A DNA stretch of 64,000 nt from a virus: positions 43,481 to 107,480 of IMG/VR virus record IMGVR_UViG_3300025707_000006, one strand, 5' to 3'. The notes beneath the pieces are model-generated. The model was not told where the DNA came from, did no database searches, and saw nothing but the letters and a program-made list of their open reading frames with translations. Positions within the stretch are counted from its first letter, which is position 1. Every line of letters starts with the position of its first letter. Position numbers and translations under genes: made by a program. Positions 1 through 64,000 of this stretch are shown piece after piece.

Positions 1-45
1 CAATGATATTTTGAGTGAATACCGATCACTATTATAAGGAACAAG

Positions 46-840
46 ATGAATCTACTGATATTTTTAGGACTCTCTTTTCAGTGTATGTTGAACCATATGT
101 CTTATGCGTCCTCTATCCACATAAGACCTGGATGGGATGTGGTTCAATCAAGACCAGCTTCAGAGAGGCAACTTAAGAGGTTTCTAAGAGAACTGACAAA
201 GAACGAAGAAGAATATATTGACCCTCGCATCCTAGCCTTATCTTGGGTTGAGTCTCGTATACGACCAAGAGTACGAAGAGGAGATCGTGGTAAAGCCTGT
301 GGGATGTTTCAAATCCATGCTCGCTACTCTTATCCCATGTTCAGAAGACGAAGGGGATTCAACGGTTGGGTCGAGGAAGAACAAAAAGAGGTGATTGGTA
401 AGGAATGTCGCAAACTCGAATCTATAAGGTACTCTGTAAAGACCGTAGAGAAACTTTTAGGTATGATGGATAAGAGAGACTTACACCCTTGTCATCATAA
501 CAGTGGCTTCTATGGTCGGTGTAATACATGGTATAAACAACGAGTAGATTACTGGACTGCGTACTTTAAATTCGCCAACTTTATATGCAATGAAAGGATA
601 GTGAAGATTATGGCTATGATGAGAACAGGAAATCCCATACCCACAGCACCCGCTACAATGATACAAGGATACCTAGACGCTATGGGAGGTAAAGAACCCC
701 ATAGCGAAGATACGACTTATAAGTCGGGGTATGATCTAGCCAAACTCGTACAAGAGGGGAAGGCTCAAGCACCCTCTTGGGCGACTGAAGACTCAAACAG
801 CACCTCGACAACAAGCGAGGGAACTGAGCGTGAGGGATGA
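46..840 (+). CDS. Secreted lytic transglycosylase-like endolysin
   Basis: The N-terminus is hydrophobic (residues 1-20), consistent with a signal or signal-anchor peptide. A lysozyme-fold SLT-type core follows: the segment LALSWVESR places a candidate catalytic Glu at about residue 69, and GMFQIH at about 86-91 matches the glycine/glutamine motif after the catalytic Glu in lytic transglycosylases. The role would be cleavage of peptidoglycan glycan strands, either at lysis or at entry. The last 60 residues are polar and low complexity. The start follows AAGGAAC. The 3' end overlaps the next gene by 11 bases, suggesting coupling. The fold class is fairly secure from the motifs; the exact enzyme type and timing are inferred. 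Confidence 0.7.
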   Translation: MNLLIFLGLSFQCMLNHMSYASSIHIRPGWDVVQSRPASERQLKRFLRELTKNEEEYIDPRILALSWVESRIRPRVRRGDRGKACGMFQIHARYSYPMFRRRRGFNGWVEEEQKEVIGKECRKLESIRYSVKTVEKLLGMMDKRDLHPCHHNSGFYGRCNTWYKQRVDYWTAYFKFANFICNERIVKIMAMMRTGNPIPTAPATMIQGYLDAMGGKEPHSEDTTYKSGYDLAKLVQEGKAQAPSWATEDSNSTSTTSEGTEREG

Positions 841-1501
841 TTGGATAAGGCAAGGATTAATAGGGACACACCCTATACACCTACCTTATCTAGTATCAAG
901 AGGGGTGAATGAAAGTTGTCTAGTAGATTTCTACTCATGGCAACCCCACACCAATGTTCAATGTCCAAAGTTTAAAGCTAACTTTGGACATTCAGGTGAG
1001 CGTATTAAAGACTCACTCATAATCCCTATTACTTCCCCACGAGGGGAGATCTTAGGGATGGAAACACGCAGGATCAACGAGGACGGGTCTAAAAGAGTAC
1101 ATCAGTACCGAACCCTCAATGCTCAATGGAATCCTTATGCTTTAGGTGCAGAGGAAGGTTTTAAGGCATTGTGGGAACTAGGAGATTTATGGGTTGTTGA
1201 GGGGATCTTTGATAAGATCTCTCTCGATAAGGTCATACCTAGTTGTGATGCCTGTATCTCAACCTTGAGGGCTGGTATGGATGCTATCACAATGGACATG
1301 ATAGAGCGTTTCTACACACCTGCCTCAACCATATACATCTGTTATGATAATGATGAGACAGGTCAGAAGAAATCATATTGGCTTCAGCGTGAGATGAAGA
1401 AGCGAGGTATGAGGGCTGTTATCTGGAAGTATCGAGGGAAAGACCCTAACGATGTGTGGACACAAGGAGGAGATCAAGCTCTAAGGAGAATGTTCCTGTA
1501 A
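830..1501 (+). CDS. Toprim-domain protein, DnaG-primase-like
   Basis: The 223-residue product has the Toprim hallmarks: a Glu in WVVEGIFDK (about residue 124), the DxD-type motif in YICYDNDETGQ (about 173-175), then KDPNDVW (about 204-210), as in DnaG-type primases. This domain binds Mg2+ for primer synthesis. The N-terminus has SLIIPI..PRGEILGMETR, typical of the region before Toprim in phage primases, but there is no full CHC2 zinc finger and no helicase domain, so it may act with a separate partner. The start is GTG, overlapping the preceding gene. The 3' end overlaps the convergent gene on the other strand by 28 bases. Confidence 0.75.
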   Translation: MRDDWIRQGLIGTHPIHLPYLVSRGVNESCLVDFYSWQPHTNVQCPKFKANFGHSGERIKDSLIIPITSPRGEILGMETRRINEDGSKRVHQYRTLNAQWNPYALGAEEGFKALWELGDLWVVEGIFDKISLDKVIPSCDACISTLRAGMDAITMDMIERFYTPASTIYICYDNDETGQKKSYWLQREMKKRGMRAVIWKYRGKDPNDVWTQGGDQALRRMFL

Positions 1502-2775
1502 TCTTCTTCAATATCTCTTACTTCTAAATCCATGATTGCGTAAGAAAGCCCATCAACACCTCTCTTACTTTCATTTAGATTTATAGTAAAGTGTTTAGTT
1601 CCTGTTGTGATGTCCTCATCTTCTTCATTCTCAAAATATTCAATAACACATTGAATGTCCAAACGAAAATCTTCTTCATCGAAGAAAATCTTATCCCTTT
1701 CGAGATAATAATCGGAAAGCTCATATACCTCTCTACCTAGTTCAGTGCTTATCCACCTATCCACAACCTTAATCAAATGTTTTAATGCTTTCCCACTTCT
1801 ATCTATTAAGTTAAGATTAATCGCCTTACGAGCGTTACCGTAGGATTGTTTTTCGAGTCTTGCGATCCTCATCTCAAGAGGATTAATGATTTCTGATGCT
1901 GATCTTCGGTTAGAGGTACTTTTCAGATGTTTTACCACTTCTTTACGATCATGCTTTCCATCTACACTCCCTACTTCAACCCCGACAGGTTTTGCATCGG
2001 GAGAGCTAAAGTAAATGTAAGCCAAAAAGTGTTCATCAACCATACCCTTCTCTTCACAAAAGTCATCATAGCATATTTCTTTCTTTTGACCCTTATCAAT
2101 CAAAAGCTCATAAAGACCCTGCTCGGATTTGATTTGCACAGCTTTGAGAATCTTTGGTCTGCTTTTGAAACCTTTGATAAATTTGGCTCTTTCAGCGGCT
2201 TTAATGACTTCTGTCTCCGTTAAACCAAAAGAGTCTTTTACCCATCTTTGAGAGAAGAAGTCTTTAACATCTTTAAAGTTAAATGCTTGTTTTTCAAGTC
2301 TAGCGATACGACCCTGTTTACGAAGCCTATCTCGCTCTTGGTTGACCATTTTTTGATGCTCCTCTACTTCTTTACGAGCACTCTCTTGACCTACACGATA
2401 AATAACTTGATCAACGACTCGTTTAATGAAGTTTCTTTCGCTCATCTTTGAGTCATTTGCACCACTCAGTTCAAAGTCTACTTGTCTAAAGTCTCTGTTT
2501 CCACCTGTGATCTTGTACTCAGCAGTATCTTTCCCTTCTCTTTTTAGAGAGACTTGGTACACCTCACCTTCAAATTTGAACTTCCCTGATAACCGATTGT
2601 CCTTATCCATTTTCACATCAGAATTGACTGCTCTGTTGTCTTTTAGTCCTTTTAAAAACCACCCATGTACCGTATCTAGGGGGTTTTTTTCAAAAAGTCC
2701 AAAGATTGCTTGTTTTTCAAGACGAGCAATCCTCATCTGAAGGTTATTAATAATTTCACTGGCAGATCTTCTCAT
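1474..2775 (-). CDS. Multi-domain protein with three copies of the shared leader
   Basis: The ATG at 2775 is preferred because GGAGAA lies just upstream and the product then begins with the leader RRSASEII...RIARLEKQ (residues 2-22). The core RIARLEKQ recurs at about 156-163, and a nearly full leader recurs at about 290-311. Each copy is followed by a different, unrecognised stretch, so the protein reads like three leader-plus-domain units fused in frame. No enzyme motif was recognised. The gene is preceded by motif B and an inverted repeat that pairs with the ribosome-binding site. A virion protein processed at its internal leaders is the best guess, by analogy with phage internal head proteins, but this is inference. 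Confidence 0.75.
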   Translation of the reverse strand: MRRSASEIINNLQMRIARLEKQAIFGLFEKNPLDTVHGWFLKGLKDNRAVNSDVKMDKDNRLSGKFKFEGEVYQVSLKREGKDTAEYKITGGNRDFRQVDFELSGANDSKMSERNFIKRVVDQVIYRVGQESARKEVEEHQKMVNQERDRLRKQGRIARLEKQAFNFKDVKDFFSQRWVKDSFGLTETEVIKAAERAKFIKGFKSRPKILKAVQIKSEQGLYELLIDKGQKKEICYDDFCEEKGMVDEHFLAYIYFSSPDAKPVGVEVGSVDGKHDRKEVVKHLKSTSNRRSASEIINPLEMRIARLEKQSYGNARKAINLNLIDRSGKALKHLIKVVDRWISTELGREVYELSDYYLERDKIFFDEEDFRLDIQCVIEYFENEEDEDITTGTKHFTINLNESKRGVDGLSYAIMDLEVRDIEEDYRNILLRA

Positions 2776-2778
2776 AAT

Positions 2779-2822
2779 GGTTCTCCATTTGATTAAGGTT
2801 AGACTGATCACTTATGAGAACC
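2779..2822 (-). promoter_or_regulatory. 5' UTR inverted repeat burying the Shine-Dalgarno
   Basis: Read on the minus strand, GGTTCTC directly after motif B is an exact complement of GAGAACC, which contains the ribosome-binding site of the gene starting at 2775. The arms are 7 bases each, at 2816-2822 and 2779-2785. The leader mRNA could fold to mask translation initiation or protect the 5' end. Confidence 0.5.
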
Positions 2823-2838
2823 TATAAATAAACTATTA
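2823..2838 (-). promoter_or_regulatory. Motif B, putative late promoter
   Basis: The minus strand reads TAATAGTTTATTTATA, identical to the copies at 8652, 9137 and 59226, and lies just after the stop codon of the upstream gene. Position and recurrence suggest a phage-specific promoter for the gene at 1474-2775. No start site is known. Confidence 0.55.
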
Positions 2839-2841
2839 AAG

Positions 2842-3174
2842 TCACCACCATGAGAGGTAAACGATCTCATACCCATCGTCTATTGCCTGTATAGCCGATT
2901 CTATGAACCTCCCTGTTTGAGTCTCCTCATATTTGCCACTCACTCCCCAAAAAGACCCTTTCGCTGTTTGTAAATTTTGATATTCATCTTTGAGTCTTAA
3001 CAAGTCATCTTTGTCTAGGGAAAGCTCAACGCAGTTGAAACTCTCAGCGTTACCTCCTTTGGCATAGTATAACTCAGACATCCAGCCTTCAAGGTTGGCG
3101 TGTTTACGCCACTGTATGATGTAGGTGTCTTCTTCGTCTTGTCGTCTTGTGAACGCATATTGATCTAATCCCAT
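2842..3174 (-). CDS. Conserved phage hypothetical protein (MGLDQYA family)
   Basis: The product has 110 residues. The N-terminus MGLDQYA, then IQWRKHANLEGWM and FNCVELSLDKDDLL, match a small family I know from many phages (MGLDxY...WRKxxxLxxWM). Its function is unknown to me. A good ribosome-binding site (GAGGAG) precedes the ATG. It is the last gene of a minus-strand group starting at 3888, and its stop abuts motif B of the next transcription unit. Confidence 0.7.
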   Translation of the reverse strand: MGLDQYAFTRRQDEEDTYIIQWRKHANLEGWMSELYYAKGGNAESFNCVELSLDKDDLLRLKDEYQNLQTAKGSFWGVSGKYEETQTGRFIESAIQAIDDGYEIVYLSWW

Positions 3175-3190
3175 TTATTGCTCCTCTGTG

Positions 3191-3451
3191 TTATGGTTCA
3201 TTTCTATCAAAGTATTTGGGTAAGTCTATGATCTCGATAACTAAGATACCCTCTTGATCCGTAGTTAAACCCAAGCGTTTTGAGGGGTCATAAGCCTCAA
3301 CCAAATGGTACTCTTTTTCAGGTCTGCTCATGTCGTAGTAAAGGCTTATTCCGTATCCGTCATAGGTCTTTGCTAGCCAGCTATAGTTGTGTTGACCATT
3401 GGGTTTTGGGTCTTTGCCTATCAGATAGCTGATAGTTTCGATCTCTCTCAT
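3191..3451 (-). CDS. Unknown small protein
   Basis: The product has 86 residues. The start at 3451 (MREIETISYLIGK) is chosen because GGAGG sits six bases upstream; a longer reading from 3463 lacks such a site. No recognised motif; the sequence is mixed polar with several aromatic residues (YSW, GYGISLYYD) and looks soluble. The start codon overlaps the stop of the 25-residue membrane peptide gene upstream (ATGA), so translation is probably coupled. Confidence 0.65.
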   Translation of the reverse strand: MREIETISYLIGKDPKPNGQHNYSWLAKTYDGYGISLYYDMSRPEKEYHLVEAYDPSKRLGLTTDQEGILVIEIIDLPKYFDRNEP

Positions 3452-3525
3452 GATGACCTCCAAGTTTTCACTAAGGCGACAATAATAGCCACCTCAATGA
3501 GTCCACAGATTAAAGCGTATGCCAT
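3448..3525 (-). CDS. 25-residue membrane peptide
   Basis: This short frame starts right after the TAA of the upstream gene (TAAATG), has an AAGGA site, and ends in an ATGA overlap with the next gene. The product MAYALICGLIEVAIIVALVK... is hydrophobic throughout and would form one membrane helix. Tight packing on both sides supports it as a real gene. Function unknown. Confidence 0.5.
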   Translation of the reverse strand: MAYALICGLIEVAIIVALVKTWRSS

Positions 3526-3888
3526 TTATTTGTCCTTTCGAGTCCAAGAGCCTGTCCAACTAGACTCTGTTGAGTTAAAGCCCCATTGGGGTGTTCCCAA
3601 AACAGGTGCAGGAGCTACGGTTTTACCGAGAGCTTTACGCTCCACCTCCCAAGACGATGCTCCTGTCTCATCACAGATGTACTTGAAGCTCACATAGCGA
3701 TGCTTTTGACCCTTCTTGATGTTGAACTTAGGGTGGTCTTTACGAGCGACCACCACTTTGTTAACAAAGGTGGCGTACCAATAACCATCCTCGTACTCGT
3801 ACCCACTACAAGTGAGATGACCACGATTCAAGCCGTCATAACCTTCTTCAGCCATGTAGTCGTTGTATCTGTCCATTGCTAAACTCAT
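3526..3888 (-). CDS. Unknown protein
   Basis: The product has 120 residues starting MSLAMDRYNDYMAEEG, with AAGGAGAAC upstream of the chosen ATG; the longer reading from 3927 lacks a comparable site. It contains GYEYEDGYWYATFVNKVVVARKD and KHRYVSFKYICDETGASSWEVE, which looks like a small beta-rich domain. The C-terminus is rich in Trp, Ser and Thr. No family recognised. Motif A lies about 55 bases upstream, marking it as an early/middle-type gene, and it leads the minus-strand group 2842-3888. Confidence 0.65.
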   Translation of the reverse strand: MSLAMDRYNDYMAEEGYDGLNRGHLTCSGYEYEDGYWYATFVNKVVVARKDHPKFNIKKGQKHRYVSFKYICDETGASSWEVERKALGKTVAPAPVLGTPQWGFNSTESSWTGSWTRKDK

Positions 3889-3941
3889 GTTGTTCTCCTT
3901 AGTGGAGTCTTGGTTGATGAGGTTCATTCCTCATGTAGTCT

Positions 3942-3958
3942 TATAGATAAGGGGTTAC
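3942..3958 (-). promoter_or_regulatory. Motif A, putative promoter
   Basis: The minus strand reads GTAACCCCTTATCTATA upstream of the gene at 3526-3888. The CCCCTTA also pairs with TAAGGGG just after the preceding stop codon (3970), so a 7-bp hairpin between the two genes is possible. Promoter, terminator or both. Confidence 0.5.
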
Positions 3959-3969
3959 AGTTTCACCCC

Positions 3970-4530
3970 TTAGTCCTCATCTTCCTCCTCTCGCTCCTGC
4001 TCCTCACGATCAGCGGTACACCATTTACAAAGAGCTTCATCATGGTATTCGTACTCGCTGATCTCATTCCCACAGTCCTCACACTCGTACTCCTCTTCGG
4101 GATCAGTCTCGATCTCAAGAGCACCCTCTGAGGTGTAGAAGGTGAAAGTACCATCATAGTAGTCAGCTCTACTAACTTGATCTTTTGTCATGGACACTGC
4201 TTTGACCCCACTGTCTTTGAGTTTCTCTTGGACTACCTCGTCCTCGATAAGCTCGACAGGGATTGCCCCAATGAGTCCTGCGTCAACAGGATAAGAGCGT
4301 CCGTCAGACCCCACATAAAATCCATCGCCATGAGCTGTGGAATGCACAAAGATGGGATGACCCATGTAAGTGAGGTGTCCGTCAAAGTCCTCTTTGGACT
4401 CTGCCTTTTCAAGATCCTCGCAGAAGTTATTAACCCAAAGAGCATCGTTAGTCGCCCCTCCTGCCTCGATGGTGTGGAGGAAATAACAAGGATCTCCGAT
4501 AAAGTGTGTTGGTGTTGGTGTCGCAGTCAT
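3970..4530 (-). CDS. FIGDPCY-type phage protein with C-terminal zinc ribbon
   Basis: The product has 186 residues from the ATG at 4530 (CGGAGAATAAA upstream). The N-terminal part has FIGDPCYFL, AHGDGFYVGSDGRSYPVDAG and IGAIPVEL, motifs I recognise from a widespread phage protein of unknown function. The C-terminus has CEDC and CKWC pairs consistent with a zinc ribbon, then a very acidic tail of mostly Glu and Asp. The acidic tail and ribbon hint at a protein- or nucleic-acid-binding regulator. Motif A lies upstream, inside the end of the preceding gene. Confidence 0.65.
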   Translation of the reverse strand: MTATPTPTHFIGDPCYFLHTIEAGGATNDALWVNNFCEDLEKAESKEDFDGHLTYMGHPIFVHSTAHGDGFYVGSDGRSYPVDAGLIGAIPVELIEDEVVQEKLKDSGVKAVSMTKDQVSRADYYDGTFTFYTSEGALEIETDPEEEYECEDCGNEISEYEYHDEALCKWCTADREEQEREEEDED

Positions 4531-4579
4531 TTTTATTCTCCGTTTGGGGGAGTGATGAGGTAGTGATTCTGCCTCCATA

Positions 4580-4813
4580 CTAGGCAATAGATAAGGGGTT
4601 ACAATCACACATTCGGGATTGGTTCTCCATATATAGACGAGCAGACTTAGAGATCTCAACGACATCAATCCTTGCTGTCTTTAAGTGGTTTGCTTGATCC
4701 ACCTTCTCGGCTTCGATTTCTGCCACGATGCGTAGCGAATATACCTTCTCTACCTTGCCTTTGTGCGTGTAGTAGAGTGGCTGTCCTGTAGCTTTATTCT
4801 GAACATAATACAT
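4580..4813 (-). CDS. Unknown small protein
   Basis: The product has 77 residues starting MYYVQNKATGQPLYY. The ribosome-binding site is only GGGG, so the start is less certain than for neighbours. No family recognised. The last codons (CNPLSIA) are formed by motif A of the next gene, so the promoter element overlaps the coding end. It is divergent from the gene pair beginning at 4873 and shares its upstream region. Confidence 0.5.
   Translation of the reverse strand: MYYVQNKATGQPLYYTHKGKVEKVYSLRIVAEIEAEKVDQANHLKTARIDVVEISKSARLYMENQSRMCDCNPLSIA
4587..4602 (-). promoter_or_regulatory. Motif A, putative promoter
   Basis: The minus strand reads GTAACCCCTTATCTAT about 60 bases upstream of the gene at 3970-4530, lying within the last codons of the gene at 4580-4813. 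Confidence 0.5.
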
Positions 4814-4817
4814 AACT

Positions 4818-4833
4818 GTAACCCCTAACCTAT
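4818..4833 (+). promoter_or_regulatory. Motif A variant, putative promoter
   Basis: GTAACCCCTAACCTAT lies about 40 bases upstream of the small frame at 4873 and points toward it. It differs from the consensus by a small change after CCCC. Confidence 0.45.
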
Positions 4834-4872
4834 AAGAGATTGTGAGCGATCTCACTTGAAAGGATATTATAC

Positions 4873-4944
4873 ATGAAAATCTTAGAACAGAATAATATAA
4901 CTACACTATCCATCAACCAAGACTCCATGAAAGGGGTAGCATGA
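4873..4944 (+). CDS. 23-residue leader peptide, coupled
   Basis: The ATG follows GAAAGGATATTATAC and encodes MKILEQNNITTLSINQDS...; its TGA overlaps the ATG of the next gene (ATGA). The same AAAGGG that ends this frame is the ribosome-binding site of the next gene. This arrangement suggests translational coupling or a leader peptide rather than a stand-alone protein. Confidence 0.4.
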   Translation: MKILEQNNITTLSINQDSMKGVA

Positions 4945-6152
4945 ATCAGAACACATTTGTTATAGGAGGTGAATCTAAGTTCGCCTCTAAGTTTGTTGAA
5001 CGCCTTAACAAACGCTTTGGTGATGAGTTGAAACTCATCATATCTAATCACAAGACATGGGATCAATCAGGAGATCGCAGAGAGGACATCCCCTCTGGCA
5101 CCGACTTGGTTCTTGTCCTCAAGTCCAACTGCAACCACTCTTTACGAAACTGGGCAAAACAAGAGACCCTAAAAGAGGACATCAAGTTCATCGAATGTTC
5201 ACACAAGACTGCCATAGCTGAGATGGACATAAGACACTGTTATCAACTACCCATGAATACAAACCTTGATACGACTCAAGAAGAACTTGATCTGTATGAG
5301 ACTTGGGGTAGTTTCTTGGGTGAGCGTATCTTTATCCTTCCCCTTCTCGGCATGGAAGACGAAGGAATCTTTAATGGAAGAGATGCTTATGAGCGTATGC
5401 CTTGGGTGAAGACAGGTAAGAAAAAGATGGTAGCCAAGTGGGATCGTCTTTGGGTGTCTTACTCGAAGGATAGCTCGGAGGGTCTTCGTGCGATTCTCAA
5501 TCGTGTTGCGAAAACTGAGGGTAGAAAAGCAACTCTTGAACCTCTCCATTTAATGAATAAGGGTAAGTCTCCTTACTTCAAACTCATTGAGATCTTTAAG
5601 TCCTTTAAAGATGGTAGCTTAGGTCGAGGTCAAGTAAATATGGTCGCTGATCAATGGGTTCGTGATGCGTATCTTGGCACAAACCTAAGAGACTTTCAAA
5701 GCAAGTCCAATCTCAAATATGCCTTAAACTTAATCTTTGGTGCAGGTCTTGATGGGTTATCGCCCGAAACCTTAGAGGTCGTAGAAGAACACTTCCCTAA
5801 GCGTGGTAGACCAAAGGCTAAGAAGAGTTTGAAGACATCCACTCCAGTGGTTGAAACTACAGAGCAGGATCAAAACGAGACTCTAACCCCTATCCTTACT
5901 CAAGAGGATTGGGATGACTATGTGGCACAAAACCCAATCATCGAAGAGGAGATTGAGCAACCTGTTGAACAACCTGTATCGGTAGACTCTCATGTACTTC
6001 TTGGTACTCTTAAACTCACACCTAACGATAATGTGATCTGTATTGGTGAGGTACATCTTGAGGGGGATGTTCACATTTATGGTGACATCTCTCTTGAAGT
6101 TGATCGCATTGAAAATAACACCCTATATGGTGTTAAAATCAAGAAAGGCTAA
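4941..6152 (+). CDS. DUF2325-like N-terminal domain protein with C-terminal beta module
   Basis: The product has 403 residues. The first 95 (FVIGGESKFASKFVERL ... GTDLVLVLKSNCNHSLRNWAKQE ... FIECSHKT) resemble DUF2325, a small Rossmann-like domain with a GG turn near the start and a D-V-V...H...A pattern. The middle (about 100-290) is helical and basic, with a possible AT-hook-like PKRGRPKAKK at about 285-294. An acidic linker leads to a beta-rich end (LKLTPNDNVICIGEVH...LYGVKIK) that resembles the end of the next gene. DNA binding is plausible from the basic segment; the function is unknown. Confidence 0.6.
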   Translation: MNQNTFVIGGESKFASKFVERLNKRFGDELKLIISNHKTWDQSGDRREDIPSGTDLVLVLKSNCNHSLRNWAKQETLKEDIKFIECSHKTAIAEMDIRHCYQLPMNTNLDTTQEELDLYETWGSFLGERIFILPLLGMEDEGIFNGRDAYERMPWVKTGKKKMVAKWDRLWVSYSKDSSEGLRAILNRVAKTEGRKATLEPLHLMNKGKSPYFKLIEIFKSFKDGSLGRGQVNMVADQWVRDAYLGTNLRDFQSKSNLKYALNLIFGAGLDGLSPETLEVVEEHFPKRGRPKAKKSLKTSTPVVETTEQDQNETLTPILTQEDWDDYVAQNPIIEEEIEQPVEQPVSVDSHVLLGTLKLTPNDNVICIGEVHLEGDVHIYGDISLEVDRIENNTLYGVKIKKG

Positions 6153-6156
6153 ATGA

Positions 6157-6741
6157 ATGAAATTGTCGTCAATGGCGAAACTAATTTTACTGGACCCCAT
6201 GAAGTTCCTTGATCTCGATCATGGACAAAAGAACCCAGTAGATGCAAAGCACATTTGGACTGTTAAACACGAACAGGACAGTGCTGTCAGCGAAGGACTC
6301 TTTGTTGACGCACTAAAGTCTATCCGTAAGTTTGCTTCACAAAGGGGAGGCAAAGGTGAAGAAAAAGCCCTTATCCATAGATCCATTATCGAATACTCTG
6401 ACCTTGTGTGGTCTAGGTTCGGTTCAGTTAATCAACTGAACTATCACCTCAAGGGTCTTTACGGTTGTGAACTGCCGAAAGTGTTTAGAGACCATATGCG
6501 ACATCTTTTCTCAAATGCTCCTCAAGACACCATCGAAGAAGACCCGATTGAGGAGGTCTTAGAAGATCAGCCAAACATCTCACAAATCAGCCTTTGTGGT
6601 GTGAGTTTCAATCTCACCACAGGGTCTAGTCTCATCATCGGTGAACTGGCTACGAAGTCGCTCAATTTGAAAGGGATGAGGTCGATTAATATCGACAAGG
6701 TGTCTGAGGGTCGTTTGTTTGGGGTTAGCCTTAAAGCCTAA
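6157..6741 (+). CDS. Unknown protein; N-terminus may come from a +1 frameshift
   Basis: As read from the ATG at 6157 the product has 194 residues. A second ATG at 6153, directly after the previous stop, opens another frame that gives MNEIVVNGETNFTGPHEVP and then TGA at 6210; a +1 slip at CCT-TGA would join it to this frame at DLDHGQKN. The 6153 frame uses codons more like the neighbours than the 6157 frame does over the same stretch. The C-terminus (SLCGVSFNL ... RLFGVSLKA) resembles the end of the preceding protein. The central part is helical and unrecognised. Confidence 0.55.
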   Translation: MKLSSMAKLILLDPMKFLDLDHGQKNPVDAKHIWTVKHEQDSAVSEGLFVDALKSIRKFASQRGGKGEEKALIHRSIIEYSDLVWSRFGSVNQLNYHLKGLYGCELPKVFRDHMRHLFSNAPQDTIEEDPIEEVLEDQPNISQISLCGVSFNLTTGSSLIIGELATKSLNLKGMRSINIDKVSEGRLFGVSLKA

Positions 6742-6822
6742 GACTATCTTATGTGTCTCGGTTTCGTATACAGAGTAGTCGGGGTCTACCTCTTTAATAG
6801 CAAAAACCTGTCGAGTGGACGC

Positions 6823-7278
6823 TTAGTATTCCTTACCTTTGGGTTCTTTTGTGATGTCTCTACGCCTATCTTTTAAACCCGCTTCACTAGCTTGAAGAAC
6901 TAAGAATTTTTGAATGTCTCTCTTAGGGATATTTTTGTCTACACCAGTAGCTGTGACAACCGCAAACAGATCTGCCATCGAATTTTTATGCTCTCCTTGC
7001 TGATACAAATTCATTGCCACTGATACTTTAATTTTATCACCATTATGTTCAATAATGGCTGTGTTCTTTGAACCCATGCCTAGCCTTTTTTGTATTTCTG
7101 CGTACCCTATCCCATACATAGGGTTACCATGAAACCAAAGTGATGCGGTATCAAACTTGGGCCTCTTTTTTTGTTCTCTTTCAGGTTCTTTAAATAAGTC
7201 CAAGATAGCACCTAAAAAACCTTCTTTTTGCATATATCTGTACGCAACTCTACTAGCCATCTTATTACGAGTTCTCAT
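6823..7278 (-). CDS. Leader-type protein, RVAYRYM variant
   Basis: The product has 151 residues. The N-terminus MRTRNKMASRVAYRYMQKEGF resembles the looser form of the shared leader (RVASRxx). The rest contains SLWFHGNPMYGIGYAEI and KIKVSVAMNLYQQG; no family recognised. AAAGGAAATAAACC precedes the ATG, and motif B lies upstream, so late expression is likely. A packaged or virion-associated role is inferred only from the leader and promoter. It is convergent with the gene ending at 6741. Confidence 0.6.
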   Translation of the reverse strand: MRTRNKMASRVAYRYMQKEGFLGAILDLFKEPEREQKKRPKFDTASLWFHGNPMYGIGYAEIQKRLGMGSKNTAIIEHNGDKIKVSVAMNLYQQGEHKNSMADLFAVVTATGVDKNIPKRDIQKFLVLQASEAGLKDRRRDITKEPKGKEY

Positions 7279-7317
7279 GGTTTATTTCCTTTGTCTGAGA
7301 GTCTCTATATGACTGCC

Positions 7318-7333
7318 TATAAAAGAACTATTA
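7318..7333 (-). promoter_or_regulatory. Motif B variant, putative late promoter
   Basis: The minus strand reads TAATAGTTCTTTTATA, one of the variants of motif B, about 40 bases upstream of the leader-type gene at 6823-7278. Confidence 0.5.
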
Positions 7334-7336
7334 CAC

Positions 7337-7888
7337 TTAGTCCCAATCCTCCCAATCATCCTCTTCTTCCAAAGAAGGGTAAGACTCATTGTCCTTAATA
7401 TCGTTCTCTACCTCAGTAACACCTTTAAAGGCACTCGAACCCCAAATACAACCACTACCTACATCCCAAGGGTAGTACCAATGGACTCTCAGTCTCTCAC
7501 TCGATTGAAAGGGGCAGATTTCTATACCATCATAATCTTTTGAGACAGCAACCCAATCTATCGCATCTTCCCCACCTATTTCTATGCCATACTTCCCTGT
7601 AAACATCCATAATTCTTGTTTTATTCGTATTACACACATACGATTAAGATTTACTTCAAGTAAATATTTATGTTGGTATCCCGAAGCCCAACTAGGGTTC
7701 CGACTTTGCACCCACTCTTTCCAATCCTTATCGCAAGCATACCAAAGACCCTTTGGTTTTTGGAGGGCACTTATAGTCTTGTCCTGTCGAACATTCCGAA
7801 ATGACCCCATTGGTCTTGGAGAATACACCATACGATCATAGCTTTTCGCTTGAATGTGTAGAGTTGCGATTTTTCTGATTACATCCAT
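7337..7888 (-). CDS. Unknown phage protein with KPKGLW motif
   Basis: The product has 183 residues. After a basic, helical N-terminus (VIRKIATLHIQAKS, reminiscent of the shared leaders) it has RMVYSPRPMGSFRNV, KPKGLWYACDKDWKEW and HKYLLEVNLNRMCVI. The KPxGLW...W pattern occurs in small phage proteins of unknown function; the layout loosely resembles ADP-ribosyltransferase-fold proteins, but no catalytic triad could be assigned. The C-terminus is very acidic. AGGAGAG precedes the ATG and a motif B variant lies upstream. Confidence 0.55.
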   Translation of the reverse strand: MDVIRKIATLHIQAKSYDRMVYSPRPMGSFRNVRQDKTISALQKPKGLWYACDKDWKEWVQSRNPSWASGYQHKYLLEVNLNRMCVIRIKQELWMFTGKYGIEIGGEDAIDWVAVSKDYDGIEICPFQSSERLRVHWYYPWDVGSGCIWGSSAFKGVTEVENDIKDNESYPSLEEEDDWEDWD

Positions 7889-7919
7889 GATACTCTCCTA
7901 TATAATATATGTAAGAGAT

Positions 7920-7937
7920 TAGATAAAGGAACTACAA
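7920..7937 (-). promoter_or_regulatory. Motif B variant, putative late promoter
   Basis: The minus strand reads TTGTAGTTCCTTTATCTA, then CTCT and later AGAG overlapping the ribosome-binding site of the gene starting at 7888. It lies in a short divergent region shared with the GIY-YIG gene. Confidence 0.4.
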
Positions 7938-7939
7938 AT

Positions 7940-8284
7940 ATGAGTGAATGGGTCGTATATGTCATCCAGAGTCAGCAGATCAGACGCTCTGCTAAGACAG
8001 GTAAAGAACTACCTGGTTTCTTCTATGTAGGTTGCACCACAGATGTTAACCGTAGGCTGAGACAGCATCAGGGTTTCATCAAAGGAGGCGGGAAATACAC
8101 TGCAAAGCACCGACCTTGGAAGCTCATGTGTACTTATGGCACATACGCTAATAGATCAGAAGCCATGAAAGCTGAGATGGCTCTAAAGAAAAAGCGTGGT
8201 AAGGCTAGGCTCTATTGGACAGAGCAAGAGTCTAAATGGTGTCGAGGTCGTAAAGAAATAGGACTTAAAAACGACTGTATTTAG
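7940..8284 (+). CDS. GIY-YIG endonuclease-domain protein
   Basis: The product has 114 residues and a GIY-YIG nuclease core: VYVIQ (residues 6-10) and FYVG (28-31) form the paired motif, followed by RRLRQHQ with the conserved Arg and His, GGGKYTAKHRPWKLM, and a Glu in KAEMALKKKRG. This matches the small UvrC/YhbQ-type family that cuts DNA. There is no added DNA-binding domain, so it could be a repair enzyme, a host-DNA degrader or a minimal homing nuclease. It is divergent from the gene at 7337-7888 and its end overlaps the opposite gene by 20 bases. Confidence 0.8.
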   Translation: MSEWVVYVIQSQQIRRSAKTGKELPGFFYVGCTTDVNRRLRQHQGFIKGGGKYTAKHRPWKLMCTYGTYANRSEAMKAEMALKKKRGKARLYWTEQESKWCRGRKEIGLKNDCI

Positions 8285-8603
8285 CTATGTCTGAATCCAT
8301 CTGTTCATTCATCATCCCATGAGGCGGGTTTCCAATATCTAAAGCGTCACCCGTAGATGTTGTCATAAGAATATGATGATACTTTGAGTAGTTTATTTCT
8401 ACACCATTAGAAAGAGAGATAGAAACCATCTCTCGACCTGTAGGGTCCTTCCCTCTTTGCACATCAACAACATTTCTGTTTGATAGTTTTTGCTCGGCAA
8501 GATCGTGAACATAACGCAGATCTACGGCCTCACTAGCAAACCTTTCAAGTTTCGCAATCCTAGTCTCAAGGTTTCTAAGGATTTCTGATGCAGATCTTCT
8601 CAT
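8265..8603 (-). CDS. Shared-leader protein, unknown C-terminal domain
   Basis: The product has 112 residues. Residues 2-22 carry the shared leader (RRSASEIL...RIAKLERF), followed by an unrecognised domain containing GREMVSISLSNGVEINYSKYHHILM and DALDIGNPPHGMM. A TGGAGAAA site precedes the ATG, and motif B sits 50 bases upstream. The DNA from the promoter through the leader closely resembles the copies at 2755-2840 and 9060-9155. A late, virion-related role is inferred. Confidence 0.65.
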   Translation of the reverse strand: MRRSASEILRNLETRIAKLERFASEAVDLRYVHDLAEQKLSNRNVVDVQRGKDPTGREMVSISLSNGVEINYSKYHHILMTTSTGDALDIGNPPHGMMNEQMDSDIAKYSRF

Positions 8604-8651
8604 AAGGGTTTCTCCATTTGATTAAGGTTAAGATGATCACTTAAGAGAACC

Positions 8652-8667
8652 TATAAATAAACTATTA
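8652..8667 (-). promoter_or_regulatory. Motif B, putative late promoter
   Basis: The minus strand reads TAATAGTTTATTTATA, followed at once by GGTTCTC, which can pair, with one bulged A, with GAGAAACC at the ribosome-binding site of the gene starting at 8603. Confidence 0.55.
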
Positions 8668-8699
8668 AAGTTATGGTGTCGAGGTAGAGAACCTAGATT

Positions 8700-9089
8700 T
8701 TAGAGCCTGCGAAGAACCCTCTTAGACTCCTTGAGGAAGTCTGCCTTAACAGAGTCAGAGTCTGGTCCAACCTCGACACGACCAATGGTCAGTCTACCCT
8801 GGTTTCCTTCAGACACATCAACTAAAATGAGATATCCATTCTTCAAGTCTTCTTCATACACGACATTAACATGATTCATATAGCCATTTGTCCACCTTAA
8901 CGCTCCTGTAGGCGAAGACTCAAGAGTATAACCTAACAATTTAGTTCCCGCTAACCTTCTCACAGATTGCATGGGGGACGAGGCGAGGCTGTGTCGGATG
9001 CGATAGAGGGGATCAGGTGTAGATTGTCTTTCAAGACGAGCGACCCTAGTCTCAAGGTTACGGATGATTTCTGATGCTGATCTTCTCAT
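8700..9089 (-). CDS. Shared-leader protein, unknown C-terminal domain
   Basis: The product has 129 residues from the ATG at 9089, placed by TGGAGAA and by the leader itself (RRSASEII...RVARLERQ, residues 2-22). The remainder, with RYTxE-free beta-like segments such as LLGYTLESSPTGALRW, NVVYEEDLKNGYLILVDV and GRLTIGRVEVGP, looks like a compact beta domain and was not recognised. Motif B is about 45 bases upstream. It is adjacent to another leader gene, but their C-terminal domains are unrelated, showing that the leader is the shared part. Confidence 0.65.
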   Translation of the reverse strand: MRRSASEIIRNLETRVARLERQSTPDPLYRIRHSLASSPMQSVRRLAGTKLLGYTLESSPTGALRWTNGYMNHVNVVYEEDLKNGYLILVDVSEGNQGRLTIGRVEVGPDSDSVKADFLKESKRVLRRL

Positions 9090-9136
9090 AGGAGTTCTCC
9101 ATTTTGTTAAGGTTAATGAGATCACTTAAGATCATT

Positions 9137-9152
9137 TATAAATAAACTATTA
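9137..9152 (-). promoter_or_regulatory. Motif B, putative late promoter
   Basis: The minus strand reads TAATAGTTTATTTATA, starting at the stop codon of the upstream gene (9150). Third member of the duplicated promoter-to-leader block. Confidence 0.55.
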
Positions 9153-9437
9153 AAGTTTAAGGAAAGACTCTACAAGCACCTCTGCGAGATCTTCCCCCTC
9201 AACCCCATGTGAACTTACCCATACCTCCCCATCTCTCCTTACAGACCCATTATTGAGTGCGTATAGGTGGTGGAGGTACGCAAGGGTAACCGTGTCCTCA
9301 AAGTCGGGCAACCATGTTTCACTAGTAAGAGTGTATCTAACTTTTTGTTTAGGTTTGAAGTGAGGGAAAACTAGGATGCCAGTCACGCAGACCCACTTAG
9401 GGTGTTTAACTAAAAGCCTAAGACGATCAATATCCAC
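9150..9437 (-). CDS. Unknown protein
   Basis: The product has 95 residues and begins with GTG, overlapping the end of the zinc-ribbon gene upstream. It contains DRLRLLVKHPKWVCVTGILVF, KVRYTLTSETWLPDFEDTVTLAYLHHLYAL and GEDLAEVLVESFLKL, a mixed alpha/beta pattern. No family recognised. It belongs to the minus-strand group 9150-9863, and its stop codon is part of motif B for the next unit. Confidence 0.55.
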   Translation of the reverse strand: MDIDRLRLLVKHPKWVCVTGILVFPHFKPKQKVRYTLTSETWLPDFEDTVTLAYLHHLYALNNGSVRRDGEVWVSSHGVEGEDLAEVLVESFLKL

Positions 9438-9609
9438 CAGAGTTAAACCAACCCTCTCCCTTTAATACGAAGCTACTCTTTGAGATAAGTTTCTGGGGGT
9501 CTTCTGTCTTACATTTAGGACAAGGAGGTGATGGGTCATTCATTTTATGTGTGGCTTCAAAGTCATGTTTACATTCTTCTTGTTTACATCTGTAGTTGTA
9601 AGTCGGCAT
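9427..9609 (-). CDS. FmdB-like zinc ribbon protein
   Basis: The product has 60 residues: MPTYNYRC..C near the start and CPKC at about 30-33, followed by FVLKGEGWFNSGGY. This matches the FmdB/putative regulatory zinc-ribbon family, whose N-terminus is PxYxYxC. These proteins probably bind one zinc ion; their role is unclear and may be transcriptional. A second member with a longer tail lies at 53639-54025. The start abuts the gene at 9609-9863. Confidence 0.8.
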   Translation of the reverse strand: MPTYNYRCKQEECKHDFEATHKMNDPSPPCPKCKTEDPQKLISKSSFVLKGEGWFNSGGY

Positions 9610-9863
9610 TATTTTTTATCACTTTCTTGTTTGAGTCTTTCTTCACGCTGTCTTCTTCGAGCTTGACTCTCTAAAGATTGCACATACTCTAGTAATCTAC
9701 CAAGCTCTCGATCTACTTGCTTGAGGTTTTTAGCCAAATCTTTATCGGAACATACCTTATCGTCTTTTCTATAAGTACAATAAGAAATAACCGATCTGAC
9801 AGCCTCCTTGCTTGTGAGGAGTTTTTGTTGGATAGCCCTAGCAGACCTTAATGGAGTTGACAT
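9609..9863 (-). CDS. Unknown helical protein
   Basis: The product has 84 residues, mostly helical and charged, ending in a basic coiled-coil-like tail (VDRELGRLLEYVQSLESQARRRQREERLKQ). The N-terminus PLRSARAIQQKLL is basic. The start codon shares the sequence CATG with the ATG of the divergent gene at 9862, so each ribosome-binding site lies inside the other gene. AAAAGGGG lies ten bases upstream. Function unknown. Confidence 0.55.
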   Translation of the reverse strand: MSTPLRSARAIQQKLLTSKEAVRSVISYCTYRKDDKVCSDKDLAKNLKQVDRELGRLLEYVQSLESQARRRQREERLKQESDKK

Positions 9864-10317
9864 GAATATATCCCCTTTTGACTTTCATAATGAAGCCTAC
9901 AATATGATAAACACAACCGTGTCTGGTGCTAAAGAGAACGGTCTTGATATATCTACATTACCTCCTCATTTATCCATAATGACAAGTGAGGAGGTACTTC
10001 ATGGAAAAAAAGTTATACTTGGATTCTCTTTACCAGAGATCCTTCAAGATGTAAGCCCTAGTTTATGGTCTTTCATTGCACATCAAAAAATGCAAGAGGA
10101 AACAAACAGTATAGGGTTCGTTTTTTGGTGCTTGGTTGAAGATTCTAAGTGTGGTGGACAATCTGTCTTTGGTATGTCCTACTTTAAAGAAGAAGGATTC
10201 AAAGGATTTATCTCGGACATCGAGTTTCAATATGAACCCGAACTTCTAACAGACCCTCATCAAATTGTTCCCTCTTTCTTAGACTACGACTTTGAAAATG
10301 AATATCTGGTTCATTAA
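9862..10317 (+). CDS. Unknown protein
   Basis: The product has 151 residues (MNISPFDFHNEAYNMINTT...). GGAG six bases before the ATG at 9862 supports this start over the longer reading from 9808. It has alternating hydrophobic segments (VILGFSLPEILQD, SIGFVFWCLVED) and an acidic C-terminus. No family recognised. It is followed without a gap by the membrane protein at 10318 and probably forms an operon 9862-11156. Confidence 0.55.
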   Translation: MNISPFDFHNEAYNMINTTVSGAKENGLDISTLPPHLSIMTSEEVLHGKKVILGFSLPEILQDVSPSLWSFIAHQKMQEETNSIGFVFWCLVEDSKCGGQSVFGMSYFKEEGFKGFISDIEFQYEPELLTDPHQIVPSFLDYDFENEYLVH

Positions 10318-10638
10318 ATGAGTTATTTAATCCCAGTTATTCTCTTGTGCCTCGCTGAACTCATTTTTTGGTTTAAGGGTAACTCAAAGGCTCTCTATGG
10401 GATAGATTGGGGACCTTTAAAATGGTGGCTCTATACAAGTTTATTCACAAACTACCTATGCCTATATGCTTGGTGGAAGCTAATAGAAATCGGAGATGTT
10501 TGGAAGGCCGGCGTAACTTGGGGGTTGTGTAGTTTCACTATAGAACTTATTCTTAACTGCTACTTTTTCGGGTTCAACTGGAAAGGTGTTGTCGCATTAT
10601 GCCTATGTGCATTAGCCACAGTCATCGTACACACTTAA
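10318..10638 (+). CDS. Four-helix integral membrane protein
   Basis: The product has 106 residues with about four hydrophobic segments (3-17, 35-55, 66-84, 89-105) and a Trp-rich loop (DWGPLKWWLY). It is shaped like small transporter-family or phage inner-membrane proteins; no family is certain. The ATG follows the previous stop directly (TAAATG). Possibly an inner-membrane modifier of host physiology. Confidence 0.6.
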   Translation: MSYLIPVILLCLAELIFWFKGNSKALYGIDWGPLKWWLYTSLFTNYLCLYAWWKLIEIGDVWKAGVTWGLCSFTIELILNCYFFGFNWKGVVALCLCALATVIVHT

Positions 10639-10650
10639 AAGGAACGCAAT

Positions 10651-11112
10651 ATGAAAGCTCTTTATTTCGCTTATGGTCTTTGTCTTGAAGAACACACAAT
10701 GGTTGACTACCACCCTAGTGCTAGGTTTCACCTGTTCGCAACCTTGAGGGGTTTTAAACTCATCTTCTCTGGTGATGGAGTATGTTCCATAGATAAAGGG
10801 TCATTTAATGACATTGTTGAGGGCGTTTTATACACCGTAGATCATCAAGAGTTATCCGAACCCAGAGAGGGTTCTTCACTGTCGATACTCGACATTATGG
10901 GTCATGACGGAAACTATGTCTCAGCTCATGTTTATTATACGAACCGAAAAGATCTGGTAGCCCCAACTCAAGATTATCTTATGAGAGTACATAAAAAGTA
11001 TCAAGATTATGGCTTTAACATGACACCCTTAGAGAACGCACTTGATAAATCAAACTATCAAGATACAGAGCAAGAGGAGGACACAGTATGTGGGCCATTG
11101 CTGTCTTTATAA
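10651..11112 (+). CDS. Gamma-glutamylcyclotransferase-fold protein
   Basis: The product has 153 residues. The start ALYFAYGLCL resembles the YFAYGSNL motif of the AIG2/GGCT fold, and the spacing to VCSIDKGSFNDIVEGVLYTVDHQEL fits the typical strand EGVLYxV. A later VSAHVYYTNRKDLV and DYLMRVHKKYQDYG also fit the family ending. Substrates in the family are gamma-glutamyl peptides or amines; whether the usual catalytic Glu is kept cannot be settled here. Its 3' end contains the start and ribosome-binding site of a tiny membrane peptide gene. Confidence 0.65.
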   Translation: MKALYFAYGLCLEEHTMVDYHPSARFHLFATLRGFKLIFSGDGVCSIDKGSFNDIVEGVLYTVDHQELSEPREGSSLSILDIMGHDGNYVSAHVYYTNRKDLVAPTQDYLMRVHKKYQDYGFNMTPLENALDKSNYQDTEQEEDTVCGPLLSL

Positions 11113-11156
11113 CCTCCCTAATTCTCCTATATGTGATCGCAGAATATGTAGCCTAA
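11088..11156 (+). CDS. 22-residue membrane peptide
   Basis: A strong GAGGAGG site sits eight bases upstream of an ATG encoding MWAIAVFITSLILLYVIAEYVA, one hydrophobic helix. It overlaps the 3' end of the GGCT-like gene in another frame. The perfect ribosome-binding site argues for real expression. Function unknown. Confidence 0.5.
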   Translation: MWAIAVFITSLILLYVIAEYVA

Positions 11157-11255
11157 ACAAGCACTTCCAAATAAAAGCAAATACACATCATAAGCTCTTC
11201 TGAGTAGATACAATCCATCATATTAACTTGTCTTTTTGTATGTTATATCGCATAT

Positions 11256-11292
11256 CAGCCACCTTATAAGTTTAGTTCCTATAAGGTGACTG
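11256..11292. terminator. Inverted repeat between converging genes
   Basis: CAGCCACCTTATA and TATAAGGTGACTG form a 13-bp stem with one mismatch around an 11-base loop, between converging genes ending at 11156 and 11315. No long T run follows on the plus strand, so a bidirectional terminator is likely but not certain. Confidence 0.5.
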
Positions 11293-11314
11293 ATAATAAA
11301 TAAGGTATTAAGAT

Positions 11315-11626
11315 CTATCCGTTCGACACAAAGTCATTCAACTTCTTTGCAATAGTTAAAACTTCGTCAACACCCATAGGGGGCATCTTCAACCCCTCGA
11401 TGTTTTCTTTCGCAGATGTAATCAACTCAGCGGCTGCAACACCAATCGTATCTTCATGTCGATCATAAAAGCTACCTGCAATGTCACCTTGTGTGTGCAT
11501 ATACTGAATTTGCTTTTCTACACTGTCTTCAACGATATGTTGAGCGAGATGTAAAATCTCTACACGAAGCTCATAGGGGGTCTTGTTTGGTTTAGGTGCA
11601 AGGTCACCTTTTAGACTTGACGACAT
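11315..11626 (-). CDS. Conserved small phage protein (PYELRVEIL type)
   Basis: The product has 103 residues. The segment TPYELRVEILHLAQHIVED resembles short helical proteins common in T4-related and cyanophage genomes (xYELRxEILxxAxxxxE), whose role is unclear. The rest is helical and acidic. AAAGGATGACTT precedes the ATG. It is the last gene of its minus-strand run and faces the inverted repeat at 11256. Confidence 0.55.
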   Translation of the reverse strand: MSSSLKGDLAPKPNKTPYELRVEILHLAQHIVEDSVEKQIQYMHTQGDIAGSFYDRHEDTIGVAAAELITSAKENIEGLKMPPMGVDEVLTIAKKLNDFVSNG

Positions 11627-11706
11627 AAGTCATCCTTTCTCTGTGTGTGTGTTACCCAAATGGGCGTTTATACTTTCGACTCTCTAATAATGAGAGTCAA
11701 TAGAAA

Positions 11707-11892
11707 TTAATCGCTATTTCTAGCTTCAAGAACCGCCTTACGAATCTCTTTAGACTGAGCGACTACATCTTGTAGTGATTTACGGACTCGTGTCCCTGCG
11801 GCTTTGTTTCCATCGTCAACTTTAGAAGCGTCTGATTCGAGGTCTGCGATTACTTGTTTAAGGGTAGCGATGCGATCTGAGATAGTACTCAT
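11707..11892 (-). CDS. Hc1-like histone H1 family protein
   Basis: The product has 61 residues. GNKAAGTRVRKSLQDVVAQSKEIRKAVLE closely matches the Hc1-type bacterial histone-H1-like pattern (GNKAAGxRxRKxLQ...xKxxRKxV), preceded by a short helix with LKQVIADLESDASKV. Hc1 proteins bind and condense DNA; this one lacks the long Lys/Ala-rich tail, so binding could be weaker. GGAGAAATCAAT precedes the ATG. A role in packaging or protecting phage or host DNA is inferred. Confidence 0.65.
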   Translation of the reverse strand: MSTISDRIATLKQVIADLESDASKVDDGNKAAGTRVRKSLQDVVAQSKEIRKAVLEARNSD

Positions 11893-11955
11893 ATTGATTT
11901 CTCCGAAGAAGGAAAAGGTTGGTTAATTGTATAGGGGTATCCTAAACAATACTTA

Positions 11956-12324
11956 TTATACTATGGGATTCTCTATTTCAGACCTTTTTTTAAGCTCTTC
12001 AAACATTTCTTTGCGTGTCCAACCCTCTCTAGTCACCCTTTGTAGAAGCTCAGTGCTAACTCTCAAAACCTGTTTTTTTAACCAATTTTTACGATGTATT
12101 TTATCAGTACCTATATACACACGATTGTCTTTACCTAGATAAACACTCTCATTACCGTAGGCTTCTCCAAGCGTAAATAATATGGTTAACCCATTCTTAG
12201 AGAGCCAAGCCTCAATCTCTTTAAGGATCTGAGCATCTTGTTCATAATAGCCTCTTATAAGGTCGGGAGGTAGGATTTTAGAAGGCTTAACAAGACGCTC
12301 ATATTTCAAAGATAATCTCGCCAT
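11956..12324 (-). CDS. Unknown basic helical protein
   Basis: The product has 122 residues: ARLSLKYERLVKPSKILPPDLIRGYYEQDAQILKEIEAWL, then GKDNRVYIGTDKIHRKNWLKKQVLRVSTELLQRV and EGWTRKEMFEELKKRSE. It is basic and helical with a possible helix-turn-helix-like end. No family identified. Its start overlaps the end of the gene at 12306-12509 by 19 bases, so the two are probably coupled. Confidence 0.55.
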   Translation of the reverse strand: MARLSLKYERLVKPSKILPPDLIRGYYEQDAQILKEIEAWLSKNGLTILFTLGEAYGNESVYLGKDNRVYIGTDKIHRKNWLKKQVLRVSTELLQRVTREGWTRKEMFEELKKRSEIENPIV

Positions 12325-12509
12325 AATGAACGATCTTCGCTTGAAGCAGAGACCCAGCCGACAAACTTGATCTTATCATTAGGGTTTAACTCGGAAGGGC
12401 TAGATACAACACCTTTAGAATACTTAGGTAATATTTGTACATTCATGCTTTTAGGTAACACGACAATGTACCCATTACGAATATGATTACAAATGACTAG
12501 TTCTATCAT
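12306..12509 (-). CDS. Unknown small protein
   Basis: The product has 67 residues (MIELVICNHIRNGYIVVLPKSM ... GWVSASSEDRSLWRDYL), predicted as a small beta-rich domain. The ATG at 12509 is preferred because it immediately follows the previous stop; a GGGA serves as ribosome-binding site. Sits between an unknown gene and the polymerase group on the minus strand. Confidence 0.5.
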   Translation of the reverse strand: MIELVICNHIRNGYIVVLPKSMNVQILPKYSKGVVSSPSELNPNDKIKFVGWVSASSEDRSLWRDYL

Positions 12510-12510
12510 T

Positions 12511-13104
12511 TTATTTTCCCATCTTAAACTTTCCACCCACAGGCAGAGTTTCGGTTACAGCCCAAGAATCTGATTGATACCTCTTAGGTCGAGATTGTGG
12601 TTGAGTAGGCTTGGGTGCTTCACCTATCGTGATTTCTTGAGGTGGCGTATTCAGTGGGTTCTGATACACCTGTGGATTAGGTAATCCGACTTTAGGTGCT
12701 GAGGTCTTCACTGAACTCTCTTCTTCTCCTTCAAACTCTGGTGTATCCACTGGAGGTGCAGGGAGCGTATCTTCTTCCCCCCTATCTATGACACCACCTA
12801 TAATCAAAGGGGATTGTGGCAGTTCTTCTGGGACTCCCCAAACCTCTATCACTTGTGGTTCTTGAAAACCTTCAAAGTCTGAAACACCCTCCCATCTGCT
12901 ACCATCTGCTTGAAGCACAATGTTAGGGTTTTCAAGGAGTCGGTCTACTTGACTGAGTATACGCCTATCCCAAGAGCTAAAAGCCATCCCTGCACGAACA
13001 CACTCTCTATTTTTACATTGGTTACAAAAGGTACGCTCGAACTCTGGTGGACTCATCATCCCACCCTCATTACAATCTACAAAGAAATCTTTATTAGGCT
13101 TCAT
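12511..13104 (-). CDS. Unknown protein with N-terminal Cys cluster and Pro-rich tail
   Basis: The product has 197 residues. Near the N-terminus FCNQCKNRECVRAG gives a CxxC...C cluster, common in phage proteins that bind zinc or act as adapters; the earlier DCN adds a fourth Cys. The last half is Pro/Glu/Thr-rich and probably disordered, ending in a short ordered tail. It lies just downstream of the polymerase gene on the same strand, so a replication-linked role is possible but unproven. Confidence 0.55.
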   Translation of the reverse strand: MKPNKDFFVDCNEGGMMSPPEFERTFCNQCKNRECVRAGMAFSSWDRRILSQVDRLLENPNIVLQADGSRWEGVSDFEGFQEPQVIEVWGVPEELPQSPLIIGGVIDRGEEDTLPAPPVDTPEFEGEEESSVKTSAPKVGLPNPQVYQNPLNTPPQEITIGEAPKPTQPQSRPKRYQSDSWAVTETLPVGGKFKMGK

Positions 13105-13114
13105 ATAACTGCTC

Positions 13115-15850
13115 TCATTCTAACAAGGTACTAATACTTCGTCCTTCATAGACTACATCATACCCTCCTTCTTGCACCTTAATCCACTCGGCAAGATCTT
13201 TTGCAATCTCTTCAGTTAGTTCCTCTACACAAAAAGTAGGAAGAACGGGGGTTTTCTGAACGGGTTCTTCTACGACCTTCTTTTTAACTATGTTATCGGG
13301 GTTTACTCCATAGTCTACATAAAGTTGTTCTGTCTGCCTTTTGATCTTGGCGATGAATTCCTCTGTGTAATCACATTTAATATTGCTAGATCCACAGTGC
13401 ATACAAACGGTTGGGCTAGGATCACGAGGTGTTTTCCCATCACAACCTACCTCTTTGCACTTGTAAGGTGCATTGATGATCTTATCTCCAGCCTCTCCTG
13501 CAATCACATCTTTCACATCAAAAGGCACTGTCCAATCTTTACCCAGCTCAACATCGACAAGTAAAGGCACACGCCACCCTAAACGCTTAATGACTTTGTT
13601 GCGAGTCATTAATTCAGAAATGATGTCAATCGCTTCTTTCAAGATTGATTTGTGAATCTCAAAAACGATTTCGTCATGTACTGTTAAGACCATCATCAGT
13701 TTGTCTTGCCAGCCACGCTTCTTAGTCTCTTGATAGATGAAGCTCATCGCCAACTTAGTCACATCAGCACTTGTACCTTGAACTGGTCCATTCACTGCCT
13801 TACGCTCATCTTTGGACTTGAACCTAAAGTCATCAGATTTGATGTCGGGTAAAGGCTGAACACGACCCATTCCTGTCTTTACATAACCATGTTTACGACC
13901 AAAATTGTGTTGCTTAGACCACCATTTAGTCAACTCACTATAAGTTGCTGTAAACTTCTTAAACTTCTCGTCTGCTTCTTCCGAAGTGCAACCAATAGTA
14001 CGCTGAACAGCTTTACCTGTACCCCCATAGGATAGAGCAAAGTTGCACCCCTTACCATTGCCCCTCAACGCTTTCCAATCATCACGCTTCTTAGCTCCCT
14101 CACCATAAAATGCAACTGCTGTGATTGTATGTAAGTCTCCAATCTTGTCCGACCCACAACCAGTACAGTTTGAAGGTGGTGCTTTAGCGAATCCATCCTC
14201 TTGGAATTCTTGTGGGTAAGCTGTGCCACATTCAGAACATTCAAAGAAAGCCTTGATCCATTTAGGCTCAAGACTAAGATTGGTTACTAACCGAAGCTCT
14301 ACACCTGCATAGTCAATGGCCGCTAACCACCAATCATCATCTCGTACAGACACACATGAACGCATCTTAGAAATCGCTTCGGGTTTGTTTGGATCATAGG
14401 TAGCAGGTATGCCTTGAAAGGGTACACGACACCCTCCATCTTTGACCTTCCAAGGCTTGCTATTCGTCTTACAGGAAAAACGACCTGTGTCAGCGGCGAA
14501 CTGATCAAACTTAGGTTTAAGCGTACCATCTGGTCCAACATCTTCTACAAATGGAATGAGATACTGACCCATTGCCTTCCCAAGCTCTCGAAAGGTCTTA
14601 ACCTTAGCCATAAAAGGAAAGTCTTCAGCCGCATTTTTAATCACATCTTCAAGAATGTCCTTAGAAGTCACGACCTGACCCGACTTTTCACTCGCCTTAA
14701 GCCCTGGTACACTCAACTCTCTAAATAACAGACCGAGCTTTTGAGGAGATAAAATGTCATAGGTTAATGGAAACTCAATCTCTTCTGTACCTACACTCTT
14801 ACCGAGAACCGTTACAGCCTTAGTAACAAAACCCTTTTCATCGGGATAAAGTCGGAGTGCTTCTTTACGAGCTTCATCAACACGAGTTTTATAACTCATG
14901 CCTTCTACTTCCATGTGATTAAACTTATTCTCTCCTTTAAGAGCACCCTTAAGGACACGCACATAGTTAGGGGTGATGTCTCTCCCTAAAATATCTTTCG
15001 CACCGTTGTAAACTTCAATCAAAGAGTCAAACCATAGCTTCTGACCTTGCTGACTATATTTCAATGCAGTATCTCGATCTATGTAAACACGATTTCTGTG
15101 CATCCACCGAGTCGCAAGTAAACACATACGCTCTAAAACATACATCGAGTTAGTGTGTTCTTTAGCTTCACTGTACTTCTTATACAAAACTTCCCACAGC
15201 CCAAGCGTACACATTGCATCACTAGCGGCATACCAAACACAGGGTTCCCAGCTCACATCAAGTTTAGAGTAGTTTTTGTCGGGAGCATCGGGCATGAGGT
15301 CTGATAACTCAATCATCTCACGATCAAGGTGAACATTGGTTAAATGCTTTAGTCCTCGACCACCTTTTTCACGAGGGTTCAAGAGATACTGAATGATGTA
15401 AGTGTCATGCCACTTGAAGGAGTCCCATCGAGCTTCACCGAGTCCTTTTTTATACTCGTTAAACTCCAAGAACTCTTGATCAAAACCTGCGTTATGGAAG
15501 ATAGGTTGTGCTTCTACTCTTGGGTCAAGTAATCGCTCTAGTGCAGGATACATTAAACGCCAAGGAATGTTATGCTCAACACCTTCTTGATGACCAACAG
15601 GGAAATAATAGCCTTTATCTTTGTGTGCTGAGAGGCATACACCCACAATCGTATCTCTCGTGCGACCATTAAACACACGATTATCAAGACCTGTTGTCTC
15701 AAGGTCAAGCCCATAGGCAACGCTGTTAATACACTCGTCAATGCACTCATCAAGGTTCTCTTTCGTACCTAAGATCAGTTCGGTGTCTTTCATCCACAAC
15801 TTGGGTTTGATATTTGGTCGTCTTAATGATTCAAGCATATCTGCAAACAT
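13115..15850 (-). CDS. polA: Family A DNA polymerase with 3'-5' exonuclease and two zinc ribbons
   Basis: The product has 911 residues and should be the replicative DNA polymerase. The proofreading domain has YGLDLETTGLD (Exo I, about 46-56), FHNAGFD (Exo II) and YAASDAMCTLGL (Exo III). The polymerase has DYAGVELR (motif A, about 510), RGNGKGCNFALSYG (motif B, about 603) and VHDEIVFE (motif C, about 725). A CSEC...CTGC ribbon is inserted between motif A and DLHTITA (about 530-566), and a second (C...C...CMHC) follows motif C at about 793-817. Both are unusual for Pol I. The start at 15850 is preferred over GTG at 15859 because GGAGG sits eight bases upstream. Confidence 0.92.
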   Translation of the reverse strand: MFADMLESLRRPNIKPKLWMKDTELILGTKENLDECIDECINSVAYGLDLETTGLDNRVFNGRTRDTIVGVCLSAHKDKGYYFPVGHQEGVEHNIPWRLMYPALERLLDPRVEAQPIFHNAGFDQEFLEFNEYKKGLGEARWDSFKWHDTYIIQYLLNPREKGGRGLKHLTNVHLDREMIELSDLMPDAPDKNYSKLDVSWEPCVWYAASDAMCTLGLWEVLYKKYSEAKEHTNSMYVLERMCLLATRWMHRNRVYIDRDTALKYSQQGQKLWFDSLIEVYNGAKDILGRDITPNYVRVLKGALKGENKFNHMEVEGMSYKTRVDEARKEALRLYPDEKGFVTKAVTVLGKSVGTEEIEFPLTYDILSPQKLGLLFRELSVPGLKASEKSGQVVTSKDILEDVIKNAAEDFPFMAKVKTFRELGKAMGQYLIPFVEDVGPDGTLKPKFDQFAADTGRFSCKTNSKPWKVKDGGCRVPFQGIPATYDPNKPEAISKMRSCVSVRDDDWWLAAIDYAGVELRLVTNLSLEPKWIKAFFECSECGTAYPQEFQEDGFAKAPPSNCTGCGSDKIGDLHTITAVAFYGEGAKKRDDWKALRGNGKGCNFALSYGGTGKAVQRTIGCTSEEADEKFKKFTATYSELTKWWSKQHNFGRKHGYVKTGMGRVQPLPDIKSDDFRFKSKDERKAVNGPVQGTSADVTKLAMSFIYQETKKRGWQDKLMMVLTVHDEIVFEIHKSILKEAIDIISELMTRNKVIKRLGWRVPLLVDVELGKDWTVPFDVKDVIAGEAGDKIINAPYKCKEVGCDGKTPRDPSPTVCMHCGSSNIKCDYTEEFIAKIKRQTEQLYVDYGVNPDNIVKKKVVEEPVQKTPVLPTFCVEELTEEIAKDLAEWIKVQEGGYDVVYEGRSISTLLE

Positions 15851-15911
15851 TGGTTGCACCTCCTTATAAGTATCGCTCTCTCCCTCCTATTATATGAGAG
15901 ACACACAAAGC

Positions 15912-15932
15912 GTAACCCCTTATCTATAGAAT
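15912..15932 (+). promoter_or_regulatory. Motif A, putative promoter
   Basis: GTAACCCCTTATCTATAGA lies between the divergent polymerase gene and the gene at 15986, pointing to the latter. TATAGA could serve as a -10 box for host RNA polymerase. Confidence 0.55.
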
Positions 15933-15985
15933 AGTGTAAGAGGTTCAGAATCATCACGAACCCCACACTCCTCAAGGAGAACCAA

Positions 15986-16327
15986 ATGACAGCCAAGAAG
16001 ATCAAAACCAAGAAGGTCAACACCCTCCGCCATCAGCCCGATGAGCACACCGTCCTCGCTTACACTCCCTTTGAGGATGGGTGTGATGAAGGGTGGTACG
16101 AGCCTGTCGGTAATGTGCGAAAGTTTGACGCACACTACTCAGCGACCCCACTCTGCCTTGAGGAAGATCCTCGTAGGATGACTCAGAGGAAGCAGTTCAA
16201 GACACGCAAGCTCGCTTGTGAGTGGCTTCTCAAAGTCCGAAATCTCTCTTATTGGGATGAGCGTGATGCCGTCCTTGGAGAGTACGGAATGGATTCTGAC
16301 GAGTTCCGTCAAATCGACAGCCCATGA
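15986..16327 (+). CDS. Unknown small protein
   Basis: The product has 113 residues. The N-terminus is basic (TAKKIKTKKV); a central segment PFEDGCDEGWYEPVGNVRKFDAHYSATPLCLEEDPRRM and a C-terminal RKLACEWLLKVRNLSYWDERD follow. No family recognised. An AAGGAGAAC site precedes the ATG and motif A is upstream; its GC-rich codon choices differ from the late genes and fit an early/middle gene adapted to the host. Confidence 0.6.
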   Translation: MTAKKIKTKKVNTLRHQPDEHTVLAYTPFEDGCDEGWYEPVGNVRKFDAHYSATPLCLEEDPRRMTQRKQFKTRKLACEWLLKVRNLSYWDERDAVLGEYGMDSDEFRQIDSP

Positions 16328-16338
16328 AAAGATGGGGC

Positions 16339-16355
16339 GTAACCCCTTAAGTATA
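16339..16355 (+). promoter_or_regulatory. Motif A, putative promoter
   Basis: GTAACCCCTTAAGTATA precedes the gene at 16400. The GAAGGAGAA leader shared with several motif A genes follows. Confidence 0.5.
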
Positions 16356-16399
16356 CCCTTATGTCATCAACCAAAACTCTCTTGGAAGGAGAACCTAAT

Positions 16400-16792
16400 A
16401 TGACTATCGCATCAATCCTCAAAACACCAACTACTCGTGTAGTCCTCAGTTCGGCTTTCAGCAATCGTATGCTAGCCGAGAACGCTCTTGTCCACAAGAT
16501 CGACCTTGATGTCGATCAAGCTAAGGCTATCATCTCTCTCGCAGAGATGGCAAGCAACATCACCTTCGAGAACGCTATCAATCCACGCCACGAGTCCACT
16601 GTGGCTCTCGCTCAAGGACTTACCAAGTCCGAGTGTGTCGGTGGCAATGTGAGTCTCAACGATGGTGATGTGGTGGTCATCATTCAGCCCTCAGCATCGA
16701 GTCGAAACGACACCGAGTTCGAGGTCGAACACTTTAACGAGTGTATCTTCCAAGTCCTTCAATGTCTACCCCTCTCAATGCTCCAGAGTTAA
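16400..16792 (+). CDS. Unknown protein
   Basis: The product has 130 residues starting MTIASILKTPTTRVVLSSAF, with GAAGGAGAA upstream of the ATG at 16400. It contains LDVDQAKAIISLAEMASNITFENAI, ALAQGLTKSECVGGNVSLNDGDVVVIIQP and a C-terminal VEHFNECIFQVLQCLPL. The middle reads like a short helical plus beta domain; GDVVVIIQP resembles the end of the NDP/STIV-type small phage protein strands, but no family is certain. Codon bias toward ATC, CTC and GTC sets it apart from the virion genes. Confidence 0.6.
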   Translation: MTIASILKTPTTRVVLSSAFSNRMLAENALVHKIDLDVDQAKAIISLAEMASNITFENAINPRHESTVALAQGLTKSECVGGNVSLNDGDVVVIIQPSASSRNDTEFEVEHFNECIFQVLQCLPLSMLQS

Positions 16793-16803
16793 AGGGAGGG
16801 TGT

Positions 16804-17031
16804 ATGTTGATCTACACAGATGTGGATCAGTGTGGCTTATTCGGAGCTAAATACTTTGGTCTTAACGAGATGCTTGTCTGCTCTGCTGATGCTCTCTTAC
16901 GCTCCAAAGGTGGCGATGGATACGACAAAGAACACCGAGACTTTCTTGAGCCACTAGGTTCACAAACCTTAGTCCTCCAGCGTACTGAACAATGTAGTCC
17001 AGGTTGGTGGGAACTTATCAAAACACTTTAA
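16804..17031 (+). CDS. Unknown small protein
   Basis: The product has 75 residues from the ATG at 16804, chosen because GGGAGGG sits just upstream; an earlier ATG at 16762 lies inside the preceding gene with no such site. It contains MLIYTDVDQCGLFGAKYFGLNEMLVCSADALL and ends SPGWWELIKTL. No family recognised. Confidence 0.55.
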   Translation: MLIYTDVDQCGLFGAKYFGLNEMLVCSADALLRSKGGDGYDKEHRDFLEPLGSQTLVLQRTEQCSPGWWELIKTL

Positions 17032-17046
17032 AAAAGGAGAATGGAT

Positions 17047-17238
17047 ATGCCTTATAAACGAATGGAAAATGGAGAACGAGTATGGGTCGAAGTCGGTGGT
17101 CGTTATAACAACGAAGTCACCTATCACAGCCGACCCCCAGCACCCGCCCCTATGCCTGTCTTTCGGGTTCGTGAGAACATCGACTACAACACAGGTAAGA
17201 CAACACGAGAGATCGTAATCGTAGAAGATAAAGAATAG
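17047..17238 (+). CDS. Unknown small protein
   Basis: The product has 63 residues: MPYKRMENGERVWVEVGGRYNNEV, a proline-rich linker (PPAPAPMPVF), then RVRENIDYNTGKTTREIVIVED. The second ATG (17047) is preferred since AAGGAGAA is eight bases upstream. Composition suggests a short beta hairpin pair joined by a flexible linker. Function unknown. Confidence 0.5.
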   Translation: MPYKRMENGERVWVEVGGRYNNEVTYHSRPPAPAPMPVFRVRENIDYNTGKTTREIVIVEDKE

Positions 17239-17270
17239 CCTGTCAGCAACCACTCTGAAAGGATACCTCT

Positions 17271-17594
17271 ATGTTAAATTCAAGAACCCTTAAAGTTAAT
17301 ACGATGCAAGATCGTAGTTTTAACGAGCTACTGGGTGAGTTTACTCTACACTGCCGAGATCTACTCGAAGAATATAACTTCAACAGAGTAGATGTATCAA
17401 CTCTCATACCACCATACCAAGTACATGACGGTGGTTATGTTGAGTTTACTGTCGCAGATCATTTCGATCAAGTTAAGTTTGAGCGTATCCAAGATGAGAT
17501 TGCTCGAAAACTACACCTAACAGCTCAAAAGATAAAACTAGGTGGGTGCTACTTTATAGGAAAGACTTACACACTACGAGTGTTTGCTCACTAA
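17271..17594 (+). CDS. Unknown protein
   Basis: The product has 107 residues with a helical N-terminal half (RSFNELLGEFTLHCRDLLEEYNFN) and a beta-rich second half (GGYVEFTVADHFDQVKFERIQDEI, IKLGGCYFIGKTYTLRVFAH). AAAGGATACCTCT precedes the ATG. No family recognised. It belongs to the plus-strand run 15986-17773. Confidence 0.55.
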   Translation: MLNSRTLKVNTMQDRSFNELLGEFTLHCRDLLEEYNFNRVDVSTLIPPYQVHDGGYVEFTVADHFDQVKFERIQDEIARKLHLTAQKIKLGGCYFIGKTYTLRVFAH

Positions 17595-17623
17595 CACTCC
17601 ACATCTCTTGAAAGGAGAACAAA

Positions 17624-17773
17624 ATGGACACAATCAAAGACTTAAAGGCACTAAGGTTGAGTGATAATGAGAACCATAATAGTGGCTTGTCTTTGCTTCG
17701 TGTGTTTAAACACACAAACCTAAAGTATATTTTAATCTTTGTGCATGGGCAAGGCAGAACAAATAAGAGTTAG
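17624..17773 (+). CDS. 49-residue protein
   Basis: This short frame has an excellent site (TTGAAAGGAGAACAAA) before its ATG, the same leader seen at 59303 and 63800. The product starts MDTIKDLKALRLSDNENHN, then has a hydrophobic stretch LKYILIFVHG. It contains the palindrome GTGTTTAAACAC (17699-17710). The strong initiation signal argues for a real gene; the function is unknown. Confidence 0.5.
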   Translation: MDTIKDLKALRLSDNENHNSGLSLLRVFKHTNLKYILIFVHGQGRTNKS

Positions 17774-17810
17774 AAGTCTCATTCGTTTGCTTCATGTAGT
17801 ATGGTATAGT

Positions 17811-17833
17811 ATCTCCATCTAAACAAAGGAGAT
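17811..17833 (+). promoter_or_regulatory. 5' UTR inverted repeat burying the Shine-Dalgarno
   Basis: ATCTCC (17811-17816) and GGAGAT (17828-17833) are exact complements, 11 bases apart. The second arm is the ribosome-binding site of the gene at 17839. Upstream TATAGT could be a -10 box. Confidence 0.4.
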
Positions 17834-17838
17834 TAACT

Positions 17839-18927
17839 ATGTCTGAACTATACTTTAAATACGCCCTGTATGGACTTGCAAGCCTCTTTCTTGTATCGGT
17901 GGGGGGTAATGCTTGGACTGTCTATAAAATGCAACGAATGGACGCTACAATACAAGATCAGATTGCAGGTGTTCTTAGTGAGAACGCTACAAAGATAACC
18001 AATATGAATGAGACTTTAGGTACTGTGAAATCTCAGATGGTTGATCGTGCCACGCTTGAACAAAGAGCAAAAGAAATCATTAGTGGACTTGACCAAAAGA
18101 CCCAAGACGCTATAGGGAAGTATACTTCTGAAACGGGAGCAAAAGTAGACTCAATCAGCAAACGCTTTGTTAGAATGGAAGCAAGACTCGATCAAGGGAT
18201 CTCTCGCATAGGTAAAAAAGTAGATCGCCAAAGAAAAACCCCTCCACCACCTAAAAGCTGGAAAGGTGTGAGTGGACAAGATCAAACCCGATGTGCAGAC
18301 CACCCAGAGAGATGTGAAACATTTGAGTTTAGCTGGCACTCACCTTTCTCTCTAAAAGGTAGACCCATATATACTTTCTCAAGTAGAAATATATGGGAAG
18401 GAAAAGGGAGTCTCGATCTCAACTTAGCATTTAAGGTGGTGGCGATCACTTATGGTGAGGACCAATCCAAACTCGGTTCGGGTGCAGTTCAAAATCAAGG
18501 TATGCACATTTATGGTGGGTACTTTGATGAACAAGGAGAGTTTGTGGAGATAGAGGGTCTTGAGAGTAAACTCATGAAAGGAGATAAAAACTTAGATCCT
18601 AGACTGATTTATGTCCCAAAGGTTGATGCACCTATTGGGCGTTTAGGGTTAAGTTTGTTTGAACCAAGTTTACTTGTAGGCTCAACATATCAAGCTGGAG
18701 ATTTTGGTCTGTCTATTGGAGGTAGCTTTTTGAATCTCCGTAAAGGGGAGTATCGGTTAGGTGGGAACTTTGCCCTTACAGAATCTAATCAGTATCTAGG
18801 ACTGATGGGAACATGGCATCCATATATAGCGGGTAAGAACCTCAACATCGCTCCTGGTCTTGGTTGGGTATTAGGTGCAGATGGTTCTAACACATGGTCG
18901 TTGGGAGTCCACTTTCAAGTTTGGTGA
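17839..18927 (+). CDS. Membrane-anchored coiled-coil and beta-rich protein
   Basis: The product has 362 residues: an N-terminal membrane segment (about 6-28), a coiled-coil region (about 30-135), a Pro linker (RKTPPPPKSW), and a beta-rich domain with many Gly and aromatic residues to the end (DFGLSIGGSFLNLRKGEYRLGGNF ... TWSLGVHFQVW). The C-terminal repeats with final aromatic residues recall outer-membrane beta structures. A spanning role between the membranes, as in spanins or a receptor-blocking protein, can be imagined but not supported. The ATG follows AAAGGAG within an ATCTCC/GGAGAT inverted repeat. Confidence 0.6.
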   Translation: MSELYFKYALYGLASLFLVSVGGNAWTVYKMQRMDATIQDQIAGVLSENATKITNMNETLGTVKSQMVDRATLEQRAKEIISGLDQKTQDAIGKYTSETGAKVDSISKRFVRMEARLDQGISRIGKKVDRQRKTPPPPKSWKGVSGQDQTRCADHPERCETFEFSWHSPFSLKGRPIYTFSSRNIWEGKGSLDLNLAFKVVAITYGEDQSKLGSGAVQNQGMHIYGGYFDEQGEFVEIEGLESKLMKGDKNLDPRLIYVPKVDAPIGRLGLSLFEPSLLVGSTYQAGDFGLSIGGSFLNLRKGEYRLGGNFALTESNQYLGLMGTWHPYIAGKNLNIAPGLGWVLGADGSNTWSLGVHFQVW

Positions 18928-18928
18928 G

Positions 18929-19303
18929 TTAAAGTCGGTAAAACTTTTTAAACCCTCTCCAATCTTTGGGGTGCATCTCACTAAACATACTTGGGATCTT
19001 AGAAATCAAGATCCATTCCCATTCAGTATGCTCATGGTCTAAAACAGGTTCTATCTCTGTTTTACATACTCCGACATACATGGTGTAAATCCTGTCCTCA
19101 ACATGATCGACTACCTTGTATTGGTCGGGAGTTATACCAGTCTCTTCTTCAGTCTCCCTAAGAGCTGTCTGATAAGTCGTTTCATTTGGTTCGCCCTGTC
19201 CTCCTGGGAAGTCCCAATAACTCGACCATTTATCATATTTATAATGTGTTCTTTTCATTATGAGGGTCTTATTACCGCATAATAGCATTATTCCAGCACC
19301 CAT
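18929..19303 (-). CDS. Nudix hydrolase
   Basis: The product has 124 residues with a complete Nudix box (Gx5Ex7REUxEExGU): G35, E41, R49, E50, E53, E54 and G56. This motif binds Mg2+ and hydrolyses nucleoside diphosphate-linked substrates, such as mutagenic dNTPs, ADP-ribose or NADH. Length is typical for MutT-like members; the substrate cannot be set from sequence alone. GGAGAACC precedes the ATG. It is the only minus-strand gene in this stretch and lies convergently with the gene before it. Confidence 0.88.
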   Translation of the reverse strand: MGAGIMLLCGNKTLIMKRTHYKYDKWSSYWDFPGGQGEPNETTYQTALRETEEETGITPDQYKVVDHVEDRIYTMYVGVCKTEIEPVLDHEHTEWEWILISKIPSMFSEMHPKDWRGFKKFYRL

Positions 19304-19318
19304 AGTGGTTCTCCTTTT

Positions 19319-19336
19319 GTAATTTGTTTATTAGTA
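19319..19336 (+). promoter_or_regulatory. Motif B variant, putative late promoter
   Basis: TGTAATTTGTTTATTAGTA resembles motif B and precedes the leader peptide and holin-like gene. It is followed by AGTAC...GTACT, a short stem. Confidence 0.35.
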
Positions 19337-19366
19337 CCTCTACTGTACTTATTAAAGGAGTATAAA

Positions 19367-19417
19367 ATGAAGCCGAACCAACAAGTAGCTTTGAGATTAG
19401 GGGCAACCCATGAGTGA
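19367..19417 (+). CDS. 16-residue leader peptide
   Basis: AAAGGAGTATAAA precedes an ATG encoding MKPNQQVALRLGATHE; the stop overlaps the start region of the holin-like gene (ATGAGTGA). The holin-like gene itself has no other clear ribosome-binding site, which suggests translational coupling through this small frame. Confidence 0.4.
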   Translation: MKPNQQVALRLGATHE

Positions 19418-19913
19418 TGGAAACATATCAGGCACTACACCATTACCTGAACACTGTCACTTTGTTGGCAGTGATAAGATAATCTGCTCGGACAACGATG
19501 GCGTTGATCGAGAATGTGAATTTTTCGAGGGTGAATTAGGATGCAAGGTGACAGCACAACTTGTGGATGTAAACCCAACAGGTGCGGAGATGAAAGATGT
19601 CTTTATAGGTCATGCTTATCTTGTAGTGGTTGTCGCTATTTTGAGTTTAGCCTTAACTCAAATCATTAAACCTTTCATTTGGAAAACCTGCACCGAAAAG
19701 TCGGATGCTGTGATTAGACTATTTGCGATACTCACGGGTGCGGGTATTGCCTACCATTTATCAAACCCACTTAAGATGATTGATGTCTATATGGGAGCAA
19801 GTGCGGGAGCTATCAATGCTTTCGTGATAAAAATGTTTAAAGCTAAAGTCAAGAAATCACTAGGTGTTGAATCAACACCAGACCCACAAGATAAGGAAAA
19901 AGAAGATGAATAA
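19410..19913 (+). CDS. Holin-like membrane protein, paralogue 1
   Basis: The product has 167 residues with hydrophobic segments at about 68-88, 101-115 and 125-141, and polar, charged ends. An N-terminal domain of about 55 residues contains four Cys (CHF, IICSD, RECEFF, LGCKV). The central part (IIKPFIWKTCTEKSDAVIRLFAILTG...GASAGAINAFVIKMFKAK) is shared with the gene at 20290. Length, helix number and tail suit a holin, which controls the timing of lysis. Function is inferred from this form. Confidence 0.5.
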   Translation: MSDGNISGTTPLPEHCHFVGSDKIICSDNDGVDRECEFFEGELGCKVTAQLVDVNPTGAEMKDVFIGHAYLVVVVAILSLALTQIIKPFIWKTCTEKSDAVIRLFAILTGAGIAYHLSNPLKMIDVYMGASAGAINAFVIKMFKAKVKKSLGVESTPDPQDKEKEDE

Positions 19914-20262
19914 ATCAGTACAACGAGTTGCTTCAAAATATATGGAAGCAAGATTATTTGGAATACTTAGTACTCCTGTTAGCAATCAGGAAATAAGAAG
20001 AGCAGTTAAAAGATTACAATGGGCTTTCCCAAAAGGTGAATACAAAGTCATGTCCATTATGGGGCAAGACAGGAAGAAAGTGATTAGGACTACTACACCA
20101 GATGGTTTCTTGTCTGAGATTACTGGTCTTGAAATGGACAAAAAAGGGAATCTATCTTATCGGGTCTTAACTGTGTCTAACCCTCATGGCAGAGACATTA
20201 AAGTTGATAGTTTAGACGAAGCGACAGATACTGTATATAGATTATTAAAGAATCACTTGTAA
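19906..20262 (+). CDS. Leader-type protein, RVASKYMEARL variant
   Basis: The product has 118 residues from the ATG at 19906 (AAGGAAAAAGAAG upstream), overlapping the previous stop. Residues 2-16 (NKSVQRVASKYMEAR) match the looser shared leader. The body (IRRAVKRLQWAFPKGEYKVMSIMGQDRKKVIRTTTPDGFLSEITGL) is a small alpha/beta domain I do not recognise. It sits between the two paralogous holin-like genes. Confidence 0.6.
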   Translation: MNKSVQRVASKYMEARLFGILSTPVSNQEIRRAVKRLQWAFPKGEYKVMSIMGQDRKKVIRTTTPDGFLSEITGLEMDKKGNLSYRVLTVSNPHGRDIKVDSLDEATDTVYRLLKNHL

Positions 20263-20289
20263 GGATGCTTTGAAAACCATAGGAGGCTT

Positions 20290-20673
20290 ATGAGTAACGA
20301 GACTAAAAAAACTGAAACGACCGAGACTCTGATGGGACCGCCTGCTCCTAAAATAGAAAAATATGATCATATTGGTCATGTGTATCTTATAGTCGTGGCG
20401 GCTATTGTTAGTTATGCAGTCACTGAAATTGTAAAACCTTTCATCTTCAAAACCTGTGCAGAAAAATCTGAGGCTGTTATTCGCCTCTTTGCTGTTATTA
20501 CAGGAGCGATTGTAGGGTACTCTTTAAGTAATGATATTCTTGACCTATGGCTTGGAGCTTCGGCAGGGGCATTAAATGCTTATGTCATCAAAATCATCAA
20601 GTCAAAAATTAAATCCACAGTGGGTGTCGAACTCACACCCACTCCCTCCGAAGAGGGGGGTAAAGAAAAGTAA
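20290..20673 (+). CDS. Holin-like membrane protein, paralogue 2
   Basis: The product has 127 residues. The core (GHVYLIVVAAIVSYAVTEIVKPFIFKTCAEKSEAVIRLFAVITG..) is clearly related to paralogue 1, but the N-terminal Cys-containing domain is replaced by a short polar stretch. Three hydrophobic segments and a polar, charged C-terminus fit a class I-like holin. TAGGAGGCTT precedes the ATG. The pair could work as holin and antiholin, by analogy with dual-start or dual-gene systems; this is inference. Confidence 0.5.
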   Translation: MSNETKKTETTETLMGPPAPKIEKYDHIGHVYLIVVAAIVSYAVTEIVKPFIFKTCAEKSEAVIRLFAVITGAIVGYSLSNDILDLWLGASAGALNAYVIKIIKSKIKSTVGVELTPTPSEEGGKEK

Positions 20674-20685
20674 TAGTTTATTTAT
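20671..20685 (+). promoter_or_regulatory. Motif B, putative late promoter
   Basis: TAATAGTTTATTTAT begins at the stop codon of the preceding gene and precedes the leader protein at 20721. Confidence 0.55.
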
Positions 20686-20720
20686 CATTCACTCTTTTGA
20701 AAATGAAATGGAGAAATAAA

Positions 20721-21170
20721 ATGAGAAGATCCGCATCAGAAATCATCCGTAACCTTGAGTCTAGGATTGCTCGTCTTGAACGACAATCGGGTCGAGGATC
20801 AAATCGTCTTGAAAGACAAGCAAGACCAAATGAGAAAATAGAAAATGAAACATCAAAAACAATTCTCACTAAGAAGCAATGGGCAGGGATTGCAAAGACA
20901 CACGCCCCAAAACCTTTTGAGAATCCTCTTGGAGATCAAGAGGTGTATTATGACTATCGCAGAGGAGGTATAATCGTTGATGATCGTGATGAGCATGGTG
21001 ATGATGGAGAAATATTTCTAATCAAAGAGATTAAGGGGGGCGGGGCTGAGGGTGCATTTCAAGTCTATCAAGAGGTTTATCCAGATGCTAGACTGGGCCA
21101 AAATGGCTGGAATTTTGATGATATGAAGTATTTAGGGAAGACACTAGATCAACGAGCGAGGAGGGGATAA
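20721..21170 (+). CDS. Shared-leader protein, unknown C-terminal domain
   Basis: The product has 149 residues. Residues 2-22 have the shared leader (RRSASEII...RIARLERQ) and a second short RLERQ follows at about residues 29-33. The rest, with KPFENPLGDQEVYYDYRRGGIIVDDRDEHGDDGEIFLIKEI and AFQVYQEVYPDARL, looks like a globular alpha/beta domain of unknown type. TGGAGAAATAAA precedes the ATG and motif B is upstream. Confidence 0.65.
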   Translation: MRRSASEIIRNLESRIARLERQSGRGSNRLERQARPNEKIENETSKTILTKKQWAGIAKTHAPKPFENPLGDQEVYYDYRRGGIIVDDRDEHGDDGEIFLIKEIKGGGAEGAFQVYQEVYPDARLGQNGWNFDDMKYLGKTLDQRARRG

Positions 21171-21249
21171 AAGATATTTTATCCAAAGGCTAAAGGACTT
21201 GAAGACTATCGAAATGAAACTCAACAAAGCAGGTTTAAAGCACAAGTCT

Positions 21250-21265
21250 TAATAACTTATTTATA
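21250..21265 (+). promoter_or_regulatory. Motif B variant, putative late promoter
   Basis: TAATAACTTATTTATA precedes the nuclease gene at 21302 and the 5' UTR stem-loop at 21267-21293. Confidence 0.5.
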
Positions 21266-21266
21266 T

Positions 21267-21293
21267 CTCACATTACATGAAACTAAATGTGAG
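21267..21293 (+). promoter_or_regulatory. 5' UTR inverted repeat burying the Shine-Dalgarno
   Basis: CTCACATT (21267-21274) and AATGTGAG (21286-21293) are exact complements separated by 11 bases, and the second arm leads into the GAGG ribosome-binding site of the nuclease gene. The first arm starts two bases after motif B. Confidence 0.5.
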
Positions 21294-21301
21294 GAATAAA
21301 T

Positions 21302-21670
21302 ATGAGATACCTATACCACTACAAAGCTGAAGTCCTCTCCGTCTATGATGGAGACACCGTTACCCTTATGATTGATCAAGGCATGAAACACTTTGCTAGG
21401 GTCAAGGTAAGAATGATTGGGATTGACACGCCCGAAATACGCACTAAAGACCTCGAAGAAAAGAAGCGAGGTTATGAAGCTAAGGACTACCTAAAGTCCC
21501 GAATCGAAGGTAAAACCATTATCGTACAAACCCTTAAAAAGGGTAAGTTCGGTAGGTGGCTTGGCGTTATGTGGGATTACACCGAAGATGCAGATGATCT
21601 AGGTGAATCACTTAACGATGAAATGATCCGCATGGGTCATGCTAAAGCCTATGACGGTGGTAAGAGATGA
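21302..21670 (+). CDS. Thermonuclease (SNase-like)
   Basis: The product has 122 residues with the staphylococcal-nuclease set: D16-G-D18-T19, VRMIGIDTPE (R37, D42, T43, E45) and KGKFGRWLGV (R85). These correspond to the Ca2+ ligands and catalytic residues. It would cut DNA or RNA nonspecifically. There is no visible signal peptide, so it acts in the cytoplasm or inside the virion. Its stop overlaps the start of the next gene (ATGA), so both are likely made together, and it follows motif B, suggesting late timing. Confidence 0.85.
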   Translation: MRYLYHYKAEVLSVYDGDTVTLMIDQGMKHFARVKVRMIGIDTPEIRTKDLEEKKRGYEAKDYLKSRIEGKTIIVQTLKKGKFGRWLGVMWDYTEDADDLGESLNDEMIRMGHAKAYDGGKR

Positions 21671-22662
21671 GTATCACTATAGAGAAAGGTAGTAAAAGCT
21701 ATCCTCCATCTAATATACAAGTTCTTCTATGTAAGGATAGTGTAGTCTTAGGTGAAGTTAATGGGTATAGTGTGAACATGGAATACTCAGAGGTCGATGG
21801 CTCTGAATGCTATGAAGAAATATACGACCTTATTGAAAGATACCCTCAAGTCCTAGATGAAAACGGTAAACCTAGAATATCTGAAATTTACCAATCCGAT
21901 ATAGTTAAGTCTTTTAGAGGACAAGGCTTCGGTGTTGATATGTATATAGAGTTCATGCTTCGGTGTTGGGCTGAAAATAGTAAGGGCAAACCATTTATCC
22001 TAATCCCTAACGGTTGCAACTTAGATATGGAGGGGAACAACTCAGAGGACTCTATAAGAGTTTGGGAATCTCTAAGTCGTAAGTTTCCGAGTTCGGGAAA
22101 AAGCTACTCAACTTGCATTGCAGTGTTAAGGAAACCATCCTCAAGTAAAATGGCTCAAAGAGTTGCGAGTAGACATATCGCTCGTCTTGATATTAAGTTC
22201 GTAGAAACGGATGACTTCACTAATACAAATTCAACTCATTCGATAGAGATTGTAAATAATAAAGTGAAATTATATAGGGATGTTGTAGGTTTTATAGAGG
22301 GTAAGTTTGGAACCCATACTTTAGAAGAACTATATGAATATGCCTGTTCTGAAGATATTTTAGCCCTTTATGAACTATGGGCGATAGATGCTGAATGGCA
22401 CGATGAGATCCCTGTATTTGAAGTCTTAGAGAGCAGTGTCGATGAGGAGTATCGCTCAAAAAAGTTAGGTCTTCAAATGTATAAAGAACTCGCCAACTTA
22501 GCTAGGGAAGAGTCTAGGACACCAATGTTCTTTATCCCTAACTACTGCAATACGAGGTCTACAACCCCTTCAGCACTAAGGGTTTGGAAATCCTTAACAA
22601 AATCAAATGCTCCGACCAGCTCTGGTGATGTTGTTTTGATGGTAGATCGAAAGTTGAGATAA
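21667..22662 (+). CDS. Two-part GNAT-like protein with internal leader
   Basis: The product has 331 residues. The first half has SFRGQGFGVDMYIEFML (about 82-98) and the second has EEYRSKKLGLQMYKELA (about 260-276), each resembling the acetyl-CoA-binding RxxGxG/A loop plus following helix of GNAT acetyltransferases; the second loop lacks the last Gly. Between them lies KMAQRVASRHIARL at about 161-174, matching the looser shared leader. There is no ribosome-binding site in front of that internal Met, so the two halves are made as one chain that could later be cleaved. Function is inferred. Confidence 0.55.
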   Translation: MSITIEKGSKSYPPSNIQVLLCKDSVVLGEVNGYSVNMEYSEVDGSECYEEIYDLIERYPQVLDENGKPRISEIYQSDIVKSFRGQGFGVDMYIEFMLRCWAENSKGKPFILIPNGCNLDMEGNNSEDSIRVWESLSRKFPSSGKSYSTCIAVLRKPSSSKMAQRVASRHIARLDIKFVETDDFTNTNSTHSIEIVNNKVKLYRDVVGFIEGKFGTHTLEELYEYACSEDILALYELWAIDAEWHDEIPVFEVLESSVDEEYRSKKLGLQMYKELANLAREESRTPMFFIPNYCNTRSTTPSALRVWKSLTKSNAPTSSGDVVLMVDRKLR

Positions 22663-22664
22663 CG

Positions 22665-23720
22665 ATGAACAGATATGCAAGTGTAAATAGAGTCGCCCGT
22701 ATCCATACAGCTCGTATGCAAAAGAGAGCGATGTTCTTTGATAATGTCAAAGAAGATGTAGCTTCAGCCTTCATGCAAAATGAAGCGTCAAAAGAACGAA
22801 AGAAGATTTCTAGCGAAGGTAAGTCTGGATTAAAGTTCTTGCAGAAGCAGTTTGGACTAAACTCAATGGATTCCTTCATCAAAGCGATTGGGCAATCTAA
22901 ATATGATCCCAATGACCCAATACAAAAAATGATTGCAGAAGCTGGGGCTAAAACTAACTCGCCAGGTGAAGCAGGTGATATGTTAGGTAGGTTCGCTAAT
23001 GCTTATCAGAAGCAAGACATTGAGGGGATGGCTAAAGAGGTAGGAGTTGAAAAAGAGACTATGGCTCTCGTCCTGCTCTGGTATGTGAGAGACAATAAAA
23101 ATGTGAAACTCAAAAATGCTTCCATGAACAAAAATGCTTTTTGGAATCCATTTGCCGTTGCTCCTGTCCCCCCACTCCCCCCTTTCCACGCACAATCTGT
23201 TGTAGTGGAAAATGTACTAAATATAGGTGGTGGTGTGGTTAGCCAAGTATCTCACTATACAGGTGAAGGGATTTCATGGCTTTGGTCTATAATCCCTTCA
23301 GGGTATGCTCCAACTTTACCCACAGGTAAAGTGTGGACTGCAATATACTTCATTCTGAAGAATGCATGGCTAGGGATTATGAAGGCAGGTGGCCTAGCTA
23401 TAGGGGCGATTAAAGCGTCAATAGTTAAAAGCACAGCGACATTCGGAATCATCGCAGTGCTGAAAGTCATAGGGATTGCACTTATTGTATATTACGCCAT
23501 AATAGGTTTGTCTTGGATGAGTTATCAGATCACAAGACTACCTGCTAGGGTACTAATAGAGTTCCCTGTACAGGTCATATGGAAGATCCTTAAGATGGTT
23601 GGAAATGGTGCTATTAAACTCACCACATGGGCTTATGATAAGATCAAGTCAGTAATCTATGAAAATGAAGACCAAATAGAGCCAAGTGACCCTATGCTCC
23701 CCGCAGTCCAAGCGATTTGA
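22665..23720 (+). CDS. Leader-bearing protein with hydrophobic membrane region
   Basis: The product has 351 residues. The N-terminus (NRYASVNRVARIHTARMQKRAMF) resembles the looser leader. Residues 1-150 are soluble and helical; a second MNKNAFWNPFAV segment and a Pro stretch (APVPPLPPF) lead to a region of several long hydrophobic segments (about 185-320), then an amphipathic and acidic end. A leader-bearing protein with membrane-spanning ability would fit an injected pore or a membrane-active virion protein. It is the last gene of the plus-strand group that starts at 21302. Confidence 0.55.
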   Translation: MNRYASVNRVARIHTARMQKRAMFFDNVKEDVASAFMQNEASKERKKISSEGKSGLKFLQKQFGLNSMDSFIKAIGQSKYDPNDPIQKMIAEAGAKTNSPGEAGDMLGRFANAYQKQDIEGMAKEVGVEKETMALVLLWYVRDNKNVKLKNASMNKNAFWNPFAVAPVPPLPPFHAQSVVVENVLNIGGGVVSQVSHYTGEGISWLWSIIPSGYAPTLPTGKVWTAIYFILKNAWLGIMKAGGLAIGAIKASIVKSTATFGIIAVLKVIGIALIVYYAIIGLSWMSYQITRLPARVLIEFPVQVIWKILKMVGNGAIKLTTWAYDKIKSVIYENEDQIEPSDPMLPAVQAI

Positions 23721-23803
23721 AATGATTAATGAGGTAGACCTTTTAATCCAAAGGACAGTTCCAGCAGAGAGGTCATCCAAAGCGTCATTGATCGAAGCTA
23801 CAG

Positions 23804-24739
23804 TCAATGACCAAAGTCTGCTTGGTTCTCGATAAATACTTCTCTAATTTGAGTGATTTGAGAGGTCAAGACTTTGTAAGACACCGAACGAGCCGAAGCC
23901 CACTTCTTCTTACTCTCATACTCTGCATATCTAAGCTCAAGCCAAAGCGAGTAGTACATATCTACCTTCGCTTCACCGAAACGATCAAGTAAAAGAGATC
24001 TCATGTACGCATTAGTGGACTTTTCTTCAAGAGAATGATTTTCGTCCTCATGCACAAAGTAGTCTGGCTCTCCGACTGACACACCAGTATCTGCGTCAGT
24101 CTTGGAAACCACTTGAGCGATCTGCCAACCTTGCGACTCAAGATTCTGTATATGATGGACAGGAACATAATCTGTGTTCGACTCTTTAGAAGCGTATGCT
24201 TTGACTTTCGTAACCTCTGATTGAGTCCTCGCACCACGACTCCGTTGTAGAGCATCTGCACCCTCTTTGTACTTTTCACGCACTACATACTGCAAGAACC
24301 ACTCATAGACCACAGAGGGCTTGATTCTCTTGCCTTTATCAATCTCAGTTTTGAGCTGATTTTTCTTGATAAAGTGTTCAGATAGGAAGCTATGGAAGTA
24401 GCTTACGATCTGATCTTCGGGTAGAGTGAAACGCTTGTTGTAAGGGGTTCTTCTCTGAACCATCCCCAACACTCGTTCGTAGTTCTCACACTTAGCATTA
24501 TAAAGCCAATTTTCAGTCTCATTTCGCACCCTAACAGGTTTTTTTGGCTGTGAGTCTGATAAGATCATGTCAAAGTGATCATCTGCTGAAGTGTCGTAGA
24601 TCATATCGAAGTGATCATCTGCTGATGTATCGTAGATCATATCGAAGTGATCATCTGCTGATGTATCGTAGATCATATCGAAGTGGGCATCTGCACCACT
24701 CCTTATAGGGTAAGCTAAACCCTTAGTTATTCTATTCAT
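23804..24739 (-). CDS. Unknown protein with 12-residue repeats; possibly sigma-like
   Basis: The product has 311 residues. The N-terminus carries 3.7 tandem copies of a 12-residue repeat (HFDMIYDTSADD). After it, a helical region (ENYERVLGMVQRR ... IVSYFHSFLSEHF ... IKPSVVYEWFLQYVVREKYKEGADALQRSRG) loosely resembles sigma-factor region 2, and the C-terminus (DMYYSLWLELRYAEYESKKKWASARSVSYKVLTSQITQIREVF) resembles a helix-turn-helix region 4. If right, it would be a phage transcription factor and a candidate partner for motif B. This is a weak resemblance from reading by eye. Confidence 0.45.
   Translation of the reverse strand: MNRITKGLAYPIRSGADAHFDMIYDTSADDHFDMIYDTSADDHFDMIYDTSADDHFDMILSDSQPKKPVRVRNETENWLYNAKCENYERVLGMVQRRTPYNKRFTLPEDQIVSYFHSFLSEHFIKKNQLKTEIDKGKRIKPSVVYEWFLQYVVREKYKEGADALQRSRGARTQSEVTKVKAYASKESNTDYVPVHHIQNLESQGWQIAQVVSKTDADTGVSVGEPDYFVHEDENHSLEEKSTNAYMRSLLLDRFGEAKVDMYYSLWLELRYAEYESKKKWASARSVSYKVLTSQITQIREVFIENQADFGH
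24563..24694 (-). repeat. 36-bp tandem repeat, 3.7 copies
   Basis: Units 24563-24598, 24599-24634, 24635-24670 and a partial 24671-24694 are nearly identical and in frame (36 = 12 codons). Copies 2 and 3 are identical; copy 1 differs by a few bases. They encode the DDHFDMIYDTSA repeat. Confidence 0.9.
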
Positions 24740-24917
24740 TTGTGTCTCCGACAGGTCGGGTTAAAGTTTGACTTATTGGACATCTATCCAAGTCAGCAGA
24801 TACCTTACCACACACCAACCGACCTAGCAACGATTTTGCCCCCAAATATGAATTTGTAGATCGTTTATATATGGTATATCTTGTAAACCTTAGCCCACAT
24901 CTGAAAGTGTGAGAGAT

Positions 24918-27260
24918 ATGAACATAAAACAAGCAAACGAGATGCTAAATCAGATCAAGAAATCTGGCCTTCATACCAAGACCAAAGTTGCTCAAGAACT
25001 TGTAAGAGAGCTTGAAATGTTCCTCAAATCAGCGGGCATGAAAAAGCAAGCCGATCTGAGGTTGCTGTCTAAAAGAGATGATGATCTTAAGAAGATCTTC
25101 TTCTATTGGGCAAGTGCCGCTCTCTCTGAAATGACTAGTGAGACAGAACTGCAAGGTATGACTATCCCCCCTGTTGGGTCTGATACTGGAGACATCTATG
25201 GTGCAAAGATCCTCAACCAACTTGGTGGTCGAATGAAAAGAAGGCGACAAGCGAGTGTTGCAATGTACGCAAACTTTTTGAACAATCTATATGAGGAACT
25301 TAAACCACTCCTTATCAGCGGTATCAACAAAGCCTATACTAAATTTGCTTATAATAATAAAGAATTTGAGAGACTAAACAGCGACATTCTTGAAGATCTT
25401 TGGCAGAGAGCTACGCTGTGGGCTGTGACTGGTACAAGAGATAGTGCAATAAGAGATACAGAGGTATCCCCTTGGAAAAGGATCGAGGGAAATGTCGAGG
25501 GGGGAGGATCTCTCGCTGAGAGAGTTATGAAAGCTATCCGTAAGGGTGTATTCAGTGCTATGACTTCTAAAGGACGCTACCTAAGCCTTGATGAAAGAAG
25601 ACGACTAGGACTGGCTAAGGTAGATGGGGAAAAAATCAGACAAGAATCTATCGAGGGGCAATCTTCGTCTGGTGAAGAATACAGCAAACTCGATCAGTTT
25701 TCAGCTCAAGGGTTCATTGAGAATATGGATGGAGTGGGTGATACTGAGAAGTACATAAAAAAGCATAAACTAACGGAGGAAGAATTAGAGACTCTAACAG
25801 GTCTATTGACTGATGGGACTTACGAAGATAAACCTTATCAGAGGGCACTCGTACTTGAGATACTTGTAAGGTCAGGTCATATTCTCAAGGACGATGCCTT
25901 TATAAGAACCTTAAAACTCGACTTCATGGATGGTAAGTTTGAGGGTACAGAAGCAATGGAAAAAGCGGTAGAGGTACTTGAGTTGACAGGAAACCCCATC
26001 ACTAAGGAACTTGTGGATCTTCTCCAAAGTTATGCTTCGGGTGAACTCGATGAAGATGCTTTTGAGGATCTTGAGGGTAACTTGATAGCTGACGGTTGGT
26101 TGGTTGATAACATAGAAATAGAGATAGAATCCGAAGAAGCTGTTAAGATGATCAATGAGAAAGCTGAACAAATGGCAGAAATAGCTGTTCAAGCTATTAA
26201 CTTACCAGAAGGTGAGCTTGGAGAAGCCATCGGTGACCTAGCTAAAAAAGAACTAGAAGTGAAAGAGTTAAAGAAGCTCTTAAAGCTGTTCACCGAAGAT
26301 GGTTTCCATTGGATGCTTGACGCTAATCTGTATCTTGATGACGCAGAATGGGCTAAAGCTCTGAGGGAGTCGAACCCTAAAGCTTTGAAAGCAATCCAAG
26401 AAGCCATCGAAGAACACCAAGAGCCTCTTCTACCTCTAGGGTTGAAGAATGTTCTCAATTCATCTGTCTTTGAGGACAAGCAAAAAGTGATAGCAATCAA
26501 AGAGTTTGTTGATCAGTGTATGAATAGTGGTGCTATTAAAAAAATGTTCGGTCAGTCTAGGGGGCCTCTTGGTTGGTTCATTGAGTTAGCTATCGTTTTA
26601 AACGGAAAGTCTATCACAGGGAGAAAAAATGGATCTCCTTTTACACTAAATATTGAGAAGGTAAGATTCTTTGACCTCACCCAAGACTTTTATGCTCAAC
26701 TTGCTGAATTTGTTAGAGTGGCGACTGATGGAGAGATAGACGCTCTTGTGGGTAAGCTTGATGAACTCGTTGAACCATATAGGCCAAAAGGGTTGACTTA
26801 TTCAGTATCAGATTGGTTAGAAAAGATAGTGGTGACCTGTAAAGAAAGAAAGAAATCTGGAAATCAAGCATGGAAAGAAGCTCGGACAAGTGGGATTGGG
26901 ACAATGAAAGGTTTCTATAGCGTTGTCGCTAGTGATCTTGTTCGGTATCGCTTCTATCTCGACATTGGTCTTACTGAGGGGGATAACTTACCAGAGGGTC
27001 TAGGTAATCCAGATTGTGATAATCGTGTTCTAGGTCTAATGAGACCGATCCCCACCAACGCTGTTAATGAAGTTAAGAGCGAGGGTTATGATCTTATGTT
27101 AAGGTCTTGGCAAGCTGAAGTAACACAGGCCACTCAAAGGCGAGTTGATTTGAGGATTACTGAAAAAGCTAAACTTAACCAACAAGTAAAAAAGGTATTC
27201 AAAGAGTTCGGTATCGAAGAGGGTACAGAGCTATATGAGGCATTTGTTAATCTCGGTTAA
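24918..27260 (+). CDS. Large helical protein, probably virion-associated
   Basis: The product has 780 residues, almost entirely helical and charged. The start at 24918 (MNIKQANEMLNQIKKSG) is preferred over the GTG at 24909. It has a segment AGMKKQADLRLLSK after the first 40 residues, which may be a cleavage junction like that of the leader proteins. Acidic repeats of Glu/Leu/Lys follow (about 300-540). It lies directly before the baseplate group. No family recognised; a scaffold, tail-hub or ejected protein are all possible. Confidence 0.55.
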   Translation: MNIKQANEMLNQIKKSGLHTKTKVAQELVRELEMFLKSAGMKKQADLRLLSKRDDDLKKIFFYWASAALSEMTSETELQGMTIPPVGSDTGDIYGAKILNQLGGRMKRRRQASVAMYANFLNNLYEELKPLLISGINKAYTKFAYNNKEFERLNSDILEDLWQRATLWAVTGTRDSAIRDTEVSPWKRIEGNVEGGGSLAERVMKAIRKGVFSAMTSKGRYLSLDERRRLGLAKVDGEKIRQESIEGQSSSGEEYSKLDQFSAQGFIENMDGVGDTEKYIKKHKLTEEELETLTGLLTDGTYEDKPYQRALVLEILVRSGHILKDDAFIRTLKLDFMDGKFEGTEAMEKAVEVLELTGNPITKELVDLLQSYASGELDEDAFEDLEGNLIADGWLVDNIEIEIESEEAVKMINEKAEQMAEIAVQAINLPEGELGEAIGDLAKKELEVKELKKLLKLFTEDGFHWMLDANLYLDDAEWAKALRESNPKALKAIQEAIEEHQEPLLPLGLKNVLNSSVFEDKQKVIAIKEFVDQCMNSGAIKKMFGQSRGPLGWFIELAIVLNGKSITGRKNGSPFTLNIEKVRFFDLTQDFYAQLAEFVRVATDGEIDALVGKLDELVEPYRPKGLTYSVSDWLEKIVVTCKERKKSGNQAWKEARTSGIGTMKGFYSVVASDLVRYRFYLDIGLTEGDNLPEGLGNPDCDNRVLGLMRPIPTNAVNEVKSEGYDLMLRSWQAEVTQATQRRVDLRITEKAKLNQQVKKVFKEFGIEEGTELYEAFVNLG

Positions 27261-27262
27261 TC

Positions 27263-27277
27263 TGTAGTTTATTTATC
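27263..27277 (+). promoter_or_regulatory. Motif B, putative late promoter of the baseplate genes
   Basis: TGTAGTTTATTTATC lies just after the preceding stop and before the first baseplate gene at 27322. All genes to 51338 run in the same direction with little spacing, so this could drive much of the group. Confidence 0.55.
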
Positions 27278-27318
27278 ATCGGTAGTTTAGTATCAAACCC
27301 CACTAGACTACTGGTGAT
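27275..27318 (+). promoter_or_regulatory. Long 5' UTR stem-loop at the baseplate operon start
   Basis: Arms 27275-27290 and 27303-27318 are complementary at all 16 positions, three as G-T wobbles, with a 12-base loop. The 3' arm contains the GGTGAT that serves as ribosome-binding site, and the ATG follows three bases later. The 5' arm starts inside the end of motif B. Confidence 0.6.
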
Positions 27319-27321
27319 AAC

Positions 27322-28362
27322 ATGAGCGAAGACCTACAGATTTCTTATGCCTGTCCTCATTATCTTCGATATGAGAGGGTAGGACTACAAAACAGTATCT
27401 ACATTATACCCGCATCACCAATCAATGGTGAGGGTCTTGTAGTGATTAGACGAGATGGTGTCGTCCTTGAACCTCAAGGTAATTACCGAGAAGCGACTAT
27501 CACCACTCCTAATGTGTCTCCTTTTAGGGTGAGAAGTACCTCCAATGTGCTTACAATAACCACTACAGAGGGGTACTCAAACACAATCACCTTACCCTCG
27601 AAGATATACAAATCAAAGACCTTGATCTCCGAAATACAAAGCCAAATCGGAGCGATCATTGTTGAAGAGACTACATCAAAAGCGTTGAGGTTTTCTGATC
27701 GAAAATTAGGTATTGGGTTTACCCTCACAGGAAGCCTATTAAAAGCACTTGGTTTCAAGAAGCAAAAGCAAGTTATTAAAACGAAAAAGTCTACTCCTGC
27801 TTGGGGGTTAGTTTCACGACTCAACGGACATGATATACAGTTCAAGAGCAGATTAGAACCTGAAGGTTTACTAGAAATATCTTACACTACCGAAAAGCGA
27901 TACTGTAGAAGATGTGGTGGCACAGGGGTTGAAAACGACTTTAGATTCGGTACTGATGGAGACATTCAAAAGATACAAGACACTGATCTACTCTATCAGA
28001 ACATAGCCAAGACTCTTTTGACTGAGATCGGGTCGAACCCTTACCACGCTTGGTATGGATCAAACGCTAACCGACTCATAGGTAAAAAGAATAATGCTTC
28101 GGTTGGGGTCGCTTTAAGGATGAGTGTACAACAGGCACTAGATAAGTTGCAGAAAATCCAACAAGATCTCAAGAGGGTACAATACCTTAGCCAAGAAGAA
28201 AGATTAATGAGCGTTCAGTCTGTGGAAGTTTCTACACTCAATAACAATGCGACTGCATTATTGTGTAATGTGGTTGTTCGTAGTGGAGCAAATCGTCAAG
28301 TGAGCGTAAATATAGTCTTTGAAGTACCTGGTAGCATTTCATTAGATGGGAGTTTGACATGA
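27322..28362 (+). CDS. Baseplate wedge protein with gp25-like domain
   Basis: The product has 346 residues. The last part (about 220-346) resembles T4 gp25/phage W-type baseplate proteins: LLTEIGSNPYHAWYGSNANRLIGK, followed by the helices and the strands SVQSVEVSTLNNNATALLCNVVVRSG. gp25 helps to build the baseplate wedge in contractile tails. The N-terminal 200 residues are an additional domain with CRRCGGTG at about 195-202. Its stop overlaps the start of the baseplate-J gene (ATGA), the usual order for these two partners. Confidence 0.65.
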   Translation: MSEDLQISYACPHYLRYERVGLQNSIYIIPASPINGEGLVVIRRDGVVLEPQGNYREATITTPNVSPFRVRSTSNVLTITTTEGYSNTITLPSKIYKSKTLISEIQSQIGAIIVEETTSKALRFSDRKLGIGFTLTGSLLKALGFKKQKQVIKTKKSTPAWGLVSRLNGHDIQFKSRLEPEGLLEISYTTEKRYCRRCGGTGVENDFRFGTDGDIQKIQDTDLLYQNIAKTLLTEIGSNPYHAWYGSNANRLIGKKNNASVGVALRMSVQQALDKLQKIQQDLKRVQYLSQEERLMSVQSVEVSTLNNNATALLCNVVVRSGANRQVSVNIVFEVPGSISLDGSLT

Positions 28363-31300
28363 GCTATAGCTTAAAAATTGTAAAGCCAGATGGAGTTAGT
28401 TCCACTGTTTCAACAAGTTATTCTACAGATAAAGAAGAAGTATTCATTCATGGTCTTGTTGAGGGGTACGATCAAATCACAGTGTCATTCTTAGATGAAG
28501 TATTCACCTCCGTAGGACAAGAAGCAGACATCACAATTAGTAATGGGACTTGGGTATTCCCGAATCCAGACACGACACAAGAGGGGATAGACTTAAATCA
28601 AGGGGCTAACAGCTTCTTTATCACAGCAACAGATGGGTCAAACACTACCTCTTTAACACTCATCGTCATCTCTAGTCTTGACTCAAATACTGCTAAACCT
28701 CAGCCCCCTCTCAATATAAAATCCGAGAGAGCGGATGATAATGTAGTTCTTAGTTGGTTACATTCAGACTCTGAGATTATCTCTTATAATGTGTACGCTT
28801 CTACTGTAAGTGGAGGGGGTGATGGTTATCGACAGATCAACAAGATACCTATTGACCCGATTTCTTATGGGTTTAAGTCTGAGAAGGTTACCTCTGTAGT
28901 AGATTTCTCTAGTGATCTTAAAACAATCGAAGAAGACCCAAATGTCCTTACGATAAAAGCCTTACAGAACACCACATCAAGTGATATAGGTACACAAGAA
29001 ATTGCTGAGAGCATCAGTCGATTAAGAGTGTCAACAAATGTGTCTGCAATCGAGTTAGAAACAAAGGTGTCTTTCAAACATAATCGTAGTATACCAGACC
29101 AAGCGAATACAATAGATATAGGCGATTTTTCTTCTCTCAATGCAAACACACCTCTTTACTATGTCATTACAGCAGTCAAGGTCGTGGATAACCAATCGGT
29201 TGAGTCCACTTTTAGTGTTGAAGTTGGATCCGCACCGATTGACTTACAGATTGTCAATACAATCCTACCCAATGTGACTGATGCACAGATTACAGAGAGT
29301 ATGATCTCAGCTATTTATGATGCAGACTCCACAGCGAGTGTCCATGCTGGGTCTGCGATAAGAGACTTGTTTATAGACCCAGTAGTGTCAGAGATCTCTC
29401 GCATGAGAGTCCTCTTAGATTTCTGCTACAAAGCTACCAACTTTGTGTCTCTTAACGACATTGATGACCCAACAGGATTGGGTGAGTCCATCTTCGTATC
29501 TAACTCAAGTTATAAACAGCTCTTAAAAGAGGCTTACTTCCTTGATACCGACACACAGGTACAAAACCTTATCGACATCTGTTTTGATCGCCTAGCGTCT
29601 AATCTAGGCATTGTTAGGTTATCAGGTCAGGTGGCTAGAGGTGAAGCAACTTTCTTCTCAAGAAGTCTGCCTACTTTTGATCTGATCGTACCTATAGGAC
29701 AGATCCTCTCTAGTGGTGGTGTGAGATTTAGAACTCTTCAAGGGGGGACAATCACAGTTTCTGAAGCACCTAGCTTTTACAACCCAATCACACGCGGATA
29801 TGAGATCACCTTACCAATCCAAGCTGACACAGCAGGTCTTAGTGGGAATGTTACATCGGGTCAAATCACAACTGGTGCTCCTTTAGGGTTAAGTGTAATC
29901 AATAACTCATCTACATTTGGAGGTTCTACTAGAGAGACAAACCAAGAAATGATGACACGAGCAATGACTTACATATCTTCTGTAGATGTAGGCACAAGAG
30001 CTGGTTATGAGCGAGTGGCTAGAGAGTCAGCAGGTGTTTTAGGCTATGAGGTTATAGATGCTGACAACCCATATATGCTTCGAGATAACGATCAAGGGGG
30101 GAAGGTAGACATTTGGATTAGAGGTGAACTGTTGAGCCGAGTAACTGATGTATATGCTCCGTCCTATAGGTCAAGAAAAGACTCAAGGTTCATCCCTATA
30201 CAATCGGAGGGTGCATATAGGTTTCAAGCCTCAGATGCCACCTCAGAGAACCCTCTCTTTCAAATGATTGATCGAACTAATACCTTTGGACTTAAAAACC
30301 AAACCAATGGTGAGTTCTTCGACCTTACAGGAGCAACTATTTCTGAAGGTAAGATCCTTCGACTCAATACAGACATATCCCAACCCACATATCGCATGAC
30401 CGACATTATCTTGGGAGACTATAGAACTGATGTTACTAATAAAGTCGTGCTTGATCGACAACCTGTTCGACAAGTCATTTCTGTCCGTAAAGCAGATGGT
30501 ACTGATCTGACTTTCACCTTCTATAAAACCGAAGATCCTCTTGTGCAAGGACAGTCCTCAAAATCTCAAGACTATATCATCCTTGATAACGATGGATTAG
30601 AGAAGATCATCTCAATCACAGCCGAGCAACAAACCCTTAATGAACTCTACACTGAAACGCTATCAAATCGTGGGGTAGACATCACTACCATTGTAGTCAA
30701 AGACTCAAATGGTAATACTTTTGCAAGCCCATTGACCTCTGCAACGCCAGATTATGTTATCGAAGTTAATGGTGATCTGACAACGATTAAGAGGACTACT
30801 TCAAGTACAATCACATCGAGTCAAACAGTCCTTGTCGATTATGAATACCTAGAAAACATTACAGTAACCTATCAGACAAACCTAGTTGTATCTAACCTAC
30901 AACTAGAAGTTGATGAACAAAAACACATGGGTGCAGATGTTCTTATAAAAGAAGTTTCTCCTGTTCGAGTTAATGTAAAAGGTCTTGTCTACTTAGAACA
31001 AGGGACATCAGCTACTAGTGTTGACTCAATAATCAAAGCCTCTTTATTCAATCGCATAACGGAAACAACTCTTGGTGGGAGTCTTTACCCATCCGATTTC
31101 ATTCGGGAGATTGACTCTGTACGAGGTGTTTCTTATGTCTCTGTTCCTTTGACAGAGCTTTCACTGACTGAAGGAGATCAGATCCTTCGTGAAAAAGTGA
31201 ACCCAACAGTGCCTGTGGAAGTCACAGAGTTTACAAGCTCTAGTCATAAAGTATGGCTCATGGATGTTCAACTAGATCATGTACCTCAACAAAGTGGGGG

Positions 31301-31634
31301 GTCAAATGCTAGGGTGTTTTTAAATCGAAAAGAAATCGAAACGCTCAAGGTCGGACAAAGAGAAACAGCCTCAAACTGGATCGGTGAGAAAGGGAGCATC
31401 GTAGGTTTAGAGAAAGCCTCTGTTAACTCTAACGGAGTTCTCACAGAGATACCAAACTCCACTCGAAAACTTATGATCTCATTACCTTTGGGGGAAACTC
31501 CTTTAGGGTATGAGATTGAGGTCAACTACACTTGTGGTAATGGGACTGGAGTAGTAGGTGAGATCAGATTAAATAACTTTAGCTACTTTCAAGTGGGAGA
31601 TCTCAGCTTCACTTATGAAGAGGAGAGAAGATAA
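28359..31634 (+). CDS. Baseplate J-like (gp6/gp47-like) protein
   Basis: The product has 1091 residues. A long N-terminal extension includes an Ig-like part (about 20-110) and a fibronectin type III-like domain (PQPPLNIKSERADDNVVLSWLHSDSEIISYNVYAS, about 114-150 onward). The core (GSAIRDLFIDPVVSEI ... GLSGNVTSGQITTGAPLGLSVINN ... STRETNQEMMTRAMTYISSVDVGTRAGYERVA) has the baseplate-J/gp47 pattern of contractile-tail wedges. The usual family members are 350-700 residues, so this is enlarged by extra domains. It lies between gp25-like and further baseplate genes, as expected. Confidence 0.8.
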   Translation: MSYSLKIVKPDGVSSTVSTSYSTDKEEVFIHGLVEGYDQITVSFLDEVFTSVGQEADITISNGTWVFPNPDTTQEGIDLNQGANSFFITATDGSNTTSLTLIVISSLDSNTAKPQPPLNIKSERADDNVVLSWLHSDSEIISYNVYASTVSGGGDGYRQINKIPIDPISYGFKSEKVTSVVDFSSDLKTIEEDPNVLTIKALQNTTSSDIGTQEIAESISRLRVSTNVSAIELETKVSFKHNRSIPDQANTIDIGDFSSLNANTPLYYVITAVKVVDNQSVESTFSVEVGSAPIDLQIVNTILPNVTDAQITESMISAIYDADSTASVHAGSAIRDLFIDPVVSEISRMRVLLDFCYKATNFVSLNDIDDPTGLGESIFVSNSSYKQLLKEAYFLDTDTQVQNLIDICFDRLASNLGIVRLSGQVARGEATFFSRSLPTFDLIVPIGQILSSGGVRFRTLQGGTITVSEAPSFYNPITRGYEITLPIQADTAGLSGNVTSGQITTGAPLGLSVINNSSTFGGSTRETNQEMMTRAMTYISSVDVGTRAGYERVARESAGVLGYEVIDADNPYMLRDNDQGGKVDIWIRGELLSRVTDVYAPSYRSRKDSRFIPIQSEGAYRFQASDATSENPLFQMIDRTNTFGLKNQTNGEFFDLTGATISEGKILRLNTDISQPTYRMTDIILGDYRTDVTNKVVLDRQPVRQVISVRKADGTDLTFTFYKTEDPLVQGQSSKSQDYIILDNDGLEKIISITAEQQTLNELYTETLSNRGVDITTIVVKDSNGNTFASPLTSATPDYVIEVNGDLTTIKRTTSSTITSSQTVLVDYEYLENITVTYQTNLVVSNLQLEVDEQKHMGADVLIKEVSPVRVNVKGLVYLEQGTSATSVDSIIKASLFNRITETTLGGSLYPSDFIREIDSVRGVSYVSVPLTELSLTEGDQILREKVNPTVPVEVTEFTSSSHKVWLMDVQLDHVPQQSGGSNARVFLNRKEIETLKVGQRETASNWIGEKGSIVGLEKASVNSNGVLTEIPNSTRKLMISLPLGETPLGYEIEVNYTCGNGTGVVGEIRLNNFSYFQVGDLSFTYEEERR

Positions 31635-34600
31635 TGGTATATGATTTCGACCCACGCACAAATAGAGAAAACTTAAACTCAAAGTCCTACCCTAGACGAC
31701 TCCTAGAGGACATAATTACCAACAAAATCGTAGACTCCATGTCCTTCGGGACTGCCTCAAACTACCTCACTCGTAGCTATGGCCCGAACCATAGGGTTAT
31801 CTACGAGGGTGTAGGCCGACTCCTTGCAGGATTATTAGTAGACACCTTAGATAACCTAGAAGATGTTGAATACTCCCAACTAAGAGCTGAGTTTATTGCT
31901 ACTCGCCTCATGTACCTTGTGTTCCCCGATGAGGACTCTGTACCTGTCGGGGATACACATGAAGAGACTATCTCTTTTCTCCTACAAACCTATGAAGCTC
32001 TATTAAAAGGGGCGACTAAAAAATCTGTCGATGAAGTGTTGAATGACATCGCTGAAGGAAATGCCGTTGTACTTAGCAACATCGAGGGATATATCGCTAA
32101 CATCAAGTCCTCTATCCTCGCTACAACAGAATACAACACAGATGGGGTGTTTTCCAAACACAGACACTTTGCCTTCACTGATGAATCTGGACTAGGTTCT
32201 ACCAACAAGCCGATTGAATATAAATGGGGAGATGAACTTCATACACACGACATTATTGACGGAGTTATTCAGCCACACATAGATGCTGACGGAAACTCTC
32301 ACTCCCATGAGGTTTATCTTGGGATACCAGAAAACATCATAAGATTACAAACGAACTTACGCAAGGTTTTAAGGGTAACCAAACCCGCACATATTAAAAC
32401 AGGTGAGGTTTCCTCAGTCATTGATGAGGACATACCTATTCTCTCTAAAGGGAAAGGAGATGTGTTTAGCCCTATTCTCGGAATCGACCCTGCTCAAACA
32501 GATGCTCTGATAATCGAGGGCAACAAGATTGACGCAACACTACCATATTACAACCAAAACGCACAGTATGGGCTTGTTGGAGTCTCGCTAGGGTCTTTCT
32601 TCCAAGAAGAGATGAGGAAGGCTAGGGAGGGTGTTTACGAAGAATATTTCTACGGGTATGCGTCTGGTAATACCATTCGTGTATGGAGGACTAATGTCCA
32701 AGTAGCAGACAACCTCGTCCTCAGTGATGATGACTCCAACACAGCAGATCAAAAGTTTAGGGTCATAGAGGTCGAAAGTGGTATTAAACCAGTAGATGGC
32801 ATCTATCAGAAAATGACTGGTAGTGATGGAGTAGAATACACAACTAAAACAATACGGGATTTGAATCGTGGTGCGAGTTCTTCACTGAAACCCATAAATG
32901 TCGCTGATGTAGAGATCATTAATGGGAGTATGTACCCAATAGAGGAAAACGGTATAAGAGAGGGTCGGGCAGGTGATACACAATCCTTAAATGATGGTGA
33001 GCCTATCTTCCTAAAAGATAAAGTGTACTTCTGTGAGTTAAAATCTGACTTGGGTCAATACCTTTTGAGTTTTGATTCTGTTCGTGAACCTATGATGTCT
33101 GGTCATAGGGTAGGTCTTGTAGCGACTGTCATCACTGTAGATTCTAGGATACAACAAGAAGGGTTGATCAAGTTCAAAAACAACTCATCTCCTTGGAATG
33201 TTAGAGATGAATTAAAGTACGAGACAGTTACCTTCACTAACACTTTTGATGTGGCTAGATGGGGTGTAAACTACAACTACGCTATAAACCTACCCAACTT
33301 TATCGTGAAAGATATGCTCAAATCTATAGGCACACTGCCTGTGTCTATGAATGACATCACCATAAAAATAGACAAAGGAGCAGGGTTCGTAGATCCCGAT
33401 TACTCTTATTCTAACCTATTCTTAGAATCTATCAACTGGTATACATACTCAGATAAAGATGGGATCATGCGTATAAGTGATCGGACTTATACCACTGTGG
33501 GGGCTAATAACTATAATAACCCACTTATAAGTTCGGGACATAAAGTTTCAATCACATATCCCAAATCCAAATCGGAAATCAGACGCTTCAGAGAACTTAA
33601 TAGTCTTGAGATGACCCTCAATGCCACAAGACCAGCTCGTAAAGTCTCCGACTCTGGTAGAGGGTTATTAGGTCAAAACAGAGTCATTGGGACAACATCA
33701 CCAATCTCTTATGTACTTAATGAACCACAACCTGTCACCCCTTTCACACAAGAACAAAAGACTGCTACCTACTCTGCGGGTAGTTCCGACCTGCTCAATA
33801 CAAAAAATCAAAATCTATATGCAAACACAATCACAGACCCTTTAGTCTTTAATAGCACATACACCCTCAATAACTTCTCACTCAATCAAACAGCAACTCA
33901 AGATCAAGTCTTTAAGCCGTCTACGAAAACCATCACTACATCAAACCCTAAGATTTCTTTTTATCTCCTGGGATTTAGACCCTCGTACATCACCTCCGTG
34001 GTCGATAGTAGTGCTGTGTCTTATGCCTATACACTCAATCAAGATCATGTCTTAGTCAGTGGATTAACAAGTGAAAAAACACTGACCATTACTGGTATCT
34101 CTTCTAACCCATTCTCCTCTGATCTTGATTGGTACAAAGGAGAAAAGTTAGCAGAAGGTCAAGCGTTCTACAAACACACCTCCACTAATGAATTAGATGT
34201 CTTCTCGGAGTCTACTCCTGAAGAATACATGACGAACCCTCTAGGTCTTGCATACGACAAAAACGGTGTTGTATCCGATCAAATACGCTCTGTATACTCT
34301 ATGGAAGACACTAAAACATCGGGTATAGAGGGTGAACTAGACTTTTATGAGGACAAGGTTACAGGGTATGAGTTTAAGCAAGATGAAGACGGAAGGGATG
34401 GGTTTGCTAGTGAATATAATACGCAATGCACACAAGATGAAGTTCTTTACCCAGATCCGACTCTATATGTGTTAGGCCCAATATCCACATTAACAGGGGG
34501 TGTGCCTGTAAACACGATCCCCACATATCTCTTCTTTGGGTACTTTATGCTTATTGACCAAGATAGCAACAATGATATTGTATACTACCTCTCCATATAT

Positions 34601-35212
34601 CGAATAGATGCTAATGGGGATAAGCAATATCAAACACTAACACCAATACAAGATTCAAATGGAGATGACGCTTTACAGGTGTCGGGAACACTACCAGAAT
34701 CTAATGGCTCTCCACTTGCATATAGATTCTTAGGGAATAATGGGTTTGGAAGTCTTGAATACAACCAAATGAGTTCTACTGCTTACGCTAATATCTCATT
34801 TAATCACATACCTAATGAGACCTATTATATGGAAGTCTTCTTTGAACGATCACCAGCAGGAGGGGCTTCTTTTCTTGGTTTTACAGCCAGAGGTTCAAAC
34901 TCAGATGTAAACCTCTCTGATACTTGGTTTAACTTAAATCAAGACGCAAATCAGAATGAAGTTGAGTTCTTAGGTCAAGGTGGCACAGATGTTTCGGAAA
35001 CATACGAAGTCACATTCACTAATAATCCTGGTGGGGGTGAGATAGATACGATCAGTAATATCGCTGACCCAGACGCAGGGGCAACAAAAGACACCGAAAA
35101 TGTAGGGGTGACTCACACCACCACTACTACTACTTATTCCGCTACGGACTACTATCCTATCAGACCCTTAGAATATGACTACGGGTATAAAAGACTATTC
35201 ACTGAGAGTTAA
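31634..35212 (+). CDS. Large baseplate or tail protein with His-rich cluster
   Basis: The product has 1192 residues. The N-terminal part (RRLLEDIITNKIVDSM ... VIYEGVGRLLAGLLVDTLDNLEDVEYSQLRAEFIATRLMYLVFP) is helical and probably docks to the baseplate-J protein. A cluster of HxH motifs (KHRHFAF, LHTHDII, NSHSHEVY; about 176-240) could bind metal. The remainder is beta-rich and Asn/Thr/Ser-rich like fibre proteins. Its first base is the last base of the preceding gene's stop. Function inferred from context. Confidence 0.65.
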   Translation: MVYDFDPRTNRENLNSKSYPRRLLEDIITNKIVDSMSFGTASNYLTRSYGPNHRVIYEGVGRLLAGLLVDTLDNLEDVEYSQLRAEFIATRLMYLVFPDEDSVPVGDTHEETISFLLQTYEALLKGATKKSVDEVLNDIAEGNAVVLSNIEGYIANIKSSILATTEYNTDGVFSKHRHFAFTDESGLGSTNKPIEYKWGDELHTHDIIDGVIQPHIDADGNSHSHEVYLGIPENIIRLQTNLRKVLRVTKPAHIKTGEVSSVIDEDIPILSKGKGDVFSPILGIDPAQTDALIIEGNKIDATLPYYNQNAQYGLVGVSLGSFFQEEMRKAREGVYEEYFYGYASGNTIRVWRTNVQVADNLVLSDDDSNTADQKFRVIEVESGIKPVDGIYQKMTGSDGVEYTTKTIRDLNRGASSSLKPINVADVEIINGSMYPIEENGIREGRAGDTQSLNDGEPIFLKDKVYFCELKSDLGQYLLSFDSVREPMMSGHRVGLVATVITVDSRIQQEGLIKFKNNSSPWNVRDELKYETVTFTNTFDVARWGVNYNYAINLPNFIVKDMLKSIGTLPVSMNDITIKIDKGAGFVDPDYSYSNLFLESINWYTYSDKDGIMRISDRTYTTVGANNYNNPLISSGHKVSITYPKSKSEIRRFRELNSLEMTLNATRPARKVSDSGRGLLGQNRVIGTTSPISYVLNEPQPVTPFTQEQKTATYSAGSSDLLNTKNQNLYANTITDPLVFNSTYTLNNFSLNQTATQDQVFKPSTKTITTSNPKISFYLLGFRPSYITSVVDSSAVSYAYTLNQDHVLVSGLTSEKTLTITGISSNPFSSDLDWYKGEKLAEGQAFYKHTSTNELDVFSESTPEEYMTNPLGLAYDKNGVVSDQIRSVYSMEDTKTSGIEGELDFYEDKVTGYEFKQDEDGRDGFASEYNTQCTQDEVLYPDPTLYVLGPISTLTGGVPVNTIPTYLFFGYFMLIDQDSNNDIVYYLSIYRIDANGDKQYQTLTPIQDSNGDDALQVSGTLPESNGSPLAYRFLGNNGFGSLEYNQMSSTAYANISFNHIPNETYYMEVFFERSPAGGASFLGFTARGSNSDVNLSDTWFNLNQDANQNEVEFLGQGGTDVSETYEVTFTNNPGGGEIDTISNIADPDAGATKDTENVGVTHTTTTTTYSATDYYPIRPLEYDYGYKRLFTES

Positions 35213-35225
35213 TAACTCTTTTATA
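35210..35225 (+). promoter_or_regulatory. Motif B variant, putative late promoter
   Basis: TAATAACTCTTTTATA starts at the stop of the preceding gene, about 50 bases before the gene at 35278. Confidence 0.45.
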
Positions 35226-35277
35226 CATTGGTAATATGTAAACAAGACCCCCCACAATTTTTAGATTGGAGGACAAT

Positions 35278-35919
35278 ATGATACACACGAAAATCCCACC
35301 ACCAAAAACGACTGCTATTAACTTTGGATTAGGTTTCTCAGAAGGAATCGGAGTTAAAATCAAAGGGGATGTTTTTGGGGTTCTCCAACATAAAGACGGT
35401 CAAGAAGAAATCGTCTTAGATAAATCAAATATATACACACTAGATGGTGGGATTTTAGCCGCTATCTTGTTTTCCAAAAACTTAGGTGTGGGTAATTTTC
35501 GTGGCATTGATATGTTAGCTGTTGGAACAGGAGCATCGGGATCAACTGCGAGTCCCGACATCGCTGATTATAGGCAAAGAATTATCAACACACCCCTTTA
35601 TCGTAAAGAATTTTCAAGTGTTGTTTATCGAAACTCTAACGGTACTCTAGCTTCAGTTCCCACAAACATCGTAGACTTCACAACTACATTTGATGCTTCG
35701 GATGCTGTTGGTGCATTAACTGAGATGGGGTTGGTGTGTACTACTGACGGTATAGGAAATGCCCCACAAGACTTCGATCAGTTAGCGGATGCTTTTCCTG
35801 TTCGCACATTGACTACAGACATCACCACAAAAGACATCTTAGTAAATTACCTCACTTTTCCAGTAATCAATAAACCCGCAGGGTCTATATTAGCGATTAC
35901 TTGGCGTTTAACATTCTAA
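35278..35919 (+). CDS. Probable small tail/baseplate protein
   Basis: The product has 213 residues from the ATG at 35278 (TTGGAGGACAAT upstream). The middle (YTLDGGILAAILFSKNLG...GIDMLAVGTGASGSTASPDIADYRQRIINTPLYRKEF) and the end (VNYLTFPVINKPAGSILAITWRLTF) look like the beta-sandwich of small tail-associated proteins, with the GTGASG segment typical of them. No family identified. It is flanked by large tail genes on the same strand. Confidence 0.6.
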   Translation: MIHTKIPPPKTTAINFGLGFSEGIGVKIKGDVFGVLQHKDGQEEIVLDKSNIYTLDGGILAAILFSKNLGVGNFRGIDMLAVGTGASGSTASPDIADYRQRIINTPLYRKEFSSVVYRNSNGTLASVPTNIVDFTTTFDASDAVGALTEMGLVCTTDGIGNAPQDFDQLADAFPVRTLTTDITTKDILVNYLTFPVINKPAGSILAITWRLTF

Positions 35920-35934
35920 GAGAGGGTTTAAGTA

Positions 35935-38900
35935 ATGTCACAAAAGTATTTACCCTCTACAAGTAGAGATTTAGACCCCACAAATTATGCGTGGGACTCC
36001 ATTGTATATCAAGCTGGGAGACCCATGCTTGATAGTGAACTTAACCTCACCCAAGATATCCTCAATAAGAAAAACACCCTCCCAAGTGGAATGATTTCTT
36101 ATCAAGGTGAAGATGACTCTGTGGGTTCATTCGCATATGAAAAACCGTATGTTGAGGGTGTTCTAAACGGCAACTTCACTGCTAACACCTTCATCATTAA
36201 TCCGTTCAAAGCAATGGTAAATGGAATAGTGATTGATGTACGAAACACAAATGCTACCGATGGTACGAATAAAATCACCCTACCAGCACCAGATGCAGGG
36301 TCTGGGCCAGGTGATCGTGGGGATTTTGTTTTCCTTGAAGTATGGCGAAAAGATGTGACTCCTGCCATGCAGTCAAAGTCTAGGATTAAGTTACTTTCCC
36401 CCCAAGCTAATGACACATTCACCTTTAAAAAGGGTGGTGGAGCAAATGATGTAGTCCTCACTGTGGACACTACTTTTGCAATAGGGGCTTCTCTAGCTCA
36501 CACAGCTCGCAATATGGCTTCATACATAAATGATCATGGTGGGGCAGGGTTAGGACTCACTGTTGATGGTGTTACCACATTTGCCGAAACTAGAGGTACA
36601 GAGTTTGTATTCCTAAACCATAATGGTGGAGCTAGTGGGAACTATACTGGTGGAGCTAGCTTTACCTTAGCCTCTTCAGATGTTACAGGGATTGAAATCC
36701 AAATACAACCTTCTGGTGGTTCTGATGGTGACGGAAAGCCTTCTGCTACTACAGTTTATTATGCAGGGAATGTACTATCTGATATTTCAACGCACCTACC
36801 TGATGATATACAAGACCCAAATGTAAATGTATCTTCTACTCGAAGGATACAAGTTCAGTATCGTATCAGGACTCAACAAAATCTTAATCTTTCACATCAG
36901 ATTTTCGGGTTTGAAAATGGAATCCTCTACGCACAAGGGTCACAAGGTGCTCCTGTAAACACAAAATCTTTTAGTAAACATTCTACTGACACAGGTTTAT
37001 GGTATGCTGGAGATGGTTCAGAAGCCGATGCCACTGCATTAGGTACTGTTGATGGGTATGTTTACGCTATCCCTCTCTGTTATGTCTTTAGGAGACAATC
37101 TCCAGGTGGTGGAAACGCAGGATTCAATGCGAGTGGTTCATTCAACACAGGTGCATTACATGATCATGACGGAAACACCTTAGCGAGTAATGACTATGTG
37201 GATAATGTAGCAATTAAAGAATCTGATCGACCCGATGGGTTATTTGCAGATGAAGTCGCTCAAAGTGATGTACTTGATCTTAGACGCAGAGTTTACCCTA
37301 GAGGAATAGACTTCTCGGCAGAGCTTGAGTATCAATATCATACTCTACTCGATAATGAGAATCGGACATGGTTTGCTAAAGCACACTCTCTACAAAAAAC
37401 AGGGAATACTTCGGGAGGTGCAAGTTCTACCCCTCTAGTTTGTGATGTCTATGGTGGAGTTGCAAATTTAGAAGGTGAACATAGAAGAACCTTTGACCAT
37501 ATTGCTCGTAGGTGGTCAGACACACCTACAACTGAACGCATATATATCGTAGCCAAGCCCTTTACCACATTAACTCAACCCTCAACAGGTGTCACTGTAA
37601 CAAGAGGAAACAATACGACTACGGGGGACTATTGGTACGCAGGAGATAAAATCACAATAGACTTAACAAATCTTAAAGTCTCAAGTCACCTTCTTTGGGC
37701 GACCAATGGAAATCAGACCTTTGATCAAGAGGCTGACGATTTTGCACCAAAACTCTTAGATATAGGGTTCTGTTGGCATAACGATGGTCATTACACTAAC
37801 GCTATCGAACAACAAGTCAAGATATCAAGTGTTGATGGGTTAGGTTCTAATACAATCAACATCACCCTAGAGGAAAACCCTAACATCACAGCTAATGGGG
37901 GTATGTCGGCAGGGGCTGATTACGACCTTGTTGGGGATGATACCAATGGTGAGTCCACAGGGAGTAATAAAGAAATCTTCATCGAGTTAATCTTTGACTA
38001 TGCGTCTTTTGATCGAGGGTTGAGCGGGGTTGCTATTGATGTCCCTACACCAGATCCTTCGGGTTACCCAACAGGATCGGCTGTCCTCATTGAATCCGAT
38101 CCTGCATTTGCGTATGACCTTTACCCAGGTCAAGGGAATGGTAATGCACCCCCTATAAGTAATGTCATACCAAAGACAAAACAAGTGTCTCTTGAATATG
38201 TGTACGAACAACAATCTATAGATATCGTGTCTAATACCAAGCTCAGTGCTTATCTACCTTGGAGACTTTATTATAGATCAGGATTAGCTCCTGGGATAAC
38301 AGACAGTAGTGGTGTAGGTGCGACTATCTGTACTCTTGATAATGCAACCACAAAGTATCAACACGCTGAATCAAAGATAGGCTGGACTAACTCAGTGAAT
38401 GGTTGGGCTACAGGACAAAGGAAACTAACGATCTCAGCTTTCCCAATAGAACCTTACCCTGCGGATACAGTCACAGATAGTACTCTGTTAGTTTACTATA
38501 ACCGATCTGCACCTATGACTGCGGGTTCAGATTTCGCTATTCCAAATACCGTAGCAGTATCAAATATTGGTGTTGTACCCGATGAGTTGAACCTTCAACC
38601 TTTAGCCATAGGTAAAGAAGTTAGTGTCTTTCTCAAAACAAACGACCACTACCCATTCTTTAACCCCACAGATCAGTTAGGTACTCATCCTAACGCTTCT
38701 AATTATGCTGAGTATGAAACTCTCAGTAATCCTGATGTTTTCCTTGATGACTTAAAGATCAACACAGGGTCAGTTGTCCTACCCTCATTCGTACCTTTTG
38801 TATCCTCTGTGAACATCACTCTTGGAGATACAGGTCCAGGCCAACCTCCAGTTAAAGATGATTATAGTCGAGTGGTATACCCCACTATGGAGGACTCAAG

Positions 38901-39153
38901 TTATTTCCCATCAGCTTTCGCTAAGAATATGAGTGGATACCATAGTGCTTATAAAACAGCTATCCCATGTCTTATGAAGATTGTTGATGATACCCATACG
39001 CTCTATCGTAAGGGTGAAGTCGTGTTAGTTGTCTTTGTTAAAACGAATACTTGGGGTCAAGGGGTTTCTGTAGACATGAGATCTACCCTCGCTGATAACT
39101 ATGTAGTCGCTTGTGTTTATCGCACAAAAAACCAGCTTTTGCTCGGAGAATAA
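35935..39153 (+). CDS. Large tail/fibre protein, paralogue 1
   Basis: The product has 1072 residues. The N-terminus (SRDLDPTNYAWDSIVYQAGRPMLDSELNL) and later blocks (FVFLEVW, RIQVQYRIR, YAIPLCYVFRR, DLRRRVYP) recur in the gene at 46020-51338, so the first 450 residues are a shared module that probably docks these proteins to the baseplate. The C-terminal part is beta-rich and Gly/Asn/Ser-rich. AGAGAGGG precedes the ATG. Assignment as a tail or fibre protein rests on size, composition and place. Confidence 0.65.
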   Translation: MSQKYLPSTSRDLDPTNYAWDSIVYQAGRPMLDSELNLTQDILNKKNTLPSGMISYQGEDDSVGSFAYEKPYVEGVLNGNFTANTFIINPFKAMVNGIVIDVRNTNATDGTNKITLPAPDAGSGPGDRGDFVFLEVWRKDVTPAMQSKSRIKLLSPQANDTFTFKKGGGANDVVLTVDTTFAIGASLAHTARNMASYINDHGGAGLGLTVDGVTTFAETRGTEFVFLNHNGGASGNYTGGASFTLASSDVTGIEIQIQPSGGSDGDGKPSATTVYYAGNVLSDISTHLPDDIQDPNVNVSSTRRIQVQYRIRTQQNLNLSHQIFGFENGILYAQGSQGAPVNTKSFSKHSTDTGLWYAGDGSEADATALGTVDGYVYAIPLCYVFRRQSPGGGNAGFNASGSFNTGALHDHDGNTLASNDYVDNVAIKESDRPDGLFADEVAQSDVLDLRRRVYPRGIDFSAELEYQYHTLLDNENRTWFAKAHSLQKTGNTSGGASSTPLVCDVYGGVANLEGEHRRTFDHIARRWSDTPTTERIYIVAKPFTTLTQPSTGVTVTRGNNTTTGDYWYAGDKITIDLTNLKVSSHLLWATNGNQTFDQEADDFAPKLLDIGFCWHNDGHYTNAIEQQVKISSVDGLGSNTINITLEENPNITANGGMSAGADYDLVGDDTNGESTGSNKEIFIELIFDYASFDRGLSGVAIDVPTPDPSGYPTGSAVLIESDPAFAYDLYPGQGNGNAPPISNVIPKTKQVSLEYVYEQQSIDIVSNTKLSAYLPWRLYYRSGLAPGITDSSGVGATICTLDNATTKYQHAESKIGWTNSVNGWATGQRKLTISAFPIEPYPADTVTDSTLLVYYNRSAPMTAGSDFAIPNTVAVSNIGVVPDELNLQPLAIGKEVSVFLKTNDHYPFFNPTDQLGTHPNASNYAEYETLSNPDVFLDDLKINTGSVVLPSFVPFVSSVNITLGDTGPGQPPVKDDYSRVVYPTMEDSSYFPSAFAKNMSGYHSAYKTAIPCLMKIVDDTHTLYRKGEVVLVVFVKTNTWGQGVSVDMRSTLADNYVVACVYRTKNQLLLGE

Positions 39154-39154
39154 A

Positions 39155-42100
39155 ATGCCAAAGAAATCCATAGAGAAAAATAGAGTCGTTATCTCATCAG
39201 GTCAAGGTACTGATGGGTCTAGTAATGACATCACCATCATTAGTGGCTTAGATGTAAGCGTTACTGCTTCAGATGTGATCTCATCAAATGATTTAGGTGG
39301 GTATCTTGGCAATAATGTACAAATAAATCTTGATGACTTGACCTCTGATGCACGAGAGGGGCAACCCCCAAAGATTGGATATGAAGCGATCACATTTAGT
39401 AATGGTGAGACAACCACCACACATGAGGGTCGCCCCGATTGGGGACAAGCAAAAATTGTAGACACTCCACCTTGGACTGCGAAGCAACCAAGAAAAAAAT
39501 GGACTGCTCAATATGAGATGCCACATTATGGTGTAGGCAAGAAAACAGACGAAGCAAACACCCCTAGTGACAACCTGTTCCCTAAGTATGTTAATGATAG
39601 CGGAGCATATGACACAATCAATCTAAACTACAGAGATAATAGTGATAATAGTTACTATGGACTAGCTCTTTATAATGATTTCCCCTTTCTTGTGGATGCT
39701 CCTCAGTTCACACAAAGCAACTACCCACACATTGCACAATCAGTTCCAAGATCTGCCTTCCAAACTAATCTCCAAGACAATTTAAGATTCCCATTTTTAT
39801 ATCAAAAACCGTTCATCGCAGAAGAGAACAACAGAGATTTTTTCAATACCTCTGACTATAAGTTAGGGTTTAATGCTGGTGAAGGAACTTCATCTTTAGG
39901 TGTTAAAAACGGTCAAGCCTCAATAAGTCTCTCTTCGCCTTTTAGCACTGAACTATTTGACCCTAGAAAATCTCATGAAGCATTAGATGCCACAGATGCA
40001 AATAGCCCACCCTTTGATGTAGGGTTAATTGTTTCTGGTCTTTTATTCCCTGCCGATAGAGGTGTTCTTGCACTCATCAGATTTCCTTCTGATGATAACA
40101 ATGTGGCACAGGGGTTCAACAATCCTGCTACCACTGTGGACATCATTGAAAATAGAGTTTTAGCGGCCATAAATCTCGGTGTTGGTGCAGGAGTCAACGA
40201 TGGTGCTTCGGGTGGAGTCATCTTCAATAACTCTGATAACAATACCTTCCCTTCAAGAGTTACAGGACAATACGATCTGTATGAGCTACACACAGGGAAC
40301 TATGTACCGAACTCTACTAGAATTGGGGCTAATGGGGATTTAACTGCTGACCCAAGCATAGGGAAAGTAAGACTGCTTACTAATATAGATGCGTTTTACC
40401 CTTCAAGTGGGTCTTCTGTTAGACCTGGTGGTATTCCCGTTCTGTTTTCTCCTTATGAGAAACATAACACAAGTATATCTGCGGATACCATTTCATTTAA
40501 CTCATTCTACTCCGAAAGTGACCCCATAAGTGATCTAAAAGCTTATGCTATAGATGACGCGGGTGTTTATTATGACTGCACAATCAACACCCAAGGGAGT
40601 CAAATAGAGGTTAATAACCCAGCAGGAATCACAGACCCTACAACATTTTATGCTCATGTCTTAAAGCAAAATCGTAGCTTCTTATCTTACAGACTCCCCG
40701 CCTTAAAAGATTACTCGTCAGAAGGAATCACTACTCCATTTGCTGAACGAGATCGCTTCTTCGTTAAAAACACACCTAATGAAGATGAGTTTAAAGCAGA
40801 TTACAAATCTATCTTTGACACAGCAGGTGGATACATCACATTCGGTGAAGAAGATAACTATTCATATCAAGTTGCACGATACAGGCAAGTGGTAAGGTTA
40901 GTGCAAGATTATATTAAAACTCTTTCTCAAGGGGAATCCACCACAGACGATGAACCCGAATATAACTTTGGATCATTTGCTCTGATACACTTTAAAACTG
41001 AAAAAGCATTTGAATCTCTTGTTCGTGATGGTATCGCACCTAGTGATGATGAAGTGTACAGTAGAAACCTACTCGATTATTCCAACCTCAATAATAACTT
41101 AGGGTCTTCCTTAAGCACTGTTGGTGGTGATGGGTTAGAAGATGGAGTGGACTCTTTCACACCAAGTCCTTCAATGTCTATCTTTAGACCTAATGTTAAC
41201 TTTGAAAAAAGACTTGATGGATACCCTCAAGACTTAGTGATCAAAACAAAAGCACAGGCATGGGGTTTATACCCCAGCGTTCAAGCAAATGAGTTGAGGG
41301 CAAACGATACTTACTTCATGTGGACATCGGGTGTTATTTATGTCAATCCAACCACTTGGAGAGCCTATAAAGGACACCCTAGTGATAAAGGTGGTGCGTC
41401 TGCTACTCATTCTACTGACACACAACACTCAAGACTACAGACTATCATTGAAATCACGCAGAAGTCTGTACAAGGAGATGACCACATTTCGGAGTTTGAT
41501 CAAGTTAAACCAACAATCTCTAAACCATTCCACACAGTTAGACCCACAGCTCAAATACTAACAAGTGAGCTATCCGCTTCGGATAACCTTTTTGCGGGTA
41601 AATATGAAAGGTTATCTAATAACGCTCTAACTGAATATGAGACAATACCAAAACATCAACAAGTTTGGGTTACAACTAGTGGTCTCGGTGGAAACCTTGC
41701 AGGTAACATCACAGTCATACCTAAAGGTGATGCAGGTGAGGCTCTCGATGATCTTTCTTTATACAACCCTAAAGATGGTCTTTGTTCTTTCACAACCGTT
41801 GGATTAAGACCTTCGGTGATGATTAATAAACCTCACAGGCAGTTTAATAACTTAGGTGTTGAGTACATTAAAGATAACATCAACGATAACAGCAGTTCCA
41901 CCATCAAGAAACTTCTCTATCACTCTGCAAGAAAGATCTCATTACTAGAACTATATGGTGAGAAGTTAAGCCCTAATGGAAAACTCATAAAAGATGAGTC
42001 CTCCATCTCAAGCATTAACAATATTTATACAGGGATTGACCTTACTAAAAATCGTGTCGGTGAAGACTATCGCTCAAATAATAACTTTGCCTATGGTTAT

Positions 42101-45100
42101 ATTTGGGCTGATTGGGAAAATACTAATGTAGGGACTCAAACTTATACCCCAAGGTCATCTGGACAAGCGTTCTCTATTTATAGGTATGATGTAGAAGGGT
42201 ATAAAGTTTATCAAGAACTTGAGCTACTACCCATAGGTGGTGATGTTGTAAATGGTTACGCTTTAGAGTTATGCACAGGTTGGGATTGGGTAAAGAACAG
42301 TGATGATTCTGACGCAGGTGTTGGGTTATCTTTTAAGTATTCTCGATATGTACCTGTTTATCGCCCTGTAGAACCAAACCACACAAGAACAACACTTGAG
42401 ACTCATGCCGATGCAAAGTTCCTCGTAATCAAAGGTGTTGACTACTATGTGGAAATGCACCCTTCAATCCCTTATAATTGGAATACAAACACGAACCCCG
42501 CAGTAGGCGGACACGACCCGACAAACTTCATAAACTACACAGAGCCTAAAAATTCTATTGGAGATTTAGGTGGGGACGCTACTTCTGATTTGAGTCTGAT
42601 CTTTAGCCCAAGTCTGACAGATAAAACCACAGCCGCTACTGCATTAACTTCTTTGTACGACTTTATGGGTACTACAACAAATAATCATGGTGAATATGTA
42701 GGGCATGGGGTGTCTCCCATTGACGCGGCCTCAGCTAACGCTATTGTAAACCCTACAGTTGGGAACACATATCACTTAGCTAAACTATCTCTTAGTTCAC
42801 TCGCAGTATTCTCCATTACAACAAACCCTCAACACCCTCACCCTACGACAAGCGTAAGGGTGGACACTGGTGGGTTTGTCGCAGGTACTAGAGAGTTTGG
42901 TGATGTTATTGTTGAAGCGATACCTACAGGGCGTAGACAACTTCCAGAGTATGGAAACTATACGATGGATATTAGAGGGTATATCACCGTTAGTGGTATG
43001 GGGAATACTAGTGTTTTCATTTCGGATCAACTACAAGCAGTATCTACTATCTCAAGACTCCCTCTTGTTTCTCTTTTCACACCTAGAAAAGACACCCAAG
43101 AACGCTTCTTAGACGAATCTTATCGCATAGAACATAGCCTCGCTCACCTTTTCTTCATACAGGGCAATGACCCTGATTTTAACTATCAATTTGGCAACCA
43201 TCAAGACACTAGTGGTGTCACTCCAATCACAGGGAATACCGAGTTAAGAGATAACTTAATCGGCCCAGGCATCCCTAACTTCGGATCGGGTTATAATGGA
43301 GGCTATATTTCATTCCCTGTGAGAGATGAGTCAAATGTTTCTCCAGAAGGTTGGTTAGCTAACACAACTAACTTAAGATTGTATAGCTTTCATGGGTTCG
43401 CAGGATACTTACGAAACAGTTTACACATGAGAAGGATACAAATCACAAGCCCTCTTATTTTCTCTGACTGGTTAGAAGCACAAGTGAGTGGATTCCCTAA
43501 CATGACGAGAAATCACTTGTCGGGAGCTAAATATGGAACGCCTCCAAGAGGTGTCTTAATTTACCCTTATCAAGACTTTGATGGTAACACGATAAGTGCT
43601 TTTGGATATAACCTCAGTAATAGTGGTCAAGCCACAGTCAATCCTCTTGTTGATTCGGAGTCGGGATTCTATCTACCTAACTCTAATGCAGGTCTTTCGG
43701 CTTATGACGATGTAGCTAACAACATCGCAGGGAACTATGGCAATAATGGAACATGGCTTGATGACGATGCAGGAGGTGTGGGAGTTTCTACTGACCCTAT
43801 CCTAAGACACGCACAACCCACCTATTCTGGAGGTGGTTTTGTGGCATCTAATGATTCTCCCGATGTGGGCTACTTGAGAGCCTTCGATCTAAACTTTGGA
43901 AAGAGCGTAGAACGATCTCCCCACCTCCCTTATTGGGATACAGATTGGACAGAAACAACTGCAAGTGGAGAAGAAAAAGATCGACTCTCCACAAGTGCTA
44001 CACCTAAAGGTTTGATAGAATCAAAGGAATGGGAGAGAGTTAAGGGTGATGAATTTGCACCCATTAAGTTAAGGCTAGTAGGTGTTGATTGGGATATGAT
44101 CTCTTATGTCGATCCTCAGTTCCCAAATGCTAGAAGAGATGGCACAGTTTATACGATTGACAATAAACAACACCTCATGCGTAAGAGGGTCATGAGAGTC
44201 TTTGTAAAAGTACCAGGTCTAACCACATGGCTTGATGTTGGTGTAATGAACGGAGAAGTCGGTGAGTCTTATGTGCAGTATGCAGGAGACCCCACAGGCA
44301 CATTCGGTGTGATGAGTGAAGGGGGTGCAACCTCTGACAAAACACACCCAAGTCTTGATGGTGCAGGGTGTTGTGTTTCATACAAAGAAACATTCCTTGT
44401 TGAAGAAGGATTAGTCGCTCTTGACCTTGAACTTGATGTTGGTTTTGTACCTGCTTTTATGAGCGTAGGTGATGATACAGTATCTACTGACACCATAGCT
44501 TCTTCGGATAACTTCTTAGGGCAAGAAAAAGTTATTTATGTGAATAACTCTGACAAATTCTTTAGTGCGAGTAAATCTGATGACCTCGCTTATGGTAAAG
44601 GTGGCACAGAAGCACCTATCCTTGTCAAAGTTATCTTAGGTAATCCCGATTTCCCTAAGTATGAAGTCCACCCTGAAAATGCATTTGCTCTTGTAAATCG
44701 AGATGACTTAGCAGACCAAACAACTTTAATCGCTAATGTGTACGGAGGTGTGGGTACTAACGCTATATACGATATATGGCCTTCACCTAATAAGTCTTAT
44801 CGAGGTCATTCATTCCCACCCGATGATCGTGCTCCAACATGGTCGAGAAGAGGGCTGATGGGTATTGAAGTTCTTAGACCAGATGGATCAAACTTTGATC
44901 ATGACCTTGTAGTTGACAGACCTGACTTTGCAGATTTGTCCTTGTTTGGATCGCTAAAAGCAACCAAATCAGGAACTAGTGAAGATGATAGATCACATTA
45001 TATGGTTTATCGACAAGTTAGTCATTCGGCATCAGGGTATTTAAGAGGGGATACTGCATTAGAAGGTACGATAAAAACAAACAAACAAACATATACCTTT

Positions 45101-45172
45101 GATGATGACCTATTAGATGAGGGAGTCGATTATGAGGAGAAGTACTCTTTATCTAAAAAAGGGGAAGGGTGA
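39155..45172 (+). CDS. Giant tail/fibre protein (2005 residues)
   Basis: The start at 39155 follows CGGAGAATAAA and the previous stop. The chain is rich in Asn, Ser, Thr, Gly and Tyr, with no clear catalytic motif. Its N-terminus (SNDITIISGLDVSVTASDVISSNDLGGYLGNNVQINLDDL) is beta-like and polar. Such length and composition are usual for long tail fibres, tail spikes or central baseplate proteins of large phages. It has no evident paralogue in the window, unlike its neighbours at 35935 and 46020. Confidence 0.6.
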   Translation: MPKKSIEKNRVVISSGQGTDGSSNDITIISGLDVSVTASDVISSNDLGGYLGNNVQINLDDLTSDAREGQPPKIGYEAITFSNGETTTTHEGRPDWGQAKIVDTPPWTAKQPRKKWTAQYEMPHYGVGKKTDEANTPSDNLFPKYVNDSGAYDTINLNYRDNSDNSYYGLALYNDFPFLVDAPQFTQSNYPHIAQSVPRSAFQTNLQDNLRFPFLYQKPFIAEENNRDFFNTSDYKLGFNAGEGTSSLGVKNGQASISLSSPFSTELFDPRKSHEALDATDANSPPFDVGLIVSGLLFPADRGVLALIRFPSDDNNVAQGFNNPATTVDIIENRVLAAINLGVGAGVNDGASGGVIFNNSDNNTFPSRVTGQYDLYELHTGNYVPNSTRIGANGDLTADPSIGKVRLLTNIDAFYPSSGSSVRPGGIPVLFSPYEKHNTSISADTISFNSFYSESDPISDLKAYAIDDAGVYYDCTINTQGSQIEVNNPAGITDPTTFYAHVLKQNRSFLSYRLPALKDYSSEGITTPFAERDRFFVKNTPNEDEFKADYKSIFDTAGGYITFGEEDNYSYQVARYRQVVRLVQDYIKTLSQGESTTDDEPEYNFGSFALIHFKTEKAFESLVRDGIAPSDDEVYSRNLLDYSNLNNNLGSSLSTVGGDGLEDGVDSFTPSPSMSIFRPNVNFEKRLDGYPQDLVIKTKAQAWGLYPSVQANELRANDTYFMWTSGVIYVNPTTWRAYKGHPSDKGGASATHSTDTQHSRLQTIIEITQKSVQGDDHISEFDQVKPTISKPFHTVRPTAQILTSELSASDNLFAGKYERLSNNALTEYETIPKHQQVWVTTSGLGGNLAGNITVIPKGDAGEALDDLSLYNPKDGLCSFTTVGLRPSVMINKPHRQFNNLGVEYIKDNINDNSSSTIKKLLYHSARKISLLELYGEKLSPNGKLIKDESSISSINNIYTGIDLTKNRVGEDYRSNNNFAYGYIWADWENTNVGTQTYTPRSSGQAFSIYRYDVEGYKVYQELELLPIGGDVVNGYALELCTGWDWVKNSDDSDAGVGLSFKYSRYVPVYRPVEPNHTRTTLETHADAKFLVIKGVDYYVEMHPSIPYNWNTNTNPAVGGHDPTNFINYTEPKNSIGDLGGDATSDLSLIFSPSLTDKTTAATALTSLYDFMGTTTNNHGEYVGHGVSPIDAASANAIVNPTVGNTYHLAKLSLSSLAVFSITTNPQHPHPTTSVRVDTGGFVAGTREFGDVIVEAIPTGRRQLPEYGNYTMDIRGYITVSGMGNTSVFISDQLQAVSTISRLPLVSLFTPRKDTQERFLDESYRIEHSLAHLFFIQGNDPDFNYQFGNHQDTSGVTPITGNTELRDNLIGPGIPNFGSGYNGGYISFPVRDESNVSPEGWLANTTNLRLYSFHGFAGYLRNSLHMRRIQITSPLIFSDWLEAQVSGFPNMTRNHLSGAKYGTPPRGVLIYPYQDFDGNTISAFGYNLSNSGQATVNPLVDSESGFYLPNSNAGLSAYDDVANNIAGNYGNNGTWLDDDAGGVGVSTDPILRHAQPTYSGGGFVASNDSPDVGYLRAFDLNFGKSVERSPHLPYWDTDWTETTASGEEKDRLSTSATPKGLIESKEWERVKGDEFAPIKLRLVGVDWDMISYVDPQFPNARRDGTVYTIDNKQHLMRKRVMRVFVKVPGLTTWLDVGVMNGEVGESYVQYAGDPTGTFGVMSEGGATSDKTHPSLDGAGCCVSYKETFLVEEGLVALDLELDVGFVPAFMSVGDDTVSTDTIASSDNFLGQEKVIYVNNSDKFFSASKSDDLAYGKGGTEAPILVKVILGNPDFPKYEVHPENAFALVNRDDLADQTTLIANVYGGVGTNAIYDIWPSPNKSYRGHSFPPDDRAPTWSRRGLMGIEVLRPDGSNFDHDLVVDRPDFADLSLFGSLKATKSGTSEDDRSHYMVYRQVSHSASGYLRGDTALEGTIKTNKQTYTFDDDLLDEGVDYEEKYSLSKKGEG

Positions 45173-45177
45173 TTTAG

Positions 45178-45999
45178 ATGCCAGCTATATTTGAAAGAAT
45201 AAATGATAACCTCGTTGAAGTTATCCCGAAGTATTCGGACTCTATGCCTATGTCTGGGAAATATGTAATAGACTTCCCAGACCACTTTGACTTGAAACTC
45301 ACTACAGCCAAACCTAGTCGGGCAGATGTGATCACTAAAGTAGACGAGCTAATGAAAGAGAAGTTCGTTTCATTCGATTATTTCAGCACAAACAACTTTA
45401 TAGTGGATACAGAGTTCACGAACGCTTTTGAGGTTACCCCTAATTTGTCTGTCTCTTTTGTTGACAAGCAGTTTTTACCTGTACACCCTTCAAGCAACCC
45501 AGAATATACCTTCAAAAACTCCTTTAAAAGCGGAACACAACCTAACACGATTCAAGTAATGGGTAGATTCCCTCAACAAAACCATATCGAAGGTGCTTCT
45601 ATCACATCAAACAAGGCACTTTCTGGAAACAGATGTATCATCACAAAAGATATTGATATCTCTGGGAATACAAATGACCAACTGGGCAGAAACGATTTCT
45701 TCGTGTACTTTCGCAGTGTCTTAAAATCTTACACTAAAGACTCATCTCTTTCTGATGTGGATCGTGGGGTTGTTTCTCCACAGACTTCTAATCAAGAAGG
45801 ATTCATGAGTTACACTGAGACTCAATACGATTCCACAAATCGTCTTAGATGTTTTATATCTAGTGATGGGAGTACCTACTCGGAAATTGAAAACCTTAAA
45901 GTTTTCTCATTCCCACAAAAGGTAGACACTATCAAACTCGCCTTTGTGAACTACACAGACGCAGACCTCACATTACTCTCATACACTTTGATGTACTGA
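45178..45999 (+). CDS. Unknown tail-region protein
   Basis: The product has 273 residues. It has beta-rich blocks (SDSMPMSGKYVIDFPDHFDLKLTTAKPSRADVITK, VEVTPNLSVSFVDKQFLP-like strands, SFPQKVDTIKLAFVNYTDADLTLLSYTLMY) and looks globular. A weak GGGGAAGGG precedes the ATG, six bases after the preceding stop. It sits between two giant tail proteins, so an adaptor or chaperone function is possible; none is shown. Confidence 0.55.
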   Translation: MPAIFERINDNLVEVIPKYSDSMPMSGKYVIDFPDHFDLKLTTAKPSRADVITKVDELMKEKFVSFDYFSTNNFIVDTEFTNAFEVTPNLSVSFVDKQFLPVHPSSNPEYTFKNSFKSGTQPNTIQVMGRFPQQNHIEGASITSNKALSGNRCIITKDIDISGNTNDQLGRNDFFVYFRSVLKSYTKDSSLSDVDRGVVSPQTSNQEGFMSYTETQYDSTNRLRCFISSDGSTYSEIENLKVFSFPQKVDTIKLAFVNYTDADLTLLSYTLMY

Positions 46000-46019
46000 A
46001 ACCATAAAGGATTATAGTC

Positions 46020-49000
46020 ATGGCTGATGATTTTAAGACCACAGTTAGTAGAACGCTAGATACGACCAATCGCCAATACACAAATGTAGTATGGCAAGCA
46101 GGTAAACCTCCTCTCGATAGTGAGCTTAACCTAGTAGGTCAACTCGCCACAGATAATCTCTCAAAGACTATTTCGGCAACTGCTCATAGTGGTATCCTAA
46201 TGAACCCTAGAACTGCCGACAGAGACTTTGAGTTTAATCCCCTATGGTCAAACATCTTAAAATCCAAGCCCCTAAAGGCTTTAGTCAATGGGTTGGTTTT
46301 AAACATTGAAGAGACTACCATTAACCTCTCTCCACCACCCACACAAGACAATCGAGTAGACTTTGTTTTCCTAGAGGTGTGGAAGACCATTATCTCTGCT
46401 AGCAATGCAATAGCTGATGCAGACCTTCTTAAGATCAAACCTACTACAACAACCGTTTATTCCAATGGCAATCTTGCGGGTAGTGGGCTAGAAGATGAGA
46501 TGGTAGACACCAATGTTGGATTTGAAACCACAAAGCGTGTACAGGTTCAGTATCGCTTTAGAGTAGTTGATAACATTGACATTTACTCTCACATCGAAGG
46601 TATGTCCAGCAACCTCGTTAAAGCTAAAGGCCCTTTAGATGCTGTTAGCACTGTGAGCTTCAATAACCAACACGCAAATGGAGATGCTGGTCTTTGGGTC
46701 GCTCACATGACAAGTGATGGATGTCCTCTTGGTCAACCTTGTGACCCTAATGTGCCAAACACAGCACTGAGCGATTTCTTAGCAGAGAACATCGTTTATG
46801 GTATCCCTATCTGTGCAATCACTCGAAGAAATGACCACGCTTATGTTGCGTCTGTAAACGCAGGCAATGCTAATCAGAATGGAGCGATGGATCGTAAGCC
46901 TTCATCTACCATGAGTACAGACGCAATTACTCTCCTACAAGCAACATTGACTAATGCTTTAGATGCTTCAATCACAGGTAATGTAACGATCACTAATGGT
47001 GTTGGTTCGGGTCTTGATGATGCTGATCTTTATGGTTCTGAAAGATACTTGGTGCTTGGTGAAGGTCTTAACAGAGAAATCATTAGAGTAAGTGGATTTG
47101 CAAACCCAAATCTTACGATTGTGGCTAGAGGTGAAGGTGGAACACAAGCTAAGTACCACTCAGCAGGAACAAATGTTGTTCTCTTTAACAACCGACCTGA
47201 TGGTAAATATGCTGATCAGATCCATGCCGAAGATCTATTCGATATGCGTCATGCTACCACTATCGGTGAGTGGGATTATCAGTCTCTACTTGAAAGCTCT
47301 CTCTCTGATCTCCTCTTCGGAAATCTAAAGACTGCCTACAAGCAGAACCAACAAAACAACACCACATCGGGAACGACCATAGAAGAAGTTTCTATGATCG
47401 ACAACCAAACCCCACCACAAACATACAATATGGATTGGCCTAATGGGTTTAGAGACACATGGTCTGATGCTTCTGTACCCCAAATGGGATTGACTATGTA
47501 TCTTAGTTTGCCGAGTGCAAGAGACTCTTTTGGGGTAACACAAACAAACCTCAATGTAGCCAACTCAACCTTTTGGTCTATCGGACCAAACTTATCTCCT
47601 AGTGCTTTCATTTATGATGGTCTTGTCATGAAGTCTGGCTCATGGATCAAAATAACACTTAATAGTGATCAGACAAACTTAGCTTATGGGGTCAATCAGA
47701 TTGTTGGTGCAAATACCTCCGAAGAGAGAGGTGTTCGCTTTATCGCACCTAAAGAAGTCAGAGATGCTTCAATAAAACGATCACCATTCACCATCGAAGA
47801 GGTAGGTGATAATCATGGTCAGTTATACTACCCGACCCTTGCATCTAGCTTTGAAAGACCATTTATCGTACTAGGTAAATCTCAGTACGATGCTACATTC
47901 ACCACATCTACTGCTGACAATGTGACAGATCAAAACTATCGTTATTTGTATCGACCAAATGCGATCAATCAGTCAAATGTTGTTGTTGATCAGCAGACTG
48001 GAGCTGGTAAAGCTACAGAACAAGTCGTTGCTGTCAGATTGGGTGCGAGTGGTGTTGATTTACCTCTCGCTGTGAGAAATATCGAATCCCTCGTGACAAA
48101 CAATGGGTATGACACGAGTGGAGATCACTCTAGTTTATATGCTGTCATCTATGGTGACCCAGCCGCTCAACAGAACAATGGTGTATTCAAAGTAATAGAC
48201 ATATTAAACGATGACTTAGACACACCTAATGCTATTTACTATAAATCAACCGACACTACTGTTGGTTGGGCTCCAACATCCAAAGTAGGTTGGCTTATAC
48301 TCAAGCCTATCGACAACATTAACAGAACCCCTGATCTAATTACCGAAAAAATATTGAAGATTGAGTTCAGAACGCAAGACCTCGCTAACAAAGACGATGA
48401 GGTGATGATCGCCATTACAGAATCTGTAGACCACGCCATTGCCAACTCTACTCTAGGTAAACTCTCTATCACAAGCGAGTTCCAACTTGGTGTCTCTGTC
48501 CTCTACCCCTCTGCAACAGGTGGCATTGCTAATGTAGCTGAGGACATTCATAAGATCGGTTTAGTACCAGATGTCTCCACAGGCGAGTTCCTTAACAACT
48601 CGAAGTCTGTTTTACATGGTGCAGATTTCTCTAACTTGCCCCTTATAGGGAATGAGATAGACCTACCAACGAAGAACCATGTCTCTCTTTGGAATAGGCT
48701 ACCCTCATCAAACCTGCCAATCGGTATAGCACAGTCTACTCAGATGGGTGGTCGTATCATCAATGAAGAAGCTGATCGTGAGGCTGAAGCGTTTACAGAT
48801 GAAAACAGTAAGACTGTCGTTCTTAGACCTTTCCAAAACAAGACTGTCATCATCAATAAAGCGATTACGAAGAACCTCGAAGCAAACAATGTTACTCTAC
48901 CTCTAGTTCCAGAACATTGGAACAGCACAACTATTGATGTAGATCTTGAAACATCAGAAATGTTCCTTGCAACTAAGAATGCCGCTTTCGTATTGCCCGA

Positions 49001-51338
49001 AGCAATCATGCCTCGATTCGGTAGGCAAGACATCCCTCTACACAACTATACTGGGACAGAAGATCAGTTTAGAAACGGTCTGAACCATATCTTTATTGAT
49101 AAGTCCTCTGCAAACTCTGATGGTGTATTTAACATCATTGGGGGGCTTGATAACGGAGGTAATCCAGGTGTTAGTAATGTCCTATTCGTCACAGACGACC
49201 CAAATACCTCGTGGGGTGAGCGAAAGACAATCACCACAATAGACAGCAAGATTGGTATTGGAGCTAGAAAAACCTCATTAACTGTTCCTACAAGCGACTT
49301 TGGATCTACCCTCAATGGTATCGAACTTCCTCCTTATTACGGCATTGTTCGTGTCTATGGTGTCTATGAGAGATCTCTATTCCACGATCATTTAAACCAA
49401 CTAGGAGGTCACGCAATTGATCGTGTGACCGTTGCAGGTAATGTGTCAAGTGATGCCTGCCCTAATCTACTAAGAACCGACTCATCAGCGTTCACTATGT
49501 ATATCAGACAAAACGGTGGTAAAGATCATGTCAATGGTGTGGATGGCTTGTCTAACACAGACTATTTACACGCACACACTTATATGCTCACCGAACACGC
49601 AATCGACATCACCCGACTAAATGGTGTGGGTGCTGGTTGGTCTGACGCATCTGTTTTCACAGACTTTAACTATGTTGTTGAAGCTGTGGTATTTATGTTT
49701 GCTGATGGGTTTATCTCACATAACCGTTATGTACTACCTAGAAAACATAACGGTTCTGGATCTGCTCTTGTGGCGACCACTACACAAAAGGCTGTTGTAT
49801 CCACAGTCATTCCTTTTGCTCCTCCTCTTGGTTCACATATCACAGTCGCTTATAAGCGTACTCCATACCAAGGCGACCCTTTAGGTACTCTCGGACAAGC
49901 AGACCAAACAGTACCTCAAGGTCGAAAGAGTCTATCAGAACTCAGACTTGGGACTAAGGTACAGCCAGTAGACCTCTCAAACACCAATAAGCGTAATGTT
50001 GAAGTTCTCGCAAGTATGGATTTCTACACGACACTCGGAACAGGTAAGATTGGTGGGGTGGTTTACCCGACAACAATCACTGATGTCGGTCATACTCCAT
50101 TCCCAATCAATCGAGATCCCACTGCGTTATTGGCTGACGGTCTTACCCACATCCCTTTAAAGACAGCTACCTTTAAAGGTGAGTCTGAACTAAAAGGAGG
50201 TTGGGCGAGCCTATTCCTATTTGAGAAGGCAAAAGATGTCGTTAATGGGGAAGTCACCTTAGCTCTCTATAAGAATGACACATCGGTTAGTACCTTTGCG
50301 ATTGTTACTGCCACGATCCAAGAACAAGTTACATTGGCGATGTTATGGCTACAGGGATTAGGTTATAACTGCTTCCAAACTCGTGGAGAAATCAAACAAA
50401 GTGGTACGGATAACTCAAACTATTTTGGTCTACTCATCCAAGCACCTAACCCTACGGACACCTTTGAGTTAGAGGTTCAATGGAAAGATCTTAGAAACGG
50501 ACAAGACATTCAAGTCTTTGGAAACCTAAGAGAATCGCCTTTGAGTTTTCAAATGTGGACATTAACAGGACCTCCTCTTGTAAACTATGAATCAACACTC
50601 AATTCTCGAAGCATGAGTCGTGTTCATTTCTCTAAGGTTAACACACCAAGAATAAACGCAGGTGATGGTAATACCCCTATCTCTCTAACAGGGATCACCT
50701 CAAGATTACCTATCGGATCTCTCGTTCGAGACTCGGACTTTGTATGCGAAGATATCCTAAGCAATAAGTCGAGCTATTTATTCTCCTCTGCGGGTTCGTT
50801 CTCCACTATTTCTAATCCTGTACCTGTAAGCCCCGATGGTATCCCTTACACAGCTACATTAGGAGTGAGTGGAGATACCTTACAGATGAATGATGGGAAG
50901 ATATACAATGGAATAACACCTGCAACACAAACTAAATATACTATCGCAAGAGGGGGAGGATCTGTCTTTAGTGCAGGGGGAAATGTAGAGGGTGGACCTC
51001 TAAGTTTCCTAGCGACATCATTCAATGAATTTTTACAACCTGTTTTGAAAGGAAGTGCTTTGGTCGGTAGGGCGATGCTTGTGTCTAACAGTTATGAGGA
51101 AGATGATACATCAAGCCCTACAAGTTATGGAAGCGAACTGCAACTTGTAGTAGTAACCCATGCTGTGGATGGTGGTTCTCCCTCTATTACTCTAGGAGGA
51201 GACATTTCACCTTCGGGGTATGGAGAAGGTCTAGCGGCGGCTGATCGGTTTAGAGTCAAAGGTAAACCTTTAGTTAAGGTCTACAGTCAAGCCTCTAACC
51301 TAAGTGTTGTACCTGCTTCGTATAACTCTAGCAACTAA
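46020..51338 (+). CDS. Giant tail/fibre protein, paralogue 2
   Basis: The product has 1772 residues. The first 430 residues match the start of the gene at 35935 block for block (WQAGKPPLDSELNL, FVFLEVW, RVQVQYRFR, YGIPICAITRR, LFDMRHATTIGEWDY), so the two derive from a duplication with divergent C-terminal ends. The rest is beta-rich and Ser/Thr/Asn-rich, with many DxT and NGxx turns. Docking at the N-terminus and receptor or baseplate contact at the C-terminus are inferred. Confidence 0.65.
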   Translation: MADDFKTTVSRTLDTTNRQYTNVVWQAGKPPLDSELNLVGQLATDNLSKTISATAHSGILMNPRTADRDFEFNPLWSNILKSKPLKALVNGLVLNIEETTINLSPPPTQDNRVDFVFLEVWKTIISASNAIADADLLKIKPTTTTVYSNGNLAGSGLEDEMVDTNVGFETTKRVQVQYRFRVVDNIDIYSHIEGMSSNLVKAKGPLDAVSTVSFNNQHANGDAGLWVAHMTSDGCPLGQPCDPNVPNTALSDFLAENIVYGIPICAITRRNDHAYVASVNAGNANQNGAMDRKPSSTMSTDAITLLQATLTNALDASITGNVTITNGVGSGLDDADLYGSERYLVLGEGLNREIIRVSGFANPNLTIVARGEGGTQAKYHSAGTNVVLFNNRPDGKYADQIHAEDLFDMRHATTIGEWDYQSLLESSLSDLLFGNLKTAYKQNQQNNTTSGTTIEEVSMIDNQTPPQTYNMDWPNGFRDTWSDASVPQMGLTMYLSLPSARDSFGVTQTNLNVANSTFWSIGPNLSPSAFIYDGLVMKSGSWIKITLNSDQTNLAYGVNQIVGANTSEERGVRFIAPKEVRDASIKRSPFTIEEVGDNHGQLYYPTLASSFERPFIVLGKSQYDATFTTSTADNVTDQNYRYLYRPNAINQSNVVVDQQTGAGKATEQVVAVRLGASGVDLPLAVRNIESLVTNNGYDTSGDHSSLYAVIYGDPAAQQNNGVFKVIDILNDDLDTPNAIYYKSTDTTVGWAPTSKVGWLILKPIDNINRTPDLITEKILKIEFRTQDLANKDDEVMIAITESVDHAIANSTLGKLSITSEFQLGVSVLYPSATGGIANVAEDIHKIGLVPDVSTGEFLNNSKSVLHGADFSNLPLIGNEIDLPTKNHVSLWNRLPSSNLPIGIAQSTQMGGRIINEEADREAEAFTDENSKTVVLRPFQNKTVIINKAITKNLEANNVTLPLVPEHWNSTTIDVDLETSEMFLATKNAAFVLPEAIMPRFGRQDIPLHNYTGTEDQFRNGLNHIFIDKSSANSDGVFNIIGGLDNGGNPGVSNVLFVTDDPNTSWGERKTITTIDSKIGIGARKTSLTVPTSDFGSTLNGIELPPYYGIVRVYGVYERSLFHDHLNQLGGHAIDRVTVAGNVSSDACPNLLRTDSSAFTMYIRQNGGKDHVNGVDGLSNTDYLHAHTYMLTEHAIDITRLNGVGAGWSDASVFTDFNYVVEAVVFMFADGFISHNRYVLPRKHNGSGSALVATTTQKAVVSTVIPFAPPLGSHITVAYKRTPYQGDPLGTLGQADQTVPQGRKSLSELRLGTKVQPVDLSNTNKRNVEVLASMDFYTTLGTGKIGGVVYPTTITDVGHTPFPINRDPTALLADGLTHIPLKTATFKGESELKGGWASLFLFEKAKDVVNGEVTLALYKNDTSVSTFAIVTATIQEQVTLAMLWLQGLGYNCFQTRGEIKQSGTDNSNYFGLLIQAPNPTDTFELEVQWKDLRNGQDIQVFGNLRESPLSFQMWTLTGPPLVNYESTLNSRSMSRVHFSKVNTPRINAGDGNTPISLTGITSRLPIGSLVRDSDFVCEDILSNKSSYLFSSAGSFSTISNPVPVSPDGIPYTATLGVSGDTLQMNDGKIYNGITPATQTKYTIARGGGSVFSAGGNVEGGPLSFLATSFNEFLQPVLKGSALVGRAMLVSNSYEEDDTSSPTSYGSELQLVVVTHAVDGGSPSITLGGDISPSGYGEGLAAADRFRVKGKPLVKVYSQASNLSVVPASYNSSN

Positions 51339-51344
51339 AGCCTG

Positions 51345-51533
51345 ATGGCTAAGGACAAGCGTATACCAGGACATTGCACTTGTTGTGGATATAAACTCCC
51401 CGAAAGCAATAGAGGGTGGGGTTTGAACTGGCATGACGGTGCTGGTATGTGTGCTAAATGTCTTTATACTATTCGGAAGTCGATTGGATACTTTGATCGT
51501 CTTGAGAAGAAGAAGACTCGTCAAGATCAGTAG
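51345..51533 (+). CDS. Small Cys-rich protein, probable zinc binding
   Basis: The product has 62 residues: GHCTCCGYKLPESNRGWGLNWHDGAGMCAKCLYTIRK gives CxCC and CxxC pairs with a central His, consistent with a zinc-binding fold. The end is basic (EKKKTRQDQ). The ATG follows the previous stop closely with no strong site. The 3' end overlaps the convergent gene at 51469-51720 by 65 bases. Confidence 0.55.
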   Translation: MAKDKRIPGHCTCCGYKLPESNRGWGLNWHDGAGMCAKCLYTIRKSIGYFDRLEKKKTRQDQ

Positions 51534-51720
51534 GAGTACCCTCTTCAGTCGCTTCTGAGTCTGCGAGTTTTTGTAAAGTCTGAGCGTTCTCTGCGATAAC
51601 CTTAAGGTATGACTTAATCATCTTCTCCCTACGCTTTAAATCTTCAATACGCTGATTTGCCTTACGAGTCTTACGCCTCGATTTGATTTCTGCCTTCTTG
51701 TTCTTCTTTGGTTTCCCCAT
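51469..51720 (-). CDS. Unknown basic protein with acidic tail
   Basis: The product has 83 residues. The N-terminus is strongly basic (GKPKKNKKAEIKSRRKTRKANQRIEDLKRREKM), then comes an amphipathic helix and an acidic Ser/Asp tail (DLDESSSSQDDQSIQSTSE). AAAGGAGATGAAAGATC precedes the ATG, which supports it. A nucleic-acid-binding role is possible. It overlaps the plus-strand gene at 51345-51533, so it is less certain than isolated genes. Confidence 0.5.
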   Translation of the reverse strand: MGKPKKNKKAEIKSRRKTRKANQRIEDLKRREKMIKSYLKVIAENAQTLQKLADSEATEEGTPTDLDESSSSQDDQSIQSTSE

Positions 51721-51826
51721 GATCTTTCATCTCCTTTAAGGTAGTGCGTAGATCATCTATACCATTTGTAAAAGTTAAATGTACCTATACATATATAAGA
51801 TTAACCTTCGCACTTAGGAGTTAAAT

Positions 51827-52207
51827 ATGTTCAAGAACGCAAAACCATTTTTCTTTGAGAACTCAAAAGTACCAGTTTGGCTCTCAAAGTTAGCACCTAT
51901 CGAGATCTCTGCTATAACACTTGGACCTCTAGTTTTCTCAAGGGGTGTTATCTCAGAGAAAACAAAACGACACGAAACAATCCACTATCAGCAGTATATT
52001 GAACTGTTGTTCGTGGGTTTCCTTGCCATCTATGTGTTTGATTTCTTATATGCCGCCATCATCAAGCGTAAAGGATTTACAAGAGACTCATATCTCGCTA
52101 TACGATTTGAACAAGAAGCATGGCAATGCGATGACTACGAGAACTACTTAGAGACTCGCCAAAGATTCGCTTGGAGAGGATACCCTTTAGGGGGAGAGAG
52201 TGTTTAA
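51827..52207 (+). CDS. Membrane protein with HExxH motif
   Basis: The product has 126 residues. RHETIH (about 48-53) is an HExxH zinc-protease signature, followed by a hydrophobic helix (about 58-78) and, further on, FEQEAW with two candidate Glu ligands. The layout of HExxH next to a membrane helix and a later Glu fits a membrane-associated metallopeptidase; it is short for the known families, so the activity is uncertain. AGGAGTTAAAT precedes the ATG. The stop overlaps the start of a small membrane peptide. Confidence 0.55.
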   Translation: MFKNAKPFFFENSKVPVWLSKLAPIEISAITLGPLVFSRGVISEKTKRHETIHYQQYIELLFVGFLAIYVFDFLYAAIIKRKGFTRDSYLAIRFEQEAWQCDDYENYLETRQRFAWRGYPLGGESV

Positions 52208-52325
52208 ATACTACATAGGGTGGAAATACCTAGAGCAAAGCTCAAATGGAGGGGTCGGAGCCTTTATTGTAGGATTCTTACTCATCTGTACCATCTTATA
52301 CTTTGCATATAAGTCTACTCGCTAG
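52200..52325 (+). CDS. 41-residue membrane protein
   Basis: A GTG start within the end of the HExxH gene, with GGGGAGAGA upstream, encodes FKYYIGWKYLEQSSNGGVGAFIVGFLLICTILYFAYKSTR. This is one long hydrophobic helix with a basic end. The overlap and matching ribosome-binding site suggest coupled expression with the HExxH protein, perhaps as a partner in the membrane. Confidence 0.45.
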   Translation: MFKYYIGWKYLEQSSNGGVGAFIVGFLLICTILYFAYKSTR

Positions 52326-52326
52326 T

Positions 52327-52385
52327 CTATCTAGTCCCATTAAACATACTGTTCTCCTTTACTTATATATCATATAAGGGGTTAC
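52327..52385 (-). other. Motif A unit with only a 6-codon frame
   Basis: The minus strand reads GTAACCCCTTATATGATA, then AAAGGAGAACAGT and ATG, but the frame ends after MFNGTR. This is a complete promoter and ribosome-binding site without a gene, so a decayed gene start, or a short RNA or peptide source. Motif A is at 52372-52385. Confidence 0.45.
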
Positions 52386-52403
52386 ACACTCATGGAGGAA
52401 AGT

Positions 52404-52835
52404 ATGAGCTATAGAACTAAAAATAAACGGGGTAAAACTTGCTTTACAGACAGTGCTAAAAATGACTTTAAAATTGCCCCCCTTGATTGCAAGGATGGTG
52501 TTCTCATGGATATGCTAGGGGAGATGACTTTCGGGTGTGGCAAGACTAGATGGGACAGTCCTATCTTATTCACCCACCTCGATTCTCGTAAGATCGTGGT
52601 CGCTATTCAATGCCCAACAGATGCTTGCGGTTGGAATAGGTGTCCTTACATAACCCCAAACCCTGGAGAGACCTTTGCTTTTGTCCACGAACAAGGGTAT
52701 GATATCCGTATCATGGGCGAAGTAACTGGGTTTAAAACTATTATATACGAAACATCTATCAAGAGACAACCCGATGGGAAGCATTGGTTCGACCTACCTC
52801 ACAATATCAGAAGAACTTGGGCTTGTAGTTTGTAG
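52404..52835 (+). CDS. Unknown protein
   Basis: The product has 143 residues from the ATG at 52404, chosen for GGAGGAAAGT just upstream; an earlier ATG at 52392 lacks a site. Several Cys (TCFTD, APLDCKDG, FGCGKTRWD, QCPTDACGWNRCPY) could bind a metal. The C-terminus has FDLPHNIRRTWACSL. No family recognised. Confidence 0.55.
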   Translation: MSYRTKNKRGKTCFTDSAKNDFKIAPLDCKDGVLMDMLGEMTFGCGKTRWDSPILFTHLDSRKIVVAIQCPTDACGWNRCPYITPNPGETFAFVHEQGYDIRIMGEVTGFKTIIYETSIKRQPDGKHWFDLPHNIRRTWACSL

Positions 52836-52846
52836 TTTCTTTATAT
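52831..52846 (+). promoter_or_regulatory. Motif B variant, putative late promoter
   Basis: TGTAGTTTCTTTATAT begins at the stop of the preceding gene and lies before the gene at 52917. CCTTT and TAGT downstream can pair with ACTA and AAAGG near the ribosome-binding site, a weaker version of the leader stem seen elsewhere. Confidence 0.45.
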
Positions 52847-52916
52847 CTTCTGATGCTAAGATCGTCATTTAAACCTTTAGTCGGTAGGGTACTATAAAAT
52901 GAAAGGGGTCATTAAA

Positions 52917-53207
52917 ATGAGCGAAGAAGTTAAAGTACAGGATCTAGTTGACGCTATTCTTAATCCTGTACGGGAACAAAAACCTTTAGTAGAACAAGAG
53001 AACCTTGTTTGGGAAGAATTTAATTTTAAAGGTGAAGTTAAAGATTTCTCTCTTAAGCAAGAGGTTCTGCCCGAAGGATCAGCGATTGTAGAAGAGAGAA
53101 TTACAGAGGTGTCTGTAGTTGACCTCAAGGGTAAAACCTTCAAGTTTCCTGGACACTTTAGGATGGAACGGTTCGGGGATAAGGTTAAGTTTGTCGCTGT
53201 GATGTAA
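52917..53207 (+). CDS. Unknown small protein
   Basis: The product has 96 residues from the ATG at 52917 (MSEEVKVQDLVDAILN), preferred because AAAGGGG sits ten bases upstream. It contains EENLVWEEFNFKGEVKDFSLKQEVLPEGSAIVEERITEVSVVDLKGKTFKFPGHFRMERFGDKVKFVAV, a probable beta domain. No family recognised. Confidence 0.6.
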   Translation: MSEEVKVQDLVDAILNPVREQKPLVEQENLVWEEFNFKGEVKDFSLKQEVLPEGSAIVEERITEVSVVDLKGKTFKFPGHFRMERFGDKVKFVAVM

Positions 53208-53220
53208 TAGTCTGTTTATG
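53205..53220 (+). promoter_or_regulatory. Motif B variant, putative late promoter
   Basis: TAATAGTCTGTTTATG begins at the stop codon of the preceding gene. Confidence 0.45.
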
Positions 53221-53226
53221 AACTAA

Positions 53227-53250
53227 CCTCTATTAACAACAATAGAGAGG
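53227..53250 (+). promoter_or_regulatory. 5' UTR inverted repeat burying the Shine-Dalgarno
   Basis: CTCTATT (53228-53234) pairs with AATAGAG (53241-53247), and CC with the GG that follows with one bulge. The 3' arm contains GAGAGG, the probable ribosome-binding site of the gene at 53260. Confidence 0.45.
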
Positions 53251-53259
53251 CTAGGCATC

Positions 53260-53634
53260 ATGTATAGATCATCAGCGTATTTAAATGAGATAACAAGCAA
53301 ACTGGACTCAAAAATTAAGTCGAACGCTTCTTCAATCAAAGCTGTTGTTAATGGCTTTGAAGAGAAGGTGCTTAAAGAGCCTATCGAGTTTAAGGTAGGG
53401 GATTACATTATTACTGTTAAAGCAACAGGAGAGAGATCGAATCCAGACCTTCACCTCACTTGCTCCTGTAACTATTGGCAGTATCAAGGGCCTGAGTATC
53501 ATGCAGTCCAAAACGATTACTTGTTTGGTAAAGTGAGAGGTACAGCAGAACAACCAACCAAAAAAGACCCTAAAGGTACTCACAAAGTGTGTAAACACGC
53601 CTATGCGGTCTTGAGGGATTTCTTTGGAGCTTGA
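53260..53634 (+). CDS. SWIM zinc-finger domain protein
   Basis: The product has 124 residues. CSC at about 68-70 followed by CKH at about 111-113 gives the CxCx(n)CxH pattern of SWIM domains, which bind zinc and interact with DNA or proteins. The N-terminal part (MYRSSAYLNEITSKLDSKI) is helical and resembles a leader-like segment. It overlaps the start region of the zinc-ribbon gene that follows. Function in this phage unknown. Confidence 0.65.
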   Translation: MYRSSAYLNEITSKLDSKIKSNASSIKAVVNGFEEKVLKEPIEFKVGDYIITVKATGERSNPDLHLTCSCNYWQYQGPEYHAVQNDYLFGKVRGTAEQPTKKDPKGTHKVCKHAYAVLRDFFGA

Positions 53635-53638
53635 CCTT

Positions 53639-54025
53639 ATGCAATACCCATATAAATGTTCAAAATGCGAGCATGAATATATCTGTTCTATACCTATGGA
53701 CGATTACAAAATACCCCAACCCTGCCCTGAGTGTGGGGTTAAGAATGAAAAGTTGTTCAGACCCACTCGAAACTTCATTCTTAAAGGTGATGGTTGGGCG
53801 GGTAAAAATAGTCGCATAAACCAACAGATGAGAGCTAAAAATAAGAAGCTAGACGCTAGAACAAATGAAATGAAGCGTGATGCTCCTAATGTCACTCTCG
53901 CCCCTAATGTTGATGGGGAGCGTGTAGACTCTTGGTCAGACGCTCAAAAACTCGCCAAATCAAAAGGCAAGAGTACAGAATCTTATGAACCAATGATAGC
54001 AAAAGAGAAAGAGAGTAAGAAATGA
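53639..54025 (+). CDS. FmdB-like zinc ribbon protein, long form
   Basis: The product has 128 residues from ATG 53639, with GGAG ten bases upstream. PYKCSKC and CPEC (about residues 7-10 and 29-32) form the zinc ribbon, then NFILKGDGWAGKNSR, a sequence also seen in the FmdB-like protein at 9427-9609. The remaining 80 residues are basic and helical, with an end rich in Lys and Glu. Its stop overlaps the next gene's ATG. Confidence 0.75.
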   Translation: MQYPYKCSKCEHEYICSIPMDDYKIPQPCPECGVKNEKLFRPTRNFILKGDGWAGKNSRINQQMRAKNKKLDARTNEMKRDAPNVTLAPNVDGERVDSWSDAQKLAKSKGKSTESYEPMIAKEKESKK

Positions 54026-54750
54026 GTAGAGGTCGCTTAATACCAAGCCTTATCTACAGATCAAAAGGTCTAGTAGATATGGTAGTACACAACGCAAACC
54101 TAAGAGGTATGGATCAAATCACTATTTATGGTGCATCTAACCTCAATGATGCACATAACAACCCTGTGGAGATGTTTTCTGTGCCTTATGATAGAACTTT
54201 TAGAAGTCAGTTTATCACTCAGGCAAAGTTAGGTGTTGAAGAATCACAAAGAGATCAAACTCGATTTGTATTTAACCCTAGTGAATATGCTACTACATTC
54301 AAGGCAAATACCCCTCGTATTCCAAATGATGACCAAATGCTCTATCTTAGAGTCAGAGGTCGGCTCCGAGCCACCCAAGAGAACTCAGACTTTGGACCAG
54401 TTGTGGGGGTTGTACCTTACGATTTCTTCTCACTAACTGCTCCTATCTTCACGACTATTGGTAATGCACCAAACCTAGATGCAGGCAATGGTATTCCCGA
54501 TACTCTTAGTACAGGGGCAATGAACTTCCACCTCCCTAGTTTCAGTCAGACTTTGAACATTCAAAATCTTGATTCTCCTCAAGGAGGGTCTAATATGTTC
54601 ATCTCTTTTAATCCAGGAATGTCTCCCTCTATCCTAAGACCAGGAGAAGCATTGACTTTAACATCGGGTGCTGTCGGGGAGTTCTTTTTAGCAGGGCAAA
54701 CAGGAGATCCTTTGTTCACTATCCGATGTTCTGTAGTTAATAGAGGTTAA
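54022..54750 (+). CDS. Probable structural protein
   Basis: The product has 242 residues. It reads as a beta-rich, Gly/Asn/Pro-rich chain (MDQITIYGASNLNDAHNNPVEMFSVPYDRTFRSQFITQAKLG; SNMFISFNPGMSPSILRPGEALTLTSGAVGEFFLAGQTGDPLFTIRC). No catalytic motif. The style is that of small phage head or tail decoration proteins. It is overlapped by the zinc-ribbon gene and followed by the three paralogues at 54826-56946. Confidence 0.55.
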   Translation: MSRGRLIPSLIYRSKGLVDMVVHNANLRGMDQITIYGASNLNDAHNNPVEMFSVPYDRTFRSQFITQAKLGVEESQRDQTRFVFNPSEYATTFKANTPRIPNDDQMLYLRVRGRLRATQENSDFGPVVGVVPYDFFSLTAPIFTTIGNAPNLDAGNGIPDTLSTGAMNFHLPSFSQTLNIQNLDSPQGGSNMFISFNPGMSPSILRPGEALTLTSGAVGEFFLAGQTGDPLFTIRCSVVNRG

Positions 54751-54763
54751 ATGACATCTTCCT

Positions 54764-54779
54764 TAATAGTCTATTTATA
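54764..54779 (+). promoter_or_regulatory. Motif B variant, putative late promoter
   Basis: TAATAGTCTATTTATA precedes the first of three paralogous genes. CCTTAATAGT here is an exact complement of ACTATTAAGG at 54808-54817 that overlaps its ribosome-binding site, so a 10-bp stem is possible if transcription starts early. Confidence 0.5.
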
Positions 54780-54825
54780 ATTTATATGTATATAGGTGAA
54801 CCCCTAACTATTAAGGAGAAAGACA

Positions 54826-55536
54826 ATGCCTTTCATTCTCGCAAGACGATCCGAGATCCAAAATGGGTCTATTCAGATCACAGACCTCTTCCCTAATGTT
54901 TCGCAAAGAAACCTCGTAAATGACCCCGCAGGTCAAGGCCCCTTCTATGTTCGTATCTCAAATATGGGTGCAACAGGTAGGACTCGACCTTTCATCAAGA
55001 CTAATGTTGATGGTTCTCTTGAGTTCCTACAACAATGTAATGGTCTTGTTGCTTACCTCATCGCTAATGTTGAAGCAGATGTCGGTGGTGATGATGACGC
55101 ACTCACTGTACCCGAAGCAGAAGAGATTGCAAATGGACTCCTCGCTAGAGTTCGTGCAGGTCAAACCCTAACACTCGCAAACATCAATGCAGTCTGTAAT
55201 GGTGTTAGTAATGCTTCGGGCTTAGACCAAGGTGACTCTACAGGGTCTGTTTCATCAATCCTTTCTATCCTTGCGGGAGAAGAGTACACAGTAAATGCAG
55301 GTGTTCCTATCCAAGACGCAGGTGGAGACTTTACAAACGGTATCGACCCTGGAACTCTTGGTTCGACCATGAGAAATCTCGTACCTAACGACAGCTCTTG
55401 GAAGATTTCTTTCGCTGAAGGAACTCTTGGTGGGCTTGTAGGTGCTCAAGATCCAAAGAAAACCTTTGGTGGAGTTAACTCTGCTACCCCACTTCTTACT
55501 GTCTACAATGATGACGGTACAATCTACGCAGGATAA
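54826..55536 (+). CDS. Tandem structural-type paralogue 1
   Basis: The product has 236 residues. It begins ILARRSEIQNGSIQITDLFPNVSQRNLVNDPAGQGPFYVR and has VAYLIANVE, AEEIANGLLARVRAGQTLTLANINAVCNGV and SWKISFAEGTLGGLV, all repeated in the two following genes. AAGGAGAAAGACA precedes the ATG. The three are clearly a duplicated family; shape and location suggest head or tail decoration or fibre proteins. Function unknown. Confidence 0.65.
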   Translation: MPFILARRSEIQNGSIQITDLFPNVSQRNLVNDPAGQGPFYVRISNMGATGRTRPFIKTNVDGSLEFLQQCNGLVAYLIANVEADVGGDDDALTVPEAEEIANGLLARVRAGQTLTLANINAVCNGVSNASGLDQGDSTGSVSSILSILAGEEYTVNAGVPIQDAGGDFTNGIDPGTLGSTMRNLVPNDSSWKISFAEGTLGGLVGAQDPKKTFGGVNSATPLLTVYNDDGTIYAG

Positions 55537-55549
55537 TAGGAGATAAACT

Positions 55550-56278
55550 ATGCCATTTCTAACTACTATTAGATACTCTGAGTTTGGCCTCGATTCAAAA
55601 GGCAACTCAAGATTACAGATTACTGACCTCTTCCCTAACAAGAGTCAGTCAAACGCTGTCATCACCCCTCGTTTTCAAGGTCCTTACAACTTCAGACCTG
55701 TTGACGCACAGTCAGCAGGTGCTTTAGTTGATCTGCCTGTTCTCGATGTTGCTCTCGACATCACAACCGAAGTTAGTGGGCTTGCCGCTTACTTCCTCGC
55801 TGTTGTTGAGGATGATGCAGGCACGACTCACATCTCGCCTGCTCAAGCAAGAGACATTGGTTCAGATATGATTGCTAATATGCAATTTGGTAGTCCTCTT
55901 ACCCTCTCTGACATTAACACTAGTATTGTAGGTATTGTCGGTCCTGGCAGTGAGTTGACTAACGCAGGTGGTTCAGAGTCAACAGGTTCTGTTTTAGAAG
56001 TTCTTGAGATCCTTTGTGGAGCTAAGACTTTTACTCTTCCTGTAGGACACTCTGTTGGTGATAATGGAAACCAAAACGCTTTCACACCATTTGTAAACGC
56101 AGACACTCAAGCGGCTGCTTTCACTGCGGTAACAGGATACACAAGTATCCCTTCTACACATGACAGTTTTTATATGTCTGCTCGCAGTGGTCAGATCAAA
56201 ACTGCACAACTAAACTTAAACTCAAACAACCACCCTGTCCTCGTTGCTTATGACGATGATGGTTCTGTCGTTAAATAA
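55550..56278 (+). CDS. Tandem structural-type paralogue 2
   Basis: The product has 242 residues, starting PFLTTIRYSEFGLDSKGNSRLQITDLFPNKSQSNAVITPRFQGPYNF, then LAAYFLAVVEDDAG and RDIGSDMIANMQFGSPLTLSDINTSIVGIVG. It matches its two neighbours across the chain while the termini differ. TAGGAGATAAAC precedes the ATG. Confidence 0.65.
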   Translation: MPFLTTIRYSEFGLDSKGNSRLQITDLFPNKSQSNAVITPRFQGPYNFRPVDAQSAGALVDLPVLDVALDITTEVSGLAAYFLAVVEDDAGTTHISPAQARDIGSDMIANMQFGSPLTLSDINTSIVGIVGPGSELTNAGGSESTGSVLEVLEILCGAKTFTLPVGHSVGDNGNQNAFTPFVNADTQAAAFTAVTGYTSIPSTHDSFYMSARSGQIKTAQLNLNSNNHPVLVAYDDDGSVVK

Positions 56279-56289
56279 GGAGAATAAAC

Positions 56290-56946
56290 ATGGCTAGTCC
56301 AGTAATTTGTATTCGTGACGCATCTATTACAAATGGATCTCTTATGGTCAAAGATATGTGGCCGAATCGCTCACAGGCGAACCCTGTTGTAGACCCTGCA
56401 CCACAAGGTCCTCGCTATCTTCGTGTTGTTCAGAATGTGCTTCCAGCAGTAGCCGCTAATACCGTATCTGTTGAAGTAAGTGGTTTAGCCGCTTACCTTT
56501 TAGTCACTGTTGATACAGGAGCCAATGGTATTAACCCTACACCTGCACAAGCTAAATCAATGGCTGACGCTCTTATCGTTATTATGAGGGCGGGTGGTGA
56601 ACTTAGTCTTCTCAACATAAATGGAGCTTTAGCTGGTGTTGTTGCAGGTACAGGTACTTTTGGTACAGGGTTATCTACTGCAACTGTAAATAACATCCTT
56701 CAGATTCTTGGAGGTGCTCCATTTACTGTTCCTGCGGCAACTCTTGTACTTAATACCTATCAGACGGAAGCGGCTCAAGCGAACCTCTTTACCTCTCACC
56801 ATAATCCTATTGTTGAAGAAGATTCTAGTTTTTGGATTTCTTTAGCACAGGGAGACCTTCTTGGACTTAAAAGTTCTCGTACCGTTAATGGTGTGGTTCT
56901 AGACCCTTATGTGGTAGTATATGATGGAACTGGCGTTGCTCAGTAA
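56290..56946 (+). CDS. Tandem structural-type paralogue 3
   Basis: The product has 218 residues: ICIRDASITNGSLMVKDMWPNRSQANPVVDPAPQGPRYLRV, LAAYLLVTVDTGANG, AKSMADALIVIMRAGGELSLLNINGALAGVV and SFWISLAQGDLLGLK, in the same order as its neighbours. It is shortest, with a compact linker before LAAYLL. AAGGAGAATAAAC precedes the ATG. The third copy ends before a change of gene type. Confidence 0.65.
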   Translation: MASPVICIRDASITNGSLMVKDMWPNRSQANPVVDPAPQGPRYLRVVQNVLPAVAANTVSVEVSGLAAYLLVTVDTGANGINPTPAQAKSMADALIVIMRAGGELSLLNINGALAGVVAGTGTFGTGLSTATVNNILQILGGAPFTVPAATLVLNTYQTEAAQANLFTSHHNPIVEEDSSFWISLAQGDLLGLKSSRTVNGVVLDPYVVVYDGTGVAQ

Positions 56947-56977
56947 TCATATTTATACACATAAGGAGTAAGACAAG

Positions 56978-57199
56978 GTGAAGATTGCCCTATCAGATAA
57001 GAAAGTCTTAGGTGCTTTTTTAAAGCGAAACTCATTTGAAGGTCGTGTTTTAAAAACAGATGGTAATGAGTTAAGAGGAACATGGGGCAACTTACCCCTT
57101 ATTGCTAAATGGGATAAGAAAGATAAACTCATTCAAATCCAATCTAGTGATAAGGGTGTACGCAAGGCACTGTCGGCTTTAGAGACTCTTTTAGAGTAG
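56978..57199 (+). CDS. Unknown small protein
   Basis: The product has 73 residues and starts with GTG (KIALSDKKVLGAFLKRNSFEGRVLKTDGNELRGTWGNLPLIAKWDKKDKLIQIQSSDKGVRKALSALETLL). A GGAG site sits upstream. It appears to be a small beta-barrel or beta-sheet domain with a final helix. No family recognised. Confidence 0.55.
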   Translation: MKIALSDKKVLGAFLKRNSFEGRVLKTDGNELRGTWGNLPLIAKWDKKDKLIQIQSSDKGVRKALSALETLLE

Positions 57200-57251
57200 T
57201 CTTTGGTATTATAGGATTGCATTAACACCCTTGAAACCAAAGGCGTATACT

Positions 57252-57512
57252 ATGGATACCGAGATTAAACCAGAGCCTCTTTACAAGACCTCTGATCTAT
57301 ACTTTGCGGCTTATTTAAAGACCACAGGTATGGAACTATTAAAGACAGAACTAGATGGTCGTAAAGTAATCTTCGTATTTGAAAAGCACCATAGTTTCAA
57401 AGACCTTAAAAGAGAATACTTTAACCGTACCTCAAGAGTACCTGCTCTTACCTTTGTTGATGAGATCAGATCCATGAAGTCTTTAACCTACATGGCTAAA
57501 GAAGATTTATAG
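57252..57512 (+). CDS. Unknown small protein
   Basis: The product has 86 residues from the ATG at 57252 (MDTEIKPEPLYKTSDLYFAAYLKTTGMELLK); the site before it is weak. It contains GRKVIFVFEKHHSFKDLKREYFNRTSRVPALTFVDEIRSMK. This resembles short DUF5659-like domains (SDLYLAAYL...GxxLL...FxFE) of phage and mobile genes, of unknown function. Confidence 0.55.
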   Translation: MDTEIKPEPLYKTSDLYFAAYLKTTGMELLKTELDGRKVIFVFEKHHSFKDLKREYFNRTSRVPALTFVDEIRSMKSLTYMAKEDL

Positions 57513-57522
57513 TTTCTTTATA
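57508..57522 (+). promoter_or_regulatory. Motif B variant, putative late promoter
   Basis: TTATAGTTTCTTTATA begins at the stop of the preceding gene and precedes the leader protein at 57560. Confidence 0.5.
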
Positions 57523-57526
57523 ATTG

Positions 57527-57553
57527 CTCCTTTGTGTCCACAACACAAAGGAG
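57527..57553 (+). promoter_or_regulatory. Perfect 5' UTR stem-loop containing the Shine-Dalgarno
   Basis: CTCCTTTGTGT (57527-57537) and ACACAAAGGAG (57543-57553) are exact complements over 11 bases with a 5-base loop. The second arm holds the whole AAGGAG ribosome-binding site of the gene starting at 57560. Confidence 0.65.
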
Positions 57554-57559
57554 ATTGCT

Positions 57560-58054
57560 TTGAAAAGATTAGCCTCAGAAATCATAAGTGAGTTAGAAAC
57601 TCGTATTGCTCGCCTTGAAAAACAAGCTACTTCAAGTCGCAGAGCCTCAAGTCGCAGAGCCTCAAGTCGATACGCAGACCCATTTTTGGCTGAACTACAA
57701 TCTGACATTGATGACGGTATGCACATGGCAAATGAGTTTCAAGCAGGGAGAAATCCTGATGGTCAAGGGTGGTCGAATGAAACTCAAAAAGATTACAACA
57801 GCCCACCTGCTCCTAAGAACCAAGCAGATTGCTACACCGAAGACAACCTTGAAGGTCTCGGTAAGCCTGGTGATGGGGTGACTTGTTACCGACTCCACCA
57901 TGAATATGGAAAAGCAAACTCTGGAAAACCAGGATCATCAGCAAGACAAAAGTACAATAAAAAGTATCGTGAGAACTTCATGGACTCACCAAGTATCCAA
58001 AGAAAAACCTGTCCAAAACCTGGTGGTGGGAGTGGTCCTTGCAACAGAGGATAA
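57560..58054 (+). CDS. Shared-leader protein with SSRRA repeats
   Basis: The product has 164 residues from a TTG start, placed by AAGGAG and by the leader itself (KRLASEIISELETRIARLEKQ, residues 2-22). It is followed by a short basic repeat (SSRRASSRRASSRYA) and then a Gly/Asn/Pro-rich body (NEFQAGRNPDGQGWSNE ... KKYRENFMDSPSIQRKTC) with four Cys. The DNA under the repeat is a duplicated 15-mer. No enzyme motif was found. Motif B and the perfect stem-loop lie upstream. Confidence 0.6.
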   Translation: MKRLASEIISELETRIARLEKQATSSRRASSRRASSRYADPFLAELQSDIDDGMHMANEFQAGRNPDGQGWSNETQKDYNSPPAPKNQADCYTEDNLEGLGKPGDGVTCYRLHHEYGKANSGKPGSSARQKYNKKYRENFMDSPSIQRKTCPKPGGGSGPCNRG

Positions 58055-58453
58055 TCAGCGATTGGTGTGAGTGAAGATTTCTACATCTACCTCACCATTC
58101 CCATGAGATGCCTTACGGATAGAGTATTGAGCAAGTCGGATACTGTTCCACTTATACAATACCTCTTCTGTGGGCATCTTCATTTGATAACCACGCTCAA
58201 AGTTAAAGGTACTGACCTTCACTAAGCGATGTCTCTTGTCATAAGTACATTTATAGACTTGAGCGATGGGTACAATATGCTTAATCTCAGTCTTGATATA
58301 TTTGATTTCCTTTACTGGCCAACCACAACCTTTGGACTCTGGAACATTCAAAAAAACGAACCGAGATGAGGGTGTTGTTTTAGAGGTAAATAAAAACAAC
58401 ATCGTCATAAGGGAAATCATCATTATAGCAAAGACTGCGTTTTGGTTTTTCAT
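58055..58453 (-). CDS. Membrane-anchored protein, unknown
   Basis: The product has 132 residues from the ATG at 58453, which overlaps the stop of the gene upstream (ATGA); AAGGTGAG is the ribosome-binding site. Residues 5-25 are hydrophobic (signal anchor), then a polar body with two Cys (SKGCGWP, QVYKCTYDKRH) that would lie in the periplasm. No family recognised. Paired with the secreted gene upstream. Confidence 0.55.
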   Translation of the reverse strand: MKNQNAVFAIMMISLMTMLFLFTSKTTPSSRFVFLNVPESKGCGWPVKEIKYIKTEIKHIVPIAQVYKCTYDKRHRLVKVSTFNFERGYQMKMPTEEVLYKWNSIRLAQYSIRKASHGNGEVDVEIFTHTNR

Positions 58454-59148
58454 GGACTCACCTTGTAAGTATAAAAAGAAGGTGTCCGACAACCCTCTTC
58501 ATAAGAAACCTGTCCTTGACCCTCATAATCATAAGAAACAGTAGGCGTAAGCCAGACAAAGTGAGTCAGAGCAACATCTATAAAACCACTCGTTTGTTTG
58601 ACGAGTTTAAAGAAAACTATCTTCATTGAGGAGTGAGTCTCCCAAGCCTCTATGTCGATTGCTGATGACTCAGGTATCTGAACAAGGTCATAACTTGCCC
58701 TCTTTGGTATGTTAGTCAATCGATAAAGCCTGCCTTTGGGGATGAGCGTGTGGGGTAGAAAAGTAAACCCCTCAAAGTCAACAGAATAAAGCCAGTAAGT
58801 GTCCATGACCGAACAGAACTCTGCATTTGATGCACCTCTTAAATCAGAGAGCATGGATCGGTAGAGACTCTTGTACTCATCTGTCCTCGAAAACACTTTC
58901 CTCTTCAATGGGGTATTGTAAACCCTCCTAATGTCGGGTCGGTAGTCAAAAAGATTCTTCCCCACAAGACCTTGAAGGACAAGTGAAAGACAAAGGCTGT
59001 CACCGAACTCACAGCTCGGTGCATATTTGAAATAAGAAGATTGACAGGTGGATGTGGTCTTCAACACTTCTGCATCACCCACACACTCCAATGCGTGAGC
59101 TGAAACAGTCGTTAAAAGCAAGAGAATAGAAAATAAGTAGTGAACCAT
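58450..59148 (-). CDS. Secreted Cys-rich protein, unknown
   Basis: The product has 232 residues from ATG 59148, with GGAG six bases upstream. A signal peptide is clear (MVHYLFSILLLLTTVSAHA|LEC). At least six Cys in the mature part could form disulfides in the periplasm. Blocks such as YRSMLSDLRGASNAEFCSVMDTYWLYSVDFEGFTFLPHTLIPKG and SYDLVQIPESSAIDIEAW are not recognised. With its downstream partner it forms an exported pair on the minus strand. Confidence 0.6.
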   Translation of the reverse strand: MVHYLFSILLLLTTVSAHALECVGDAEVLKTTSTCQSSYFKYAPSCEFGDSLCLSLVLQGLVGKNLFDYRPDIRRVYNTPLKRKVFSRTDEYKSLYRSMLSDLRGASNAEFCSVMDTYWLYSVDFEGFTFLPHTLIPKGRLYRLTNIPKRASYDLVQIPESSAIDIEAWETHSSMKIVFFKLVKQTSGFIDVALTHFVWLTPTVSYDYEGQGQVSYEEGCRTPSFYTYKVSP

Positions 59149-59225
59149 AAGTAGCTCCATAAAAGGTTAAACTATATACATTATATGACTTCTACACCAA
59201 ACACTCTACCCTCAGATGGGATCTT

Positions 59226-59241
59226 TAATAGTTTATTTATA
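59226..59241 (+). promoter_or_regulatory. Motif B, followed by a motif A variant
   Basis: TAATAGTTTATTTATA lies here and GTAACCCTTTAAATATA (motif A variant) follows at 59253-59270, both upstream of the gene at 59303. This is the only place where both motifs stand in tandem. Confidence 0.5.
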
Positions 59242-59302
59242 AAAGATTAACTGTAACCCTTTAAATATATCCTTGTAGATAACTCTTGAAAGGAGAAACA
59301 AG

Positions 59303-60019
59303 ATGGCACGACAAGACTATGTAAACATCACTCGCCACGAACTAGAAGAGTGGCTTGACTCAAACTTTGGCTCATGGAGTCGAGTTGTAGGCAAAGCTGG
59401 TGTATACCTTATCGAACTTTCGGATCGTGTGGCTGTGAAGCTCTCATCGACCCAAAAAGATAGTGGAGGAGCAGTCTCTAAAGGTAATGCTTCTATGAAT
59501 CTTAGCCTTGTGAGTCGAGTTGATGGTAAACTTCTTAATCGTAAGGCGAGAGATCGAAGATACTTCCAACGCACAACCAACTGGAAAAAGACTTGGAAGA
59601 AAGGTGTTGATCACTGGATCAGCATCTATGAGGACAAGGACGAGTTTTATGAGAAGATCGCTGACAGACAAGGATACAAGACCAAATGGCTCGGTATGAT
59701 CGACTCCCTACCTAACGGAGGGTCTGATAGAGAGATCATCAAGAGCCGAGACACCCTTGAGGGTGGGGGCGTTCTATGGGCTAACCAAGAGCGTTATATC
59801 CTAGACTCTGTGAGATCTAGTCGCACCCAATCCACCACTCCATCAAACACTCTCGATGTATCTAAGTTGCGTGATCTTTATCGCAAAGCTCGATCCGAAG
59901 GCTATCGTGACGACATGGACATCATCAAAGACTTAGGTCTAAAAGCTCGTGATGGTATCGCACCCTCTCGACAAGAACAATCAACCTACAAAGCACTGCG
60001 TTTGCAATACCGAATCTAA
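59303..60019 (+). CDS. Unknown conserved-type protein
   Basis: The product has 238 residues. The N-terminal 115 (TRHELEEWLDSNFGSWSRVVGKAGVYLIELSDRVAVKLSST ... VSRVDGKLLNRKARDRRYFQRTTNWKKTWKKGVDHW) form a distinctive domain that I have seen in plasmid and phage proteins of unknown function. The C-terminal 50 residues have DVSKLRDLYRKARSEGYRDDMDIIKDLGLKAR, a helical pair. CTTGAAAGGAGAAACAAG precedes the ATG, identical to the leader at 63800. Confidence 0.6.
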   Translation: MARQDYVNITRHELEEWLDSNFGSWSRVVGKAGVYLIELSDRVAVKLSSTQKDSGGAVSKGNASMNLSLVSRVDGKLLNRKARDRRYFQRTTNWKKTWKKGVDHWISIYEDKDEFYEKIADRQGYKTKWLGMIDSLPNGGSDREIIKSRDTLEGGGVLWANQERYILDSVRSSRTQSTTPSNTLDVSKLRDLYRKARSEGYRDDMDIIKDLGLKARDGIAPSRQEQSTYKALRLQYRI

Positions 60020-60026
60020 AATATCT

Positions 60027-60042
60027 CAATAGGTCGTTTATA
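60027..60042 (+). promoter_or_regulatory. Weak motif B variant
   Basis: CAATAGGTCGTTTATA precedes the gene at 60082. CTCAAT just before it and ATTGAG after it (60051-60056) are complementary, six bases each. Confidence 0.35.
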
Positions 60043-60081
60043 ATCAACAATTGAGGTGGCAATCTAACTGAGGAGATCCCT

Positions 60082-60645
60082 ATGAACATTAATCGTAAAA
60101 TCATCAAACAAATCACCAGTGCTGTAGAAACCTTCTACGACCATTCTTACAAGCGAAGTTCTTTCAAGCAACTTGAAGTTCTTGGACGAGAACGCTTCGA
60201 GGATATGGATGTGGAGGGTGAAGCCTTCGCACCAAAGCCATTTGAGGACTTAATTGACCCTCAAATTGTCGCTGTCTCCAAAAGACAAGAATATGTCGTG
60301 GTCTTTGGTGTAGGTGCTACATACCAAGTCGAAGCTCCCGATATGTACGAGAGTCAAGGAGGTAGTTACACCAATAATGCTTTTGCACTTGTTGATATGT
60401 CAGGTAAAAGACCTCAAGTTGAAAAGTTCATCGTAGGTCGTGAAAACGACTCAAAGAAGGATCTCTTGAAGAAGCACCTTGAGGCTGGTGGATTTGAACA
60501 CCTCAATGATCGTGCTCTAAAGAAAGACCTCAGAGATGAAGATCTTCAGATGTCTTACCTTGAGAGCAGAGACTATGGCAAAACCGAGTGGGAAGATCCA
60601 GAAGAGTATCGAAAGATGCGTGAGATGGACGATGAGCTAGTCTAA
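60082..60645 (+). CDS. Unknown acidic protein
   Basis: The product has 187 residues. A helical start (NINRKIIKQITSAVETFYDHSYKRSS), a beta-rich centre (IVAVSKRQEYVVVFGVGATYQVEAPDMYESQGGSYTNNAFALVDM), and an acidic helical end (EDPEEYRKMREMDDELV). GAGGAGATCCCT precedes the ATG. No family recognised. Its end overlaps the convergent gene at 60637 by nine bases. Confidence 0.6.
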   Translation: MNINRKIIKQITSAVETFYDHSYKRSSFKQLEVLGRERFEDMDVEGEAFAPKPFEDLIDPQIVAVSKRQEYVVVFGVGATYQVEAPDMYESQGGSYTNNAFALVDMSGKRPQVEKFIVGRENDSKKDLLKKHLEAGGFEHLNDRALKKDLRDEDLQMSYLESRDYGKTEWEDPEEYRKMREMDDELV

Positions 60646-60894
60646 ATCTTCATCCACTGTAGCAAAGCTATCCCAAAAAAGATCTTTGTCCACAGTACCT
60701 AAGATTTCTTGACCGTCAAGAGTCCTCAAGACCCATTGGTCAACTAACACTGACCACTCACCTTGTGGATCAAGTACAGTAATGCAGGTGTCGTTGACCT
60801 TAGCTTCAATGCCGATGAATCCGATTACTTCATCTGCGTTATCGCCTATGTATTGAACAGCTTCAAACTCTTCAACCTGCTTCGTTATCTTCAT
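60637..60894 (-). CDS. PGDYG-type small phage protein
   Basis: The product has 85 residues: EEFEAVQYIGDNADEVIGFIG...WSVLVDQWVLRTLDGQEILGTVDKDLFWDSF. This matches a common phage family (xxVEAVQxxGDNxxEI...VxxGDWVxxxxxGExxxxxxDxFxxxF) of unknown function, although Leu-Val-Asp-Gln replaces the usual P-G-D. It overlaps the next gene's end with GAGGAAG as site. Confidence 0.7.
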   Translation of the reverse strand: MKITKQVEEFEAVQYIGDNADEVIGFIGIEAKVNDTCITVLDPQGEWSVLVDQWVLRTLDGQEILGTVDKDLFWDSFATVDEDLD

Positions 60895-61141
60895 CTTCTT
60901 CCTCCCTTGTCTTATGCGAAAACCCTAGCTTAATACCAGCCGACCTCTTTGATTGCATATAAGGGGCAAACTGATCGGATAATAAGTTATATAGCGATTC
61001 GGCAAGCCAGTTGGGGTTTTCTTTATCTTCATAGACATATGTCTCAACCGCACCCTCAATGACTTCACTACCCGTACAAACAAGCCAGCCATTCCTCACT
61101 CGTCTAATTAGTATATCACCGTATTCATATTCGGGTTTCAT
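60872..61141 (-). CDS. Unknown small protein
   Basis: The product has 89 residues: EYEYGDILIRRVRNGWLVCTGSEVIEGAVETYVYEDKENPNWLAESLYNLLSDQF, then a basic segment and a strongly acidic end. Typical phage small beta/alpha protein (GxxxRRxxNGWxV...). Function unknown. The start has AAAGGTC upstream. Overlaps the gene at 60637 by 23 bases. Confidence 0.55.
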   Translation of the reverse strand: MKPEYEYGDILIRRVRNGWLVCTGSEVIEGAVETYVYEDKENPNWLAESLYNLLSDQFAPYMQSKRSAGIKLGFSHKTREEEDEDNEAG

Positions 61142-61189
61142 TTATAGACCTTTTATATGCAAGGGTAGTTAAAGTATAAGGAGACAAAA

Positions 61190-61519
61190 ATGAAAATATC
61201 ACTAACTGCCATCTCACTAATTTTAATCTCATGTGGGTCAACCTCACTACCTAAAAACAAAGAAGAACCACATCAAGAAATCCAAATCGACCCTAATCCA
61301 CTTTGCCACCTTGAACAAGGAAAATATCAAGATGAACTTTTAGAATCCATTTTGAGTCGTGATGTGCTTGATCTATTTGAAGAGCCTATCAAGACACCAT
61401 GCAGATACTTAGAACCAGGAGACCCAAGAGAGATACCTCCAGAAAGTAGGACTGCTGTTTGCTCTGTTAGTCAAGAGCAGTTTAAGTGTCAATGCTTTTT
61501 ACAAGACACACAACCTTAA
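61190..61519 (+). CDS. Small lipoprotein, possible spanin component
   Basis: The product has 109 residues with a lipoprotein signal: hydrophobic MKISLTAISLILIS followed by Cys at residue 15 (lipobox LISC). The mature part is Pro/Glu-rich with five Cys. Outer-membrane spanin subunits are lipoproteins of this style, but no partner i-spanin gene is near. A lipoprotein of other use, such as superinfection exclusion, is equally open. AAGGAGACAAAA precedes the ATG. Confidence 0.6.
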   Translation: MKISLTAISLILISCGSTSLPKNKEEPHQEIQIDPNPLCHLEQGKYQDELLESILSRDVLDLFEEPIKTPCRYLEPGDPREIPPESRTAVCSVSQEQFKCQCFLQDTQP

Positions 61520-61558
61520 TCACTACATGAGGTGTTCAAAAGAGTACTTTGTCTCCAA

Positions 61559-61762
61559 TCATCTCGGTGAATGACCCTCGTCAAAATCAATCTCATGTTC
61601 ATGCTCTAAGGTGTGAGAGGGTTCGGGGATTGTAAAGTCGTGTAACTTATCCCCCCATGAAGACAGCCCAATGAGATGAAGGATCTCCATGATTGGATGT
61701 GCGACAAGATTATGGATTGACCACTTAAAGTAGCCTAATCGGTCAAAGATATTTCTCTTCAT
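61559..61762 (-). CDS. Unknown small protein
   Basis: The product has 67 residues: KRNIFDRLGYFKWSIHNLVAHPIMEILHLIGLSSWGDKLHDFTIPEPSHTLEHEHEIDFDEGH. The middle is amphipathic helical and the end is His/Glu-rich. This resembles small phage proteins with WSIHNLVAHPxxE, function unknown. Start overlaps the stop of the membrane peptide upstream. Confidence 0.55.
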   Translation of the reverse strand: MKRNIFDRLGYFKWSIHNLVAHPIMEILHLIGLSSWGDKLHDFTIPEPSHTLEHEHEIDFDEGHSPR

Positions 61763-61866
61763 TTTTTTTCGCCCTTTGGTTTGTAAAGGTAGATTGTGAG
61801 GATTATCAAAACAGAAAGGTAGACTGCAAACTCTACATCATCTATCGGGAGGGGGAACAAAGTCAT
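61759..61866 (-). CDS. 35-residue membrane peptide
   Basis: The frame begins MTLFPLPIDDVEFAVYLSVLIILTIYLYKPKGEKK: one hydrophobic helix with a basic end. Its stop overlaps the next ATG (ATGA). The ribosome-binding site is weak, so confidence is limited. Confidence 0.4.
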   Translation of the reverse strand: MTLFPLPIDDVEFAVYLSVLIILTIYLYKPKGEKK

Positions 61867-61871
61867 TTTGA

Positions 61872-62051
61872 TTAATGTGTATTACAAGTCATTGCTTGTA
61901 CAAACTCAGTCTTAGACTCATAAGGAGCAATAGAGATATGACGAACATTCACCCCGCCAAGTGGTCTCCAGTTATTAATCATCACCATGTGATTATTCAC
62001 TAACTCTTCGAGTTCTTCAACGCTATCCGCTGTTAAGATTTTATACTTCAT
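61872..62051 (-). CDS. DUF1737-like small protein
   Basis: The product has 59 residues: KYKILTADSVEELEELVNNHMVMINNWRPLGGVNVRHISIAPY, matching the DUF1737 pattern (YxILTxxSVxELExxVNxxLxxGWxPxGG). The function of this family is unknown. AAGGAGTTAAACAA precedes the ATG. It lies next to the tRNA 3' fragment at 62088. Confidence 0.65.
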   Translation of the reverse strand: MKYKILTADSVEELEELVNNHMVMINNWRPLGGVNVRHISIAPYESKTEFVQAMTCNTH

Positions 62052-62087
62052 TTGTTTAACTCCTTTTTAAGGTGTGTTTTGTGTAAG

Positions 62088-62120
62088 TGGACTCGGAGGG
62101 ACTTGAACCCTCGACCGACC
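62088..62120 (-). pseudogene. 3' tRNA fragment (T arm plus acceptor strand)
   Basis: The minus strand has a T stem and loop (GAGGG TTCAAGT CCCTC) followed by CGAGTCC, exactly the 3' third of a tRNA, directly after the stop codon of the ParB-like gene. The 5' partner of the acceptor (GGACTCG), the D arm and the anticodon arm are missing. A tRNA remnant or an attachment-site-like fragment. Confidence 0.6.
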
Positions 62121-62942
62121 TTACCCACTAAATATGTCAGTTTTTAATATTTTGGCTGGTATGTGGGTCGCCCCCATCTCTAGTGCCTTCGCTACTCTAT
62201 GGTATCCATCAAGCAAGACAAGAGATTTATGGAGCAAGATAAACTTTGTAGTGTCTGCTTGGTCTTTTCTATTGGTTTCAATCAAGACCTTGTTACTACG
62301 GCAAATAGTGCTAATTTCAACACTAATGATAGGCTCATCTTTTAGTCGCCATAAAACATCTTGGATGGTGACTTTCGAGCCGCCAGTGTCGATCCAATGT
62401 GTGTTTTCCCAGCATTTTGCCAACTCCTTTTTAAGACGAGAGATTTTACGATCTAATGTTGGTTCTCTCCTCCACCAATAACTAGCGTCAAAACCGTCTT
62501 CTCGATTCTCTCTCATCCAATGTGCTCTACAATTCTCAAGATTGTCGTAGGGGTTTTCCCCCGCAACACAGTGACAGTCATACCAATAGTCACTCTCTGA
62601 AGGGTCTACTGTGGCTAAGTATTTGTCGCAACTCCTACAGGTCTTCACGAGGGCTTCCGTCATCGGCCTCAGAGTTTCAGGAAACTTCTTACGAATCTTC
62701 CCCCTTACAAAGTCGTAGGAGTCAATTTGCAAGTTGACACAATCTCGATCAGATTGATCATATTCGGTGGTCTTCTGTCTCATCTTATAGGTATCTGAGG
62801 TGTCCTCCACAAGACCTGTCTCTTTCTGTATAGACAGGATCTTAGAATCCAAATTGGAGATCATCGTCTGAATGAACGAGTCATTTTTATTGGGTAATAA
62901 AGTATTTCTTACCTTGCAGAGCATTTTAAGTTCTTTTTCCAT
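62121..62942 (-). CDS. ParB-like nuclease domain protein
   Basis: The product has 273 residues. The C-terminal 80 contain IISVEISTICRSNKVLIETN...FILLHKSLVLLDGYHRVAKALEMGATHIPAKIL, a ParB/sulfiredoxin-like fold with the DGYHRxxA motif that binds nucleotide in this superfamily. The N-terminal two thirds have four Cys (CRSCDKYL, DCHCVAG, ENCRAHW) and may bind zinc. Function is open: ParB-like domains act in DNA cutting, CTP use or modification. GAGGAACATA precedes the ATG. The stop codon abuts a tRNA remnant. Confidence 0.65.
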   Translation of the reverse strand: MEKELKMLCKVRNTLLPNKNDSFIQTMISNLDSKILSIQKETGLVEDTSDTYKMRQKTTEYDQSDRDCVNLQIDSYDFVRGKIRKKFPETLRPMTEALVKTCRSCDKYLATVDPSESDYWYDCHCVAGENPYDNLENCRAHWMRENREDGFDASYWWRREPTLDRKISRLKKELAKCWENTHWIDTGGSKVTIQDVLWRLKDEPIISVEISTICRSNKVLIETNRKDQADTTKFILLHKSLVLLDGYHRVAKALEMGATHIPAKILKTDIFSG

Positions 62943-62972
62943 TATGTTCCTCGATCAAAGAATCTAAAGTTA

Positions 62973-63045
62973 TGGGCCGTCTGGGACTCGAACCCAGAAC
63001 CTGCGGATTAAAAGTCCGATGCTCTACCAATTGAGCTAACAGCCC
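62973..63045 (-). tRNA. tRNA-Lys (UUU)
   Basis: A 73-base cloverleaf folds on the minus strand: acceptor GGGCTGT/ACGGCCC, D stem GCTC/GAGC, anticodon loop CTTTTAA (anticodon UUU), T stem CTGGG/CCCAG, discriminator A. CCA is not encoded. Confidence 0.92.
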
Positions 63046-63088
63046 TCATGTAATACCTTATATGATTGGAGTCATCTTCTATCCCTCT

Positions 63089-63229
63089 TTAGAGCTTCTT
63101 TTCAAGTCTTTTGACTTTATAAAGAAGCTTATCAACGCAGACTTCATTTTTTCTACTAGAAGAACACCTTGCTCCTACCCAACGATCTTTTTTACATCTC
63201 ACACAATAAATACTCTTGTTATCATACAT
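63089..63229 (-). CDS. 46-residue Cys-rich peptide between tRNAs
   Basis: An ATG after AAGGGGATCAGATT encodes YDNKSIYCVRCKKDRWVGARCSSSRKNEVCVDKLLYKVKRLEKKL. The CxxC...C...C spacing suggests one small zinc-binding unit followed by a basic helix. It lies between tRNA-Lys and tRNA-Glu on the same strand. Confidence 0.5.
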   Translation of the reverse strand: MYDNKSIYCVRCKKDRWVGARCSSSRKNEVCVDKLLYKVKRLEKKL

Positions 63230-63296
63230 AATCTGATCCCCTTAAAGGTAATGTGATGAGATTATTATATGATATAGTCGATAAACTTAACTTGTA

Positions 63297-63369
63297 TGAT
63301 CCATACGGGATTTGAACCCGTGTTACCAGAGTGAAAGTCTGGCGTCCTAACCGACTAGACGAATGGACC
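63297..63369 (-). tRNA. tRNA-Glu (UUC)
   Basis: Minus-strand cloverleaf: acceptor GGTCCAT/ATGGATC with one G-T pair, D stem GTCT/GGAC, anticodon stem CCAGA/TCTGG with loop CTTTCAC (anticodon UUC), T stem ACGGG/CCCGT, discriminator A. CCA is not encoded. Confidence 0.92.
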
Positions 63370-63431
63370 TCATTTGGGTGGTGGGGGTAAACCTTTTATA
63401 TGAGCTAGAGGCTACCTTGCAAGCTCTTTTT

Positions 63432-63800
63432 TTAGTCTGGGAGGGTGAAGTATCGAGGATCAGGTTCACCGACAAGGAACGCTACGATATCCTTGTCTGC
63501 ACCCTTACTAAGTAGCTTGCTAGGGTTGTCCTCATCGAGAATACAGTCGAACTCGAAGAAGCCTCTCAGCGTGTCCAAGAGATTGTACTCTTGGAGGAGG
63601 TGATGAGCCATCTCGTTGAACTGCTGATCAAGACTCTCATGGGGCCAAACCATCGTTCCATCAAGATAGTTTCTCCCACAACCCATCATCGCAAACTGAC
63701 GAGCAAGGTAGGGGAGGTTCGGGTTCTCAAGGTGAGACTTGATCTCACGCTCAAAGCTCCGAACCCACTCAAAGTGGTTATATGTTAAGTCGTATGCCAT
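63432..63800 (-). CDS. Unknown protein
   Basis: The product has 122 residues from the ATG at 63800 (AAAGGAGAAACAAG upstream); the longer reading to 63953 crosses the neighbouring gene. It starts AYDLTYNHFEWVRSFEREIKSHLENPNLPYLARQFAMMGCGRNYLDGTMVWPHESLDQQF and reads as a helical domain. Function unknown. Motif A lies 16 bases upstream of the ATG. Confidence 0.65.
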   Translation of the reverse strand: MAYDLTYNHFEWVRSFEREIKSHLENPNLPYLARQFAMMGCGRNYLDGTMVWPHESLDQQFNEMAHHLLQEYNLLDTLRGFFEFDCILDEDNPSKLLSKGADKDIVAFLVGEPDPRYFTLPD

Positions 63801-63815
63801 CTTGTTTCTCCTTTC

Positions 63816-63826
63816 TAAGGGGTTAC
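63816..63826 (-). promoter_or_regulatory. Motif A core, putative promoter
   Basis: The minus strand reads GTAACCCCTTA, including the TAA stop codon of the gene at 63823. It precedes the gene at 63432-63800 and lacks the TATA part of other copies. Confidence 0.4.
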
Positions 63827-64000
63827 ACTCGGAAGTCGTCCATCTCAACAATGAGGCGAGCTTCAAACATATCGTGGCATTTGAGGATGTTGAGGATAGT
63901 TTCGATCTTAGGGATTGGACGAACCCCGTTTGCAAGGATTGTGGTATGCTCATCTCGGTATGACTTGATGCGAGCGATACGAGATGCGTTAGTCTCAGCG
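63823..64000 (-). CDS. Unknown protein, C-terminal part (runs off window)
   Basis: An open frame on the minus strand enters from beyond 64000 and ends with TAA at 63823. Its last 58 residues include SRIARIKSYRDEHTTILANGVRPIPKIETILNILKCHDMFEARLIVEMDDFRV. The segment is helical with basic and hydrophobic alternation; no family seen. The start is outside the window. The stop codon is part of motif A for the next gene. Confidence 0.55.
   Translation of the reverse strand, partial: AETNASRIARIKSYRDEHTTILANGVRPIPKIETILNILKCHDMFEARLIVEMDDFRV

What the first reader, a model, noticed from the sequence alone, without database searches (positions are those of the whole stretch)
1474..58054. One N-terminal leader shared by about ten otherwise unrelated proteins
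Seen: the starts of the proteins at 1474-2775, 8265-8603, 8700-9089, 20721-21170 and 57560-58054 share RRSASEIIxxLExRIARLE followed by [KR]Q, while the bodies have nothing in common. A looser form (RVASRxx, RVAYRYM, RVASKYMEAR, RVARIHTARM) begins 6823-7278, 19906-20262 and 22665-23720. Known: some large phages mark internal head proteins with an N-terminal targeting peptide that a prohead protease removes. Inference: these leaders are a cargo or virion-loading tag. All but the looser members inside multi-gene groups follow motif B, which looks late. No protease gene is in this window.
Basis: partly seen in the sequence, partly recalled or inferred. Interest (0 to 1): 0.85.

Follow-up and report, generated by a model that had tools for sequence, protein, structure and literature searches.

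The report
Swappable phage cargo behind one tag
A group of very large bacterial viruses puts the same 22-amino-acid tag on dozens of otherwise unrelated proteins and swaps the protein behind the tag like a cartridge, which most likely marks them for loading into the virus head and delivery into the next bacterium.

Summary
A 22-residue leader (MRRSASEIIRNLExRIARLE[KR]Q) begins the five named genes. The window's 107,480-bp record has 15 matches, 13 of them full. Relatives have 31 in 375,691 bp, 23 in 312,136 bp and 12 in 226,698 bp. 105 leader-bearing bodies fall into 51 similarity families.

In 13 of 17 non-redundant locus pairs with shared upstream DNA, homology stops within 8 nt of the leader's 3' end. 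At four loci it resumes downstream around different bodies. Leader codons differ while residues are kept. One promoter element precedes 34 of 36 N-terminal copies, against 86 of 663 other ORFs.

The window's record lacks capsid, protease and terminase. A relative has them, and two proteins beside its head maturation protease bear the looser RVASRYM-type tag.

Best explanation: a capsid-targeting tag like that of phage T4 internal proteins, but in many more copies and also at domain junctions; the looser form is also at C-termini. Loading and cleavage are inferred, not shown. New variant of a known kind.

The parts
2710..2775 (-). strict leader, N-terminus of gene 1474-2775
   Evidence: (E 3.1e-15)
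1846..1911 (-). second full leader inside gene 1474-2775 (Met replaced by Asn)
   Evidence: (E 8.7e-15)
2287..2310 (-). short internal copy RIARLEKQ; relative L120 is 96% identical in DNA up to here and carries a different body after it
   Evidence: E 0.004
1474..2775 (-). 433-aa protein built of three leader-plus-body units
2823..2837 (-). AATAGTTTATTTATA promoter element 47 nt before the leader
   Evidence: 0 mismatches
8538..8603 (-). strict leader of gene 8265-8603
8265..8603 (-). leader-tagged protein, 112 aa
8652..8666 (-). promoter element 48 nt before the leader
   Evidence: 0 mismatches
9024..9089 (-). strict leader of gene 8700-9089
8700..9089 (-). leader-tagged protein, 129 aa; model has a leader helix 5-21, a stretch under pLDDT 50 at 22-36, then a folded body
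9137..9151 (-). promoter element 47 nt before the leader
   Evidence: 0 mismatches
20721..20786 (+). strict leader of gene 20721-21170
20721..21170 (+). leader-tagged protein, 149 aa
20672..20686 (+). promoter element 34 nt before the leader
   Evidence: 1 mismatch
57560..57625 (+). strict leader (TTG start) of gene 57560-58054
57560..58054 (+). leader-tagged protein, 164 aa; orthologue in G005 at 75% identity
57508..57522 (+). promoter element 37 nt before the leader
   Evidence: 2 mismatches
7231..7251 (-). loose tag RVAYRYM near the N-terminus of gene 6823-7278; kept in G001 and G005
7853..7873 (-). loose-like tag KIATLHI(QAK) at the start of gene 7337-7888; relative L125 has a strict leader in front of the same body (55% identity)
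19924..19944 (+). loose tag RVASKYM at the N-terminus of gene 19906-20262; in G005 the same body is fused behind another protein with the tag kept at the joint
22159..22179 (+). loose tag RVASRHI between the two similar halves of gene 21667-22662 (weak GNAT match, below cut-off); G005 has two adjacent tagged genes instead
22689..22709 (+). weak loose form RVARIHT at the start of gene 22665-23720

Best explanation
The leader is a capsid-targeting tag for a changing set of cargo proteins in a lineage of huge phages. Inferred steps: probably late in infection, each cargo gene is transcribed from its own copy of one promoter; the leader helix binds the assembling prohead core or scaffold and draws the protein in; the head maturation protease may then cut the tag off, including at internal tags in fused proteins; the cargo leaves with the DNA into the next host, where it counters defence or helps take over the cell. 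Shown by sequence: one conserved leader on many unrelated bodies, constraint at the protein level, a shared promoter element, body replacement with joints at the leader's end, tags at fusion junctions, loose tags at C-termini and on proteins beside the protease of relatives, and a few effector-type domains behind tags. Not shown: packaging, cleavage or injection.
For: 105 leader-bearing bodies (80 loci kept of 153 confirmed, plus G000 and G001; redundant) form 51 blastp families at E 1e-3, 27 of them single. In G005, 31 tagged ORFs have 2 related body pairs. Joints: 13 of 17 non-redundant pairs with upstream homology break between -7 and +8 nt of the leader end; 4 of 17 run on into the body. 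Both flanks are homologous around different bodies at four loci. Codons switch under kept residues: Ser6 TCA 26 and AGT 16 of 49; pN/pS 0.36 over 49 copies chosen by a regular expression. The promoter element (3 or fewer mismatches of 13, 20-70 nt upstream) precedes 34 of 36 N-terminal copies and 86 of 663 other ORFs of 100 aa or more in G000, G001 and G005. It also precedes the small gene beside the capsid gene, the first gene of the G005 protease cluster, a baseplate gene and a G005 gene like the G001 amidase. G001 has capsid phrog_2522 (E 2.2e-51) and head maturation protease phrog_18299 (E 1.8e-15). The loose tag lies on a protein of that cluster which is kept in LR745208 (45% identity over 179 aa, tag read by eye). 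Tagged bodies: ART-PolyVal 1.9e-12, 2'-5' RNA ligase 4.7e-13, HAD_SAK_1 1.5e-18 and 1.3e-20, C39_2 1.6e-5. [quoted passage not shown]
Against: No virion proteomics. No tagged protein matched a head or internal-protein family: 15 PHROGs over 71 proteins, named ones being polymerase and RNA ligase. The promoter element also precedes a glutamine synthetase, a topoisomerase-like gene and a nuclease-like gene. One body has the leader in G000, none in G001 and another N-terminal domain in G005. LR745208 shares 89% of the capsid protein but has no strict leader at E 1. One of the 13 breaking pairs (L093 and G005 191,916) shares most of its body after an insertion, and two others show weak body similarity (E 0.004 over 22 aa, E 0.012 over 45 aa). 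No common cleavage site was found for the two tag forms. Some tagged proteins do have orthologues, e.g. record 34,060-34,821 at 81% in G005.
Confidence: 0.75

Rival explanations
1. Promoter and leader together are a recombination island. The leader is kept because it gives crossovers a shared stretch and a good translation start, not because the peptide targets anything.
For: Homology stops at the leader end in 13 of 17 pairs. A broken promoter-leader copy persists near record position 24,240.
Against: Codons diverge (mean pS 0.60) while residues are kept, with Ser and Arg codon-class switches. The copy at window 1846-1911 is kept inside a protein with its start codon lost and no promoter seen. 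Loose tags at C-termini cannot serve translation starts.
Confidence: 0.1
2. The leader is an oligomerising or docking helix that takes tagged proteins to another partner in the infected cell, such as the membrane, the tail or a replication site, rather than into the head.
For: Predicted helix followed by a low-confidence stretch; arginine-rich sequence with spaced hydrophobic residues.
Against: Loose tags lie on proteins beside the protease in G001, G005 and LR745208. Several tagged domains resemble those of injected conflict proteins.
Confidence: 0.12
3. The proteins are virion-loaded, but the leader is not cleaved and stays as an anchor in the mature particle. This is compatible with the best explanation except for its cleavage step.
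For: No cleavage motif shared by both tag forms was found. [quoted passage not shown]
Against: Glu7, Glu13 and Glu20 are kept in at least 12 of 13 copies and suit proteases that cut after Glu. A maturation protease is present in relatives.
Confidence: 0.35

Closest known systems
Phage T4 internal proteins IPI-III and Alt with the capsid targeting sequence (PMC3012670, PMC9026906, PMC12373910; passages read)
   Same: Short leader on otherwise unrelated proteins; diverse bodies; an ADP-ribosyltransferase among the cargo; a protease and scaffold system.
   Different: T4 has three internal proteins plus Alt, with at least 10 internal proteins reported among related phages. Here 10 to 31 strict matches per record of 149-376 kb, mostly with their own promoter, also at junctions and, in the loose form, at C-termini. 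Packaging and cleavage are proven for T4 only.
Phage P1 DarB N-terminal capsid localisation signal (PMC9024508, passages read)
   Same: The first 30 residues suffice to direct a reporter to the head.
   Different: Shown for one protein, not as a repeated tag.
Ejection proteins with propeptides in SPN3US and phiKZ (PMC5694885, PMC7411985; passages read)
   Same: Giant phage heads with processed inner proteins; SPN3US gp53 and gp54 share their first 15 residues.
   Different: Mostly long propeptides, and no tag shared by dozens of unrelated proteins in the passages read.
Polyvalent proteins of phages and conjugative elements (PMC5512222, passages read)
   Same: Conflict proteins predicted to be packaged, with ART and metallopeptidase domains; ART-PolyVal matches one tagged protein (E 1.9e-12).
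   Different: Here most units are single small bodies behind one tag, with some fused forms that keep tags at the joints.

Membership tests
Capsid-targeting-sequence cargo (T4 internal protein type) | short shared leader on otherwise unrelated proteins | tested here: met
Capsid-targeting-sequence cargo (T4 internal protein type) | late expression | tested here: inconclusive
   promoter element shared with structural and lysis genes, but also with a few metabolic genes; no transcript data
Capsid-targeting-sequence cargo (T4 internal protein type) | phage encodes a prohead protease | tested here: met
   in relatives: G001 by profile, G005 at 94%, LR745208 at 43%. The window's own record lacks it
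Capsid-targeting-sequence cargo (T4 internal protein type) | scaffold or core that binds the leader | not testable with these tools
   a scaffold candidate is named by position and composition only
Capsid-targeting-sequence cargo (T4 internal protein type) | proteins present in the virion and injected | not testable with these tools
   no proteomics available
Capsid-targeting-sequence cargo (T4 internal protein type) | leader removed by the protease | not testable with these tools
   no cleavage data; candidate Glu residues only
Capsid-targeting-sequence cargo (T4 internal protein type) | leader sequence homologous to the T4 sequence | not tested
   no comparison was run
Polyvalent proteins | multidomain architecture with PolyVal domains | tested here: inconclusive
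   ART-PolyVal in one tagged protein; MPTase-PolyVal only at E 0.023 in a protein without a clear tag in G000. At most 21 of 71 scanned proteins have any Pfam match at E 0.01

The most novel reading that the evidence does not exclude
A position-independent loading and processing tag: the same kind of helix works at the start, at domain junctions and at the end of proteins, so that fused cargo is loaded as a polyprotein and cut apart inside the prohead. The tag's coding sequence doubles as the joint at which new effector bodies are exchanged, giving a huge phage a refillable magazine of more than 30 injected proteins.
Probability: 0.35. Interest if true: 0.9.

Novelty: new variant of a known kind. 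Interest (0 to 1): 0.74.

Why it matters
What huge phages inject with their DNA is largely unknown (my general knowledge). This tag gives a simple sequence rule that lists candidate injected proteins by the dozen, most without a recognised domain, and predicts that their bodies turn over by exchange at fixed joints. If loading is confirmed, the tag would be a handle for finding anti-defence proteins and for packing foreign proteins into very large phage heads.

Tried and rejected
Peptidase S78 (PF04586) in the own record gave nothing; a protease was then found in relatives by reading G001 and by PHROGs. Pfam gave no match for the G001 protease. DNA similarity of window 8265-9125 to named phages gave no match, nor did the 783-aa neighbour protein. 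The strict profile found nothing at E 1 in LR745208 or in Tunturi_5, phage G and Myrna. The loose profile found nothing at E 5 in the last three. A scan of genome contigs matched 30 stretches, none confirmed.

AlphaFold of the 433-aa fusion was uninformative (mean pLDDT 39). The two-sequence model of 8700-9089 was moderate (mean pLDDT 66) and had no PDB match at E 0.001. Cleavage motifs of T4, phiKZ and SPN3US were considered; no single site fits both tag forms, so none is claimed. That strict and loose tags are one family is suggested by a shared R[VI]A core and a small residue eight positions on (A, S or T in 18 of 33 loose hits), but no profile comparison was run.

Sets and drops. Of 86 tagged proteins listed, 70 went into alignment A3, plus one added by me without a tag of its own in G000 (L002:5857-7695); its DUF7717 match is therefore not counted. 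One member, L149:15169-15708, has only a doubtful tag. Of the other 16, 14 were Pfam-scanned; G001 173994-177239 was PHROGs-scanned only; record 35,819-36,934 was not scanned. One search kept 80 of 153 confirmed loci. Four tagged ORFs that cross tile edges were left out's references.

Literature: 3 papers with two of five terms; 2 papers; 8 to 15 listed each at most. These listings show titles and abstract starts only; none mentions this leader. Seven papers were opened, as passages only: PMC7411985, PMC9024508, PMC7824862, PMC5512222, PMC9026906, PMC12373910, PMC3012670, and an eighth, PMC5694885. Reports outside that library were not searched.
Full report
1. Setting. The window is positions 43,481-107,480 of a 107,480-bp virus record. 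The relative's protease, capsid protein and terminase have no blastp match at E 1e-3 among the record's called ORFs, so it is a fragment. Relatives are metagenomic contigs. G001 (226,698 bp) is collinear in part; many shared proteins are 87-93% identical, others 40-80%. G005 (375,691 bp) is similarly close. The nearest public record is LR745208, a 485-kb uncultured phage: 45% identity over the polymerase, 89% over the G001 capsid protein, 43% over the protease.

2. The five strict leaders start where stated. A profile of the record's 13 full copies finds 12 in G001 at E 1.9e-14 to 8.5e-10; the best hit in reversed translations is 0.14. The own record has 15 matches at E 0.01: 13 full (6 in the window, 7 outside), one broken, one short. 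Other records: G005 31, G006 11, G007 10, G008 23, some of the G008 ones covering only part of the profile. G006 and G007 share many equal scores and probably overlap. In viral contigs 384 stretches matched a pattern, 153 were confirmed and the best 80 kept.

3. Bodies. The 80 loci plus G000 and G001 give 105 leader-bearing bodies (redundant) in 51 blastp families at E 1e-3, 27 of them single. In G005 the 31 bodies, 86-288 residues long, show two related pairs. Against G001, the window's strict-leader proteins align over the leader and little else; 8700-9089 has a weak extension to about residue 81. Against G005, 57560-58054 has a full orthologue (75%), and 20721-21170 has a weak 33% alignment beyond the leader. 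Outside the window some tagged proteins do have orthologues, e.g. record 34,060-34,821 at 81%.

4. Exchange at fixed joints. I compared 138 leader loci, 88 after removing near-identical ones, with up to 700 nt on each side. Seventeen non-redundant pairs share at least 150 nt upstream through the leader with at least 300 nt available beyond. In 13 of 17 the alignment stops between -7 and +8 nt of the leader's 3' end; in 4 it continues for 273-700 nt. By my grouping the 13 pairs come from six loci, so they are not independent, and one pair is two neighbouring genes of the same record. Bodies were compared for all 13 (two pairs through their near-identical G001, G000 or G005 copies): nine show no similarity at E 0.1, one (L093 with G005 191,916) shares 88% over 106 residues after an insertion, and three show weak or short matches (E 0.004, 0.012, 0.11). 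At four loci homology resumes downstream for 1.1-2.2 kb: directly at or within 35 nt after the body's stop in most members, but some hundreds of nt later in G001 153,213 and G005 95,435, which carry extra sequence there. In the other direction, of 11 pairs sharing at least 150 nt of body, 6 break between -27 and +26 nt of the leader start. L120 is 96% identical in DNA to the window's gene 1474-2775 until the short internal copy RIARLEKQ, then continues with a different body that is 47% identical to the part of a G005 protein behind that protein's own internal leader. So leaders mark the joints both at gene starts and inside fusions.

5. Constraint at the protein level. Over 49 copies, mean pS is 0.60 and mean pN 0.22. 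Ser6 uses TCA 26 and AGT 16 times; Arg15 uses six codons. The copies were chosen by a regular expression that fixes several positions, so the ratio is a guide only. This still argues against recent copying or gene conversion as the sole cause.

6. Promoter. An element TAGTTT[ACG]TTTATA, mostly 34-54 nt upstream, precedes 34 of 36 N-terminal strict genes of G000, G001 and G005. By the same criterion it precedes 86 of 663 other ORFs of at least 100 aa (17 of 95, 20 of 218, 49 of 350). At 12 bits or more the weight matrix, which was trained on leader genes, scores 31, 42 and 71 hits against 4, 5 and 9 in one shuffle each. Other genes behind it include the small gene beside the capsid gene (G001, G005), the first gene of the G005 protease cluster, a baseplate gene (phrog match), and a G005 gene like the G001 amidase. 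The polymerase and the replicative-helicase-like gene are not in that list. A glutamine synthetase, a topoisomerase-like gene and the nuclease-like gene at 21302 are. Late use is likely but not proven.

7. The looser tag. [RK][VI]Ax[RKQ][YFH][MLI] occurs 5, 8 and 9 times in G000, G001 and LR745208 against 0.09, 0.15 and 0.27 in shuffles. Over four genomes 20 of 33 hits lie within 25 residues of a protein end, 6.4 expected. It lies near the C-terminus of G001 173994-177239 and G005 53586-57101, and at the very end of G001 177246-178025 and G005 57108-58142. The LR745208 homologue of the first (45% over 179 aa) carries a related stretch, RVASAYIKQAVYW, read by eye. These genes lie beside the head maturation protease (phrog_18299, E 1.8e-15) and capsid gene (phrog_2522, E 2.2e-51) of G001.

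8. Fusion and fission around tags. The window's gene 21667-22662, two similar halves with a weak GNAT match, corresponds to two adjacent G005 genes, each with its own tag. Window 19906-20262 is, in G005, the tail of a 948-residue protein with the tag kept at the joint. The first domain of record gene 24332-25375 is a separate gene in G005. In LR745208 387673-388407 a loose tag joins two domains that match two separate G000 genes (E 1e-22 and 6e-27). L108 has its leader at the start; L115 has the same leader and body behind another domain. L125 has a strict leader in front of a body 55% identical to window 7337-7888. Tags at joints thus persist after fusion, which fits a loading or processing role for each unit.

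9. What the bodies do. In 71 proteins 17 Pfam families match at E 0.01, four of them in two proteins and the rest in one. Clear ones behind tags are ART-PolyVal (1.9e-12, G005), 2'-5' RNA ligase (4.7e-13, LR745208), HAD_SAK_1 (1.5e-18, G005; 1.3e-20, L129), WGR (1.2e-12, G005) and C39_2 (1.6e-5, own record). L129 also matches a polynucleotide-kinase PHROG. PHROGs gave 15 families, none a head family. HExxH motifs and the nucleotidyltransferase-like repeat in G005 257901 are read by eye. The set recalls injected conflict proteins (PMC5512222, passages) and includes RNA-repair types.

10. Mechanism. T4 internal proteins and Alt enter the prohead core through a leader of about 10-20 residues that is then cut off (PMC7411985 and PMC9026906, passages). 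[quoted passage not shown] P1 DarB is loaded by its first 30 residues (PMC9024508). The pattern here is the same in kind, so loading into the head is my best explanation (0.75). Cleavage is less certain: Glu7, Glu13 and Glu20 are kept in 90% or more of 13 copies, and the SPN3US protease cuts after Glu, but the two tag forms share no such site. A two-sequence model of 8700-9089 shows a leader helix, a stretch under pLDDT 50 and a folded body.

11. Verdict. A real and striking feature; a new variant of capsid-targeted cargo. The number of copies per genome, the internal and terminal positions, and the joints at the leader's end set it apart. Direct proof needs virion proteomics.

Noticed in passing
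own record G000:C1 about 24,212-24,277 (-), outside the window: Promoter, ribosome site and start of a leader gene followed by a small deletion that shifts the frame: a decayed leader gene.
   Followed up: partly
own record 29,831-31,009 (-) = L002:9831-11009: 392-aa protein starting with a loose tag and holding about six repeats of a DExIIDDxGLGRM type motif (by eye).
   Followed up: no
window 23804-24739 (-): Protein with four near-identical repeats around DDHFDMI near its start (by eye).
   Followed up: no
L021:10944-12512 (G001 170944-172512): Scaffold candidate beside the protease carries an EF-hand match (PF13202, E 1.7e-9).
   Followed up: no
L019:5207-8329 (G001 125207-128329): Terminase large subunit with an intein-like insert (by eye) and an endonuclease PHROG match (E 1.4e-4).
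   Followed up: no
own record 7,487-16,286 (+): Several paralogous genes of about 400 aa with methyltransferase-like motifs (by eye), kept in G001.
   Followed up: no
LR745208 versus G001 and the window: Capsid protein 89% identical while polymerase (45%) and protease (43%) are far apart, which suggests exchange of head genes.
   Followed up: no
window 62973-63045 and 63297-63369: tRNA-Lys and tRNA-Glu genes.
   Followed up: no
G001 139626-140684: Glutamine synthetase gene behind the same promoter element as the leader genes.
   Followed up: partly
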